Assembly (NCBI GenBank): GCA_964017195.1
Contig: OZ024896.1
Coordinates: 30,280,430-30,344,429 of the forward strand
Direction of reading: 5' to 3'
Origin: Siderastrea radians
Lineage: Eukaryota; Cnidaria; Anthozoa; Scleractinia; Rhizangiidae
Length of the DNA: 64,000 nucleotides
A model generated the notes under the pieces. The model was not told the origin of the DNA, did not search any database, and saw only the letters and a program-made list of their open reading frames with translations. Shown here piece by piece: positions 1 through 64,000 of the stretch. Made by a program: the position numbers and the translations under genes. Numbering within the stretch: position 1 is the first letter of the stretch; every line of letters begins with the position of its first letter.

Positions 1-57
1 TCCTACAGCAGAAATGGATACAAGTTTGTTCCCTACAGGGAAGGCAGGCGTACCAAG
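1..57 (+). CDS. Domain 1 (class A), 3' end of 5' exon
   Basis: Nineteen in-frame codons ending REGRRTK before a GTAATG donor. They match the end of the class A exons at 37771 and 55236 (KEYRRTK, REGRRTK). The remaining part of the exon lies left of the window. Confidence 0.85.
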
Positions 58-511
58 GTAATGATTTTTCGGTGTGCTTGGTTTTCACGTTGCAGGCGTA
101 ACGAGGCGGCCGCTTTCATAATAACTGGAGATGCATTATCCATCTGGGACTTAGCTTTTCTTGTAGTGTGTCTCGTAGTTTATCTGTATAAAGACGGGCA
201 CAAGAAGTGTTATGCATCCAGACACTTAACTGTTTACTGGTTACTGGAAGACGAATAATTCATCTGCTGCTGGACCTTATACAATGGAGGTATGCTCCAG
301 ATGACGGAAGCTTCCAGACGGGCCATTGGCTAGTTTGCCTTAGCTGAACGACGCATTGCGCCAAGTCCGTCTTGTGATCACCTTGATACAGAAAAGCAAT
401 GCGTCTACTATAGATGAACAAATTTGCGTCCAGATAAACTGACGACTTTTATTTTTTCTCGAACGGTGCATTAAGCTAGTGAACACAGCTGCAGCATTAA
501 CCAACAGCAAC

Positions 512-600
512 CACAACACAACAACAACATCATCATCGTCGTCATCATCATCATCATCATCATCAATAACAACAACAAGATCAAAAACAGCAACAATAAC
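512..600. repeat. CAA/CAT low-complexity tract
   Basis: Runs of CAA and CAT/CGT triplets inside the domain 1 intron. The Ser/Thr-rich reading frame across it is only a product of the repeat. Confidence 0.8.
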
Positions 601-744
601 ACCAATTACAACATCAATAACATATTACCCTCAAACCCTCAAAAACTTTGTTTTGAAGCTTATTTTACATTTTGAAATGAGCTCTGCAAATCAAGTTCTT
701 GTTGTTTAAGCAAAACTAATTCACATTTTATTTGCTGCCTGCAG

Positions 745-886
745 ATTTTCCAGGGTAATTACGATCGGTACGTCATCGTACGTCACAAGCTCGCCAAAGG
801 TATAACTGCTCGTTACTTCAGGATACACCCGGTCACGTGGTACAGCTGGATCTCAATGCGAGTTGAATTTTACGGTTGCGTTGTCG
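745..886 (+). CDS. Domain 1 (class A), 3' exon
   Basis: 142 nt after a TGCAG acceptor, ending with one split-codon base before GTAAGT. Encodes IFQGNYDRYVIV, then RYFRIHPVTW and ISMRVEFYGC with the closing Cys. The PVTW signature is private to class A and recurs in domains 9 and 17. Confidence 0.9.
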
Positions 887-2108
887 GTAAGTGAGAAAAG
901 AGTTGTGTGCCTGGAGGGATGAAGGAACACACATGGTACTATCTTTCAGTTTGCAAACCGTGGAACCCCGCCGGAGGATCACTGTCTTGTGGCCCAAATT
1001 AAAGCTCAGCCATTTTCTTATGTCAAAACTTCGTTAATCCCAAAGCCGCGTTAAGGGGAACCTCGACCAACTTTTAAGAAACCTAATCTGTCATCTTCAT
1101 TATAATACAACCATTTGAAAGGGCGACCATGCACTTCTCAGAACCCCTCACAGGATTGGTTGAGGAGACAATGAAACAAACAACGGAACAATCTTGCTAC
1201 AGTTGTAGCCCTGAAAACAATAGAGGTGTTAACAGGGTCCAAGGAAATTAGAGGTTCCGAAGAGAGGCATGGCTGTCGATTTGAAATGCCTGGCAGCTTA
1301 AACTAAAAAAGCAAACAAAAATTTTAGGCTATCATAACGCTACCCTAATGGTTTTCGTTCCTTTTTTTAGGCTGTCATAATGCGACTAACACTTCTGGCC
1401 CATCAGTAGTCGTATTCAGGGGATCCACATTATTATAAAAAAACGGCCTGTGGATTTGAGAAATAGCGCGTTCGTGTGTTTTTTTTTTCTTACTTTTATT
1501 ATCGGATGATATTATTCTATCAGGGAAGTCGCGAAAATACTTCCTTGGGGGGAAAAGTTTTTCTCTTTATGATACAAAATTTCTCTCAACACAGGGCGTG
1601 GCTCTTTGAAAACAAACAAACAAACAAACAAAACAAACAAACAAACAAACACACAAAGAAACAAATAAATGGAAAACGAGGATTCCTATTAATGTCAGCC
1701 TACCTGAGATCAGAGCCAACTTGGTGTTGCGCGCTCGTTGGCTATGAACTCATCTAGTTCGTTACAGCCTTCACTAGAAATTCGCATTCCTGAGCGTGAG
1801 CACTTTTTACTTTCAGCCTTTTTCGTTTTCACTCAATTTTTCTACGATTTCAAAGACTAGAACAATCAAAGCCTTGCCTGCATAGCAAGCGTCTTCCGTA
1901 GGGTATTTCGCGTAGAGGGGGAGGGGAGGGGAGGGCAGTGGTTGTCACTCTCGCTTCTACCGGCTCCTACGACAAAAAAGCGAAAAAAGTACAAAACAAA
2001 CAAGCAACAACGAAAACCACTGAAACGCTTACTATGCAGGCCATCAAGGAAAGGTCGGCGTGGGGGTTAAAATAGTCATATTCACATTGTCCTTATTCCT
2101 ATTCTTAG
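887..2108 (+). other. Intron between domains 1 and 2
   Basis: No gene seen. It holds an (AAAC)n tract near 1609-1660, a GAGGGG-rich patch near 1915-1935, and a short duplicated motif around 1327 and 1369 (GGCT.TCATAA). Confidence 0.6.
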
Positions 2109-2434
2109 GGCCAAGGTGCAACAAACCTCTTGGAATGCAAAATGGGCGCGTACGCTCGACACAACTGAGCGCTTCCTCCAGCTGGGACCGTAATCACGGC
2201 CCTAACAACGGCAGACTTTATCTGCGTAGGGTTGGCCCCCGAGCAGGAGCCTGGTGCGCGCGTCACAACAACCGTCTCCAGTGGTATCAGGTGAACTTTG
2301 GTCGCCCCACACGGGTGGTGAAGGTCGCTACTCAGGGACGACAAGATTACCGGCAGTGGGTGACTCAGTATTATTTGTCGTTCAGTCAGGATGGAATACA
2401 CTATGCGGAATACAAAGAGAATAGCAATCGAAAG
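2109..2434 (+). CDS. Domain 2 (class B), 5' exon
   Basis: 326 nt between a CTTAG acceptor and a GTAAGG donor. Begins GPRCNKPLGM, the class B start shared by domains 10 and 18, has SSSWDRNHGP and GAWCARHNN, and ends YKENSNRK. The frame is open upstream to a Met at 2060 with a hydrophobic stretch, but that part is the polypyrimidine tract of the acceptor, so the exon is started at the AG. Confidence 0.92.
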
Positions 2435-2527
2435 GTAAGGGCTGCGAATGATGTTTTATTTAGTATTCAACAGAACTGTGGTTATGTTAAGTATTAAATA
2501 CCTTTTTGAAACTTCTTTATTGTCAGT

Positions 2528-2613
2528 GCCTCGTTAGCGCAGTAGGCAGCGCGTCAGTCTCATAATCCAAAGTAGAAATCTGAAGGTCGTGAGTTCGATC
2601 CTCACACGGGGCA
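2528..2613 (+). tRNA. tRNA-Met (CAT), elongator type, with 13-nt intron
   Basis: Complete cloverleaf. The 7-bp acceptor stem pairs GCCTCGT with ACGGGGC, the T loop is TTCGATC, anticodon CAT is at 2561-2563 and the discriminator is A. A 13-nt insertion (about 2565-2577) follows position 37, the canonical place of tRNA introns. The body matches elongator, not initiator, Met tRNA. It lies inside the intron of discoidin domain 2, same strand. Confidence 0.9.
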
Positions 2614-2708
2614 AGGTATTCTTTTAAGGCGTTTGGTTAAACCTTTTGAGATGATCAAGATTGATCTACTATTTAAACAATAGAGTTCTTCTGTCGAAGA
2701 CACTATCG

Positions 2709-2785
2709 TGTGATAGGTTGCCCGAGGAAATTTGAGGTAACTCATATGAACTTTGAAAATCAAATTTCCGAGGGAACTATCACAC
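2709..2785. repeat. Short foldback repeat
   Basis: Imperfect inverted repeat: GTGTGATAG...GAGGAAATTTGA on the left is mirrored by TCAAATTTCCGAGG...CTATCACAC on the right. Probably a small MITE remnant. No target-site duplication found. Confidence 0.5.
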
Positions 2786-3255
2786 ATAGGGCTTCAGACA
2801 GAAGGACACTATTGTTTTTATTGTACAACGTTAAATTTTGAGCGAAAATTGCCCAAAACGGGCACTGTTCACTGATAGGCGCCCGCTGAGGAGAGACACT
2901 ATCAAGTCACGTTGGAGGACGCCAAAATTTACCGTTTACTATAAATAGGCATAGCATAAGGCCTCTTACAATGAAAACGCAGTTAGGTAAGCGTAAACGC
3001 AAGCGTAAACAAAACGATGAGAAACAAAGTCGCTCATTCTGTTGTCTGGTTTTTACAGAGACTTATTATTTTTACCTGGTTTTCAACGCTAAGAATCTCC
3101 GTGACTTTTTTAACATCCTGGCATCGCCTGGTGTTTGCGTTGATGTGTCGTGTTCGTCGCGCTCGTTTTCACGTTGACATATGTGCTGCCATGTTTGCAC
3201 TTATGCCTGCGGTTGTGCTTGTCGTGCTGATGAACCCGTTTGACAAAAAGACTGG

Positions 3256-4356
3256 TTAGTACTTTATGCCATTAAGAGTTGTCTTGTTGCGTCGTATCCT
3301 GCCGCAAGAACACACAATGTTTTTTAATCCGCGGCGGTAGCTTTCAACGAATGACAGAGAAATTATTGGATTTACAGCAGCCGAAGAAAAGAGCAAAAAT
3401 TCCGCTGTTATTGAAAATGTCTTGCGAAAGACACAAGAAGTTGACCAATAGTATACAAAGTACAAGAAACCGTGAGGAAGAGCACAAATGTAGTAGGCGA
3501 TCATTATCGCAAAGCACATTTGCACCGCTCGCTTTTGTTTCCTCAAAGAGTGTTTTTGTAGATTCGATGCCATATTTACTAAGGCTTTACTTTGCCGTTT
3601 TAAGGCAACTGCTATTGCTGTGTACAAAAAAGTCATTAAAGATAAAGGAACAATGGTGCATAAAGTCAAAACCAGCCAAAAATACACACTGTCAGCTTTC
3701 TGGTTCGGAAAAACTGATTTTCTATTTACAGGTGCACAGTACAGTGTGTTGCCGTTGTAAGAGAGCGTCCATGTAACCAATAAGGGAGAGTTGAACGCGA
3801 ATGCTACGATCCAAGATGAAGCGATAGCTGTAATTCGAATTTTTGTTGAAATCAGACCGATCTTCAAGGGAAATAAAATAGCCACAAATCTATCAATTGC
3901 TATCCACACTAGACTCTGAGAGGAAATCAAATAGGACACTCTTGGCGTGAAAGCATAAAACTTGCACAAAATCATACCTACAGTTCCACCAACTCGCCAA
4001 TGATGCGAACCGGTCGCAAATCCTGTTAACTGAATTGGAATCATGGTCAACGAAAACGCTAGATCTGAGACAGCCATATTCACTATAAAATAGTTAACTG
4101 TCTTGCGCAATTCCTGGCGTTTGAAGACCATGAAAATTATGAAGATGTTTCCAAGACAACATGCCGGCAAAAGAAAAGAGTACAATGATAGTGTGAATAT
4201 CTTTTCTTCTTTCGGCGAAACAACGGAACATGGCGAAACAGTTTGTAGTCCAACTGCAGTTATGTTGTCTGTTGCCAGCAGCGTTGCGTTTGAGCATGTC
4301 ATGATTTCTTGTTCAGTTCTGAAGCGAACTGTTAGTTGTCGAGAGATGTAGCTCAA
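3256..4356 (-). CDS. Rhodopsin-family (class A) G protein-coupled receptor, single exon
   Basis: 366 residues and a stop, uninterrupted, with all seven helices. The N-tail has N-glycosylation sequons near residues 23 and 31. TM1 is about 53-78 with GN at 69-70, and TM2 has D98. C131 and C207 are the likely extracellular disulfide. DRF at 155-157 stands for DRY, W182 is in TM4 and P237 in TM5. TM6 has CALP at 291-294, lacking the usual Trp of CWxP. TM7 has NPIIS at 329-333 instead of NPxxY. The role is plasma-membrane signalling through heterotrimeric G proteins; ligand unknown. The gene is intronless and antisense within a discoidin intron, suggesting retroposition or the intronless GPCR expansions known in cnidarians. 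A second Met at residue 19 could be the real start. Confidence 0.9.
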   Translation of the reverse strand: MSYISRQLTVRFRTEQEIMTCSNATLLATDNITAVGLQTVSPCSVVSPKEEKIFTLSLYSFLLPACCLGNIFIIFMVFKRQELRKTVNYFIVNMAVSDLAFSLTMIPIQLTGFATGSHHWRVGGTVGMILCKFYAFTPRVSYLISSQSLVWIAIDRFVAILFPLKIGLISTKIRITAIASSWIVAFAFNSPLLVTWTLSYNGNTLYCAPVNRKSVFPNQKADSVYFWLVLTLCTIVPLSLMTFLYTAIAVALKRQSKALVNMASNLQKHSLRKQKRAVQMCFAIMIAYYICALPHGFLYFVYYWSTSCVFRKTFSITAEFLLFSSAAVNPIISLSFVESYRRGLKNIVCSCGRIRRNKTTLNGIKY

Positions 4357-4428
4357 AATAAAGCGAAATGCATTTACAATTTATTTCTAACACCGGATAT
4401 TAAATTCATTTGACAAAGAAAGTCAATT

Positions 4429-4950
4429 ACCGTATAGCTTCGGTGCGCTGTGCACAAATAAAGAATTTTTCTTAAAATGAAAATAAAGAACCGGGTCAAA
4501 AATAAATAAAATAAGGAACTACATCAAACACAATTAAAAAACTCATTTATTTAACAATTCACCTGGAAGAACACAAAAGAAATAGAAAGTTAATAAATAT
4601 ATAAAGAATACTTCATGGAAAGTGTGTGCGTACGGTATTTACGCACGAGTTGGTTTAGTATCGGAAATCAAACGAGTGAGCGCAGCGAACGAGTGAGATT
4701 TGTGATACAAACCAGTCGACATCTTGCACGTCAAAGTCACGTACCTTATAGCATCGGTAAGCTGTGCACAAATAAAGAGTTTTTTTTTAATGAAAATAAT
4801 AAAGAACTGGGTCAAAAATAAATAAAATAAGGAACTAGATCAAACGCAATTAAAAACTCATTTATATAACAATTCAACTAGAAGAACACAAAAGAAATAG
4901 AAAGTTAATAAATATATTTAGAATACTTCATGGAAAGTGTGTGCGTACGT
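4429..4950. repeat. Tandem duplication of about 310 bp
   Basis: The segment from 4429 to about 4634 is repeated with small changes from about 4740 to 4947. Both contain GCTGTGCACAAATAAAG and end GGAAAGTGTGTGCGTACG. The flanks carry direct and inverted copies of a motif with ACTCGTTCG and CGAACGAGTGAG (4670-4705 and 4950-4985). Confidence 0.7.
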
Positions 4951-5375
4951 CTCACTCGTTCGTTGCGCTCACTCGTTCGATTTCCGATACAAACCAACGA
5001 GAATACCTCGACATCTTGCACGTATTCTCTTTCTGATTTATAGAAAAACTTGTTACTTTTGCTTGAGCTGTTTGTGTATTTTTTAGTGCCGGTTGGGTAA
5101 TACAAACAAACAGAAGCACGTTTGAATCAACAAGGCAGGGGCACCCAACGGTTCGTTTCGGGGAATATCTGTTCGGAAGGCCTAAAATCGTCTGAGATAT
5201 CCGGATTTAATTGCAGAGAAGGCTAGAGATTTCTTTGGCGAAACAGCACCTCGGACTATCTTAACAAGAATACTGATTAGTTCCTACTGTTTTCAGAGGG
5301 ACAGATATGTTGTTTAGAGTGCAAAATAAGGTCAGCTAGCATTTTGGAGTGCCATCCTGAGCAGGGGTCAATTTA

Positions 5376-5467
5376 ATAAAACATTTCCAAGTGTAATGTA
5401 CAGGTATAGCTATTGAAAAGAGGTTGAAAACAATAGCTACACTTGCAAATGTTTTATTAAATTGAAC
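5376..5467. repeat. Inverted repeat
   Basis: TCAATTTAATAAAACATTT at the left is mirrored by AAATGTTTTATTAAATTGA at the right around a short loop, with an 11-bp insertion in one arm. Likely a MITE remnant in the same intron as the GPCR. Confidence 0.55.
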
Positions 5468-6140
5468 CTAGCTCGGAAATTCCGCGGATTGGATTCTGTT
5501 TCCTCAAATTTTCTGCGGCCCGAATTTTCAGCCCAAACCGCCGAACAGGTCAATCTGTATTAGCTTACCCAAATTTACCTTTAAAAAGTTCTGGAGCAAT
5601 CTAAGAAAGCAGAAAATGATATTTCTAGTATTTTGCAAAAATGTTCTCGCTGGGTGCCCCTGACATAGGTTTTTTCTGGCTAAATTTACACTACAGGATT
5701 CGTTTCAACGGCGTTTACATACAAAGGGGTGAATCCGGTCTTGATAAGATCTTCATGGATCAAGTCACTAATCCGGATACTTTGAGTTAGAGTGAATACT
5801 TCATATCCGAATACTTATGAATCTGGAACATTTCATTGTGCAAACGGGTTTTTCAGTGAACACAAATACTTTATACGGCTTTTTTGCGTTCGCGTCCTCA
5901 GATCGTGCATTTATTCATGAAACCTTTGTTCTTGATATTCGTCTTGGTTGACGAGTATACGTCTGATGTCGTCCGGTATATTCTAATTCCGACCAATTTG
6001 CACGGTCTGTTAGAATCTGAACATTAGGTGAGTTCATCCCGGATGATTTTATCCCTGCACAAGCACCGGGATAAAACGTCATCTTGAGATGAAAAAGCCA
6101 CATAAACGCAAGGCGATTTTTCATCCCGTATAAATACAAG

Positions 6141-6172
6141 ACTGACGCGCTGCCTACTGCGCTAACGAGGCA
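6141..6172 (-). pseudogene. tRNA-Met 5' fragment
   Basis: About 32 nt on the minus strand equal the first half of tRNA-Met (acceptor 5' strand, D arm and start of the anticodon stem) and stop before the anticodon. No T arm follows, so it cannot be functional. Confidence 0.7.
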
Positions 6173-7057
6173 CCGATACGTTGATCGTTGCTTTTTTGTT
6201 AATACTTTTTTCCTGCTGAGAATCCTTTGTCATCCTTTTATCTTACCACGGTTTCTTCTTCAGTTCTTCATGACGGTCATACATTCTTATAAATAGAAAA
6301 ATTTAAAAAAGGCAAAAAGTCAGGAAATGATTTGTTTCGTTGTATATGAAATCGAACTTAGCTGGGGTTCCTCCGTTTTACAAGAAACTGAAATGAATGT
6401 TAGAATCCATTCAAAGTAATTCTAAAAAGAAGGAGAAAAAGTACACTTCTTACACCGCTTTGGTGCTAAAAATAATCATTTAGAAAGAAGAAAATTGCAA
6501 TTTCCACACAACATGGTTTGGCAAGATTGAGAGTATTGCGAACGGGGCTACTTTTTTCAAAATGACCAAACCGTCATATGCAAAGTTACGAAAGCAACTA
6601 CCCTCGTTACAATCGCTTTTAGCAACCTTTTGCTATCGATATTATTCATAAGTCGGGTAGCGAAAAGGTGTACCGTGTATGCGCCGATCTATCCCAATAA
6701 AAATAGTTACAAATGCGTTGAAAATACGCGCAGAGTTCTTGCTTAAACGATATTCATAACTGAGTGTTTTTCCAATACAACGTGGAAGAAATCAGTCTTT
6801 GTCCAGGCAATTTTTTGCGCGTAGACACAGCATGTATGAGTAAATTGGTAATTTTTTAGTTGCTTTTGGATTCATAAACAACCGTAAAATGTGTAGTACA
6901 ACGTTTCTTTCAAAAGTTCTCCAATTTTTAACTAATTTTAGCATGTATTCTCAAGCCGAATCACTCGATTTGACGTCGGTGAAATTACCGAAGAGAGCTT
7001 GTATTCAACAAAGATGGCCTTTGAACTGGATACTAATAACATGTGTATTTTTTTCAG

Positions 7058-7199
7058 TATTTCAGAGGCAACAGAGACCAGAACAGTGTTGTTCAACATG
7101 GCCTCTATCCTAGGATCAAAGCGTACATCATCCGGGTTCATCCATGGGGATGGTACAAACACATTTCCATGAGGGTGGAGTTTTATGGATGCACTGAAG
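7058..7199 (+). CDS. Domain 2 (class B), 3' exon
   Basis: 142 nt from TTTCAG to GTAAGA. Encodes YFRGNRDQNSVVQH, then IIRVHPWGWYKHISMRVEFYGCTE. The PWGWYKHIS stretch is the even-class signature. The intron before it (4.6 kb) contains the tRNA-Met and the antisense GPCR. Confidence 0.92.
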
Positions 7200-7905
7200 G
7201 TAAGAAGAATTTAATTTTGGACGCGTTTGAGTCGCGGCACGAACGCTTGCATCTTAAATTGTGAATTTGAGGGTCGATGCAACTTTCGCCGACAAAAAGT
7301 GCGTTTGGGACGTATTTGAGATGCGTATTTGGGTTTGTTGTGCACACATCTCCAAGAGAGGGGAATTCTACGGCTGTACTAAAGGTACGAAAAGCTAAAT
7401 TTTGGAGTGCGTTCGGGACGCGTTTGCGGCGCTTGTTGGTAGTGGTAAGGACACATCTTCATGAATATAATTAACTTATTAATTTATATTGCAAGAGTTG
7501 GTGGAAGCGTTGGAATGAGTTCGGGACGCGTTTGAAGCGCGCACTGGACGTGGTCTGAACACATCTTCATGGCAATAGACTGAAGTTGACAATAATTCAC
7601 TTGTAAATTTGAGGGTCGTTGCAAACATTTATAGTCCGACCGGGAAGCGTTTGAAAGGTGTATTGGAGATGTAACGGACTAGGCAAGATTAGTTTACTGA
7701 TGGATGTAAGGGTTGATGCGTACATTTTTGATTTGGTAAGGGACGCGCCTTAGACGGGTGTGAGAGGTATTACCTGTTCTGCGGAGGTATTACCTGTTCT
7801 ACGGGCAAATATCCCTGTGAGTAGAATTGTAAAGTTAGTTTTAGAGTGGGGGTTGATTCAAACGTTTGCTATTGCGTCAGGGAGGCGTTTGAGGGGTTCG
7901 TGTTT
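7150..7905 (+). repeat. Decaying tandem copies of the exon 3' end plus intron start
   Basis: After the real exon ends at 7199, a similar stretch recurs at about 7336-7384, where CACATCTCC..GAGAGGGGAATTCTACGGCTG precedes AAAGGTACG, matching the exon's ACATTTCCATGAGGGTGGAG and donor. More eroded copies of the ACACATCTTCATG motif follow near 7449 and 7562. Each is followed by GGGACGCGTTTG-type intron sequence. These look like fossil exon duplicates without an acceptor or open frame. Confidence 0.55.
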
Positions 7906-8062
7906 TTTCTACTGTTTACAAATTCTCCAACGTAAAAAAATTTCCAATTTATGTAGTTTTCTCTCGTTTCAATATTTCGCTGAGCCCAGCAGTGATTTCC
8001 TAATGTACGTCCTCAACTCTTCTTGAAGATATTGTTTGTAAACGTTGTATTCTTTTGTTCAG

Positions 8063-8367
8063 ATCGTTGCGTCATGCCGCTCGGTTTGGAAGACAAGCGG
8101 GTGCCAAACGGCCATCTGACCGCCTCAACGTACTACAACTATCATTTATCACCATGGCACGGACGGCTGAACGGAATCTACTCGTGGAGCGTGCGCACTA
8201 ATCGCGTGGGTCAGTGGTTCCAGGTGAACTTTGTTGAGTTGATGCGCGTTAAAGGCGTGGCTACCCAGGGACGACAAAACGCCAATCAGTGGGTGAGAAA
8301 GTACACGGTCAGCTACAGCGTCGATGAAATGAGCTTCAGACCTTATAAGGAAAATCGAGGCGTGAAG
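8063..8367 (+). CDS. Domain 3 (class C), 5' exon
   Basis: 305 nt, the short class. It starts DRCVMPLGLEDKR after TTCAG and ends KENRGVK before GTGTGT. The GAWxA segment of other classes is replaced by a shorter loop, LNGIYSWSVRTNRVGQW, which is conserved in domains 11 and 19. Confidence 0.9.
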
Positions 8368-8735
8368 GTGTGTGTTTGTAATACTGGTCTCACTAGTTGT
8401 CATAATAACAGTTGAAACTTTTCTTAAATATTTTGGTCAATTTTGAAATGTTACAAAAGAGAATATTTTCCAAATATCACACGCAGCTTATCAAATTATT
8501 TGCGTTTGTCACAGGACAAACAAGCTTCTTGCCTGTTCAGCTAAATTCTTGACGATCGGTGTACATCTCTCTCAAACCTTGTTTTCAAACGTTAAAAGCG
8601 GCACTTAATAAGTTTGGCTTGTAAAAAACGCATTCCACTCGATTCTTTTGTTTCAGTTCCGACAAAACAATCTCTCCCATTTCTCAAGTTTGTCCACATG
8701 AAAATGCCCGCGATTTTATTTTGGAAATCTTGCGA

Positions 8736-8893
8736 CAAATGTGGAAAGCATCAATGTAAAGAAGATCCTCGCAGTTATTAACGCAACTTATGCAGTTGCG
8801 AAAAGAAAGCCTGAAAAAATCAGGCTTGCCGGGATTCGAACCCTGGCCTCTGCGATACCGGTGCAGCGCTCTAACCAATTGAGCTAACAAGCC
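8736..8893 (-). mobile_element. tRNA-derived SINE (coral type), truncated
   Basis: A tRNA-like head (8822-8893) is followed on the minus strand by TGATTTTTTCAGGC and a body containing TTAATAACTGCGAGGATC. The same body sequence forms the arms of the palindrome at 8948-9119, so the unit is dispersed rather than unique. Confidence 0.65.
8822..8893 (-). tRNA. tRNA-like gene, Thr (GGT) by anticodon position; probably SINE head
   Basis: The 7-bp acceptor (GGCTTGT with GCAAGCC), a D arm and a TTCGAAT loop are present, followed by a T6 stretch. The anticodon loop CCGGTAT has C at position 33 instead of the near-universal T, and the stem has an A-C mismatch. Association with a repeated body makes a SINE promoter more likely than a working tRNA. 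Confidence 0.4.
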
Positions 8894-8947
8894 AACTGGG
8901 AGCTGGTCATTAAATTGGTTCGTAATATACCCGGGAAAGATGAAGAT

Positions 8948-9119
8948 GAAATTATGAATATATGAAATTCATATATTTGAACTGCGGAATGAAGAAATCA
9001 ATGTAAAGAAGATCCTCGCAGTTATTAACGCAACTGCGTTAATAACTGCGAGGATCTTCTTTACATTGATTTATTCATTCCGCAGTTCAAGTATATGAAT
9101 TTCATATATTCATAATTTC
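8948..9119. repeat. 172-bp near-perfect palindrome
   Basis: Two 86-bp arms match as inverted copies with two mismatches that I can see and no spacer; the centre lies between 9033 and 9034 (TTAACGCA-AC-TGCGTTAA). The arms are SINE body sequence joined head to head. Confidence 0.85.
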
Positions 9120-9279
9120 AAATGTGGAAACGTTGCTCTGTCATAAACAGTTTTACAGCAGCTCTATTTTTGATCAATCGCATTTCAGTAATTTCTGAGC
9201 CTGTATTGTGAGCTGTGAGTTATGTTAGACTCCTTACCACTTCTTACGTATCAATTATGGTTTTTTTTCCTTTGTATAG

Positions 9280-9418
9280 ATCTTCAGTGGCAACACAGAC
9301 CGTCACTCGGTAGTTTATCACCAGTTCCTCAGACCGTTCACGGCCATTTACGTCCGCATATACCCGAGGACCTGGTATGGTTGGATTTCTATGAGAGCTG
9401 AGCTTTACGGCTGTTCAG
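9280..9418 (+). CDS. Domain 3 (class C), 3' exon
   Basis: 139 nt, three shorter than most, from a TATAG acceptor to GTAAAC. Encodes IFSGNTDRHSVVYHQF and WYGWISMRAELYGCS. The DRHS and YGCS signatures recur in classes C11 and C19. Confidence 0.9.
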
Positions 9419-9923
9419 GTAAACTGCGCATGCACCATTCAGGTCGTTTGTCATTTTTGTAGTTTCTGTTTAGTCAAATCCACAATGTAAGAATCACTTC
9501 AGCTTGGCCTGGTCATTAGGCTCACTTACTCACACCATGTGACCTTGCAATTAAGCGGTTTCTGGGAAGGAAAAGGCACAAAAACAAGTCTTTTTGTTTT
9601 TGACTCATTTGCCTTCATTTCTATGGTTGTGGCCGTCATCGTGTAATGCTTTACATGCTTAATGCCACGCTTTCTCCATGGAGCAGACCTGCGTTGTATC
9701 ATAGTAATAGATTCAGCATAACAAGTTCGACGCAGGACTACTCGCGATTTGTGTTCAGAGCTTTGTTTCACAAATAGGAGAGGGCTGTCTGTCTGAAATA
9801 TTCATTTCAAGTGAAGGAAATGGACAGACACATGCCATTTTAAATACACCTCCCATGATCCACTGCAGGCGTCTTTCGTAGGAAGAAATGGCAGCATAAC
9901 AACAGAATTTCTTCCTTGTTTAG
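9419..9923 (+). other. Intron between domains 3 and 4
   Basis: 505 bp of unique-looking sequence. No gene, repeat or RNA recognised. Confidence 0.6.
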
Positions 9924-10249
9924 CGTCGCTGTGTAACCGCCCCTTGGGAATGCGCAATGGTCGTATCCGCAACAACAGAATCACGGCATCATCTTCTTAT
10001 AACCGGTACCACGCCGCCTGGCTTGGCAGACTGGGACGAGTCAAGTCTGGGAGATATATTGGGGCGTGGTGCGCAAAACACAAGAATTATAATCAGTGGT
10101 TCAAGGTGGACTTTGGCCGACTGATGAGGATTACAAAGATATCTACTCAGGGAAGACAAGATGCCGGACACTGGATTACGTCATACTATTTGTCATTTAG
10201 CACAGACAATGTACATTGGGCGATGTACCGGTTTAGAAGCGCTAATAAG
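9924..10249 (+). CDS. Domain 4 (class D), 5' exon
   Basis: 326 nt from TTTAG to GTGAAA. Starts SLCNRPLGMRNGRIRNN and contains SSSYNRYHAAWLGRLGR and GAWCAKH, ending YRFRSANK. Class D domains (also 12 and 20) share the LGRLGR stretch and HW in place of F in the last strand. Confidence 0.9.
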
Positions 10250-10709
10250 GTGAAAATATAGGAATTACTTCAATACTTGAGACTTTACTATACTTCTCCA
10301 CTGTACTGCTTCACGAGTTAGCTAAGGAATGACTATTTCGAGTCTTCACAGTCAAAGTCACTACATCTCAACGAGCCAATGAGGTTAATAATTAGGGCTC
10401 GTTTGTTCAAAGCAGCGTTTAAACTAACCCAGGGTTGAATTCAGTTTGGTGGCTTAACGATGTAGATGATTTTTGTCCTACGTTTTGACTTTGGGAGAAA
10501 AACAGAAGCCAGGCCCACAGTTTTCACCATCAACTGCCTGTCAAATTACACTTTACTACAAAGGTGACTAGTATTGCATTTTTTCAAAACGTCGGTCACC
10601 AACAGCAGCCCTTTAAGGACTGCCCTCACATAGACGACCTGACAATACCAAATAAGCTACTGAGTCGATACTTTACTTTACTTTTTTGTCGTATTTCATT
10701 ATTAAACAG

Positions 10710-10851
10710 CTCTTCCAAGCCAATCGTGATCAAAACAGCATTAAAATCAACGCTGTCAATCCCGCCATCCGAGGTCGCTTCATCCGCCTTCATCCGCGAG
10801 GCTGGCATGGCCACCCCTGTCTGAGGGCAGAATTTTACGGTTGTCCAGTCG
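10710..10851 (+). CDS. Domain 4 (class D), 3' exon
   Basis: 142 nt from AACAG to GTAAGA. Encodes LFQANRDQNSIKINAVNP, then HPRGWHGHPCLRAEFYGC. An extra Cys replaces Ser in the conserved HIS position (HPC). Confidence 0.9.
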
Positions 10852-11196
10852 GTAAGACTCATATTTTCTCAGCGAATATGGTTTTGCACTGAATTATAAA
10901 TCATTGTACATTAAGTTGTTGTCGTTAAAGATATTTGAAGTGGCGGCCGACACCACGCTCTCTGACCTCATTCTATCCTTCGTTATTCGAGACCCTTTGA
11001 TGTCGGTACAGATTAAAAGCCCCCCTGTCTCCTCGATAGTGAGATAATCGAACACTGTGTGAATTGGGTTTTTATAAAGTTAGAAAAGTTTGCGCATATA
11101 GGAAAGTTTTGAGCACAGAAAATAGCCTAGAAATAAATTCAGTTATGAATATTCATGCTTGATCTCGTTACTAGTGCAAGTAACTTCATGACTTCA

Positions 11197-11346
11197 CAGG
11201 GCCGTAGCCAGTATGAGGCAAACCGAGGCACTTGCCTCAGTCATTTTTTTTCGTTTTCTCAGTAAATTTTTTCCTTTAACACCCTAAATACCTAGGAAGA
11301 GAATTTAACCATGGACATTGCCTCAGTCAGTCTGGCTACGGCCCTG
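11197..11346. mobile_element. 150-bp MITE with CAGGG termini
   Basis: The 15-bp perfect terminal inverted repeats CAGGGCCGTAGCCAG and CTGGCTACGGCCCTG are flanked by CTTCA on both sides. CAGGG ends are typical of hAT-type elements, though hAT usually makes 8-bp duplications. Confidence 0.75.
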
Positions 11347-11537
11347 CTTCATGATGACAGCTGGGATTGTGTGAGACATTGCTTCTGTGACATATGGTGG
11401 CTCATAAAATAGCCACTTTTAGGGGAAGTAACGAGGCAGCAATAGTAATGGATCCAACAGTTTGATTTGTCCTTATCAAATTATTTTGGTTGGCTTTCTT
11501 GTGCATTTGCATCTCATGTGTTATTATTTTCTATTAG

Positions 11538-11860
11538 ATCGATGCGATGTCCCAATGGGTATCCAAGATGGCCGCATTACTCGATCTATGTTTACCGCTT
11601 CCTCCATGTACAACCACTACTACGGTCCTTGGTGCGCCAGGCTTCAGGCACAGAATCGAGGCCAAACCAGAGGAGGCTGGATTGCTAAGTACCGGAACAC
11701 GAAGCAATGGCTGCAGGTTGACCTGGGAACTGTTTCAATTGTCAAGCGAATCGCCACGCAGGCGCGATATGACGCCAATCAGTGGGTGACGTCATACACT
11801 GTCTCCTACAGCAACAATGGAGTCAGATTTTACCCTTACAGGCAGGCAAGAAGAACCAGG
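11538..11860 (+). CDS. Domain 5 (class E), 5' exon
   Basis: 323 nt from ATTAG to GTGAGG. Starts DRCDVPMGIQDGR; contains MYNHYYGPWCARLQ and RGGWIAKYRNTKQW, ending RQARRTR. The GGWIAKYRN segment is the class E mark, repeated in domain 13. TQAR replaces the usual TQGR. Confidence 0.92.
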
Positions 11861-12289
11861 GTGAGGCTACTGTTAATTATCAACGTGTAACTGTGCTCAC
11901 TGCTGTTGAATCGCGTATGGCCATAAATAATTTTTTTTCCCAAATATGTACTTATAACTTTCCCATTCAACCGCTGTCTTAAACGCGCCATATAGATGCG
12001 TCCTTTTTGAATATATAGGTGCTTTTGGCAAATCGCACAACTGTGTATTAATGCTGTGTTCACGCACATTTTTTTCACAAAATTATTTTTTGGCGCAATT
12101 GGCAGAAAACGATTTAAGAAGTCTTCTTCCATCTCAACTCCTAAAACGACTTACATTATCACACTTTATCATGATTTGCCGACATGGTGTGCAACAATAG
12201 CGCAGTTAACAAACATTACAACGATAGCATCTTACACTGATTTGTCAGCCTCTATTTCTTTGCTAACTGACCATCTTCTTTTGTTACAG

Positions 12290-12431
12290 CTCTTTCAAGG
12301 GAACAGTGAACGATACTTCGTTGTGGTGCACAGGCTGCGCCCAGCCATTCGAGCCCGTTACGTACGTATTCATCCCAAGTCCTGGTACGGTTACATTGCC
12401 ATGAGGATTGAGTTGTACGGATGTAGACTCG
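12290..12431 (+). CDS. Domain 5 (class E), 3' exon
   Basis: 142 nt from TACAG to GTATGT. Encodes LFQGNSERYFVVVHRL, then RIHPKSWYGYIAMRIELYGCRL. The acidic position after GN is Glu, not Asp, as in domain 13. Confidence 0.92.
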
Positions 12432-12603
12432 GTATGTTGCATTACCACATTAGACGAATAATGGGAAACAATTAATTGTGGAAACTATTTGCAATTTGCA
12501 ATTGATCCAGACTGTTATGTTAATTTTACCTATAAATTGCCCACAGTTACGGCCTGCCATGTTGCAATCACTAAGAATGTTTCCTTCATTAAAACTACCT
12601 TAG

Positions 12604-12929
12604 GAAAGATGTGCAACCGGCCAATGGGACTACAGAACCACCGATTAAAGAACCACTTGATGACGTCATCCTCCCGCTGGGATAACTACCATGGTCCTTA
12701 TCGGGCGCGGCTTAACATTCGTCGTCACGGACGCTACATGGGGGCGTGGTCATCCCAGTACAATAACCGCTATCAGTGGCTACAAGTTGACTTCACGAGG
12801 CCAGCAAAAATCATTAGGATTTCTACTCAAGGTCGACAGGACACAAATCAGTGGGTCACGCAGTATTACGTGACACGTAGCTTGGATGCTGTCAATTTCC
12901 GGCCTTATAAGGAGCGAAATAATGTTAAG
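12604..12929 (+). CDS. Domain 6 (class F), 5' exon
   Basis: 326 nt from TTAG to GTATTG, only 172 bp after domain 5. Starts GKMCNRPMGLQNHR, contains MGAWSSQYNNRYQW and ends YKERNNVK. PMGLQN is shared only with domain 14. Confidence 0.92.
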
Positions 12930-13071
12930 GTATTGGTATGTTTGTATATAGCTTATGAGAATTTTAACCCCACGCAGAATTTGGGATATAAAAGGGTTTA
13001 AGTTAGTTTTCTTTTACAATTTGCTGTTTCGTACAAGTTTGTGGCGTCTATCTTTCCATGGATAAATTGCG

Positions 13072-13363
13072 ACATAGAGCGGTTTTCAATTGACTGTCGA
13101 AAGTAATTCGCGTTTTGCTTTGGTTTTGCTTTACTTCGCTCTGTGATTGGTTAAAAAATCTCGCGCCACTTTCACGACCAATCAGAAGCAAAACTCAAAC
13201 CAATCGCCACTTGCTCGCGCGCGTTTTCCCGCGCTTGGCGCTGGTTACATGTACTTGCTTCGAGTTCTGATTGGTTCATTGGGTAATTTGTGTTTGTTGT
13301 GATTGGCTGTGATAATTACTTTGGTTTTGGTTTTACGACACTCATTTGAAAAGCGCTCTATGT
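13072..13363. mobile_element. MITE with ACATAGAGC termini
   Basis: Starts ACATAGAGCGGTTTTC and ends GAAAAGCGCTCTATGT. The interior has several ATTGGTT/AACCAAT-type inverted motifs. Non-coding; dispersed family by its appearance. Confidence 0.7.
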
Positions 13364-13580
13364 AATCAGTGTATTCCAGAATGTCTTCCTAGCTTAGTGT
13401 TAAAAAAGCGTTAGAAATAAAATCAAACTTAAAACTCCTATTAGCAATTTTTCTGTAGACGAAATCGTGAAAATTCAAATTGAACAGTCGAGCTGTTTGT
13501 TTGCTTAACGCTGTTTGTTTTCCACCCATGAGGAACTAGTGAAACATTTTCCCCGTGTGCATTTTAGCACTCCCTCTTAA

Positions 13581-13986
13581 GGACGGTGCCTCCTACTGTT
13601 ACTGCGCATACGTTCTACGCAACTCGGGTCTGGTCCGAGATACTGAAGTTTCTTAAGGAATTTGCCTACTAATATACAAAGGTATTTATGCGTGGCTTAT
13701 GACTTTGTTGAAAAAGCAGGTCTTAGCAAGGGCTATCAGAATCCAAAAAGAAAATTGGGGTAACCACGCATTTTTCAGAGATAATTGAGCTTAAATTTTG
13801 AAAGAAATTGTCATTCAGTCTTTGTATTATAAAGATTTTTTGGAATTATAGTTGTTTAATTATTTCTGAAAAATGCGCAGTTACCCACATTTTTCTTTTT
13901 AGATTCCAATAACCCTTGCTAAGATCTACTTTTTCCCCTCAGTCAAAACCTTTGCAAAAATACCGCGGTATTAGGAGGCACCGTCC
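13581..13986. mobile_element. TTAA-flanked MITE (piggyBac/Kolobok type)
   Basis: Terminal inverted repeats GGACGGTGCCTCCTA and TAGGAGGCACCGTCC lie directly inside TTAA at 13577-13580 and 13987-13990. TTAA target choice is characteristic of piggyBac and Kolobok elements. No transposase. Confidence 0.85.
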
Positions 13987-14050
13987 TTAAAAGTTATATT
14001 TGGGCTCAATTTGACTTTAACTGGCAACGTCTTATAAATATCCTCTCTCC

Positions 14051-14811
14051 ATGTCAATAGCCTGCGTGCAGACGTCTCCTATTTCCTTCCACCCGCGGAA
14101 AAGGGACGTCTGCGAAACGGCGTCGCTAATCGTGTTCCAGTATCCTGCTGTTTTTCAGGAATTCGTGGAAAGTGCTTTTATTGGTTGCTTGACAATAGCC
14201 ACTGTTAGAAACAACTCTGATTGGCTATCGTCGGGAAATGCTCGAGATAATGTATGCGATCTACATTTAGCGGGGTTTTCCATTGATCAAAACATGTCCG
14301 ATTGTGTGTTGTGTTTCTCGACTATTCTGAAAAACAACGACAGAAACCTTGTGAAAAGTCGCAGTGAATTTAAAGTTCAGGAAGAAATCCTTTCTCTTCA
14401 GTTCATCGTACACGAAACATCGGCATATATTTGTAGATCGTGCGTGGGAAAGTTGCGAAAGCGGAGAGGTTTTTACGCCAACGTGAAAAAAATCGAAGAC
14501 GAACTTTTTAGCGATTATAGTTCCAGAGCTTTCAAGGCAGGACTTACAGTAAAAAAAAAAAGATCGAGACACTAGGAAAGGACAGCGTAGGAAAGTCGGC
14601 TTCTGCCGAGAAGCGAATTCTTTTGGAGGAGTCGGTAGATCGTTCGTCGAACGATCTCAGTTCGCTGGCTACGTCAACTCCTGTGAAAGCCGTTCGCAAT
14701 GCTTCTGTGAGAAAAATTCAGATTCCTCCTCTTAGTCCTGTTCGACCTCCGATCATGGAGCGATCAGTGGGAAACGATTCTGGCACAGAAAACAAAACTG
14801 TGTTATCATAA
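14051..14811 (+). pseudogene. Captured zinc-binding-like protein fragment inside the TIR element
   Basis: An open frame of 174 codons (14051-14575) begins in the target duplication and reads through the left TIR. It contains CVLC near residue 94 and CRSC near residue 140 followed by KLRKRR, a pattern suggesting a Cys4 zinc-binding module, then ends just after an 11-A run. A Ser/Pro-rich frame continues in another phase to 14811, so a one-base slip in the A run probably split one older coding region. The family is not identified. Confidence 0.45.
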
Positions 14812-14928
14812 CTTATGCGAAATTTAAAACCCGAACAGCAGGATACTGGAACACGATTAGCGACGCCGTTTCGCAGACGTCCCTTTTCCGCGGGTGGAAG
14901 GAAATAGGAAACGTCTGCACGCAGGCTA
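14058..14928. mobile_element. TIR element carrying a gene fragment
   Basis: 871 bp bounded by inverted repeats close to 95 bp long (TAGCCTGCGTGCAGACGT at the left end). An 8-bp duplication CATGTCAA flanks both sides (14050-14057, 14929-14936). No transposase; instead it holds a coding-like plus-strand segment. The same TAGCCTG ends occur at 44284 and, diverged, at 43221. Eight-bp duplications suit hAT, P or Merlin types. Confidence 0.85.
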
Positions 14929-14979
14929 CATGTCAATGGCCTTCTTTTGATGCGTTAACTCTTTTTGTTTTTGTTTTAG

Positions 14980-15121
14980 TATTTCACAGCAAACCGTGAT
15001 CAGAATACCATTGTCAGTCATCCATTCATCCCCGCTCTCAGATGTCGCTATGTCCGTATTCACCCATGGGGATGGTATAGGCACATCTCTATGAGGGTGG
15101 AATTCTACGGATGTCTAACAG
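14980..15121 (+). CDS. Domain 6 (class F), 3' exon
   Basis: 142 nt from TTTAG to GTATAA. Encodes YFTANRDQNTIVSHPF, then CRYVRIHPWGWYRHISMRVEFYGCLT. The 2.05-kb intron before it contains three transposable elements. Confidence 0.92.
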
Positions 15122-15254
15122 GTATAAAATTTGGAGTTTGAGACCTCAAAATATCACAAAAGAAGATGAAAATGGCATAGTCTTTTGAATTAGACTGTGA
15201 TTTAAGAGAGGTCCAAATATCAATTAATTTTGGGTAATATTTACTTTACCACTT

Positions 15255-15490
15255 TTACCGAGACCTGCTAAGGCCTCGAGCTACGATAGATTGCCAAGAA
15301 CACCTATCCTCCATTGCATTTCTCAATTCCCTAATCTCAAGTCCTGTGTGCTCCTCAAGCACATCAATGTAGGTCTTAGGTGGCCTTCCTCTCGCTCTGC
15401 AGTACCATGGGTCGGGTCCATAACAGGAGACGGGAGATAAGCTCGTCTTTCTTTCTATAGCAATGCCCAGCCAGTTTCGTTCTTCGTGAC
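15255..15490 (-). pseudogene. Non-LTR retrotransposon reverse-transcriptase C-terminal fragment
   Basis: Minus-strand translation gives AGHCYRKKDELISRLLLW in one frame and RGRPPKTYIDVLEEHTGL followed by ELRNAMEDR in another. This is the C-terminal signature of LINE reverse transcriptases, with a frameshift near 15410. A dead, 5'-truncated copy. Confidence 0.75.
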
Positions 15491-15635
15491 CTTATTTTAT
15501 GAGTAAGTGAGTACCACTGGAATAGGGCACCTTTCACGAAAATTAAAATATGGCCATTTTACTTAGCCACGTACAGAACAGTGAGGCTCAGTATCAATCT
15601 GTTTTACTGAAGAGATTTTATAGGAACTGTGTTTC

Positions 15636-15708
15636 GGCCTCGTGGCCTAATGGATAAGGCGTCTGACTTCGGACCAGAAGATTCCAGGTTCGAGTCCTGG
15701 TGGGGTCG
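15636..15708 (+). tRNA. tRNA-Arg (TCG)
   Basis: 73-nt cloverleaf with GGCCTCG/TGGGGTC acceptor (some G-T pairs), AATGGATAA D loop, anticodon TCG at 15669-15671 and a TTCGAGT T loop. It is followed by TTTTCTGG, a Pol III stop. One A-C mismatch closes the anticodon stem. Reads CGA codons. It lies in the intron between domains 6 and 7. Confidence 0.85.
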
Positions 15709-16403
15709 TTTTCTGGTTTCATTTTATTTTTGTATGGAAATGAGTTGTTTCATTCTCTGTTATTCAAAGTGCCCATAAACAATTTTCTTTTTCTTTTCTC
15801 ATCTAAATCTAAACATCGGCGAAGAATTTTTGCGGTTTGCATAAATCACAGCCATTTCAAATCTTCGTAATCCCATATTTTTACGGTCTACGCGCGCCGC
15901 TGATTAAGAAGGCCGACAAGCTCGCAATAGGAAGCATGTGAGTAGAATCAGGTGAGGAACGCGTGTTGTACTAAATCACCTATCATTGGTCAACTATGAG
16001 GCTGGGAGCAAGTCTGAAGTCACGTGTTCTTAAATCTATATCACAGCTCCTTTTGTTAACGAAGTAATATCGTGGAAGACTAAGGGCAATGGTGAGCCAA
16101 AATGGCGCTAAATTTAAAAGTTTTGTAATAGTATTTAACAAATCGCAAAACGCATTGAGCAAATTTTTTTCCCAGAAGTTCTATAGGTGACGCTTAGATT
16201 CAGTTGAGAAATAAATTAAAAAATAGGTTATGAACCTTTTAAGCTGAGGTGAGTAAAACAAAATATGCCGTGCACTTTGAATCTTCCCGACGACTCTAAA
16301 TTTTCTCTTCGTTAGTTGAAGGGATAACTACTGAGAGAAACTAACGGCTATTTGAACCTCCACAGGAAAAAATCTGCTAATTGAGTAGTTAAAAAAAAAA
16401 ACA

Positions 16404-16476
16404 CGACCCCGCCAGGATTCGAACCTGGAATCCCCTGATTCGTAGTCAGATGCCTTATCCATTGGGCCACGGGGCC
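16404..16476 (-). tRNA. tRNA-Arg (ACG)
   Basis: Complete 73-nt cloverleaf, 7-bp acceptor, anticodon ACG (complement at 16441-16443). An A11 run on the plus strand just left of the gene supplies the T-run terminator. The sequence on the 5' side (to about 16700) is a diverged relative of the array spacers at 20-37 kb, so this is an outlying unit of that family. Confidence 0.9.
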
Positions 16477-16935
16477 TTCGTGGAAAAGTACGTTATATTT
16501 CAAAAAGAAAATTAGTCTTTTGTCATGGTGAAGTGTTCACATCGAGCACCGAAGTATCCGGAACAATTAGGATGGATGAGATCCAGGATCCGCATTTTTA
16601 TTGCACCAACTCCAGAATCTGAACCGTTAGAGTAAGGTTAATCCGTAACTCACTTCAGTTACATTAAGCCTGGCCCGAAACCCAAGCATTTTTTGTATAG
16701 AATCCATCGATCCGGCGTATTCCTGCCTTTTTCCCGTCTTCTTTGATTTCTCGACAACGGTTTTACCAACTTTTTTATTTGCCAATACGAGTTGCAATCG
16801 TCAATCTTCAATGGTTTCAGTTCAGTGAAACTATTCTTATTTTTCCCTTTGTAAGCAAATGTATACACCATGTCTCTTGTTCCTAGTGTGTCGTATCAAT
16901 GGTCGTAATTTTTCGTTTGTCTCGTATCACTGTAG

Positions 16936-17258
16936 ATCGCTGTACTATGCCCCTTGGTATGGAGGATCGACGAATCCTGTCGGGTCATCTTCGGGCATCG
17001 TCGTCGTACAATTACAATCACGGACCTGACCGAGCGCGTCTGAACATCTACGCCAGTCGCGGACGAACAGGGGCCTGGGTAGCAAAGTATCGCAACACCA
17101 GACAGTGGCTACAAATTGACCTGAGGCAGCTGAGTATCGTCAAAGGTATCGCTACACAAGGACGGAGAGAAGCCCATCAATGGGTGAAAAGTTATACCTT
17201 GTCTTACAGTATGAAGGGTCTGCGCTTTAGACCGTATGTGGCTTTTGGCAGGATTAAG
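16936..17258 (+). CDS. Domain 7 (class G), 5' exon
   Basis: 323 nt from TGTAG to GTAAGT. Its first 40 residues (DRCTMPLGMEDRR to LNIYA) are identical to those of domain 15. Contains GAWVAKYRN and TQGRREAHQWV, ending FGRIK. Class G uses RQLSIVKGI where others have GR..RVVK. Confidence 0.93.
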
Positions 17259-18142
17259 GTAAGTTGGCCTCTGAACTATACCTTCATAGTACTTGAAGTG
17301 TTTTTGAAACCTTTTATAATGAGTATGCCTCTTTCATCAAACTCCTGTCGAGAAGAATAGTCCAATGTCACTAAAATCATACCTTTGTTTCTCTTTTACT
17401 TTTTTGTTAAATATTTTAATGATATTAAATCTTCTACATAATTGGGCTACAATCTGGTAGAAACTTTGTGCTTTCATTTAGACGGCTCTAGGTTTTCTGT
17501 AACTCTTAAGGTCTATTTTTCAATAGTTCTGTCCGTGGTTTTTGTTAAATTTTTCGTCGGGCGAATGCTTCAATGAGAAAGGTCAAAGGGAAATGTAAAT
17601 ACCGTTTCACAGAAAATAAGACCGTCATTTCACGTAAATCCAGTTCACCATTGAAAGTTTATTTGAGGCCACAACATAATATTTTACGACAAATTAAACA
17701 CTAATTCGTCATTTCACGGATAATAAACACGGACGATAATGGCTCGAAGCTTCCTTTGGAATCACGTTTCTCGATGATAAAATCCCAGTTATTTTACGTT
17801 CACGGTATTAAAAATGGCATCTATCGGCTCATGAAATACCAATTTTGCGCAAGTATTTAGGCCCCTTCCGGAATTAGCAGGCCTAAGGGGCCGCAAATTG
17901 GTAGAAGCTACCTTTTCACTCCTGTGATTCGCGAGTAGTTGAAGGAAAAAAAAGCTCACTGAAAACGGCTATTACTGACGACCGCGAGATGTTTCGTAAT
18001 TTTACGGTGAGCTAACCTACTTCATTTAACTTTTGTTGAAGCACCGAGATTTTGTCCTATGTGCATTTTTTAACTGATAGGTTGCTTCAGGTGGCGTGTA
18101 GCGCTCACTTTCACTAACTTTGTTTCATTGTTGTTTGCAAAG
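17259..18142 (+). other. Intron inside domain 7
   Basis: 884 bp. No gene seen. A part around 17580-17780 has repeated TTTCACG/CGTAAA motifs of unknown nature. Confidence 0.5.
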
Positions 18143-18287
18143 GTTTTCCGTGGAAACTATGACATCTATCACACAGTATCCTTCAAGATAATTCCACCAA
18201 TCAGAGCACGGCTTGTACGTATTCACCCCAAGTCTTGGTACAGCTATATTGCCATGCGCGTGGAGCTGTATGGATGCCGATATCGCG
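18143..18287 (+). CDS. Domain 7 (class G), 3' exon
   Basis: 145 nt, one codon longer than most. It begins after CAAAG and ends before GTAAGT. Encodes VFRGNYDIYHTVSF, then HPKSWYSYIAMRVELYGCRYR. The DIYHTV and YGCRY marks recur only in domain 15. Confidence 0.92.
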
Positions 18288-19035
18288 GTAAGTCTTGGTG
18301 TCCCTGTGCTGTTCGGTGTTCTTTTGTCTGTTCTTGTATTGATCATCGGGGTAGACCAAAGCATTTTCTAGTTTAATTTGGATTTACATTTTCAACAGGA
18401 AACCGTTAATACTTCGTGAAACAGTTCCTTTATTTTTAGGAATTGCAAAATTTGAATTGTACATAGCGTAAGATACAATGTTAATTAAATCTGTTTATTC
18501 CGTCCCAGACGTTTGTAAGGGGTCAACAAATTGTCGTATACCAGCTTTTTATTTGGTACTGTTGAGCTATACATTTGCATTCAAGGACGATAATCGACTC
18601 TAGCTTTTTAAGCCACCATTGTTATCCTGAGTTTTTCGGTCCTTTATCATGCATTTTTGTAGTTAATTGGAGTCTCTCTAGTCTTTGTCCCAGTTCAAGT
18701 GTTGGTTGCCGCATCCGAATTTTGGACACAGTCAACACCAGTCAACATAGACAAATAATAACTAGATATAATCATTTTACATCATTGGGTGCCTAAAGAC
18801 GTTTAAATTGCCGAATTCAACCAGCTTGAATGGTGTTAAATGGAAATTTTAATTCCGTTTGGCTTGGGCCTAGCTCTCAAATCTGTTGTTCAACTTGAAA
18901 TACAGCAGTTTTCTAGCTACGACAGTTTGCTTTCGAATGACAAATATCTTAACCTGCTAAAGTGATAAGCAGTTTCACCCTTTAAAAGGGTGTTATCTGA
19001 GCTGTCTCAATCATCCACATAATTTCTTCAATCAG

Positions 19036-19364
19036 AGCGATTCTATGACCGACCCGTTGGAATTCAAAGAGGAACTATAAAGAACACAGCCATGACTGCT
19101 TCATCTCAGTGGGACAGATACCACGCCCCATTCCGAGCACGTCTTCACATCACAAAACAAGGTCGTTACATAGGCGCGTGGTCTTCGCGTCACAACAACC
19201 ACAACCAGTGGCTGAAGATCGACCTAGGAAGGACAAACAAGGTCACGGGGATAGCGACTCAAGGAAGACAAGATGCGGCTCAGTGGGTGACGGTGTATTA
19301 TGTGTACTACAGCATAGATGGGTTGCACTTTTCTAGAGTCACGTACTGGTGGGATTACATAAGG
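19036..19364 (+). CDS. Domain 8 (class H), 5' exon; first Cys missing
   Basis: 329 nt, the longest class, from ATCAG to GTAGGT. Begins ERFYDRPVGIQRG, with Tyr where all others I read have the first Cys. Contains MTASSQWDRYHAPFRARL and GAWSSRHNN, and ends VTYWWDYIR. The WWD motif is private to class H (NWWDVVK in domain 16). A second AG at 19036-19037 exists but would shift the frame. Confidence 0.9.
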
Positions 19365-19841
19365 GTAGGTGCTTTGGATCTTTGATGCAAAAGTTCTTCC
19401 GATCTGCTTATATATGAAGGGACAGATACTGCTCTTTTGTGCGTTGAGAGGGCCATTGGCATAAGCAGTTCAGAGATGTTGTTTTAATTGTAATATACTC
19501 TATGTTGGAAAATTGCGAAGTCCAGTAACGGAACTAATTCTGGGGTTAAGTCTCTTAGCGATTCAAATGAGTTTTGCTTGTTTCTTCGTGCTGCAAAGTT
19601 TGTAAACGTCGAGCAACTTTATACAGCTTACGAACTGGGACCTGGTAGAAGTTTAAGCAAGCGGTGGACTACCATTCTATTCAAAGTGTTTAGCAATACT
19701 TGTAGCCCCTATATGACGACTCTTCTGGGCAAGAGCATAGTGAACAAAATTTGCTCCGTTCCGCTCGTGTTATCGTGGAGCCATTGATAGAACATAGGTT
19801 CTCAGTATAACATTGTATTTTTTGCTGTTGTTGTATTGTAG

Positions 19842-19983
19842 ACTTTCAGAGGAAACTACGATCGAAATGGCGTTCAAACGCACTCCTTCAACCCGCCATT
19901 ATACGCGCGATTCATTAAAATCAATCCTCGTGGCTGGCGCTCACATATATCCATGAGACTTGAGCTATTTGGTGGAGCATGGA
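19842..19983 (+). CDS. Domain 8 (class H), 3' exon; last Cys missing
   Basis: 142 nt from TGTAG to GTAAGT. Encodes TFRGNYDRNGVQTHSF, then INPRGWRSHISMRLELFGGAW. Gly replaces the closing Cys (domain 16 has YGCPW), matching the loss of the opening Cys in its partner exon. Confidence 0.92.
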
Positions 19984-20428
19984 GTAAGTAGAGAAAACCT
20001 GTGATGCTTTGTGTTGGTGTTAAAATTCCAGAATATGATTCAAAAGGCAGTTTGAGTCGAATGGTCGAACGCCGGAACATGTGCTATGTTCTCTTGTCGA
20101 GGGCAAATGAAGACCATTTTCGGAAATAAGTCACCAGTAAAATGAACTTCGTTTGTGTAAAAAAAAAAAGAAGACAGATTTCAAAGTGGTTTTCAATTTA
20201 CACGCCTTAATATTTCTTCAATTTTTGAAATAATTGTAATTCTGTTAACTGGTATTGGTCGCGTTCTGATGTCCCTAAAACAGGAAACAGTTATTATAAC
20301 TAGCTGCTTGCCTTTTCCCCATTCTTTCTTCTGTTTTCCATGGGATAATCATTTTAACAAACGACCATCTAAAACCCAAAAGGAGTGATCGAGCAAAAAT
20401 AAAGAGAACCAAAATTCCAAAAAATACA

Positions 20429-20500
20429 CCACCCGCCAGGATTCGAACCTGGAATCCCCTGATTCGTAGTCAGATACCTTATCCATTCTGCCACGGGGTC
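20429..20500 (-). pseudogene. tRNA-Arg (ACG) with 1-nt deletion
   Basis: One base is missing in the acceptor 3' strand (CACCACCCGCC where others read CGACCCCGCC), with changes CATTCTGCC in the D arm. Acceptor pairing is disturbed. First unit of the array. Confidence 0.7.
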
Positions 20501-20913
20501 TTCGTGGTGGATTCTTTTATATCGCGAAATGTTTGTCTTTGTTCATGGCGAACCGTTTAGAACGCTCACAATTAGGAAGGATAAGGTTCAGGATCTGTTT
20601 CAGTATATCACCGCAAAATCCAAAATCCAAACCGATAGAGTGGATAAATCGGTAATCCGCTTGAATTACACTCCTCACGAAATCCTGTGAACTGTGAGGG
20701 AAAGCCAAGACCTTTTCTAGAGTAGGCAAGAAGTCGACGATAAAATAAACTTCGTTTACAAAGTTAAAAATTATGGATCTTAGGGTAGTTTTCAAGTATT
20801 CTGCGTTAATAGTTCTTCCATTTTAATTTCGAAATATTTGTAATTTAACCCCCAAAAGAGAGAAATAGCAAAAATATAAAAAAAAAAAAAGGACCGAAAT
20901 TCCCCCCAAAATA

Positions 20914-20986
20914 CGACCCCGCCAGGATTCGAACCTGGAATTCCCTGATTCGTAGTCAGATGCCTTATCCATTGGGCCACAGGGCC
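20914..20986 (-). tRNA. tRNA-Arg (ACG), array unit
   Basis: Full length; TTTT lies just 3' of the gene. Two changes from the consensus: GGAATTCCC in the variable/anticodon side and ACAGGGCC in the acceptor 5' strand, the latter giving a U-G pair. Confidence 0.8.
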
Positions 20987-21496
20987 TTCATGGCAGATTC
21001 TTTCATATCGCAAAACGTTTGTCTTTGTTCATGGCGAAGCGTTTAGAAAAAACTCACAATTATTTGGGATCTGTTTCAGTGTATCAGTGCAAAATCCAAA
21101 ATCCGTACCGATAGAATAGATAAATCCATAACCCGCTTAAGTTACACTCAGACCAAAATTCTGTGAACTGTGAGGGGAAGTTAAGAGCTTTTTAAGTATA
21201 GGCAAGAAGTCGACGATGAAGTAAACTTCGTTTACCCAGTTGAAAATTACGGATTTTACGGTAGTTTTCAAGTTATCTGCCCTTTTTATTTCGGAATATT
21301 TTTAACTCTGTAAACTGGTGTTGGTAGTATTCTGTTGCCCCAAATACAAAAAACGGCTAAAAAAACTACTTGACCTTTTCCCTGTTTTTTTTTTTTCGAG
21401 CGGATAATCACTTTAGGGAAACTAACGACCGTTTGAACTTTAAAAAGAGCGACTAAATCGAAGAAAAATAAAAGAACCAATAGTCCAAAAAATACA

Positions 21497-21569
21497 CGAC
21501 CCCGCCAGGATTCGAACCTGGAATCCCCTGATTCGTAGTCAGATGCCTTATCCATTGGGCCACGGGGCC
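21497..21569 (-). tRNA. tRNA-Arg (ACG), array unit
   Basis: Consensus sequence throughout, all stems paired, T6 terminator immediately 3'. The 170-codon minus-strand frame that crosses it is a by-product of the open spacer. Confidence 0.9.
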
Positions 21570-21982
21570 TCCGTGGTGGATTCTTGTATATCGCGAAGCG
21601 TTTGTCTTTGTTCATGGCGAACCGTTTAGAACGCTCACAATTAGGAAGGATAAGATTCAGGATTTGTTTCAGTATATCACCGCAAAATCCAAAAACCAAA
21701 CCGATAGAGTGGATAAATCGGTAATCCGCTTGAGTTACACTCCTCACGAAATCCTGTGAACTGTGAGGGAAAGCCAAGACCTTTTTTAGAGTAGGCAAGA
21801 AGTCGACGATAAAATAAACTTCGTATACAAAGTTAGAAATTATGGATCTTAGGGTAGTTTTTAAGTTATCTGTGTTAATAGTTCTTCCATTTTAATTTCG
21901 AAATATTTGTAATTTAACCCCAAAAAGAGAGAAAGAGCAAAAAAAAAAAAAAAAAAAAAGGACCGAAATTCCCCCCAAAATA

Positions 21983-22055
21983 TGACCCCGCCAGGATTCG
22001 AACCTGGAATCCCCTGATTCGTAGTCAGATGCCTTATCCATTGGGCCACGGGGCC
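21983..22055 (-). tRNA. tRNA-Arg (ACG), array unit
   Basis: Consensus except that the discriminator base is A instead of G (TATGACC on the plus strand). Confidence 0.87.
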
Positions 22056-22570
22056 TTCATGGCAGATTCTTTCATATCGCAAAACGTTTGTCTTTGTTCA
22101 TGGCGAAGCGTTTAGAACAAACTCACAATTATTTGGGATCTGTTTCAGTGTATCAGCGCAAAATCCAAAATCCGAACCGATAGAATAGATAAATCCATAA
22201 CCCGCTTAAGTTACACTCAGACTGAAATTCTGTGAACTGTGAGGGGAAGTTAAGAGCTTTTTAAGTATAGGCAAGAAGTCGACGATGAAGTAAACTTCGT
22301 TTACCCAGTTGAAAATTACGGATTTTACGGTAGTTTTCAAGTTATCTGCCCTTTTTATTTCGGAATATTTTTAACTCTGTAAATTGATGTTGGTTGTATT
22401 CTGTTGTCCCAAATACAAAAAACGGCTAAAAAAGTTACTTGACCTTTTCCCTCCTTTTCTTTTTTTTTTTCGAGCGGATAATCACTTTAGGGAAACTAAC
22501 GACCGTTTGAACTTTAAAAAGAGCGATTAAATCGAACAAAAATAAAAGAACCAATAGTCCAAAAAATATA

Positions 22571-22634
22571 CGACCCCGCCAGGGTTCGAACCTGGAATCC
22601 CCTGATTCGTAGTCAGATGCCTTATCCGTTGGGC
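22571..22634 (-). pseudogene. 5'-truncated tRNA-Arg (ACG)
   Basis: T arm, anticodon arm and part of the D arm are intact, but the acceptor 5' strand is gone: after CCGTTGGGC the sequence turns to AAGAAGTTTG. The T6 stop is kept. Confidence 0.85.
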
Positions 22635-23142
22635 AAGAAGTTTGTCTTTGTTAGTGTTCATGGCGACGCGTTTAGAATAAACTCACAATTAGAGAGGATA
22701 AGATTTATGATCCGCAGCAGGTTATCACAGCAAATCCAAAATCCGAACAGATAGAATGGATAAATCCATAGCTCGCTTTAGTTACACTCAGACCCAAATT
22801 CTGTGAACTGTGAGGGAAAGTTAAGAGCTTTCTCAGTTTAGGCAAGAAGTCAACGACGAAGTAAGCTTCGTTTACGCATTTGAAAATTACGGATTTTACG
22901 GTAGTTTTCAAGTTATCTGCCATTTTAATCTCGGAATATTTGTAACTCTGTAAATCGATGGTTGTATTCTGTTGACCCTAATACAAGAAACGCCTAAATA
23001 TTCTCTTGAACTTTCCCCACTTTTTCTTCTGTTTTCGAGCCGACATTCGGTTCAGGAAAACCTTGGAACATTTCAACCCCCAAAAGAGAGATCGAGATCG
23101 AGATGGAGCAAAAATAAAAAGAACCGAAATTCTAAAAATACA

Positions 23143-23215
23143 CGACCCCGCCAGGATTCGAAACTGGAATCCCCTGATTCGTAGTCAGATGCCTTATCCA
23201 TTGGGCCACGGGGCC
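23143..23215 (-). tRNA. tRNA-Arg (ACG), array unit with T-stem change
   Basis: Full length, but TTCGAAACTGG replaces TTCGAACCTGG, breaking the T-stem pair next to the loop. Confidence 0.78.
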
Positions 23216-23732
23216 TTCATGGCAGATTCTTTCATATCGCAAAACGTTTGTCTTTGTTCATGGCGAAGCGTTTAGAACAAACTCACAATTATTTGGGATC
23301 TGTTTCAGTGTATCAGCGCAAAATCCAAAATCCGAACCGATAGAATAGATAAATCCATAACCCGCTTAAGTGACACTCAGACTGAAATTCTGTGAACTGT
23401 GAGGGGAAGTTAAGAGCTTTTTAAGTATAGGCAAGAAGTCGACGATGAAGTAAACTTCGTTTACCCAGTTGAAAATTGCAGATTTTACAGTAGTTTTCAA
23501 GTTATCTGCCCTTTTTATTTCGGAATATTTTTAACTCTGTAAATTGATGTTGGTTGTATTCTGTTGTCCTAAATACAAAAAACGGCTAAAAAAGCTACTT
23601 GACCTTCTCCCTCCTTTTCTTTTTTTTTTTTTCGAGCAGATAATCACTTTAGGGAAACTAACGACCGTTTGAACTTTAAAAAGAGCGATTAAATCGAACA
23701 AAAATCAAAGAACCAATAGTCCAAAAAATGTA

Positions 23733-23795
23733 CGACCCCGCCAGGGTTCGAACCTGGAATCCCCTGATTCGTAGTCAGATGCCTTATCCGTTGGG
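23733..23795 (-). pseudogene. 5'-truncated tRNA-Arg (ACG)
   Basis: Same truncation as at 22571, with a further change TTGGGAAAGAAG at the break. Confidence 0.82.
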
Positions 23796-24222
23796 AAAGA
23801 AGTTTGTCTTTGTTACTGTTCATGGCGACGCGTTTAGAACAAACTCACAATTAGAGAGGATGAGATTTATGATCCGCATCAGGTTATCACAGCAAATCCA
23901 AAATCCGAACAGATAGAATGGATAAATCCATAGCCCGCTTTAGTTACACTCAGACCCAAATTCTGTGAACTGTGAGGGAAAGTTAAGAGCTTTTTCAGTT
24001 TAGGCAAGAAGTCAACGACGAAGTAAGCTTCGTTTACGCATTTGAAAATTACGGATTTTACGGTAGTTTTCAAGTTATCTGCCATTTTAATCTCGGAATA
24101 TTTGTAACTCTGTAAATCGGTGGTTGTATTCTGTTGACCCTAATACAAGAAACGCCTAAAATATTCTCTTGAACTTTCCCCACTTTTTCTTCTGTTTTCG
24201 AGCCGACATTCGGTTCAGGAAA

Positions 24223-24613
24223 GAGGAAAAGACGACATGCGGAAAGAGAGTGTCATATTTCCGTTTTACAAATGACTGGATGTCTCTCCCATTATTTTTA
24301 AGAAAGCCAATGCCATGCACAATTTTTAAGAAAGACCTTACGAGATTCTTGATGGATAAACATTTTTAGACGATAAATAATTATTTTTTTAGATGAACGA
24401 CGTATTGTTAGTAATTATTTGTAATTAGTTTTTTAGGACAGTAGGTAGTTTTAGTAGTTTTAATCATTGTATATTTTATATTTTAGATCTGTGACATTTG
24501 CATTTCTTATTTTAGATTTTAATACTTTTTATTTTATGGAGGACCTCCCTGAAAACCACGTATTTACGTGATGGGCGCTTCCTCTTTAAAGATTGTTATT
24601 ATTATTATTATTA
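24223..24613 (+). mobile_element. 5'-truncated LINE insertion, copy 1
   Basis: Interrupts a spacer whose empty form reads TTCAGGAAAACCTTGG elsewhere; CAGGAAA (left) and TAGGAAA (right) look like its target duplication. It encodes the last residues of a reverse transcriptase (TNDWMSLPLFL, ending MDKHF and stop), then a non-coding 3' end finishing in (TTA)n. Confidence 0.82.
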
Positions 24614-24709
24614 TAGGAAAACCTTGGAACATTTCAACCCCCAAAAGAGAGATCGAGATCGAGATCGAGATGGAGCAAAAATAAAAAGAACCGAAATTCT
24701 AAAAATACA

Positions 24710-24782
24710 CGACCCCGCCAGGATTCGAACCTGGAATCCCCTGATTCGTAGTCAGATACCTTATCCATTGGGCCACGGGGCC
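24710..24782 (-). tRNA. tRNA-Arg (ACG), array unit
   Basis: Full length; differs by GATACC for GATGCC on the plus strand (D-arm side). T5 follows. The spacer on its 3' side carries LINE copy 1. Confidence 0.86.
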
Positions 24783-25186
24783 TTCGTGGTGGATTCTTTT
24801 ATATCGCGAAACGTTTGTCTTTGTTCATGGCAAATCGTTTAGAACGCTCACAGTTAGGAAGGATAAGTTTCAGGATCTGTTTCAGTATATCACCGCAAAA
24901 TCCAAAATCCAAACCGATAGAGTGGATAAATCGGTAATCCGCTTGAGTTACACTCCTCACGAAATCCTGTGAACTGTGAGGGAAAGCCAAGACCTTTTCT
25001 AGAGTAGACAAGAAGTCGACGATAAAATAAACTTCGTATACAAAGTTAGAAATTATGGATCTTAGGGTAGTTTTCAAGTTATCTGCGTTAATAGTTCTTC
25101 CATTTTAATTTCGAAATATTTGTAATTTAACCCCCAAAAGAGAGAAAGAGCAAAAAAAAAAAAGGACCGAAATTCCCCCCAAAATA

Positions 25187-25259
25187 CGACCCCGCCAGGA
25201 TTCGAACCTGGAATCCCCTGATTCGTAGTCAGATGCCTTATCCATTGGGCCACGGGGCC
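25187..25259 (-). tRNA. tRNA-Arg (ACG), array unit
   Basis: Consensus sequence, all stems paired, TTTT terminator. Confidence 0.9.
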
Positions 25260-25773
25260 TTCATGGCAGATTCTTTCATATCGCAAAACGTTTGTCTTTG
25301 TTCATGGCGAAGCGTTTAGAACAAACTCACAATTATTTGGGATCTGTTTCAGTGTATCAGTGCAAAATCCAAAATCCGAACCGATAGAATAGATAAATCC
25401 ATAACCCGCTTAAGTTACACTCAGACTGAAATTCTGTGAACTGTGAGGGGAAGTTAAGAGCTTTTTAAGTATAGGCAAGAAGTCGACGATGAAGTAAACT
25501 TCGTTTACCCAGTTGAAAATTACGGATTTTACGGTAGTTTTCAAGTTATCTGCCCTTTTTATTTCGGAATATTTTTAACTCTGTAAATTGATGTTGGTTG
25601 TATTCTGTTGTCCCAAATAGGAAAAACGGCTAAAAAAGCTACTTGACCTTTTCCCTCCTTTTCTTTTTTTTTTCGAGCGGATAATCACTTTAGGGAAACT
25701 AACGACCGTTTGAACTTTAAAAAGAGCGATTAAATCGAACAAAAATAAAAGAACCAATAGTCCAAAAAATATA

Positions 25774-25837
25774 CGACCCCGCCAGGGTTCGAACCTGGAA
25801 TCCCCTGATTCGTAGTCAGATGCCTTATCCGTTGGGC
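25774..25837 (-). pseudogene. 5'-truncated tRNA-Arg (ACG)
   Basis: Acceptor 5' strand replaced by CAAGAAGTTTG, identical break to the copy at 22571. Confidence 0.85.
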
Positions 25838-26344
25838 AAGAAGTTTGTCTTTGTTAGTGTTCATGGCGACGCGTTTAGAATAAACTCACAATTAGAGAGG
25901 ATAAGATTTATGATCCGCAGCAGGTTATCACAGCAAATCCAAAATCCGAACAGATAGAATGGATAAATCCATAGCTCGCTTTAGTTACACTCAAACCCAA
26001 ATTCTGTGAACTGTGAGGGAAAGTTAAGAGCTTTCTCAGTTTAGGCAAGAAGTCAACGACGAAGTAAGCTTCGTTTACGCATTTGAAAATTACGGATTTT
26101 ACGGTAGTTTTCAAGTTATCTGCCATTTTAATCTCGGAATATTTGTAACTCTGTAAATCGATGGTTGTATTCTGTTGACCCTAGTACAAGAAACGCCTAA
26201 AATATTCTCTTGAACTTTCCCCACTTTTTCTTCTGTTTTCGAGCCGACATTCGGTTCAGGAAAACCTTGGAACATTTCAACCCCCAAAAGAGAGATCGAG
26301 ATCGAGATCGAGCAAAAAAAAAGAACCGAAATTCTAAAAATACA

Positions 26345-26417
26345 CGACCCCGCCAGGATTCGAACCTGGAATCCCCTGATTCGTAGTCAGATGCCTTATC
26401 CATTGGGCCACGGGGCC
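26345..26417 (-). tRNA. tRNA-Arg (ACG), array unit
   Basis: Consensus sequence; T5 stop at the 3' side. Confidence 0.9.
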
Positions 26418-26799
26418 TTCATGGAAGGTACTTTCATGCTACAAAACATTTGTCTTTGGTCATGATGAAGCGTTTAGAACAAACTCATAACAAGGAAGGA
26501 TAAGATTTATGATCCGCATCAGTTTATCACAGCAAAATCCAAAATCCGAACCAATAGAGTGGATAAATCCGTAATCCGCTTTAGTTACACTCATTCCGAA
26601 ATCTTATGAACTGTGAGGGAAAGCCAAGACCTTTTTATAAAATAGGCAAGAAGTCGTCGATAAAATAAACTTCGTAGGGTAGTTTTCAAGTTATCTACGT
26701 TAATAGCTCTTCCATTTTAATTTCGAAATATTTGTAATTTAATCCGCAAAAAAGAGAAAGAGCGATAATAAAAAGAACCGAAATTCCCCCAAAAGTATA

Positions 26800-26872
26800 C
26801 GACCCCGCCAGGATTCGAACCTGGAATCCCCTGATTCGTAGTCAGATGCCTTATCCATTGGGCCACGGGGCC
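26800..26872 (-). tRNA. tRNA-Arg (ACG), array unit
   Basis: Consensus sequence. Belongs to the spacer type with AAAAGTATACGACC next to the 3' end, as at 32141 and 33171. Confidence 0.9.
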
Positions 26873-27387
26873 TTCATGGAAGATTCTTTCATATCGCAAA
26901 ACGTTTGTCTTTGTTCATGGCGAAGCGTTTAGAACAAACTCACAATTATTTGGGATCTGTTTCAGTGTATCACCGCAAAATCCAAAATCCGAACCGATAG
27001 AATAGATAAATCCATAACCCGCTTAAGTTACACTCAGACCAAAATTCTGTGAACTGTGAGGGGAAGTTAAGAGCTTTTTAAGTATAGGCAAGAAGTCGAC
27101 GATGAAGTAAACTTCGTTTACCCAGTTGAAAATTACGGATTTTACGGTAGTTTTCAAGTTATCTGCCCTTTTTATTTCGGAATATTTTTAACTCTGTAAA
27201 TTGATGTTGGTTGTATTCTGTTGTCCCAAATACAAAAAACGGCTAAAAAAGTTACTTGACCTTTTCCCTCCTTTTCTTTTTTTTTTTCGAGCGGATAATC
27301 ACTTTAGGGAAACTAACGACCGTTTGAACTTTAAAAAGAGGGATTAAATCGAACAAAAATAAAAGAACCAATAGTCCAAAAAATATA

Positions 27388-27451
27388 CGACCCCGCCAGG
27401 GTTCGAACCTGGAATCCCCTGATTCGTAGTCAGATGCCTTATCCGTTGGGC
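27388..27451 (-). pseudogene. 5'-truncated tRNA-Arg (ACG)
   Basis: Same truncated unit as at 22571, with intact anticodon and T arms. Confidence 0.85.
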
Positions 27452-27960
27452 AAGAAGTTTGTCTTTGTTACTGTTCATGGCGACGCGTTTCGAATAAACT
27501 CACAATTAGAGAGGATAAGATTTATGATCCGCAGCAGGTTATCACAGCAAATCCAAAATCCGAACAGATAGAATGGATAAATCCATAGCTCGCTTTAGTT
27601 ACACTCAAACCCAAATTCTGTGAACTGTGAGGGAAAGTTAAGAGCTTTTTCAGTTTAGGCAAGAAGTCAACGACGAAGTAAGCTTCGTTTACGCATTTAA
27701 AAATAACGGATTTTACGGTAGTTTTCAAGTTATCTGCCATTTTAATCTCGGAATATTTGTAACTCTGTAAATCGATGGTTGTATTCTTTTGACCCTAATA
27801 CAAGAAACGCCTAAAATATTCTCTTGAACTTTCCCCACTTTTTCTTCTGTTTTCGAGCCGACATTCGGTTCGGGAAAACCTTGGAACATTTCAACCCCCA
27901 AAAGAGAGATCGAGATCGAGATGGAGCAAAAATAAAAAGAACCGAAATTCTAAAAATACA

Positions 27961-28033
27961 CGACCCCGCCAGGATTCGAACCTGGAATCCCCTGATTCGT
28001 AGTCAGATACCTTATCCATTGGGCCACGGGGCC
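27961..28033 (-). tRNA. tRNA-Arg (ACG), array unit
   Basis: Full length with the GATACC variant. T5 stop. Confidence 0.88.
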
Positions 28034-28445
28034 TTCGTGGTGGATTCTTTTATATCGCGAAACGTTTGTCTTTGTTCATGGCGAACCGTTTAGAACGCTC
28101 ACAATTAGGAAGGATAAGGTTCAGGATCTGTTTCAGTATATCACCGCAAAATTCAAAATCCAAACCGATAGAGTGGATAAATCGGTAATCCGCTTGAGTT
28201 ACACTCCTCACGAAATCCTGTGAACTGTGAGGGAAAGCCAAGACCTTTTCTAGAGTAGGCAAGAAGTCGACGATAAAATAAACTTCGTTTACAAAGTTAG
28301 AAATTATGGATCTTAGGGTAGTTTTCAAGTTATCTGGGTTAATAGTTCTTCCATTTTAATTTCGAAATATTTGTAATTTAACCCCCAAAAGAGAGAAAGA
28401 GCAAAAAAAAGAAAAAAAAAAAGGACCGAAATTCCCCCCAAAATA

Positions 28446-28518
28446 CGACCCCGCCAGGATTCGAACCTGGAATTCCCTGATTCGTAGTCAGATGCCTTAT
28501 CCATTGGGCCACGGGGCC
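28446..28518 (-). tRNA. tRNA-Arg (ACG), array unit
   Basis: Full length with GGAATTCCC, the same variant as at 20914. Confidence 0.86.
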
Positions 28519-29033
28519 TTCATGGAAGATTCTTTCATATCGCAAAACGTTTGTCATTGTTCATGGCGAAGCGTTTAGAACAAACTCACAATTATTTGGG
28601 ATCTGTTTCAGTGTATCACCGCAAAATCCAAAATCCGAACCGATAGAATAGATAAATCCATAACCCGCTTAAGTTACACTTAGACTGAAATTCTGTGAAC
28701 TGTGAGGGGAAGTTAAGAGCTTTTTAAGTATAGGCAAGAAGTCGACGATGAAGTAAACTTCGTTTACCCAGTTGAAAATTACGGATTTTACGGTAGTTTT
28801 CAAGTGATCTGCCCTGTTTTATTTCGGAATATTTTTAACTCTGTAAATTGATGTTGGTTGTATTCTGTTGTCCCAAATAGAAAAAACGGCTAAAAAAGCT
28901 ACTTGACCTTTTCCTTCCTTTTCTTTTTTTTTTCGAGCGGATAATCACTTTAGGGAAACTAACGACCGTTTGAACTTTAAAAAGAGCGATTAAATCGAAC
29001 AAAAATAAAAGAACCAATAGTCCAAAAAATATA

Positions 29034-29097
29034 CGACCCCGCCAGGGTTCGAACCTGGAATCCCCTGATTCGTAGTCAGATGCCTTATCCGTTGGGC
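29034..29097 (-). pseudogene. 5'-truncated tRNA-Arg (ACG)
   Basis: Acceptor 5' strand absent; GTTGGGCAAGAAG break shared with its sister copies. Confidence 0.85.
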
Positions 29098-29523
29098 AAG
29101 AAGTTTGTCTTTGTTACTGTTCATGGCGACGCGTTTAGAACAAACTCACAATTAAAGGGGATAAGATTTATGATCCGCAGCAGGTTAGCACAGCAAATCC
29201 AAAATCCGAACAGATAGAATGGATAAATCCATAGCCCGCTTTAGTTACACTCAGGCCCAAATTCTGTGAACTGTGAGGGAAAGTTAAGAGCTTTTTCAGT
29301 TTAGGCAAGAAGTCAACGATGAAGTAAGCTTCGTTTACGCATTTGAAAATTACGGATTTTACGGTAGTTTTCAAGTTATCTGCCATTTTAATCTCGGAAT
29401 ATTTGTAACTCTGTAAATCGATGGTTGTATTCTGTTGACCCTAATACAAGAAACGCCTAAAATATTCTCTTGAACTTTCCCCACTTTTTCTTCTGTTTTC
29501 GAGCCGACATTCGGTTCAGGAAA

Positions 29524-29896
29524 GAGGAAAAGACGACATGCGGAAAGAGAGTGTCCTACTTCCGTTTTACAAATGACTGGATGTCTCTCCCAGTATTTTT
29601 AAGAAAGCCAATGCCAGGCACAATTTTTAAGAAAAACCTTACAAGATTCTTGATGGATAAACATTTTTAGACGATAAATAATTATTTTTTTAGATGTACG
29701 ACGTATTGTTAATTTATATTTGTAATTAGTTTTTTAGGACAGTAGGTAGTTTTAGTAGTTTTAATCATTGTATATTTTGTATTTTAGATCTGTGACATTT
29801 GCATTTCTTATTTTAGATTTTAATACTTTTTATTTGATGGAGGACCTCCCTGAAAACCACGTATTTACGTGACGGGCGCTTCCTCTTTAAAGATTG

Positions 29897-29953
<57 letters not shown>
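29524..29953 (+). mobile_element. 5'-truncated LINE insertion, copy 2
   Basis: Same insertion site and 3' end as the copy at 24223, but with a (TTA)n tail grown to roughly 20 triplets (about 29895-29953). CAGGAAA flanks both sides. The protein tail reads TNDWMSLPVFL. Confidence 0.85.
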
Positions 29954-29954
<1 letters not shown>

Positions 29955-30043
29955 AGGAAAACCTTGGAACATTTCAACCCCCAAAAGAGAGATCGAGACC
30001 GAGATGGAGCAAAAATAAAAAGAACCGAAATCCTAAAAATACA

Positions 30044-30116
30044 CGACCCCGCCAGGATTCGAACCTGGAATCCCCTGATTCTTAGTCAGATACCTTATCC
30101 ATTGGGCCACGGGGTC
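30044..30116 (-). tRNA. tRNA with Arg body but anticodon AAG
   Basis: Full length, T5 stop, stems paired. The plus strand reads GATTCTTAGTCAG where sisters read GATTCGTAGTCAG, so the anticodon is AAG (complement at 30081-30083), nominally a Leu codon reader. Position 2 is also changed (GGGGTC), turning a G-U acceptor pair into A-U. It has no long variable arm, so the body is not Leu-type. Confidence 0.8.
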
Positions 30117-30523
30117 TTCGTGGTGGATTCTTTTATATCGCTAAACGTTTGTCTTTGTTCATGGCGAACCGTTTAGAACGCTCACAATTAGGAAGGATAA
30201 GGTTCAGGATCTGTTTCAGTATATCACCGCAAAATCCAAAATCCAAACCGATGGAGTGGATAAATCGGTAATCCGCTTGAGTTACACTCCTCACGAAATC
30301 CTGTGAACTGTGAGGGAAAGCCAAGACCTTTTCTAGAGTAGGCAAGAAGTCGACGATAAAATAAACTTCGTTTACAAAGTTAGAAATTATGGATCTTAGG
30401 GTAGTTTTCAAGTTATCTGCGTTAATAGTTCTTCCATTTTAATTTCGAAATATTTGTAATTTAACCCCCAAAAGAGAAAGAGCAAAAAAAAAAAAAAGCA
30501 GGACCGAAATTCCCCCCAAAATA

Positions 30524-30596
30524 CGACCCCGCCAGGATTCGAACCTGGAATCCCCTGATTCGTAGTCAGATGCCTTATCCATTGGGCCACGGGGCC
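30524..30596 (-). tRNA. tRNA-Arg (ACG), array unit
   Basis: Consensus sequence with TTTT terminator. Confidence 0.9.
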
Positions 30597-31110
30597 TTCA
30601 TGGCAGATTCTTTCATATCGCAAAACGTTTGTCTTTGTTCATGGCGAAGCGTTTAGAAGAAACTCACAATTATTTGGGATCTGTCTCAGTGTATCAGCGC
30701 AAAATCCAAAATCCGAACCAATAGAATAGATAAATCCATAACCCGCTTAAGTTACACTCAGACTGAGATTCTGTGAACTGTGAGGGGAAGTTGAGAGCTT
30801 TTTAAGTATAGGCAAGAAGTCGACGATGAAGTAAACTTCGTTTACCCAGTTGAAAATTACGGATTTTACGGTAGTTTTCAAGTTATCTGCCCTTTTTATT
30901 TCGGAATATTTTTAACTCTGTAAATTGGTGTTGGTTGTATTCTGTTGTCCCAAATAGAAAAAACGTCTAAAAAAGCTACTTGACCTTTTCCCTCCTTTTC
31001 TTTTTTTTTTCGAGCGGATAATCACTTTAGGGAAACTAACGACCGTTTGAACTTTAAAAAGAGCGATTAAATCGAACAAAAATAAAAGAACCAATAGTCC
31101 AAAAAATATA

Positions 31111-31174
31111 CGACCCCGCCAGGGTTCGAACCTGGAATCCCCTGATTCGTAGTCAGATGCCTTATCCGTTGGGC
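31111..31174 (-). pseudogene. 5'-truncated tRNA-Arg (ACG)
   Basis: Sixth and last of the identical truncated copies. Confidence 0.85.
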
Positions 31175-31681
31175 AAGAAGTTTGTCTTTGTTACTGTTCA
31201 TGGCGACGCGTTTAGAACAAACTCACAATTAGAGGGCATAAGATTTATGATCCGCAGCAGGTTATCACAGCAAATCCAAAATCCGAACAGATAGAATGGA
31301 TAAATCCATAGCCCGCTTTAGTTACACTCAGGCCCAAATTCTGTGAACTGTGAGGGAAAGTTAAGAGCTTTTTCAGTTTAGGCAAGAAGTCAACGATGAA
31401 GTAAGCTTCGTTTACGCATTTGAAAATTACGGATTTTACGGTAGTTTTCAAGTTATCTGCCATTTTAATCTCGGAATATTTGTAACTCTGTAAATCGATG
31501 GTTGTATTCTGTTGACCCTAATACAAGAAACGCCTAAAATATTCTCTTGAACTTTCCCCACTTTTTCTTCTGTTTTCAAGCCGACATTCGGTTCGGGAAA
31601 ACCTTGGAACATTTCAACCCCCAAAAGAGAGATCGAGATCGAGATGGAGCAAAAAAAAAGAACCGAAATTCTAAAAATACA

Positions 31682-31754
31682 CGACCCCGCCAGGATTCGA
31701 ACCTGGAATCCCCTGATTCGTAGTCAGATGCCTTATCCATTGGGCCACGGGGCC
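31682..31754 (-). tRNA. tRNA-Arg (ACG), array unit
   Basis: Consensus sequence; T5 stop. The flank on the 5' side has a 4-bp duplication, CATGCGTGG, compared with sisters. Confidence 0.9.
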
Positions 31755-32140
31755 TTCATGCGTGGAAGGTACTTTCATGCTACAAAACATTTGTCTTTGG
31801 TCATGATGAAGCGTTTAGAACAAACTCATAACAAGGAAGGATAAGATTTATGATCCGCATCAGTTTATCACAGCAAAATCCAAAATCCGAACCAATAGAG
31901 TGGATAAATCCGTAATCCGCTTTAGTTACACTCATTCCGAAATCTTATGAACTGTGAGGGAAAGCCAAGACCTTTTTATAAAATAGGCAAGAAGTCGTCG
32001 ATAAAATCAACTTCGTAGGGTAGTTTTCAAGTTATCTACGTTAATAGCTCTTCCATTTTAATTTCGAAATATTTGTAATTTAATCCGCAAAAAAGAGAAA
32101 GAGCGATAATAAAAAGAACCGAAATTCCCCCAAAAGTATA

Positions 32141-32213
32141 CGACCCCGCCAGGATTCGAACCTGGAATCCCCTGATTCGTAGTCAGATGCCTTATCCGTT
32201 GGGCCACGGGGCC
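32141..32213 (-). tRNA. tRNA-Arg (ACG), array unit
   Basis: Full length; D loop reads CAACGG for CAATGG, like the truncated units, but with the acceptor present. Confidence 0.87.
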
Positions 32214-32715
32214 TTCATATCGCAAAACGTTTGTCTTTGTTCATGGCGAAGCGTTTAGAAGAAACTCACAATTATTTGGGATCTGTTTCAGTGTATCAGC
32301 GCAAAATCCAAAATCCGAACCGATAGAATAGATAAATCCATAACCCGCTTAAGTTACACTTAGACTGAAATTCTGTGAACTGTGAGGGGAAGTTAAGAGC
32401 TTTTTAAGTATAGGCAAGAAGTCGACGATGAAGTAAACTTCGTTTACCCAGTTGAAAATTACGGATTTTACGGTAGTTTTCAAGTTATCTGCCATTTTAA
32501 TCTCGGAATATTTGTAACTCTGTAAATCGATGGTTGTATTCTGTTGACCCTAATACAAGAAACGCCTAAAATATTCTCTTGAACTTTCCCCACTTTTTCT
32601 TCTGTTTTCGAGCCGACATTCGGTTCAGGAAAACCTTGCAACATTTCAACCCCCCAAAAGAGAGATCGAGATCGAGATGGAGCAAAAAAAAAAGAACCGA
32701 AATTCTAAAAATACA

Positions 32716-32788
32716 CGACCCCGCCAGGATTCGAACCTGGAATCCCCTGATTCGTAGTCAGATGCCTTATCCATTGGGCCACGGGGCC
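32716..32788 (-). tRNA. tRNA-Arg (ACG), array unit
   Basis: Consensus sequence, T5 stop. Confidence 0.9.
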
Positions 32789-33170
32789 TTCATGGAAGGT
32801 ACTTTCATGCTACAAAACATTTGTCTTTGGTCATGATGAAGCGTTTAGAACAAACTCATAACAAGGAAGGATAAGATTTATGATCCGCATCAGTTTATCA
32901 CAGCAAAATCCAAAATCCGAACCAATAGAGTGGATAAATCCGTAATCCGCTTTAGTTACACTCATTCCGAAATCTTATGAACTGTGAGGGAAAGCCAAGA
33001 CCTTTTTATAAAATAGGCAAGAAGTCGTCGATAAAATCAACTTCGTAGGGTAGTTTTCAAGTTATCTACGTTAATAGCTCTTCCATTTTAATTTCGAAAT
33101 ATTTGTAATTTAATCCGCAAAAAAGAGAAAGAGCGATAATAAAAAGAACCGAAATTCCCCCAAAAGTATA

Positions 33171-33243
33171 CGACCCCGCCAGGATTCGAACCTGGAATCC
33201 CCTGATTCGTAGTCAGATGCCTTATCCGTTGGGCCACGGGGCC
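33171..33243 (-). tRNA. tRNA-Arg (ACG), array unit
   Basis: Same CAACGG variant as at 32141. The block 32141-33170 and the block starting 33171 are near copies, a recent duplication of about 1.03 kb. Confidence 0.88.
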
Positions 33244-33662
33244 TTCATATCGCAAAACGTTTGTCTTTGTTCATGGCGAAGCGTTTAGAAGAAACTCACA
33301 ATTATTTGGGATCTGTTTCAGTGTATCAGCGCAAAATCCAAAATCCGAACCGATAGAATAGATAAATCCATAACCCGCTTAAGTTACACTTAGACTGAAA
33401 TTCTGTGAACTGTGAGGGGAAGTTAAGAGCTTTTTAAGTATAGGCAAGAAGTCGACGATGAAGTAAACTTCGTTTACCCAGTTGAAAATTACGGATTTTA
33501 CGGTAGTTTTCAAGTTATCTGCCATTTTAATCTTGGAATATTTGTAACTCTGTAAATCGATGGTTGTATTCTGTTGACCCTAATACAAGAAACGCCTAAA
33601 ATATTCTCTTGAACTTTCCCCACTTTTTCTTCTGTTTTCAAGCCGACATTCGGTTCAGGAAA

Positions 33663-34054
33663 GAGGAAAAGACGACATGCGGAAAGAGAGTTACATACGT
33701 CCGTTTTACAAATGACTGGATGTCTCTCCCAGTATTTTTAAGAAAGCCAATGCCATGCACAATTTTTAAGAAAAACCTTACAAGATTCTTGATGGATAAA
33801 CATTTTTAGACGATAAATAATTATTTTTTTAGATGAACGACGTATTGTTAGTAATTATTTGTAATTAGTTTTTTAGGACAGTAGGTAGCTTTAGTAGTTT
33901 TAATCATTGTATATTTTATATTTTAGGTCTGTGACATTTGCATTTCTTATTTTAGATTTTAATACTTTTTATTTTATGGAGGACCTGCCTGAAAACCACG
34001 TATTTACGTGACGGGCGCTTCCTCTTTAAAGATTGTTATTCATGATTATTATTA
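33663..34054 (+). mobile_element. 5'-truncated LINE insertion, copy 3
   Basis: Shares the insertion point and RT tail of the other two copies. Its 3' tail is broken up as TTATTCATGATTATTATTA. Confidence 0.82.
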
Positions 34055-34150
34055 TAGGAAAACCTTGGAACATTTCAACCCCCAAAAGAGAGATCGAGAT
34101 CGAGATCGAGATGGAGCAAAAATAAAAAGAACCGAAATTCTAAAAATACA

Positions 34151-34223
34151 CGACCCCGCAAGGATTCGAACCTGGAATCCCCTGATTCGTAGTCAGATAC
34201 CTTATCCATTGGGCCACGGGGCC
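34151..34223 (-). tRNA. tRNA-Arg (ACG), array unit with T-stem change
   Basis: Full length, but CCCGCAAGG replaces CCCGCCAGG at the outer T stem. It also has the GATACC variant. Confidence 0.8.
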
Positions 34224-34633
34224 TTCGTGGTGGATTCTTTTATATCGCGAAACATGGCAAACCGTTTAGAACGCTCACAGTTAGGAAGGATAAGGTTCAG
34301 GATCTGTTTCAGTATATCACCGCAAAATCCAAAATCCAAACCGATAGAGTGGATAAATCGGTAATCCGCTTGAGTTACACTCCTCACGAAATCCTGTATA
34401 CTGTGAGGGAAAGCCAAGACCTTTTCTAGAGTAGGCAAGAAGTCGACGATAAAATAAACTTCGTTTACAAAGTTAGAAATTATGGATCTTAGGGTAGTTT
34501 TCAAGTTATCTGGGTTAATAGTTCTTCCATTTTAATTTCGAAATATTTGTAATTTAACCCCCAAAAGAGAGAAAGAGCAAAAAAAAAAACAAAAAAAAAA
34601 CAAAAAAACAGGACCGAAATTCCCTCCAAAATA

Positions 34634-34706
34634 CGACCCCGCCAGGATTCGAACCTGGAATCCCCTGATTCGTAGTCAGATGCCTTATCCATTGGGCCAC
34701 GGGGCC
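34634..34706 (-). tRNA. tRNA-Arg (ACG), array unit
   Basis: Consensus sequence, TTTT stop. Confidence 0.9.
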
Positions 34707-35217
34707 TTCATGGCAGATTCTTTCATATCGCAAAACGTTTGTCTTTGTTCATGGCGAAGCGTTTAGAACAAACTCACAATTATTTGGGATCTGTTTCAGT
34801 GTATCAGCGCAAAATCCAAAATCCGAACCGATAGAATAGATAAATCCATAACCCGCTTAAGTTACACTCAGACCAAAATTCTGTGAACTGTGAGGGGAAG
34901 TTAAGAGCTTTTTAAGTATAGGCAAGAAGTCGACGATGAAGTAAACTTCGTTTACCCAGTTGAAAATTACGGATTTTACGGTAGTTTTCAAGTTATCTGC
35001 CCTTTTTATTTCGGGATATTCGTAACTCTGTAAATTGATGTCGGTTGTATTCTGTTGTCCCTAATACAAGAAACTGCCAAGAAAGCTACTTGAACTTTCC
35101 CCACTTTTTGTTCTGCTTTCGAGCGGACATTCGGTTTAAGAAAACCGACCATTTCACCCCCCAAAAGAGAACTCGAGATGGAGCAAAAATAAAAAGAACC
35201 GAAATTCTAAAAATACA

Positions 35218-35290
35218 CGACCCCGCCAGGATTCGAACCTGGAATCCCCTGATTCGTAGTCAGATGCCTTATCCATTGGGCCACGGGGCC
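35218..35290 (-). tRNA. tRNA-Arg (ACG), array unit
   Basis: Consensus sequence, T5 stop. Confidence 0.9.
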
Positions 35291-35702
35291 TCCGTGGTGG
35301 ATTCTTTTATATCGCAAAGAGTTTGTCTTTGTTCATGGCGAACCGTTTAGAACGCTCACAATTAGGAAGGATAAGATTCAGGATCTGTTTCAGTATATCA
35401 CCGCAAAATCCAAAAACCAAACCGATAGAGTGGATAAATCGGTAATCCGCTTGAGTTACACTCCTCACGAAATCCTGTGAACTGTGAGGGAAAGCCAAGA
35501 CCTTTTTTAGAGTAGGCAAGAAGTCGACGATAAAATAAACTTCGTTTACAAAGTTAGAAATTATGGATCTTAGGGTAGTTTTCAAGTTATCTGCGTTAAT
35601 AGTTCTTCCATTTTAATTTCGAAATATTTGTAATTTAATCCCCAAAAAGAGAGAAAGAGCAAAAAAAAAAAAAAAAAAAGGACCGAAATTCCCCCCAAAA
35701 TA

Positions 35703-35775
35703 CGACCCCGCCAGGATTCGAACCTGGAATCCCCTGATTCGTAGTCAGATGCCTTATCCATTGGGCCACGGGGCC
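35703..35775 (-). tRNA. tRNA-Arg (ACG), array unit
   Basis: Consensus sequence, TTTT stop. The flank on the 5' side (35776-36060) is more diverged and ends in a short stray copy of the tRNA 5' end, CCACGGGGCC, near 36050. Confidence 0.9.
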
Positions 35776-36476
35776 TTCGTGGTGGATCCTTTTTTATCGC
35801 GAAACGTTTGTCTCTGTCAAGAGTTGTCTTTGCTCAGGGTGAAGCGTTTAGAACAAAGCGAAACGTTTAGAACAAGGATACGATTCAGGACAAGTATCAG
35901 TATATCACCCCAAAAGCCAGAATCCGAACCGATAGAATGGATAACGCTGTAATTCGCTTCAGTTACATTCAGACCAAAATTCTGTGAACTGCTAGTTTCC
36001 CTAAATCGAATGTCCGCTCGAAAACAGAAGTGAAAGTGTGGGCCACGGGAGCCACGGGGCCTTCATGGGGGATTCTTTTATATTGCGAAACGTTTGTCTT
36101 TGTTCATGGCGAACCGTTTACAACAAACACAATAAGGAAGGATAATATTTATGATCCCCATCCGTTTATCACAGCAAAATCCAAAATCCGAACCAATAAA
36201 GTGGATAAACCCGTAATCCGCTCCAGTTACACCCATTCCGAAATCCGGTGAACTGTGAGGGCAAGCCGAGATCTTTTTTAGAATAGGCAAGAAGTCGACC
36301 GACGATAAAATAAACTTCGTTAACGGATCGAAGTTAGAAATTACGGATTTTAGGGTAGTTTTCAAATTATCTGCGTTAATAGCTCTTCCATTCTAATTTC
36401 GAAACGTTTGTAATTTAACCCCCAAAATATAGAAAGAGCAAAAATAAAAAGAACCGAAATTCCCAAAAACAATATA

Positions 36477-36549
36477 CGACCCCGCCAGGATTCGAACCTG
36501 GAATCCCCTGATTCGTAGTCAGATGCCTTATCCATTGGGCCACGGGGCC
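36477..36549 (-). tRNA. tRNA-Arg (ACG), last array unit
   Basis: Consensus sequence. A T5 run lies about ten bases 3' of the gene. Beyond it the spacer decays until about 36870. Confidence 0.9.
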
Positions 36550-37384
36550 TTCCCTTCACGGTCGTCTTTGGTTATCGCAAAGCGTTTACAACAAACTCGA
36601 AATTAAGTAGGATGAGATTCAGGATCCGCATCAGTTTATCACAGCAAAAACCAAAATCTGAGCCGATAGAGTAAATAAACCCGACATTTTTGAGGTATAG
36701 ACAAGAAGCCGACGAAAAATTAACTTCGTTTACGTAATTAAACATTACACGGATTTGAGAGTAGCTTTCAGGTTATCTGCGTCAGTAGTTCTTCAATTCC
36801 CGGATATTCTCTATTCTGTGAATTGTTATTGGTTGTATTTTGTTGTCTCTAGATCGGAATACTTTTAATATACAATGAAGAATGCGTCGTTAATTCAAGG
36901 AGTTAAAATAGACGGTATAGTGAAGTCGAAAACAAGCTCTGTTTCTTTGGGAAATTAACTTTTCCCCCAAAATCGTACCTCTAATGCCAAGCACGTCAAA
37001 ACTGCTGGTATAACTGTTGAGGTTACCACGTCTTTGTAGTGTAGAGACACCTGCAAATAATCAACTAGGGATAATTCAATGGACGATGCTGACGTTCAGG
37101 TTGTAATGAGCTGTGTTCACTTAAGAAAGTGAATTTGACTTAAACGTTATATCTTTATTACCAAGGCTGAAATAATACTACTCGTTTAACAGATCCCCTT
37201 AGCATTTTTTGCAGCACTAAAAACGTGCGAGTCGGATTGAATCGCAACGGCATTGCTTGTCGCTGCATCAAGCTGTGATTTTGTAGCCACCGGACAAAAG
37301 TTAGTGATCGCTGATGAGCTAGTCCAACTGGAATATGTGTTTTAGACGACCAGGAGTCTTTTCTTCTGCTCAGGGATGGTCGTT

Positions 37385-37560
37385 CAAGAAGAACATGGAG
37401 TGATCAGCATCAAATTTCTCCTTATAATATCGGTGCATTATAACAAATACATGTTAGGAGAATTAAGGAAATGATCACCAACGATGGAAAGACGTCTTGA
37501 TGTCTAAGCAAATTCTCCCAGCTATTGCCATTAAGACATATATGGGGAACAGTGAAGAGA
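37385..37560 (-). repeat. Dispersed repeat, minus copy
   Basis: The reverse complement matches the stretches at 45225-45410 and 53355-53550. Shared blocks are TTGGGAGAA, CTCGTGACC-like and GAGGAGAAATTTGAT. Non-coding. Confidence 0.65.
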
Positions 37561-37770
37561 ATCTGTATGTTGATATTGGAGCTTGTAGGGTTACGTTTTC
37601 AGGTGCTGGTCTACTTTCGCGTACGTTGGCAAATCCTTCTTGTTCGACTTTCCCAGAGGGGACAAGTTTTCCTTTCGGGAAAACGTCAACGGACCCCTCC
37701 TTCTTTACAACACGGAACTTCTTTTCCAAAACTTGTTGTTACTCATTTTCTGCAATGTGATTTATCTTAG

Positions 37771-38093
37771 GTAAGTGTGACGTTCCTCTTGGCATGGAAG
37801 ATCGCCGAGTTCCTGATCAACTCATCACCGCTTCCTCATTCTACAACTACTACTGCGCGCCTGGAAACGCCCGTCTGCATCAGCGACGTGTGGGGCGCCT
37901 CGGAGGGGCGTGGTGCGCTAAACGGAGCGACAGGCGTCAGTGGCTTAAGATTGACTTTGGAGGGCTTACTCGTGTGTCACGCATTGCTACTCAAGGACGA
38001 CAGAACGCTGACCAGTGGGTGACTAGTTACTACGTGTCTTACAGTATCAAGGGATATCGGTTTGTGACCTACAAAGAGTATAGAAGGACAAAG
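37771..38093 (+). CDS. Domain 9 (class A), 5' exon; second eight-mer starts
   Basis: 323 nt from CTTAG to GTTAGT. Begins SKCDVPLGMEDRRVPDQLITASSFYNYY and ends KEYRRTK. Extra Cys residues occur in NYYCAP and GAWCAK, a pair also present in domain 17. The exon follows the 17.8-kb intron with the tRNA array. Confidence 0.92.
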
Positions 38094-38785
38094 GTTAGTA
38101 ATAAGTATAATGTATGTTAAATTGCCGTCATTGGCTGATAGCCATTGGATACAGAAGTACATGCAAAGCTACAATATAGAACTGTTACTTTGAAGACCAA
38201 TGAATTCGCTGAATTCAAATCAGGTACACTACCGTGTAAGCTCCCCTCCCCCGATTTGCTTAATTGCCCTTTCATTGCACTCCTGGTGTTTTAATAATTG
38301 AATTATTGTTTAAACTGCTAGAGAAACACAAAGAAGCGTTCGAGACTTTCGTTAAGGACAGAAAATCAAACCTCAAAGAATCTCTGTTTTAGGTACAAAA
38401 CAGTGATAGTCAACCCATTAGTAGCGTAACAACATTTTGAGTTTTCTCCGAAAGTTATCATTTGGAATCTGTTCACTCTTCATTAAGCAGCGCTCCCCTC
38501 CCTCTAAGAAATATACGAATAAGATACCCTTTTTCTGGGATTCATTTAAATGCGTTCGTACCCTCTCCAAGGATGGTCTATAGAGCTTTTAAGAATACAC
38601 TACTAGTGGACGGTAAAGAGACATTTGTGACGGTTTATCAAATGTAAAATGCGGCTGGAAAAACAAAACCTAATGCAAATTAATAACACTTACATCTATT
38701 GTGCAACGTGTCTTGTCGATGAAACTTCGGTCGCAAGAAATTTCAACATTTTAGAAGTATAATAACTCTTTTTCTCTTCTGACAG
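38094..38785 (+). other. Intron inside domain 9
   Basis: 692 bp. No gene or clear repeat seen. Confidence 0.5.
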
Positions 38786-38927
38786 ATTTTCCAAGGTAAC
38801 TTTGACCGATACATCGTCGTAAGGCACCGCTTCTTGCGACCGCTGAAAGGTCGTTACTTTAAGGTGCACCCGGTCACGTGGCGTAGCTGGATCTCATTGA
38901 GAGTCGAATTCTATGGTTGCGTCACTG
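38786..38927 (+). CDS. Domain 9 (class A), 3' exon
   Basis: 142 nt from GACAG to GTGAGT. IFQGNFDRYIVVRHRFLRP, then HPVTWRSWISLRVEFYGCVT. Leu replaces the usual Met in ISMR. Confidence 0.92.
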
Positions 38928-39353
38928 GTGAGTGATTATATTAATAAATATCAGGATCTCCCAATGAGAAATAAAATTTAATCTTTTTAGTGTGTTTAGT
39001 ATGGGACACTTGTAAGCTGCACAAGATCCTTGAAATCGTGCTTGCGGAACGAGATGTTTGTACAGTGAAGCAAACAAAATGCCAAATCTGGTTGATTTAG
39101 ATGTCCCTTCATTTGATAATCTCTAATTGGGCTAAAAAGCGTCAGTGAATTGGCTTTGTCGTTATTTTTCTTACAGAGAAAAAGGACTAATTTATACTGT
39201 TCCCAAGGGCTTAAAGGAAGGGGGATTCTCAGCAAAGGAATAAGGGCTTTGAAGTATTAAGTTGTAGATGTAGCTTGACTAACGATGGAAGCCCGTTTGA
39301 CATCACGTCAGTAACAATACATCAAGGCTTCTTTTTTTCCTAACTCATCGTAG

Positions 39354-39679
39354 GTCCAAGATGCGACAGACCATTAGGAATGAAGAGTGGTCGCATTCGT
39401 TCCAATCAGATCACTGCCTCTTCAATGTGGGATCGCAACCACGGACCGAGCAACGCCAGACTGTACTGGCGTAAGAGCCGTGCGCGAACCGGCGCGTGGT
39501 CCGCGCGCCATAACAACCATTATCAGTGGTTACAAGTGGATTTCAAACGGCCCATGCGAGTGGTGAAGTTTGCCACACAAGGAAGACAAGACTACCGCCA
39601 GTGGGTCACGCGGTATTACGTGACGTACAGTCAAGATGGCGCGCATTTTGCCGAGTATAAAGAAAACAGCAACAGAAAG
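39354..39679 (+). CDS. Domain 10 (class B), 5' exon
   Basis: 326 nt from CGTAG to GTTATT. GPRCDRPLGMKSGRIR, SSMWDRNHGPSNARL, GAWSARHNN, ending YKENSNRK. GAWS replaces the GAWC of domains 2 and 18. Confidence 0.92.
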
Positions 39680-39810
39680 GTTATTTTCTTTGATTGAATT
39701 TAAACAAGTTTGGGGTCCACTCAAATGTCAAATGACACGAACACCACGCATACTAATTCTCATGCAGTCTTTAACTTGACATGCCTTTAATATTCACGAT
39801 ATCTTTTCAG

Positions 39811-39952
39811 TATTTCATTGGCAACAGAGACCAAAACACAGTGGTGCAGCATAGATTTTACCCACCAATCAAGGCGCGCTTCATTCAGATTCGCCCGTGG
39901 GGCTGGTACGGACACATTTCCATGAGAGTAGAGTTCTACGGTTGTGCTGAAG
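39811..39952 (+). CDS. Domain 10 (class B), 3' exon
   Basis: 142 nt, only 131 bp after the 5' exon, the shortest intron of the gene. YFIGNRDQNTVVQHRF, then RPWGWYGHISMRVEFYGCAE. Confidence 0.93.
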
Positions 39953-40284
39953 GTAGGACTAAGAATTAACTAACTTTGAAGTGCGTTTGAAACGCTCTTA
40001 AGACGCCTGTCGGGGTAGCCTGTCTGCAGACGTTTCCTATTTGCTTTGCTTCGTGCTACTGTCGGGGGTGAAACACGTTCATGTCATGTAAAAGTCGCCG
40101 TTGTTTCTAAACGGTTTAGGGTGCATTTGAAATGAATTTTGAAAACCTTATAGCACGTGTTTTTCTGGACACCTTAGGGCGTGTTAAAGCCACGTGTTTT
40201 ACTTTAAGGCCGCGTACAAAATCGCTTATAAGGACTAAGTAATACATACAGAGGGTGACTGCTGCGTTTCCTTTTTATTTGCAG

Positions 40285-40589
40285 ACCGTTGTAACATGCC
40301 CCTCGGTTTGGAAGACAAGCGACTAACTTCAGGAGATATATCAGCTTCCAGCTACTACAATTACTACCTCGGCCCATGGCACGGCCGCTTAAACCACGTC
40401 TACTCATGGAGCGCGCGCACTAGAAACACAAAGCAGTGGCTGAAGGTTAACTTCGGTTATATAACACGATTTAAAGGAATAGCCACTCAAGGAAGATCGA
40501 ATGCCAACCAATGGGTGACGAGCTATTTAGTGACTTATAGCCGAGATGGCGTTACTTATGTTCCTTATAAGGAAAACAGACGTGTTAAG
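40285..40589 (+). CDS. Domain 11 (class C), 5' exon
   Basis: 305 nt from TGCAG to GTGAGA. DRCNMPLGLEDKRLTSG and the short loop LNHVYSWSARTRNTKQW, ending KENRRVK. Confidence 0.92.
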
Positions 40590-40837
40590 GTGAGAGATGT
40601 CTCGATCATAAAATGTGGATCCATTGTAATGAAATTCAAAGTGTAACCTTTAAATGAGAACTAACTGGGCACTATTTTCCTGTGGTGCTGTAAAGGCGGT
40701 TCTCTCTTATGTGTCTGAATGGAATTCGAAATTAGGAACATTCAAATCCAAGGTACTGAGAAGAAACTTTCATTGATAGCACTCAGGTTAAAATGTGCTA
40801 AGGAAAATACCAAGTTTTATTGTTGAATCACTGAGAA

Positions 40838-40905
40838 ACAAAAAAAACCAAAAAAAAAAAAACAAAAAAAAAGAAAGAAAAGAAAAGAAAAAAAGGAAAG
40901 AAATG
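40838..40905. repeat. A-rich tract
   Basis: AAAAC, AAAAG and AAAGAAAG runs inside the intron of domain 11. Confidence 0.8.
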
Positions 40906-41080
40906 AAAGGATGATTTCATTTGCAGTTTGAAAATTAATATTTGTACGGAACTATTGACCTATTTTCCCGCTCAGCTTATATATGTTAATCCGGCTGTTG
41001 GACCTTACTGAAATTGTTTGTAGTTTTTATTACATCTTGTACTGAACTAAATTACACAATATATTGTTACTCTGTATTAG

Positions 41081-41219
41081 ATTTTCTCTGGCAATAGTGA
41101 CAGGCATTCTGTGGTATATCATCGTTTCTTGAGAGCATTCAGTGCCGCTTACGTGAGGATCCATCCCAAGACATGGTACAGTTGGATTTCTATTAGAGTC
41201 GAGCTCTATGGCTGCACAA
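41081..41219 (+). CDS. Domain 11 (class C), 3' exon
   Basis: 139 nt from TTAG to GTAAGT. IFSGNSDRHSVVYHRF, then HPKTWYSWISIRVELYGCT. The split codon here is A plus GC, giving Ser at the junction with domain 12. Confidence 0.92.
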
Positions 41220-42003
41220 GTAAGTCGATTTTCCCTTCTTTAATACTTAGTCCTCGTTTTCGTTTGTTTATATTTGAGATAAAAATATATGTTTTTTGTA
41301 CGGTTAGGCTACCCGTTCATACGTAAAGCAATTAACAACGCTCGAAAAGTGCAGATTTTCAAAAACTTTAACAACAACAACAATTTTTATTGCATGTCGG
41401 TTTTACACAAAAGTGAGATGTTTGTCCTCCGCAAGCAGGGCTTGAAATAACGGCCGGTCAACGGACAATGTCCGGTCAAAAATAGGTTTCGTCCGGTCAA
41501 ATCCCTTGGATGGCCGGACAATTTGTCCGGCCGTTTACGCTTGTAAAGAAAAATTGCAAGGTATTAAAATTTAACCGTCTAGAAGGCATAGAACTGAAGC
41601 GACAGTTGTATGGACAAATGTAAAGTTAGTTTTGCCGAAAGTTGCGGCTTTTCCTGCATTGAGTTCGAGACTGTATGTACAATAAAGCACTCATGTCCAA
41701 TACTGCTGCACTGATACGGACCGTTATTTGCAGTTGACGGTCCGTAAGTTTCGCACGGACCGTCATCCTTGCTTACGGACAGTAATTTGCGGTTGACAGT
41801 CCGTACGTTTCGCACGGACCGTCGTTCTTACTTACGGTCCGAACACAGAGCGTGCTTCTCATTATCATACCAGGGCCAACTGCAGTTGGCGGTCCGTACG
41901 TTTCGCAGGGACCGTCATCCTTGCTTACGGACCATCATTTACGATTCACGGTCCGTATATAGAGGTATAAATAGCCAATACAAGTATGATTGAGCCTCAC
42001 TAT

Positions 42004-42305
42004 TTAACCTTACGTACGAAGCAAGCGAGATACACCAAGAGGAGACGGTAATATGTCTATTACTCGTTCTATAAACGTTGCCCAAACTGATGACAGGGTT
42101 CTAAAAGCGCCGCTCTCCAATAGACAAACAAAGCGATCGATATACATGAAAGGGAGGAGAGTAATATGTCGATCACTCCTATGATTATGCCCCGTTATTT
42201 AAGCGTACGTACGAAGCGTGCGAGGTACACGAAATAGAAGACGATAACATGTCTATTACTCGTTCTATAAGCGTCGCGCAAACTGAAAACAGAGTTCTAA
42301 AAGCG
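42004..42305. repeat. Tandem duplication inside the TIR element
   Basis: CTTACGTACGAAGC...ATGTCTATTACTCGTTCTATAA...GTTCTAAAAGCG occurs twice, offset by about 194 bp. Confidence 0.65.
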
Positions 42306-43220
42306 AACTGTTATGTCAATTACTCCTTCTATTGAAGCCTTGTGGAAATGTGCAGGGCAAGACAACTATGATTATGCCTCGTTATTTAATATTGTTTCAC
42401 GGGTTAAGCAAAACTACTCAAAGCGTGTCAACAATAAGCACTCCGTTTTCTTTTGCCATAATAGGCTCCAAACTTAACACCTCCTTTCTTGTTTCAAGAT
42501 GATTTGAGCCGCGTTTGTTCAAAATACTTTCCACATATTTTGTTAATCCTCGTCATTTTCTAGAAGGCTATGAATAGTGTCATTTGTTTCCAATATTCTG
42601 TTCTTTTTACTCTTGCTCGTGTAAACTGCTAATACAAATTTGGGTTTCGTCAATGAAAACTGCCTTTTCATTCCCACAGGTTTGTACTCTTTGACCTTAG
42701 AAAACTCGCACCTCCTACCAATTTTTTTGTATTACCCAATGCGTTGTTACCATTGTACCTCAAACACTCGCACCTCCAATGCAGTGATTACTTTTTATAA
42801 ATCATACATCTCGGCTGTAACTGCGTGGTTTTATTGCGGTTTGGACCACTTTGAGTACCTCACTTCGAAAACTCATTCATCAGAAAATGTACCACATAAG
42901 TTATCCCGTTCTTAGTCTCAGTATTCTTTATCTACTCAGCCGTTTTTGTATCGACAGGAGCGTTGCGTGGGACAATAAAACCGGCTGCTTAGGAGACTAT
43001 CGATTGCGCTCTTCATAAAAATAGAATAACACTGCTGCACGCGACAATTCATAGATGAATGTTGCTTTCATGCGTATTCTGCCTTCGTTCGTACCCTGCA
43101 AACAAAACATTAAAATGCGAACCATTAACTAAGGGTAAGTAGTGTACAGAGAGTCCACTAACGAGATGCAAATTACTGATCGTAAACACTTCTGTACGGA
43201 CCGCGTGTGCGGTTCATGGT

Positions 43221-43301
43221 TAGCCTGTTCTAGGCGTTCAGATAGTGGAGCGCGAGCGAAAGAGCGGGATAGAAAACCAGGAGAATGCTTGGAACAGGCT
43301 A
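43221..43301. mobile_element. 81-bp MITE nested in the TIR element
   Basis: Ends TAGCCTGTTC and GAACAGGCTA; flanks GTTCATGGT (43212-43220) and GTTCACGGT (43302-43310) form a 9-bp duplication with one change. Confidence 0.7.
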
Positions 43302-44283
43302 GTTCACGGTCCGTACCAAATGTAGGGATCGTCAAACCGATATCTCCCTCTGATAACAAGAGTAAAATATTTAAGTGCCACTGATGAAATGCAATTTTAG
43401 GACCGTGAACTCTCCTGTACGGACCGTATCTGAAGTTCACGGTCCCTACGAACTGTACGGTCCGTCAAAAAGATATCTCCCTCTGATAACAAGCGTGATA
43501 TAATCTGAAGTTCGCGGTCCGTACGAACTGTACGGACCGTCAACACGATATCTCCCTCTGATAACAAGAGTCTCACTAACTTAACTCACTCTTCTCTACA
43601 ATCCGTATGTGGGTGTCACGGTCCGTTACGGTGCGAGTGTATTGGACAACCAATAAAGGCGTAGAAAATGTACTTGTTTGATATGTATACATCATGCAGG
43701 GGGGGGGGAGGCAATTTTACAGAGATATGACGTAATGGATGTTTGTCCGGCCAAAAATGGGTTGTGTCCGAGTAAAAATAGGTTTGACCGGACAACTTGA
43801 CCGACGCCAGTCGGGAGATTATGTCAAGCCCTGCGCAAGTAGCATGTATGTTATTCAAGGCGGGACAAGATAGCAATGAAACGAGATTTCAGTGGTAACA
43901 ATTGAGTGACTAAATTAACAACTAAATAACTACAATAATGACAACAATAGAAATAGTAATAAATTATAGTAGAAAGAGATTTCACAAAATCATTTAGGCA
44001 GCAGCGATAAAACATTCTAATTTTAACAATTAGATAACAACAGTGACAGAAACGTTACTGCAGAATAACAATAGAGATAGAAAGTTGTATAAGACGGGGA
44101 ACTTCAACATAGTTGTCTTCAAACTGCAAGGTGTCTTGAAGTAAATCCTGGATCTTTTTCGGAAAATTGAATCGGCTGAGCTTTTTTAGTGAAAGAGGGA
44201 CCTTAACCAAAGTCGAGATGTTAAAAACGGAAAATTATTGTATATCGTTTAACTAGTTTTGACGCCAAAATGGGACTAAAACG

Positions 44284-44356
44284 TAGCCTGCGTGCAGGCG
44301 TCTCCTATTTCTTTTGCTTCACGCAAAGGAAATAGGAGACGTCTGCACGCAGGCTA
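44284..44356. mobile_element. 73-bp foldback MITE
   Basis: TAGCCTGCGTGCAGGCGTCT inverted at the right end, short loop, and a perfect 9-bp flanking duplication ACTAAAACG (44275-44283 and 44357-44365). Same terminal family as the element at 14058. Confidence 0.85.
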
Positions 44357-44826
44357 ACTAAAACGTAGATTATTGTGCACGTTTTCGCCTTCCTTGCAAA
44401 CGAAAACTATTGCAAGTGGAGGTTTGTAATAACTTACAAAGTAGCGTTTGCGATCGTACTCAGTTATTTACACCTGAACTGCGATAGCAAAGGAAATCGG
44501 ATACGTGTTAGGCATCGAACCCGAATCATAAACTCCTTGGTCTCTTCGTGTTAGCAGAATACTTTACGTAAACGTGTTGAAAAAAACAATTTTCAGATGA
44601 GCGCTCAAAATAGCGTTGTCTTAATAGGAGTAGTTTTCACATATTAACTGTGTTGCATTTTCGAAGTCTCTTGTAAGTTTCTATAGAGAATTGATATTTG
44701 TTTATGGCAAAATTCAATGAAATACAAAAAAATACAAAACATAAATTAGATATTAGTTGACAATGTAGTTTGATTGCTTGTTAGTTAGTAAACTTACCAA
44801 GTTAAAATATACCTCTTTTTTGTCAG

Positions 44827-45152
44827 GCGCGCTCTGTAATACTCCCTTGGGGTTACAAAGTGGTCGACTCCGAAACAACAGAATCACTGCATCTTCCAAG
44901 TACAACGTCTACCACGGAGCCAGGCTCGGTAGACTGGGGCGAAAGAAGCGAGGCAGATACGTGGGGGCCTGGTGCGCAAGAGTCAATAACAGGAATCAGT
45001 GGCTGAAGGTGGATTTTGGTCGACCAATGAAAATCACGAAAATACTTACTCAGGGAAGACAGGATGCTGCTCAGTGGGTCACTTATTATAGGGTGTCCTC
45101 GAGTTTAGATGGAATTCATTGGCAAGTTTATAGATTCAAAAACAACGATAAG
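44827..45152 (+). CDS. Domain 12 (class D), 5' exon
   Basis: 326 nt from TGTCAG to GTAAGG. ALCNTPLGLQSGRLRNN, LGRLGRKKRGRYVGAWCARV, ending YRFKNNDK. Confidence 0.92.
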
Positions 45153-45224
45153 GTAAGGTGACCAAAAATACCACAGAGTACACGAAAAATCAACCCCTTC
45201 ATGACGTCCCGGCATCATTGTGCA

Positions 45225-45410
45225 AATTCTCCTTGCTGATATCCATACATTTCTTTGAGTAATAATTGGGAGAACTTGTTTAAACATCAAGACAATTCTT
45301 CTTTGGTGATCATTTGTTTAATTCTCATGACCTTTTTGTGTTATACTGGACTGACATGATGAGGAGAAATTTGATATTGATCACTATCGGGGTTCAAAGG
45401 TTTAAGATGA
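45225..45410 (+). repeat. Dispersed repeat, plus copy
   Basis: Matches 53355-53550 in the same orientation and 37385-37560 inverted: GCAAATTCTC, GGGAGAACTTGTTTA, ATGATGAGGAGAAATTTGAT. All three lie in introns of the second eight-mer or its border. Confidence 0.7.
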
Positions 45411-46029
45411 GGCTGCGAAATGAGGATATCACATGATGGCGGGAAAATATGGATTATAGTTTAGAGCCTGACCAATAACTTATTTTATGAGAGCGTCCTA
45501 ACTTTTTCCATGGCTATTTTGATCAGAAGTTTTCTCAAGGGATATTTTTTAGATATAGCCATGCTGAGCGGCTAAGTACAACATTCCAAATTCCGAATTA
45601 AACGATTTCATTGGTTGGAAAGTCAACGGCTTACTGCTGTGTAGACTACGGGCAGTCTCTCTTTCCGCTCAATGATAGTGGGGGGAAACGAACAGCGAGC
45701 GGACCACTGCAAAGACTTCGCAAAGTTACTAATCCTAATGTAGTCTGTCATAGATGAGGTTTATTTATCAACTTAATCGTCGCAGACTTCTGCTCGACCT
45801 CGAAATAGCCTATAGCATTGCTGTTTGTATGTTTACCCCCGAATGCTGTACGTGCGCATTCCAGTGAGGCCATTCCTGCATTTACGCCGTTTCTTACAAT
45901 TGCGGATGACTGCAGTAGTTTGCGGATCACTATCACTTTGATATCCGAATATTTTCGAAAAGCTGTGAGAACGCAACGAACACATCCAGCTCATTTTTTA
46001 GTTCTTTTTGTGCTATTACTTATTTTCAG

Positions 46030-46171
46030 ACTTTTCGTGGGAACAACGATCAAAACAGCATCAAAATGCAAGCCCTCTCGCCACCAGTCTACGCGCGGTT
46101 CATCCGTATTCATCCGTGGGGTTGGCACAAGCATATCTCCATGAGAGCGGAATTCTATGGATGCAGAATGG
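46030..46171 (+). CDS. Domain 12 (class D), 3' exon
   Basis: 142 nt from TTCAG to GTTAGT. TFRGNNDQNSIKMQAL, then HPWGWHKHISMRAEFYGCRM. Confidence 0.92.
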
Positions 46172-46740
46172 GTTAGTTGAGCTGGCATTATTCTATGATA
46201 AAGCCCGCTGATCTCTGAGGGTGGCCTATTTTTAAATTAGAAATCTCTAGTAGCAGTTGCAAACTATTGATAAACAAGCAACACCGACGGAAAGTATTGT
46301 TCATTGGTTTATCATCCCTTGCTTCTATTTGAATATTCACGCTTGAAAAATTATTCAACAAGGTTAAAACTTAAAACTTCAGCATTTGATTTAAGGTTGG
46401 GTTCTGTAAGCAAAAGAGCGAAGAATTTTACGTCATTTTGTGCTTCGCGAAAGAAAAAAAATTGTAAATTTTTGTAGTTCCTCGTCTTCAGTCCAGCTCA
46501 ATCTCCCCATCCTTACTTTATGTATGGTTGGTTGTCACATTTAAGGCGTTTTTGTTCTTTAGTACTTTTTTTGTATGTAGTTTGTGGTTTTCTCCCATTT
46601 GAAGAAAGCTATGTAAAAAAGTGTAAATGAAATAAAGTATAACCCGGCCCTTTTTGTTTTCAGGCTTGTTTTAATTAGCTACCTAATAAGGACTCTTGCT
46701 TACTATTTATTACAATTCTCGTTTTTAAATTTTCGTGCAG

Positions 46741-47063
46741 ATCCGTGCGATGTCCCCTTGGGAATGCAAGACGGCCGTATCACCCCATCTATGCTCACTG
46801 CCTCCTCCATGTACAATCACTACTACGGTCCTTGGAGCGCCAGACTGCAGGCACGAAACTACGGAGCCACGCGAGGAGGGTGGATTGCTAAGTACCGTAA
46901 CTCGAGGCAGTGGCTGCAGATTGACTTGGGAACCAAGTCACGTGTGAAGAGAATCTGTACTCAGGGTCGGTACGATTCCAATCAGTTTGTGAAGTCCTAT
47001 ACAGTGTCTTACAGTGGGAAGGGTGGCAAGTTTGTGACTTACAGAGAAGGAAGGAGGACAAGG
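46741..47063 (+). CDS. Domain 13 (class E), 5' exon
   Basis: 323 nt from TGCAG to GTATGT. DPCDVPLGMQDGR, MYNHYYGPWSARLQ, RGGWIAKYRNSRQW, ending EGRRTR. RICTQGR has an extra Cys where class E5 has IATQ. Confidence 0.92.
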
Positions 47064-47130
47064 GTATGTAGAGGAAACTACGCTACACATTTTAAAGCCC
47101 TTGTCAAACGTAACCGCTAGCCATCGCAAG

Positions 47131-47735
47131 TTGAAAAGTTACGTTGTCTTTCGACACCGTTTTACCAAAAGTTACGTCGACTTTTGACACCATGGGCCCA
47201 CAGGGTTCACACGGTCATGGAAACGTCATGGAAAGTCATGGAATTTGAAATTTGTATTCCAGGCCTGGAAAAGCCATGGGAATTAGAGAAATTTGTTTGG
47301 GTCATGGAGAGGTCATGGAAGTTCATATTTTTCCAAACGAAATTGTTCTTATCTGATGATTGAAAAGTAAGGAAATTTAGGAAACTTTGTGTCAAGCGTT
47401 CCTCTGCGTTCCTCCTCTTTGTGTCATCAACACGTTCAGCCAGTGGGGCATGTCACTCATTGTTTACTCGAGTCCTCTTGTCGATTTTGGGGTCATGGAC
47501 TTAGATTAACAGTCCTGGAATTTTCTTTCTTAGTTTCTGTGTGAACCCTGGCCGAACTTTACATCGACTTCTGACTCCATTTGCCCAAATTTACATTGGC
47601 TTGCGAAAGCGTTTGGAAAAATTTACACCGACATGCGGCACCGTTTGCTCAAAATTTACGTCGATTTGCGGCACCATCTGGCCGAAACTTACGTCGTTTG
47701 TCTGACACCATTTTGTCAGAATTTACGTGGACTTT
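47131..47735. repeat. Degenerate tandem repeat of about 35-40 bp
   Basis: Repeated pattern AAATTTACGTCGACTT..GACACC / GGCACCGTTTG, roughly eight copies, split by the MITE at 47201-47550. The intact part from 47551 to 47735 shows the units most clearly. Confidence 0.6.
47201..47550. mobile_element. 350-bp MITE with CAGGGTTCACAC ends
   Basis: CAGGGTTCACAC at the left is mirrored by GTGTGAACCCTG at the right. The interior has repeated GTCATGGAAA motifs. hAT-like ends; target duplication not clear because it sits in tandem repeats. Confidence 0.75.
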
Positions 47736-48239
47736 TTGGTGATGACTTGCGTTCACCTTGATCAGTTTTCAGTTCACACGGAAGATGAAGCAAGTTTCTT
47801 ACCGTTTGTTTACCCAACGCAAGTAAAGCATGTAGCAATATTATTTATTTTGGTATGGGATTAAAACCTTTGGGCTATGTTGGAATTCTGCAGTGACAAC
47901 TGCAAAACCGTTGTTGCTCGGCAAGTTTTTCTTTTACCAAAACTGAAACCCAATTTTTCTTGTACGCCGTTATTTGTGCTGTCACGCAACTTTCGTGACG
48001 ACTTAAGCAATGGCTGCGAAGACTTCTTAAACTTTGGCGAAAAGAGCAAGTCCACGCAAGATTTGAAATTGCCAACTTGAGTGTAGAATTGTGCAGATTG
48101 GCCAAAACACTCGCAAGTAGACACAGGTTGGACGCAAGTCGTAAAGATCTAGAATATTGCCTTTCCTTTTAGACCCAAGTGACCTCAGTTACGATCAAGA
48201 CAGCCACGGGCCTTATTTTTTGCTATATTTTTATTTCAG

Positions 48240-48381
48240 TTATTCCAAGCCAATATTGAGAGGTACTTTGTGGTCTGTCATCGCTTCTTTAGACCGTTTG
48301 TGGCCCGTTATGTACGCATTAATGTCAGGAGTTGGTACAGCTACATTGCTATGCGAGTTGAACTGTTCGGCTGCAGATTGG
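48240..48381 (+). CDS. Domain 13 (class E), 3' exon
   Basis: 142 nt from TTCAG to GTAAGA. LFQANIERYFVVCHRFFRP, then NVRSWYSYIAMRVELFGCRL. The Cys in VVCHRF pairs in occurrence with the extra Cys of the 5' exon. Confidence 0.92.
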
Positions 48382-48760
48382 GTAAGAGACTTCAATACAT
48401 GGCAATAAGTAATTGTCAAAAAGTACTGTCAACGCTTAGTATACACCCAATTTCAATGATGTTGTCATACAAAGAATGAAAAAAATAATAATAATAATAA
48501 AATCCAAATAGGAATTACTTGGGCGAGAATCTACATTCTTTGATTTTGAGAGAAATAACCGAGGTTCATGGATGGGGAGTCTACTGTATCCGACGAGTTT
48601 CCTGTTTTTTTCACTCCTATCATACATATACGAAGGCAACGAGAATTGGACTTTGATAATTTTTGCCGGTAAGGTAACTCATAATGTCCAATAAGCCTGA
48701 GCAATTCCACTGACATAATGTTACATCCTGCAATGACCATACTCATAGTTTTTCTTTCTA

Positions 48761-48941
48761 CAGTCAGTAGAATCCCAATTTCTCGAACCCTCGGGTTTTC
48801 GAAACTGCCGATAATTCAAACCAAAACTGATTTCCCCTCACCAGTCAAGCACTGCAATTTTACCCCCGATTTTTCGAACCCCTCGATAATTCGAACCAAT
48901 TCCCTTTTCCCGAGGAGGTTCGAAAAATCGGGATTCCACTG
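48761..48941. mobile_element. pogo/mariner-like MITE with TA flanks
   Basis: Left end CAGTCAGTAGAATCCC..TTCTCGAACC and right end (inverted) CAGTGGAATCCCGATTTTTC, flanked by TA on both sides. The interior repeats GATAATTCGAACC. Confidence 0.7.
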
Positions 48942-49693
48942 TATTTCAATTAATTGCGTCGATATTTATGACATTATTTCCTGAAAGGTATGAAAAGAAC
49001 GATTTCCAGTTAAAGATGGAAACGAAGCAGCAGTTTTTTTTGGTACATTTTTAGAGTATTCCGAAAGAGCAATACCCAACTTTTCCAATGCCACGCACTA
49101 AAAAGCCTCTAAGCAGCGAAAGTGCCGACTTTTTTAAAAAGGGTTTTGGAAAATGATTATGTACGCGATTTCGAGGTATTCTAATTTGGGGGCATCCAGA
49201 AAATGTCTCAATAAGATGCATTTTTAAAAATCTATAAAAGAACGAACAAATGGAGTTGTAAAGTGATGACTCTACAAAAAAATTAATTCAAAAATTTTAG
49301 ACTTGAAATTTTTTTTTAAAATCTAGTGGTTAAACCTACGCCTAAAAAAATATTACCCCAATAGAGCAATAAGCTATTGAGAGACGGGTTCTCAAAAGTT
49401 AAAAACTCCCTTAGAAATGTCTTGATTTTCAAGTGACTTATTATGTAATAAACCAGTGATAAAATTTGACACTTTGTGTGGGAATTTTGGAACATGTCAA
49501 TAGATTATGTATAGAGTTATGACAACACAAGACTATGTTGTCTTGAAATTTTTAACTTTCTCAAATAATGGTACTCGAAATTTGATTAATCTTTTTCAGG
49601 ATTAAACCAAGAAAGTGTTGACACCACACTCTATAATTTATTAATGAATACCTTTCCTGATACACTGTAAACTGCTCCTCTTTTCAAACCCAG

Positions 49694-50019
49694 GAAAACT
49701 GTGTAACCAGCCAATGGGATTACAGAACGGGCGACTCAGGCACAGTCAAATGACAGCTTCGTCTCAGTGGGACAGATTCCATGCGCCATTCCTGGGGCGA
49801 TTACATCGCGCGCGGCATGGAAAGTACATGGGGGCCTGGTGCGCACGAAGTAACAATAGGTACCAGTACCTCCAGGTAGACTTCACTCGGCCGGTCAAGA
49901 TAATCAAGATGTCTACCCAGGGAAGACAGGATGTCAGTCAGTGGGTCACGCAGTATTACGTGAAATACAGCGTCAATGCGATCAATTTTGTGGAATACAA
50001 AGAGCGAAACAATAGGAAG
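49694..50019 (+). CDS. Domain 14 (class F), 5' exon
   Basis: 326 nt from CCCAG to GTAACG. GKLCNQPMGLQNGRLRH, MTASSQWDRFHAPFLGRL, MGAWCARSNNRYQYLQVDF, ending YKERNNRK. Tyr replaces the Trp of the usual QWLQ motif. Confidence 0.92.
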
Positions 50020-50409
50020 GTAACGAAAGTGGCATAACTTACTCTCTTGATTTCACAATTCGATTCCAGAAAAAAGGTGTATTGTTAACGGATACAAAGG
50101 TCAACAAATTAGCTCGAAACTCTGAAATGAAAAATATCTTCACACACCAGCGGGAAAGTATTATCGGTCAGTATAAGACTGAAAACAAAACTGAACGTTA
50201 AAGGGGCTCTTTGCACGACTCGTTTTAAAAGTTAAGAGCAACGTGTATATATTTAGACACCAAATTTCGCAAAAGCGTTTTGCCAACCATGCTCTGGTAT
50301 CACCGAAAAGAATTAAGTTATTTCTTAGGTTGTTGATGTTTTTTTTTCTCGGGCGAATGACTTCCCCCCTCAATATAGTGTACAAAACCTTCTTTTCGTC
50401 CTTTTGCAG

Positions 50410-50551
50410 TATTTCACCGGAAACAGAGACCGTAACACTGTTGTCACCATTCCTTTCATTCCCGCCATTCGCGGTCGCTACATCCGGGTTCATCCATGGG
50501 GATGGTACAGACATATCTCAATGCGAGTGGAATTCTATGGGTGCTTTACAG
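50410..50551 (+). CDS. Domain 14 (class F), 3' exon
   Basis: 142 nt from TGCAG to GTGATA. YFTGNRDRNTVVTIPF, then HPWGWYRHISMRVEFYGCFT. Confidence 0.92.
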
Positions 50552-51033
50552 GTGATAATTTATCATATCAAATGGTATTTCTGTTTTGCGATACTTATTT
50601 GTTTTTTGAACTATTTTGGACGCTGAAGGATATTGTAAGTTGTAAAGAAATGTGCTTAACACTGGCTTCACGTAATTATCGTGCGAGATGAGACAACGTT
50701 TACGTTCGCCTGGAAACCACATTTTCATCAACCTTTTTTACCTTTAATTTCACCTTTTCATATATATATTGAAGGGAAATCAAGGGCTAGGTTTTAAAAA
50801 AGCTTGACCTCGCTTATCAAGCGGCATCCACTTTGAATCCAGTTAAATAATTAAATGTTATTGATTTTTTGCCCTTCAGGTTCGATGTTGATTCTAACTT
50901 TAGCGTCAAATTACTTTTTGAAAACATTTTTATCGAAAGAAATGTAATCCTCGGTAAACATTTAATTCTGAGTTGGCAGTAATAGGTCTTCCAATAAGCT
51001 GGCTCAGCTGTGCGTCTTCTGTTTTTTTCACAG

Positions 51034-51356
51034 ACCGTTGCACAATGCCTCTTGGTATGGAAGACCGACGAATCCTGTCGGGTCATCTTCGGGCCTCGTC
51101 GTCTTACAACTACAATCACGGACCTGACCGAGCGCGTCTGAACATTTACGCTAGACACAAACGAACAGGGGCCTGGGTAGCAAAGTACCGCAACGTCAGG
51201 CAGTGGCTGCAGATTGACTTGAGGCAGCTGAGTATCGTCAAAGGTATCGCTACACAGGGACGGAGAGAAGCCCATCAATGGGTATCCAGTTACGTACTTT
51301 CCTACAGTAAAGATGGCCGCAGGTTTAGAGGTTATTCAGTTGGTGGACGACTCAAG
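51034..51356 (+). CDS. Domain 15 (class G), 5' exon
   Basis: 323 nt from CACAG to GTGTGT. Nearly the same as the domain 7 exon in protein and DNA for the first two thirds, including silent positions, and differs mainly at the end (YSVGGRLK against YVAFGRIK). Confidence 0.93.
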
Positions 51357-51994
51357 GTGTGTTTTGGAATAGTTTTTTGTAAGCTCCATTAGAAATATAG
51401 TTAACATGGATCAAGTGTTTTCTACCTTCTTCAAAATCAGCGGCAATTGTTACATTGTAGTCTTAGATCAGAGAAATCCCAACAAAGAAGCTTTTAAAAA
51501 TATTTTCGTCCTCCTGATCACGTAGCGCCAGTAAAAAAGAAGAAAGAAGACTTTCAGCAGAAAACGGAAAACTTTCTATTTTCAGTACTTATTTTCTTCC
51601 ACGCAAAAAATGGCGCAACTTTCTGAACCCTATTCGATGTCTTGAAGATACCACTTTTTGATTTTTTAGAAAAACCTTTTGTGTCTATAGCAATGCCCAG
51701 GCAACATCAGGTAACATCTTAATCCACTGAAACTTTCCACGGAAACTAAAAAAAGTAGAAATCAATATAAATTCATGCCTACTTTAAAAGAAACAGCCCA
51801 TACGCTCCTTGAGAGGCAGGAAATATTGCAGCAAACTCTCAGTCTACGTTGCCATTCAAGACACGCAAAAACACATCATATTTAATGTATATTTCAGTGG
51901 TAGTTTTTTTGGTTGGGTGAGAAACTCAACCGTTTACATTGGAAACCATATCTAGAATTTTAAACTTTTTAAATCTATTTTATTTTTCATTCAG

Positions 51995-52139
51995 AGATTC
52001 CGTGGAAACTATGACATTTATCACACTGTAGCACAGAGAGTATCACCGTATATAAGAGCGCGGTATCTCAGGATACACCCCAAGAGCTGGAGATCTTATA
52101 TCGCTATGAGGGTTGAGCTGTATGGCTGCCGATATAAAG
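51995..52139 (+). CDS. Domain 15 (class G), 3' exon
   Basis: 145 nt from TTCAG to GTGAAT. RFRGNYDIYHTVAQRV, then HPKSWRSYIAMRVELYGCRYK. Much less similar in DNA to its domain 7 counterpart than the 5' exon is. Confidence 0.92.
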
Positions 52140-52991
52140 GTGAATTAATAGTCTACACATTTGTATTCTCATCACCAACTGTTGCTTCGACGTTTACATA
52201 AACCAAATCTTATTGGCATTCTCTCTTCATCCACTATTAAAGTTCTGAAACAGCGAAGCTTATACCGTTTCTCTTCCGTAGTTGAATACCTCTGACTCGT
52301 ACCATTCAAATTTTTACCTGAAGAGGGAGAACTTAAACTGGCTGTCCAGTCCATTTTGTTTAGTTTGGCTTATTACTTGCCCTTACTCTCCATGGAACTT
52401 AAAAATAGCGAAGAAATTACTTATAAATGACAAAACCACAGTTTTGTGACAAACAAATATGTCTTCTTAGCATTGCATTTAAAGTTGCAAACACCAAAGA
52501 TGAACTTTGAAAACTGACTGTTAGGTTGAACAGTCTTAAAACCCCCATTGTAATCCATTTTAATCTTCTTCAGTTTTGTCCGTCCGTGCCTTCATTTGTA
52601 TTTGCTGTGTTATTTAAACCTTCCTTCAATGTTTTAAGTAGATACTTTTATGTTTCTCTTAATATGGTAACTATTTTCCAGTGGCTGAATTTGGCTAAAT
52701 TTCGTGACACAGCTCCTTTAATGAAGGAGTTAATGTTGTTGACCCCCCATTCTCCACTTCTTTCACCATTCATACTCAGTCTCTCTCGATCTTGGGTTTT
52801 TCATTGATGTGATCACCAAATGAAATTGAAAGGACAATAAACAATAATCAGACGTCAACACAATAGCTAACTAACAATGGTTTCCGTAACACCAGGAGAC
52901 ACCCCTTTCATACACACCAAGATATGAGCTTTATGACTTGCAGCTTTTCTTTTCATAATTAGTGCCAATAAAGTTGTTGTTATTATTTCAG
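52140..52991 (+). other. Intron between domains 15 and 16
   Basis: 852 bp. Short frames on both strands show no family resemblance. No gene or repeat recognised. Confidence 0.5.
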
Positions 52992-53320
52992 AACGAATGT
53001 GCGACAAAGCCTTGGGAATGCAAAATGGCCGAATTAGAAATGCCGCCATCAAAGCTTCATCACAGTGGGACAACAATCATGCCCCTTATCTGGGCAGACT
53101 AAGGCGCGTGCGCCGTGGCAAGCTAATGGGGGCCTGGAGTTCCCGCCACAACAACTACAACCAGTGGATTCAGGTTGACCTTGGAAGGGCAATGAAGGTC
53201 ACTGGTGTCGCTACTCAAGGCAGAGAGGAAGCTAAACAATGGGTGACTGCGTTTTATGTGCTTTACAGTTCGGATGGAGTCAAGTTTGCTAAGGTTAAGA
53301 ATTGGTGGGATGTCGTCAAG
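52992..53320 (+). CDS. Domain 16 (class H), 5' exon
   Basis: 329 nt from TTCAG to GTGAGT. ERMCDKALGMQNGRIRN keeps the first Cys that domain 8 has lost. GAWSSRHNNYNQW, TQGREEAKQWV, ending NWWDVVK. Confidence 0.92.
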
Positions 53321-53354
53321 GTGAGTAGTTTCCGGCCGTTTTCCACCCGTTAAT

Positions 53355-53550
53355 ATCAGTATGCAAATTCTCGTTACTAGTCTCCATACATTTTGTTAAG
53401 TACCAGTTGGGAGAACTTGTTTATACATTAAGACAGTTCATCTTTGGTGTTCATTTCCCTAATTCTCGTGACCTTTATGTTTTATAATGCTCTGATATGA
53501 TGAGGAGAAATTTGATGCTGATCACCATTGGGGCTGAAAGGGTTAAGCGT
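53355..53550 (+). repeat. Dispersed repeat, plus copy
   Basis: Third member of the family at 37385 and 45225. Ends GATCACCATTGGGGCTGAAAGG. Confidence 0.7.
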
Positions 53551-53696
53551 GTATCATAAATAGTATAGTTAAAGACGCTCGGTTACCTATGTTTAGGATC
53601 ATTTTAAAAAGCTTAAGGACATATTACAATTAAAGGAAACCAGAAAAGAGTGATTCCGTTTTCTTTAAACTTGAGTAACTCTGAAACTGTAGTTAA

Positions 53697-54227
53697 AAGG
53701 GCTACGTCACGAGGATTTTGGTAGTTTAGGTCAATTCTGTGCTAAAATCATTGCCTGGTGTTCCTGTAATACTATGAAGAAGATATCAAACGAATTTTAT
53801 TAGTTCCAGCTAATCATAATAATTTTTTTTGGTGATTTTGAAGAACATAGCCTCAGAACACCATTATTTTTGGAATTCAATTGATGCGAAGACACTTTTA
53901 GCTTTTTTAAAAAATACTAAAATAGCGTGACATAGTCCCTTTAAGTGTAAGAAAAGATGGAATATTTCGGAATGTGGCGAGCGAAGGACAAAGAATCCCT
54001 CCGGTTTGTTTGGCTGCGGATGCTAGGATTCAAATGGATTGCAACTTGAGAAAATGAGGCAAATGGTCTTATAGAAATCGCCAGAAACTAATTATGGTTT
54101 CTTCTACTTTTGCGAAAATCATTAAATTTCTTTCTCTTGATGTTCACGGTGCATTTCGTGTAAAAGAATTTGAATTTAGACACATTTTCACCCCAAAACA
54201 TGAGAAAATTCCCGTGAAGTAGCCCCT
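53697..54227. mobile_element. TTAA-flanked MITE
   Basis: Left AAGGGCTACGTCACGAGGAT and right (inverted) AGGGGCTACTTCACGGGAAT, inside TTAA at 53693-53696 and 54228-54231. A similar terminus, CGTGACATAGTCCCT followed by TTAA, lies at 53939-53942, so two elements may be joined. Confidence 0.7.
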
Positions 54228-54280
54228 TTAAACAATTCAAATAAAACAGCAGCACGTTTCAGTGGTGCGGTTAAATGTGC

Positions 54281-54510
54281 TGTACAAGGTGGTTCTAACG
54301 TTTGAGTCTGTGCATGGATGAAATCCTTAAGTGTGACCATTCAGATGAAAGCTACTGAGCAGTACTTTCCTGTGATGCTGTTTATTATGCTGTAGAAGGT
54401 GATTCTAACTTTTGAGTCTGTGGATAAAATCCTTAAGTGTGACCACTCAAATGAAAGCAGTACTTTCTTGTGGTTGCTGTTTTTTATGTTGTAGGTGGCT
54501 CTAGACTTTG
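54281..54510. repeat. Tandem repeat of about 115 bp
   Basis: Two copies of GGTG.TTCTAAC.TTTGAGTCTG...GATAAAATCCTTAAGTGTGACCA. A third, diverged copy lies at about 61885-61985. Confidence 0.7.
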
Positions 54511-54642
54511 TGTATGTTGCTGAAATATAAACGTCGATTGTATAACATTGGACGATAAAGTTCACTAGACCGGAATGACTATACGAATTTTCAGCTCTGA
54601 TATTTTTCTGACTGTTCTTGAAACGATCTTCTTTTTTTATAG

Positions 54643-54784
54643 ACTTTCCCTGCTAATGTGGATAGGTATTCAGTTCGGAACAATCCTCTTCCCTATCCCA
54701 TATATGGACGCTTTGTTCGTTTGCAAGTTCGTGGTTGGCGTGGACACATTTCAATGAGACTGGAGCTGTATGGATGTCCATGGA
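54643..54784 (+). CDS. Domain 16 (class H), 3' exon
   Basis: 142 nt from TATAG to GTAAGC. TFPANVDRYSVRNNPL, then QVRGWRGHISMRLELYGCPW with the last Cys present. Closes the second eight-mer, 451 bp before the third. Confidence 0.92.
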
Positions 54785-55235
54785 GTAAGCAAATTTGCTT
54801 AACGAATCTTAGTTTGATCATAAGTGAAACGATTGATAGCTATCTTGCAAACGTGTGTCTTGACTAGACTAGTGTTTCTGTTTATGACATTTGAGAACGT
54901 CGTAGTAGTAGGTCGTCCTTTTTTCCTTCTTCTATGAGTTAACTGCCAATACCGAGAAAACAGCGATAACGATGGTTAGAGTTCTAAGCCAAACGAAGAT
55001 ACAAACTGGAAAGTTAATCCTGGGAAAAAAAAAGGCTGTCATAAAAACATGTTCTTTGCGCTATTGTCACAAAAACAAATCGTTGTATTTCCAGAAGAAG
55101 TAATAACATTCGATCATTGATAATTAACTGTTATGCTTTTCAAGTGAGAAAATGGCTTCAAATCTGCCCGAGAAGTAAACTTTCATTGACAAGTATTTCT
55201 GCGTAAAACGGCACTAAACAATAGCCTTTTTTCAG

Positions 55236-55558
55236 GTCGCTGCGACGTTCCACTTGGTATCGAAGATGGTCGTTTCCCTGATCAGCTCATCACCGCTTCC
55301 TCGTTCTACAACTATTACTGCGCGCCGAGAAACGCCCGGCTGCATCAGCGACGTGTGGGGCGGTACGGAGGGGCGTGGTGTGCGCGGCGTAGCGTCAGGA
55401 ACACGTGGATTCAGTTTGACTTTGGAGGTCGTACTCGTGTCACGCGTGTTTGCACGCAAGGTCGGCAAAATGCTGATCAGTGGGTCACCAGTTATTACGT
55501 GACGTTCAGCAAAGATGGTCAGCGGTTCATACCATACAGAGAAGGGCGTCGTACTAAG
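55236..55558 (+). CDS. Domain 17 (class A), 5' exon; third eight-mer starts
   Basis: 323 nt from TTCAG to GTAGAG. RCDVPLGIEDGRFPDQLITASSF, NYYCAPRNARL, GAWCARRS, RVCTQGRQ, ending EGRRTK. Three extra Cys residues besides the opening one. Confidence 0.92.
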
Positions 55559-55616
55559 GTAGAGGAGCTATTCTATTTCAAAACTTCATGAAGGAATAAT
55601 TGATAGTTTACTTTAA

Positions 55617-56672
55617 AGAGCCAGCGTCACCCAAGGTGCTTTGCGCGCCGCGGTACATTTTTCATATATGAAAAATCAGCCATGTTCTTGATTGTTGTGA
55701 AGTCTGATTTGTATCTTCTTCCATCGCTAGCGTTAGCGATCCGAAAGCACTAGTGTGAGTTTTGTCTCGACATTTAAGTGTCTTCGTATCTATTTAGTTG
55801 TATATTTCCGAATTCTGAAGTGTTTTCGCGGTGGAGAAATGGATCTTTAAATTGAATGCTTCATAGGGTTCAGGAAAACTGAGGCGAAGGCGGAGTCTTC
55901 AGGGCTCTACCAAACTTGTACGGCTGAAGAACTCCGTGTATCAGTAGCGGAGGGAAAGAAAATCATCTACGGGTATTAGCAATAGTTCTGACACTGCGTT
56001 TGCTGAAATAGTGCAACATTCGCGTTGCCGGATGAAAACAGAAGGAACGTTAATTTACCACAAAATAACAGTAGCTACGGGCCTGCTCCAGAATAATGCT
56101 TATGGTCATGTCATGAGCTTGTGCTGTTTTTCTTAATTATTCCTTGTGTTCACTGTCTGCTTGTGTTTTATTTTTACAAAAAGTGTAATTCTGGTTTTGC
56201 GTCCATCGACATCGGCCGATGCGATCGATCGCGCGATCAATCATTCGGACTGTAATAGATCCATACGCATTGAATGCGAAGTAAGAGCTTAGAGCAGTTT
56301 TCTCCAGTGATATCTCGCGATGAAGACGTCAATATTCTTACTATTTGTTTTGTCTTGTTTTTATATCGAGCAGAAATGGCTGCTCTGGTTTTACGTCCAT
56401 CGAGATCGGTCGATCGATCAATCGATCGGTTGCTATAATAGCTCAATACGCGTTGACTATAAAATCAGATCTAAAGTTGTTTTCTCCAGTAAAATCTAGC
56501 GATGAAGATATTTTCTTTTTCAGAGGCTACTACTTTAGATATCAGCTAGCTGAAAGGCCAGTGCGGCACGGTATAATTTGCGAAAAGTCCGGCAAACGCG
56601 CCAGCCAAATGCTAAAAGCTGTTTCAAAACAAAAATACAAGCACGCAAAGCACTTTGGGTGACACTGGCTCT
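55617..56672. mobile_element. 1.06-kb TTAA-flanked TIR element
   Basis: AGAGCCAGCGTCACCCAAGG is mirrored by CTTTGGGTGACACTGGCTCT, directly inside TTAA at 55613-55616 and 56673-56676. A block of about 160 bp (GGTTTT.CGTCCATCGA..TCGGTCGAT) is duplicated at about 56190-56340 and 56380-56530. No transposase seen. Confidence 0.8.
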
Positions 56673-56717
56673 TTAAACGCGTCGTATTAACTTGTAAGTT
56701 ATCCCATTTCTCCTTAG

Positions 56718-56859
56718 ATATTTGTCGGTAATTACGACCGATATATAGTTGTCTGCAATCGATTCGTGAGGCCGCTATCAGGACGATACTTCAGGATTTA
56801 TCCTGTTACTTGGAGAAGCTGGATCTCAATGAGGGTGGAATTCTATGGTTGTATTACCG
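56718..56859 (+). CDS. Domain 17 (class A), 3' exon
   Basis: 142 nt from CTTAG to GTACGT. IFVGNYDRYIVVCNRFVRP, then YPVTWRSWISMRVEFYGCIT. VVCNRF carries the Cys that co-occurs with VCTQG in the 5' exon. Confidence 0.92.
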
Positions 56860-56923
56860 GTACGTAAAGTCACTTCATCAACAAATTTAAAAATTCCTCC
56901 ATTTGCTCTCCTGTGGGAAATGA

Positions 56924-57025
<102 letters not shown>

Positions 57026-57267
57026 ACAAACAAACTACAGAAAACAAGAACAAATAAAAACAAACAAACAGCGCAGATAAAAAACACTGGTTATTCAAAT
57101 GGTCTCACTTTAGAAATTCATTCTGGTACTATTAGTCAGATGTGACTCTTGGAAGACGTTTTATGACATGTGGCTTTGTTACTTGTAGCTGCGACCCCGT
57201 TTTGCATATGTTTTTTCAAAGTCAATTTTCCCTCTCTGAAAAGTACTTTTTACCAGTAAGTCATATC

Positions 57268-57509
57268 AATAGTCCGTTTTACAGTTGTGTGCTTAGTGAC
57301 CTGGCTTTTGAGTGGAAGTGAGGCTGGAGTTGGCCTTGTTTTGGTAAAGACCCTCCTGCTCTTCACATGTAAACCATGTTGTTCTCATGCTAACAAGTTT
57401 GTGTTTACATATGGAAAGCAGGAGGGTTTGTGTCAAAACAAGGTCAACTCCAGCCTCGCTTCCATTCAAAGGCCGGGTCGCTAAGCACACAACTGTAAAA
57501 TGGGCTATT
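57268..57509. mobile_element. Foldback MITE with arms of about 100 bp
   Basis: AATAGTCCGTTTTACAGTTG and GTGTGCTTAG at the left are mirrored at the right as CTAAGCACACAACTGTAAAATG. The arms share AGGCTGGAGTTG.CCTTGTTTTG and surround a short AT-richer loop. Confidence 0.8.
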
Positions 57510-57646
57510 TTCTCATACGTACTTTTCTTCAATATGCCTGGTTCTTTTGTATGGTTCCTTTTGCTACTTCTTCTTAACCCGAGTTATCACCTCGCTACTT
57601 TCAAAGATTCCCTCTTGCTCACGGTTTCATTTCCATTAATTATTAG

Positions 57647-57972
57647 GCCCAAGGTGTAACCGTCCATTAGGAATGCAGAATGGCCGCATACGACAAACAC
57701 AACTGTCAGCTTCCTCAAGCTGGGATGTCAATCACGGTCCGCCGAATGGACGCTTGCACTTCCGCCGCACAGGTTCCCGGATGGGTGCATGGTGCGCGCG
57801 TCACAACAACCGGTACCAGTGGTATCAGGTGGACTTTGGTCGTGCCATGCGTGTAGTTAAGATAGCCACTATGGGAAGGCAGGATGCGGCTCAGTGGGTC
57901 ACGCAATATTTTGTCACGTACAGTCAGGATGGCGCGAGTTTTGCTGAGTACAAGGAGAACAGCAACAGAAAG
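57647..57972 (+). CDS. Domain 18 (class B), 5' exon
   Basis: 326 nt from TTAG to GTAGGG. PRCNRPLGMQNGRIRQ, SSSWDVNHGPPNGRL, GAWCARHNNRYQW, ending YKENSNRK. TMGRQ replaces TQGRQ. Confidence 0.92.
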
Positions 57973-58131
57973 GTAGGGATGGCGATACTGGTTCCACAGA
58001 TCGCGGTTTTTGTGGCTTGCGTAGAAGGAAAAAATTAAGCGTAAATTCGTTTCACCTTCAAAACCGATGAAGCAATAATTTTGGTAATTTCTAATTTTTA
58101 AAAAACCATTGAAAATGTAATTTAAAAAATT

Positions 58132-58217
58132 TGCCCCGTATGAGGATCGAACTCGCGACCTTCAGATATCTAATGTGCATTATGAGACAGACGCGCTGCC
58201 TACTGCGCTAACGAGGC
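58132..58217 (-). tRNA. tRNA-Met (CAT) with 13-nt intron, degenerate
   Basis: Same length and intron position as the gene at 2528 (intron sequence differs). The acceptor pairs, but there are mismatches in the anticodon stem and T stem (CTCAT for CTCAC), so function is doubtful. Antisense within the domain 18 intron. Confidence 0.65.
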
Positions 58218-58577
58218 ACCTGTTAAAGCGAAATCTGTGTTTCCATATTTTAAGTGCTTTTTATTGTACCTGTTTTATCCTGAGGATTTACTTTTTGAAG
58301 CCAGTTTGTAATCACGTGATTAGAAATTAACATTTCTTTCAAGAATAATTTTCACGGCATGCTATAAATTAACTTTTCTATCAGATTTGTTTTAAGTATT
58401 AACTAAATGATGAAAAAATAATTTACAGGTGGTTAGCAAATTTGGTATTGGGAAAACACGTCGAGTGAAATTCTTTCAGAAGTTAACGACTGTTTGTTTG
58501 CATAACATTTAGTGGAACATAGAACGTACTTTGTAAATAAGAACGTTACCAGTTATCGTTCGCTTTATCTTTTTCAG

Positions 58578-58719
58578 TACTTCACAGGAAATCGAGATCA
58601 GAATAGTGTTGTCCAATATCGCCTCTTCCCGCCAATCAGAGCTCGGTTCATACGCCTGCGCCCTTGGGGCTGGTACAAACACATTTCCATGAGGGTCGAG
58701 TTCTATGGATGTCCAGAAG
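58578..58719 (+). CDS. Domain 18 (class B), 3' exon
   Basis: 142 nt from TTCAG to GTAACG. YFTGNRDQNSVVQYRLFPP, then RPWGWYKHISMRVEFYGCPE. Confidence 0.92.
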
Positions 58720-59285
58720 GTAACGTTGATGTGCATGGTTCATAAAAAAATCTTGATCCATTGTTTGCAATGATTCTGATTTGCGAAATAAGGAACAGAA
58801 CAATTTCCATTTTGTGATATTTTCATTTGACAAAGAAGAAAAGAGGAAATAGGCCAAAGGAATATCCAAATGCTGCAAAAAAGGCCATAGCGTCAAACGC
58901 GTACCCATTGCTGCGAAATCTCGTGTTTATGTTTCTTTTGTTATTCAGGTTGATTCCCAAATGATAATTCTTATGCATGTGCTTATAGCTGTAGCATGAA
59001 TTTTAATAATATTTAGTAGTATTTAAAAATTTTATGCTCACTAGTATTTCCTTCAGATTTGATATGAAAAATGCTGTTGAGCTGATTTCAGATGGTGAAG
59101 AATAATAAAATATAAAACAAGGTGATTAATATTGTGAAAGGTTGAGACAGTTTGCGAAAGACGAACGTGAATGTTTAAGGCCGGTACTTTTAGGACGCGC
59201 AAATTTAAACCTATACCCCATTCACGTGGTCACACCCAGCTACATACTGCGTCTCTTATTTCCATTTTGCCTCTCTTGTAAACAG

Positions 59286-59590
59286 GCCCATGCAACGTTC
59301 CACTGGGCATGGAAGACAAAAGGATCACAAATGGCCAGTTAACGGCCTCGTCCTATTACAACCATTACTTGGCACCATGGCACGGCAGATTGAATCATCG
59401 CTGGTCCTGGAGCGTGAGGCATCGTAACAACAGACAGTGGTTCCAGGTGAATTTCCAGGAAATTTACCGAATCAGAGGTATTGGTACCCAAGGCAGACAG
59501 GATGCCAACCAGTGGGTGAAGAGCTACACTCTGTCTTATGGCATGAACGGCGTAGATTTTGCTCAGTACAGAGAGAACGGAAGAGTTAAG
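59286..59590 (+). CDS. Domain 19 (class C), 5' exon
   Basis: 305 nt from AACAG to GTACGG. PCNVPLGMEDKRITNG and the short loop LNHRWSWSVRHRNNRQW, ending RENGRVK. Confidence 0.92.
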
Positions 59591-59618
59591 GTACGGTGAA
59601 TGAGAAATCCCTGCGTAC

Positions 59619-60452
59619 ATTTGACTCCCGATAACTCGAACCTTCAAGGTAAGGCCGCACACGAGCCAAGGAGGCCCACACAACCGGAGCTTATCCCGGT
59701 TTGTGTAGCATGAAGCAACTGAGAGTATTGCTACTCCCCCCTGGATGGGATGCTAGTCCATCGCAGGGTTACCCCCAGCAGTATTTCGCCGTTACCCATT
59801 TAATACACCTGGGTGGAGAAAGACAATTTGCGGTGAAGTTTCTTGTCTAAGGAAACAACACGATGCAGGGACTGGATCTCGAACCACCGACCTTCAGATC
59901 TGAAGTCCGACGCGCTAACGACTTTACCACCGCACCTCCGCGAAACTTCAAGGGAAATATAAAAAAGTTCGAGTTATCGGGAGACGGCATCAAAGAACCA
60001 GAATTGCAGAAATTAGAGAAACGTGAGCTAATCATCTAACAATAGGAGGCGAAAATATACCGAATCAAGTTAAACTTAAACTTGACCAATCCTTTGTTAT
60101 TCTGTTTGGCCTACTTGCAAATGCAAAACAGCAGTTTTTCTCATACAAAGCTTGCTTCCGCGAGTGCTAGTTGTAGTCAATTCTAATATATAACACACGC
60201 ATGTTTCAATACACAATTTATGTTCATAACACACTCGCGGCAGTTGTCAAATAAGGTTCGAGCTATCAAGGGTAAAATTAGTAAGAAAATGGCCTGAAGG
60301 GAAAACGGATTTACTTGGAGTTAACGAGAGATTCGAGATATCTAGGGTAAATTTACTCTAAATGTATGGAGCAAATCTAGGGGGAATCAATTTTGGTTCG
60401 AGTTAGCGCGAGCTTCGAGTTTCCGAGGGATCGAATCACCGAGAGTCAACTG
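59619..60452. mobile_element. Mariner-like non-autonomous element split by a SINE
   Basis: The left end TTTGACTCCCGATAACTCGAACC resembles the inverted right end GTTGACTCTCGGTGATTCGA, with TA at 59617-59618 and 60453-60454. GTTCGAGTTATCGGGAG at 59967-59983 is a perfect inverted copy of the left end. No transposase. Confidence 0.55.
59650..59945 (-). mobile_element. tRNA-derived SINE, nearly complete
   Basis: The minus strand begins with a tRNA-like head (GGTGGTTCGAGATC B-box region near 59880), then a body with GCGATGGACTAGCATCCCA and a 3' part containing CCGGGATAAGCTCCGG. An 8-bp duplication CTTCAAGG flanks it (59642-59649 and 59946-59953). It sits inside the mariner-like element. Confidence 0.8.
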
Positions 60453-60886
60453 TAATGCAGTGAGACCCCACCTTACTTCCACATCGTTTGTACTACAGTA
60501 TTACCTTTTTTTACGGCCGCTTTAACTTCTTTTAAAAGTTCTGAACAAAAGCTCGTCTGGTCATTTTATTTTGTGAAAACTTCGTTAATACGAGCGCCTC
60601 GTTACTACCCATCGTGGGCAGACTTTTAGGCAGAAATTGAAAGATGGGAGTGCTAAAAGTATGTCATTTTAAAGGTTGAGGTAAACTTTCCTTCAAACCG
60701 GCTGGAAAATTTACGTGGGGAATTAAGTATCCCTTTTATGTTGTGATGAGCAGCGAGCGAAAACCGAGGAGAGAAGTACAAAGTTCCTAGTCTAGAAAAT
60801 CAAGTGAAATTACATTTTTAGAAATGATAGAAAGGACGGTACGGTACATTACTACCAATAGGGGGTTAAGGTGTCCGCTCAAGATT

Positions 60887-61470
60887 ACCGTAAACTGCCG
60901 CTTATAAGTCCCCCCGCTTGTATTCCTCCCCCCGGTTATAGGCCCATGTACCTGTAAACAAAAAAGCACATCTGGTTCTAAGCCCCCCTGGATATAAGCC
61001 CCCCTCTAGTTTTCTTGTTTCCTGGTGAGTTTGAAGAAGAAAGCCAGACCACTCAGTAAAGTAGACATTAACACTGCCAATTTAAATAGCGAAGATGACC
61101 TCAAATTAAGTGCGGAAATCCTCAGCGATGTGAACTAGACATTAAAACCTTTAACAGTGATAGCGAAGATGAACTCTGAGCTTCTGTTTTGTTGCGTTCC
61201 AGTTACGTTCGTGTTGTTACAGTTTTGATTTTGTTCTTAAAATTAAAATGAATTCGATTTATCATGATGTTTTAAAGCTTAATTAAAAGCAAGTAAGCTT
61301 AAATTAAAAATGTATTTCGATCAACACTGCTGTGGCTCATTTCGAAACACTTTTAAATTCCGCTTATAGGGCCCCCCCCTCCCTCAGATATAAGCCCCTC
61401 CATTTATAAGCCTACCCAAAACCCCTTACGAAGTTGTATAAGCCCAGGGCTTATAAGGGGCAGTTTACGG
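60887..61470. mobile_element. 584-bp TIR element with TA flanks
   Basis: CCGTAAACTGCCGCTTATAAG at the left and CTTATAAGGGGCAGTTTACGG at the right, with TA on each side (60885-60886, 61471-61472). The interior has several C-rich TTATA(A/G)GCCCC motifs. Tc1/mariner-type by target site. Confidence 0.8.
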
Positions 61471-61664
61471 TACCGCCCTACATTGGAGTTTTGGCAAACA
61501 GGAGAGCGCGCAGTACTTCAACATTTCCTTTCTGTGGGTTACTTTTCGCAAGATTATTTTCTAAGTCTTAAACCCTGCAAAAAAGAAGGGAAACATAGCC
61601 CACTTAAAGTAAATTGCAATAGGGCATTTGTGTATAATTTGGTGTTTGTTCATTATATCTGCAG

Positions 61665-61803
61665 TTGTTTGCAGCCAACACAGACCGCCATTCGCTTGTG
61701 TATCAGCGCTTCAGAAAGCGAATAGCCGCTGTATTTGTCAGGGTGCATCCTAAGTCATGGTACGGCTGGATATCAATGAGAGTTGAAGTGTTTGGATGCT
61801 CAG
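61665..61803 (+). CDS. Domain 19 (class C), 3' exon
   Basis: 139 nt from TGCAG to GTAGGA. LFAANTDRHSLVYQRF, then HPKSWYGWISMRVEVFGCS. Confidence 0.92.
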
Positions 61804-62477
61804 GTAGGACCAATAATATTACAACGGCATTTTCGTTGAGATTTAACCCTTTCACCCGCTGAGTCAGTCATGGAGACATTAAGGTGACTCTAACTTCTGA
61901 GTCTGTGGATAAAATCCTATGGCGTGACCATTCAAATGAAACCTCGCCAGCAGCACTTTCACGTGGTACTATTTATACTTAAGTATTTTACAAAATGAAA
62001 TTAGGGATTCGTCTTGAAGTTTGATTTTAGGCACTCCACTCTTGGGAGTGAGAGGGTTAAAAAGGGTGAACACTATCCAGTCTTGAATGCCAAGTATGCC
62101 ACGGGCCTTCAAGCAATCGAAAACAAGACAAATAAACCGAACGTCTCAGTAGCAATCACTCCTTTCTTGTGGTTTCGGATCTTCCGTTTATTATTCTGTT
62201 ATTTTTGGTCACGGCACAATTAAAATATCAAGCTCAGAACGCCAGTGTCTATACTATTCTCAAAGTAATGAAAGAGAGAGAACCACAGGAATAAAGCTTT
62301 CCATTCTTTGAGTCGTTTGTTAAAATAGGGGCAGACATGGCGTAACATGTGGTGCTGCTACTAGAGAATGTTGGCGTTTTTTGAGATAAGAAGATTCTTC
62401 TCCCAGATCCAGTTTCTGAGCAAATTGATAAAAAATTGTTTTGGTCGATCAAAAAGAGAAAAAAAGGTAAAATAATG

Positions 62478-62563
62478 TGTCCCGTGTAAGGATCGAACTC
62501 ACGACCTTCAGATGTCTACTTTGGATTATGAGACTGACGCGCTGCCTACTGCACTAACGAGGC
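62478..62563 (-). tRNA. tRNA-Met (CAT) with 13-nt intron
   Basis: 86 nt like the copies at 2528 and 58132. Intron sequence close to that at 2565. Most stems pair, but position 2-71 of the acceptor is a C-A mismatch. No T run immediately after the gene, which weakens the case for function. Confidence 0.7.
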
Positions 62564-62657
62564 ACCTGTTCAGAACTTCCATTTCTTTGATTTATTTATC
62601 AGCAACTTATTGTTAGTCTTACTTGGACTAACGCTAGAATTTTGTTCTTTTCTCCAG

Positions 62658-62983
62658 CTGCGCTCTGTAACGGTGCCTTGGGCATGCGAAGCGGTGCTAT
62701 CAAGAACGCCCAAATCACAGCTTCTTCATCGTACAACAGATATCATGCAGCCAGCCTCGGAAGACTGGGTCGGGCCAAGCGCGGTCGGTACGTGGGGGCA
62801 TGGTGCGCAAGACACAACAATCACAACCAATGGCTTAAAGTTGACTTTGGCCAACCAATGAAAATCACGCAAATAGATACACAAGGAAGGCAGGATTACG
62901 GCCAATGGGTGACGAGATACCTTTTGAGTTCAAGTCAGGATGGAATTCACTGGAGCTTGTACAGATACAAGAGCAATGATAAG
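62658..62983 (+). CDS. Domain 20 (class D), 5' exon
   Basis: 326 nt from CCAG to GTAGAA. ALCNGALGMRSGAIKN, SSSYNRYHAASLGRLGR, GAWCARHNN, ending YRYKSNDK. Ala replaces Pro after Cys-Asn-Gly. Confidence 0.92.
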
Positions 62984-63838
62984 GTAGAAATAAAATAATG
63001 TTAATATGCTGACATATAATATTAATATAATAATATATAATATAATATTATAAAATTGAATATATGAATATTAATATGTTGACAAGAATAATGCAAATTA
63101 CGTTTCCTGACTTTTCCTATCCAGAGAAATCAATTTGAAATTCAAGTGAGTTGATCGTGTTTTAGAGGGTATCTGCGCTACAATATCAAGATGTTTTGGA
63201 ATTTAGTCGTAGTTAGCAGTAAGACAATTTGCCGTTTTGGATACTAAATTTGCAACTTGATTTTATTCTCCAACCTGTATACCTCCACCTTTGCTACCCT
63301 TAATAATTGGCGATTTAACTAGGGTGACAATGCTAAATAACGCAATGCGCTTTTTTTTAATTAAATCACCGCAATAACTCGTTACCGGGGTCTTGGCAAT
63401 GACTTGAGTTTAAAGTTGTGTTTGGCTGTGGCTGTGAGAAAGAAATGGCTCAAACTTACACTGAGTGTTTACTATTTCCAAAAAAAGCCTAGAAATTTCG
63501 GTTGGACTGTAAATAGTAGGGCTATTTGGGTTTGCCTGACCGGAAAATTTCCAAAATCTGAAACGGAGGTAGTCCAAAATTCTCAACCGGAATATCCAAA
63601 CGGAAAATTGTGCTTCCATTTACTTTTTTCTACCAGTTCCAGGTCCTGGACCAATAGTCAAACTAAGTCCAGACTCCCTGTTAATAACAGTGAACTGTAC
63701 AAATAGTACATGTTAATGTCGAACCGAATTTTCCGTTCGGGAGGTTTCGCTTACTACCGATTTCCCCCTGTAAATGGTAAACAACCTATATTTCGCTTTA
63801 GATTATTCATTCTCACTTTTATTTTCTTGGTTTTTAAG
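62984..63838 (+). other. Intron inside domain 20
   Basis: Begins with a TAATA-rich stretch (63000-63075). From about 63455 to 63790 there are loosely mirrored TGTTTACTATTT and AAATGGTAAACA motifs that suggest an eroded MITE. The 100-codon frame at 63404 has no family resemblance. Confidence 0.45.
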
Positions 63839-63980
63839 TATTTCCAAGCCAACCGTGACCAGCACAGTAAAGTTTCAAACGTTATCAACCCACCAATCAT
63901 AGCCCGGTTCATTCGCATCACCCCGCGAGGCTGGTATCGCCATATCTGTATGAGGGTGGAGTTCTACGGCTGCAAAGCAG
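63839..63980 (+). CDS. Domain 20 (class D), 3' exon
   Basis: 142 nt from TTAAG to GTATAT. YFQANRDQHSKVSNVINPP, then TPRGWYRHICMRVEFYGCKA. An extra Cys replaces Ser in HIS, as in domain 4 (HPC). Confidence 0.92.
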
Positions 63981-64000
63981 GTATATGCAAGATCGTACTG

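What the first reader, a model, noticed from the sequence alone, without database searches (positions are those of the whole stretch)
1..63980. Eight-domain higher-order repeat of discoidin domains, two and a half copies
The domains fall into eight classes that recur in fixed order. 5' exon lengths are A 323, B 326, C 305, D 326, E 323, F 326, G 323, H 329, and 3' exon lengths 142, 142, 139, 142, 142, 142, 145, 142; every complete exon of a class has the same length. Private motifs agree: GPRC and KENSNRK in B, the SWS loop in C, LGRLGR in D, GGWIAKYRN in E, PMGLQN in F, DIYHTV in G, WWD in H. So 3,717 coding nt (1,239 residues) were duplicated as a block, with intron positions, at least twice. 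A discoidin gene built this way is not something I know as described.
Basis: seen in the sequence. Interest (0 to 1): 0.9.

Follow-up and report, generated by a model that had tools for sequence, protein, structure and literature searches.

The report
Eight-domain super-repeat in coral gene
Part of a giant stony-coral gene is made of one protein module, the discoidin domain, repeated in a fixed order of eight distinct versions, and the same order is found in related corals, so the eight-part unit is ancient and has been kept rather than blurred.

Summary
Trees put each of the eight classes (A-H) together; block-wise or neighbour-wise trees are about 700 log-likelihood units worse. All 11 window domains with a Pocillopora counterpart pair with the same individual copy, so the blocks existed before the Porites and Pocillopora lineages split. 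The kind is known (nebulin, titin super-repeats; six-discoidin sea-urchin nectin as functional analogue), but my searches found no description of this one. Function is inferred: a long, basic, secreted adhesive or matrix rod. No transcript was seen.

The parts
1..886 (+). A0: discoidin domain, 5' exon cut by window edge (1-57), 3' exon 745-886
   Evidence: 88% identical to domain 3 of P0001 over 64 residues, 64-67% to the five other A copies compared
2109..7199 (+). B1: exons 2109-2434, 7058-7199
8063..9418 (+). C1: exons 8063-8367, 9280-9418
9924..10851 (+). D1: exons 9924-10249, 10710-10851
11538..12431 (+). E1: exons 11538-11860, 12290-12431
   Evidence: PF00754 E 2e-28 on the joined domain
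12604..15121 (+). F1: exons 12604-12929, 14980-15121
16936..18287 (+). G1: exons 16936-17258, 18143-18287
19036..19983 (+). H1: exons 19036-19364, 19842-19983; both terminal Cys absent
19984..37770 (+). 17,787-bp intron H1->A1 holding the antisense tRNA-Arg tandem array
37771..38927 (+). A1: exons 37771-38093, 38786-38927
39354..39952 (+). B2: exons 39354-39679, 39811-39952
40285..41219 (+). C2: exons 40285-40589, 41081-41219
44827..46171 (+). D2: exons 44827-45152, 46030-46171
46741..48381 (+). E2: exons 46741-47063, 48240-48381
49694..50551 (+). F2: exons 49694-50019, 50410-50551
51034..52139 (+). G2: exons 51034-51356, 51995-52139
52992..54784 (+). H2: exons 52992-53320, 54643-54784
55236..56859 (+). 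A2: exons 55236-55558, 56718-56859
57647..58719 (+). B3: exons 57647-57972, 58578-58719
   Evidence: FVIII light chain and FV are the best PDB sequence matches, best E 1.4e-44
59286..61803 (+). C3: exons 59286-59590, 61665-61803
62658..63980 (+). D3: exons 62658-62983, 63839-63980; next class expected E beyond the window
   Evidence: P0001 continues E F G H A B C

Best explanation
The window is the middle of one giant stony-coral gene whose product is a chain of discoidin domains built as an eight-domain super-repeat. Shown: eight classes in fixed order, each domain a two-exon module with a class-specific exon length, copies old and under purifying selection, order kept in predicted proteins of several coral genera. 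Inferred history: a two-domain (odd + even) unit was multiplied to eight, the eight diverged, and the octet was then copied as a block several times, with intron positions, by unequal recombination in the phase-1 introns between domains, before the Porites and Pocillopora lineages parted. Inferred function (about 0.4 by itself): a secreted, strongly basic, disulphide-bonded rod with 4-6-residue linkers that presents eight different surfaces at regular spacing to acidic glycans, lipids or matrix proteins, working like sea-urchin nectin in adhesion or matrix assembly and like a titin/nebulin super-repeat in its periodicity.
Against: No transcript or protein was seen; neither end of the gene lies in the window or in P0001. 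P. damicornis models are split (P0167 EFGHA, P0003 from B2). A 17.8-kb intron with an antisense tRNA array lies between H1 and A1. Of the 15 'neither' domains, 8 come from one A. digitifera protein (P0011) that is far diverged or partly misaligned; without P0011, P0012 and P0159 the count is 78 both, 7 neither, 2 one. In the first window block the copy-by-copy pairing with P. evermanni is not perfect: G1 does not pair with its counterpart and C1 pairs first with an Acropora copy. Register is poor in P0011, P0012 and P0179, also stony-coral proteins. Function has no direct evidence.
Confidence: 0.75

Rival explanations
1. Two or more adjacent genes, each an octet-like array, rather than one gene; the long H1->A1 stretch with tRNAs would be intergenic.
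For: 17.8-kb gap with a tRNA array; P. damicornis has two models, P0003 and P0167, both listed with a contig of 316,455 bases, so presumably one contig; no ends seen.
Against: H1 ends at a donor and A1 begins at an acceptor that fit each other like the other junctions (phase partly by construction); five seeds found no other discoidin exon in the gap; the P. evermanni model runs through H(10)-A(11) as one protein, although that is only a prediction.
Confidence: 0.15
2. A pattern-recognition or symbiont-recognition lectin: each class binds a different glycan, and the array is a multi-specific receptor or opsonin.
For: Discoidin domains bind sugars in some proteins (recalled); classes are kept distinct for a very long time.
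Against: Copies of a class look to be under purifying, not diversifying, selection (dN well below dS); strong uniform positive charge suggests polyanion binding rather than many specificities. Neither point excludes it.
Confidence: 0.2
3. Skeletal organic matrix protein: the basic rod organises acidic skeletal proteins.
For: The seven proteins with more than two thirds of steps in register, of 149 with four or more domains compared, are all from stony corals. PMC4890752 (two passages) discusses F5/F8 type C domains, with TSP1 and VWA, among coral skeletal proteins of unusual architecture.
Against: No proteomic evidence for this gene; in a search on skeletal organic matrix none of the 15 listed of 121 papers holds the word discoidin (supplements could not be read). 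Database sampling outside stony corals is uneven.
Confidence: 0.2
4. Assembly artefact or recent tandem copy-number noise.
For: None found beyond the repeat nature itself.
Against: Copies of a class differ by 16-46% in protein, corresponding introns do not align, and the same copies occur in P. evermanni at 88% and in P. damicornis at 81.5% mean identity.
Confidence: 0.01

Closest known systems
Nebulin (seven-domain super-repeat)
   Same: One domain family amplified in blocks of fixed size with a repeating exon pattern (PMC1553488, passages: unit of seven domains, matching block of four exons).
   Different: Muscle protein of short repeats (recalled); exon borders fall inside the domains (passages). 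Here folded domains of 147-156 residues, two exons each, borders between domains and once within, and extracellular (inferred).
Titin A-band super-repeats
   Same: Repeats of repeats; domains at equal positions more alike than others; position-specific linkers and conservation (PMC10665226, abstract and passages).
   Different: Mix of Ig and FnIII domains; intracellular; period tied to the thick filament. Here one domain family and no known periodic partner.
Sea-urchin nectin (six tandem FA58C domains, adhesive)
   Same: Secreted chain of discoidin domains only; P0190, named nectin variant 3, is among the hits, with unnamed sea-urchin proteins of like length (P0188, P0189).
   Different: Six domains, 984 aa (PMC10057474, passages); P0188, P0189 and P0190 have 0 of 5 neighbour steps in octet register.
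Coagulation factor V/VIII C domains, neuropilin b1b2, lactadherin
Other coral discoidin arrays (e.g. Oculina P0121, Acropora millepora P0006)
   Same: 26 and 20 tandem F5/8C domains in one predicted protein.
   Different: Near-identical domains (91% mean identity), charge +0.5 and +4.6 per domain, no lag-8 signal, no step in register.

Membership tests
F5/8 type C (discoidin) domain, PF00754 | Match to the profile above the curated cut-off | tested here: met
   Joined E1 domain 99.4 bits, 5' exon of B1 alone 62.2 bits, cut-off 28.2 (pieces of 2 of 20 window domains given)
F5/8 type C (discoidin) domain, PF00754 | Jelly-roll fold of FV/FVIII C domains | tested here: met
Super-repeat (block-duplicated domain) protein | Domains at equal positions of the unit form clades | tested here: met
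Super-repeat (block-duplicated domain) protein | Fixed order of classes over several units | tested here: met
   window 2.5 units, P0001 29 of 29 domains in order
Super-repeat (block-duplicated domain) protein | Exon pattern repeats with the unit | tested here: met
   all 39 complete exons
Super-repeat (block-duplicated domain) protein | All units in one transcript | not testable with these tools
   only gene predictions available (P0001)
Super-repeat (block-duplicated domain) protein | Period matched to a periodic partner (titin, nebulin) | not testable with these tools
   no partner known
Nectin-type adhesive protein | Six FA58C domains | tested here: not met
   20 domains in the window, 29 in P0001
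Nectin-type adhesive protein | Signal peptide | not testable with these tools
   the N-terminus is not in the window
Nectin-type adhesive protein | Adhesive secretion | not testable with these tools
   -
Membrane-binding (phosphatidylserine) C2-type discoidin | Lipid-inserting spike residues | not tested
   -

The most novel reading that the evidence does not exclude
The octet is a molecular ruler of the coral extracellular matrix or skeleton: each of the eight positions keeps its own partner, the two-domain alternation sets the rod's geometry, and the eight-domain period matches a periodic target. Class G, the best conserved position between copies (74-85% in P0001 against 51-69% for H), would be the main contact. 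If so this is an extracellular counterpart of titin or nebulin that arose in stony corals or shortly before.
Probability: 0.2. Interest if true: 0.85.

Novelty: new member of a known kind. Interest (0 to 1): 0.6.

Why it matters
Super-repeats are best known from muscle giants, where the period reflects a filament. An all-discoidin octet kept in register, copy by copy, across deeply separated stony corals says that both the order and the individual identity of eight domain types are under selection in what looks like an extracellular protein. It gives coral biologists a conserved giant gene (stony corals only, as far as sampled) that the annotations seen here leave unnamed or split, with class-specific probes for expression, proteomics and binding tests.

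Tried and rejected
Branching order of the four odd and four even classes: AU tests on 59 domains reject only 1 of 30 topologies; a neat doubling 1-2-4-8 with A/E, C/G, B/F, D/H as sisters is neither supported nor rejected (AU 0.107). Halves ABCD|EFGH and pairs AB|CD|EF|GH are rejected by AU (p 0.0002 and 0.00006); the halves are not rejected by the SH test (p 0.28).

Lack of N-glycosylation sequons (0 in 3,004 residues; about 19 expected) looked striking, but other coral arrays also have none, so it is not diagnostic.

Gene conversion as the cause of class similarity: rejected overall because copies pair by orthologue across genera. In G1/G2, third positions are 80-88% identical in six of the first seven 25-codon windows (64% in the first) against 40-56% in the seven later ones; A1/A2 and E1/E2 show a weaker rise, B1/B3 none. 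Local conversion or constraint there is possible.

First structure job (5 sequences) gave a useless model and was not searched. An N-terminal region of P0002 had no PDB sequence match at E 0.01. A VWD domain was found near the end of P0012 but inside P0011, so I do not claim it as the gene's end.

In one search the class profiles were trained on window, P0001 and P0003 domains, so 28/28 and 12/12 for those two are circular; (window domains only) is the independent test for them. In one search 120 of 227 hits were listed and examined; only hits with E up to 1e-60; one search listed 54. One search took domains of nine of the 261 retrieved proteins plus the window and left out envelopes covering under 120 profile positions. 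The arrays include isoforms of one gene (P0004/P0005, P0160-P0164). Papers that held both Porites and discoidin (PMC5755313, PMC6526912) were not opened.

Window species: not identified. It is nearer to Porites evermanni (88%) than to Pocillopora (81.5%), and less close than two species of one genus usually are (judgement).
Full report
What is there. A translated search of the window with five window-derived seeds, followed by splice-site placement, gives 20 discoidin domains on 40 plus-strand exons. Donors are GT in 40 of 40 and acceptors AG in 39 of 39 cases, with a phase-1 intron before each domain, phase 0 inside and phase 1 after. Sites and phase were sought that way by the script, and alternative GT or AG pairs lie near many sites, so this count is partly by construction; the P. 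evermanni model has the same linker length at 19 of 19 matching junctions, which supports the placement. The joined frame is open over 3,004 codons. Pfam finds F5_F8_type_C in both pieces given, and the closest solved sequences to domain B3 are factor VIII and factor V, then neuropilin and lactadherin.

The octet is real. In maximum-likelihood trees of the 19 complete domains each class is a clade. Constraining blocks or neighbour pairs to be monophyletic costs 713 or 704 log-likelihood units. Mean identity is 68.6% at lags 8 and 16, about 50% at other even lags and 41.8% at odd lags; none of 20,000 order permutations reaches the lag-8/16 value.

The even-lag excess and the strongly supported split of A, C, E, G from B, D, F, H (99.7/100) mean that two kinds of domain alternate. 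A two-domain alternation is therefore nested in the octet. Further doubling steps cannot be ordered: 29 of 30 topologies survive the AU test.

Relatives. The best hit is a 4,476-residue predicted protein of the stony coral Porites evermanni, 88% identical over the whole query (P0001). Classified by BLAST against window domains alone, its 29 domains read GHABCDEF three times and then GHABC. The window's partial A0 matches domain 3 best (88% against 64-67% for five other A copies), so the window corresponds to domains 3-22, and P0001 runs on with E, F, G, H, A, B, C. A Pocillopora damicornis protein (P0003) reads BCDEFGHABCDEF. Further predicted proteins keep the register: P0002 (P. evermanni, on a different contig) in 15 of 16 neighbour steps, P0159 (Acropora digitifera) 7 of 8, P0166 (A. 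digitifera) 6 of 6, P0169 (Montipora capricornis) 5 of 5, P0167 (P. damicornis) 4 of 4. Of 149 retrieved proteins with four or more domains these five, P0001 and P0003 are the only ones with more than two thirds of steps in register. Register is poor in P0011 (A. digitifera), P0012 (M. capricornis) and P0179 (Acropora cervicornis).

Age. In a tree of 117 domains, all 11 window domains that have a P0003 counterpart (B2 to D3) group with the same individual copy in P. evermanni and P. damicornis rather than with their own paralogues. In the first block, which P0003 lacks, six of eight domains (B1, D1, E1, F1, H1, A1) pair with their P. evermanni counterpart; G1 does not and C1 pairs first with an Acropora copy. 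Orthologous identity averages 88.4% (window-Porites, 19 domains), 81.5% (window-Pocillopora, 11) and 79.3% (Porites-Pocillopora, 11), against 51-85% between copies of a class within P0001. The two genera lie in the suborders Refertina and Vacatina, which I recall as the complex and robust clades; PMC3224782 (passages, abstract included) puts their split at about 415 Ma and cites about 300 Ma from earlier work. Silent sites between block copies are near saturation or beyond except in G (dS 0.75), dN is 0.16-0.38, and corresponding introns do not align beyond one 36-bp stretch.

Controls. Among 43 arrays of ten or more domains (window plus 42 retrieved proteins, some isoforms of one gene), only the window, P0001, P0002 and P0003 have a lag signal that no permutation in 1,000 reaches, at lag 8 or, in P0001, 24; the next best is p 0.017 (P0011, lag 4). 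Against uniqueness of the alternation: five other coral arrays (P0010, P0008, P0013, P0019, P0015) have a weak lag-2 signal, p 0.023-0.037. The octet proteins also stand out by charge: +16.4 to +18.5 per domain, as does P0011 (+20.8); the 38 others range from -6.8 to +12.2, 30 of them between -0.6 and +4.6.

What is known. Block duplication of domains with exon pattern is established for nebulin (PMC1553488, passages) and titin (PMC10665226, abstract and passages; domain blocks only), and six tandem FA58C domains make the sea-urchin adhesive nectin (PMC10057474, passages). My searches for this coral gene or for discoidin repeats in corals listed no description (open-licence PubMed Central only; I saw listings, 15 of 121 and 12 of 17 papers, and read passages of PMC4890752). 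It is a new member of a known kind, with an unusual domain, an unusual setting and an unusually well-kept register.

Limits. No transcript, no protein, no gene ends; the window's own genome could not be searched because the tool was unreachable.

Noticed in passing
20432-36549 (minus strand), inside intron H1->A1: Tandem array of 28 tRNA-Arg(ACG)-like copies by blastn (26 called by ARAGORN, one of them as tRNA-Leu), with spacings near 485, 587 and 572 bp that often follow each other as a unit of about 1.65 kb; of 27 extracted copies (26 here plus the one at 16404) 12 are identical and five have a damaged 5' arm.
   Followed up: partly
16404-16476 (minus) and 15635-15709 (plus): A further tRNA-Arg(ACG) copy with flanking similarity to the array, and a tRNA-Arg(TCG)-like gene, in intron F1->G1.
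   Followed up: no
3256-4380 (minus strand), inside the intron of B1: Uninterrupted open frame of 374 codons (stop to stop) with a rhodopsin-family 7-transmembrane receptor, PF00001 E 3e-38, nested antisense.
   Followed up: partly
51034-51356 versus 16936-17258: 5' exons of G1 and G2 are far more alike at third positions over most of their length than the rest of the domain: possible local gene conversion or constraint.
   Followed up: partly
7345-7377: Short discoidin-like stretch (HISKRGEFYGC, E 0.04) in the intron after B1, perhaps a piece of a duplicated 3' exon or chance.
   Followed up: no
P0167 and P0003 (P. damicornis, presumably one contig): P0167 ends at a class A domain that groups with P0001 domain 3 (A0's counterpart), and P0003 starts at B2. 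If the two models are neighbours, exactly one octet (B1-A1) is missing between them: a copy-number difference or an annotation gap.
   Followed up: partly
14021-14575 (plus), intron of F1: 184-codon open frame (stop to stop) with several Cys, unrelated to the domains by eye; not identified.
   Followed up: no
whole spliced protein: No N-glycosylation sequon in 3,004 residues where about 19 would be expected; shared with several other coral discoidin arrays.
   Followed up: partly
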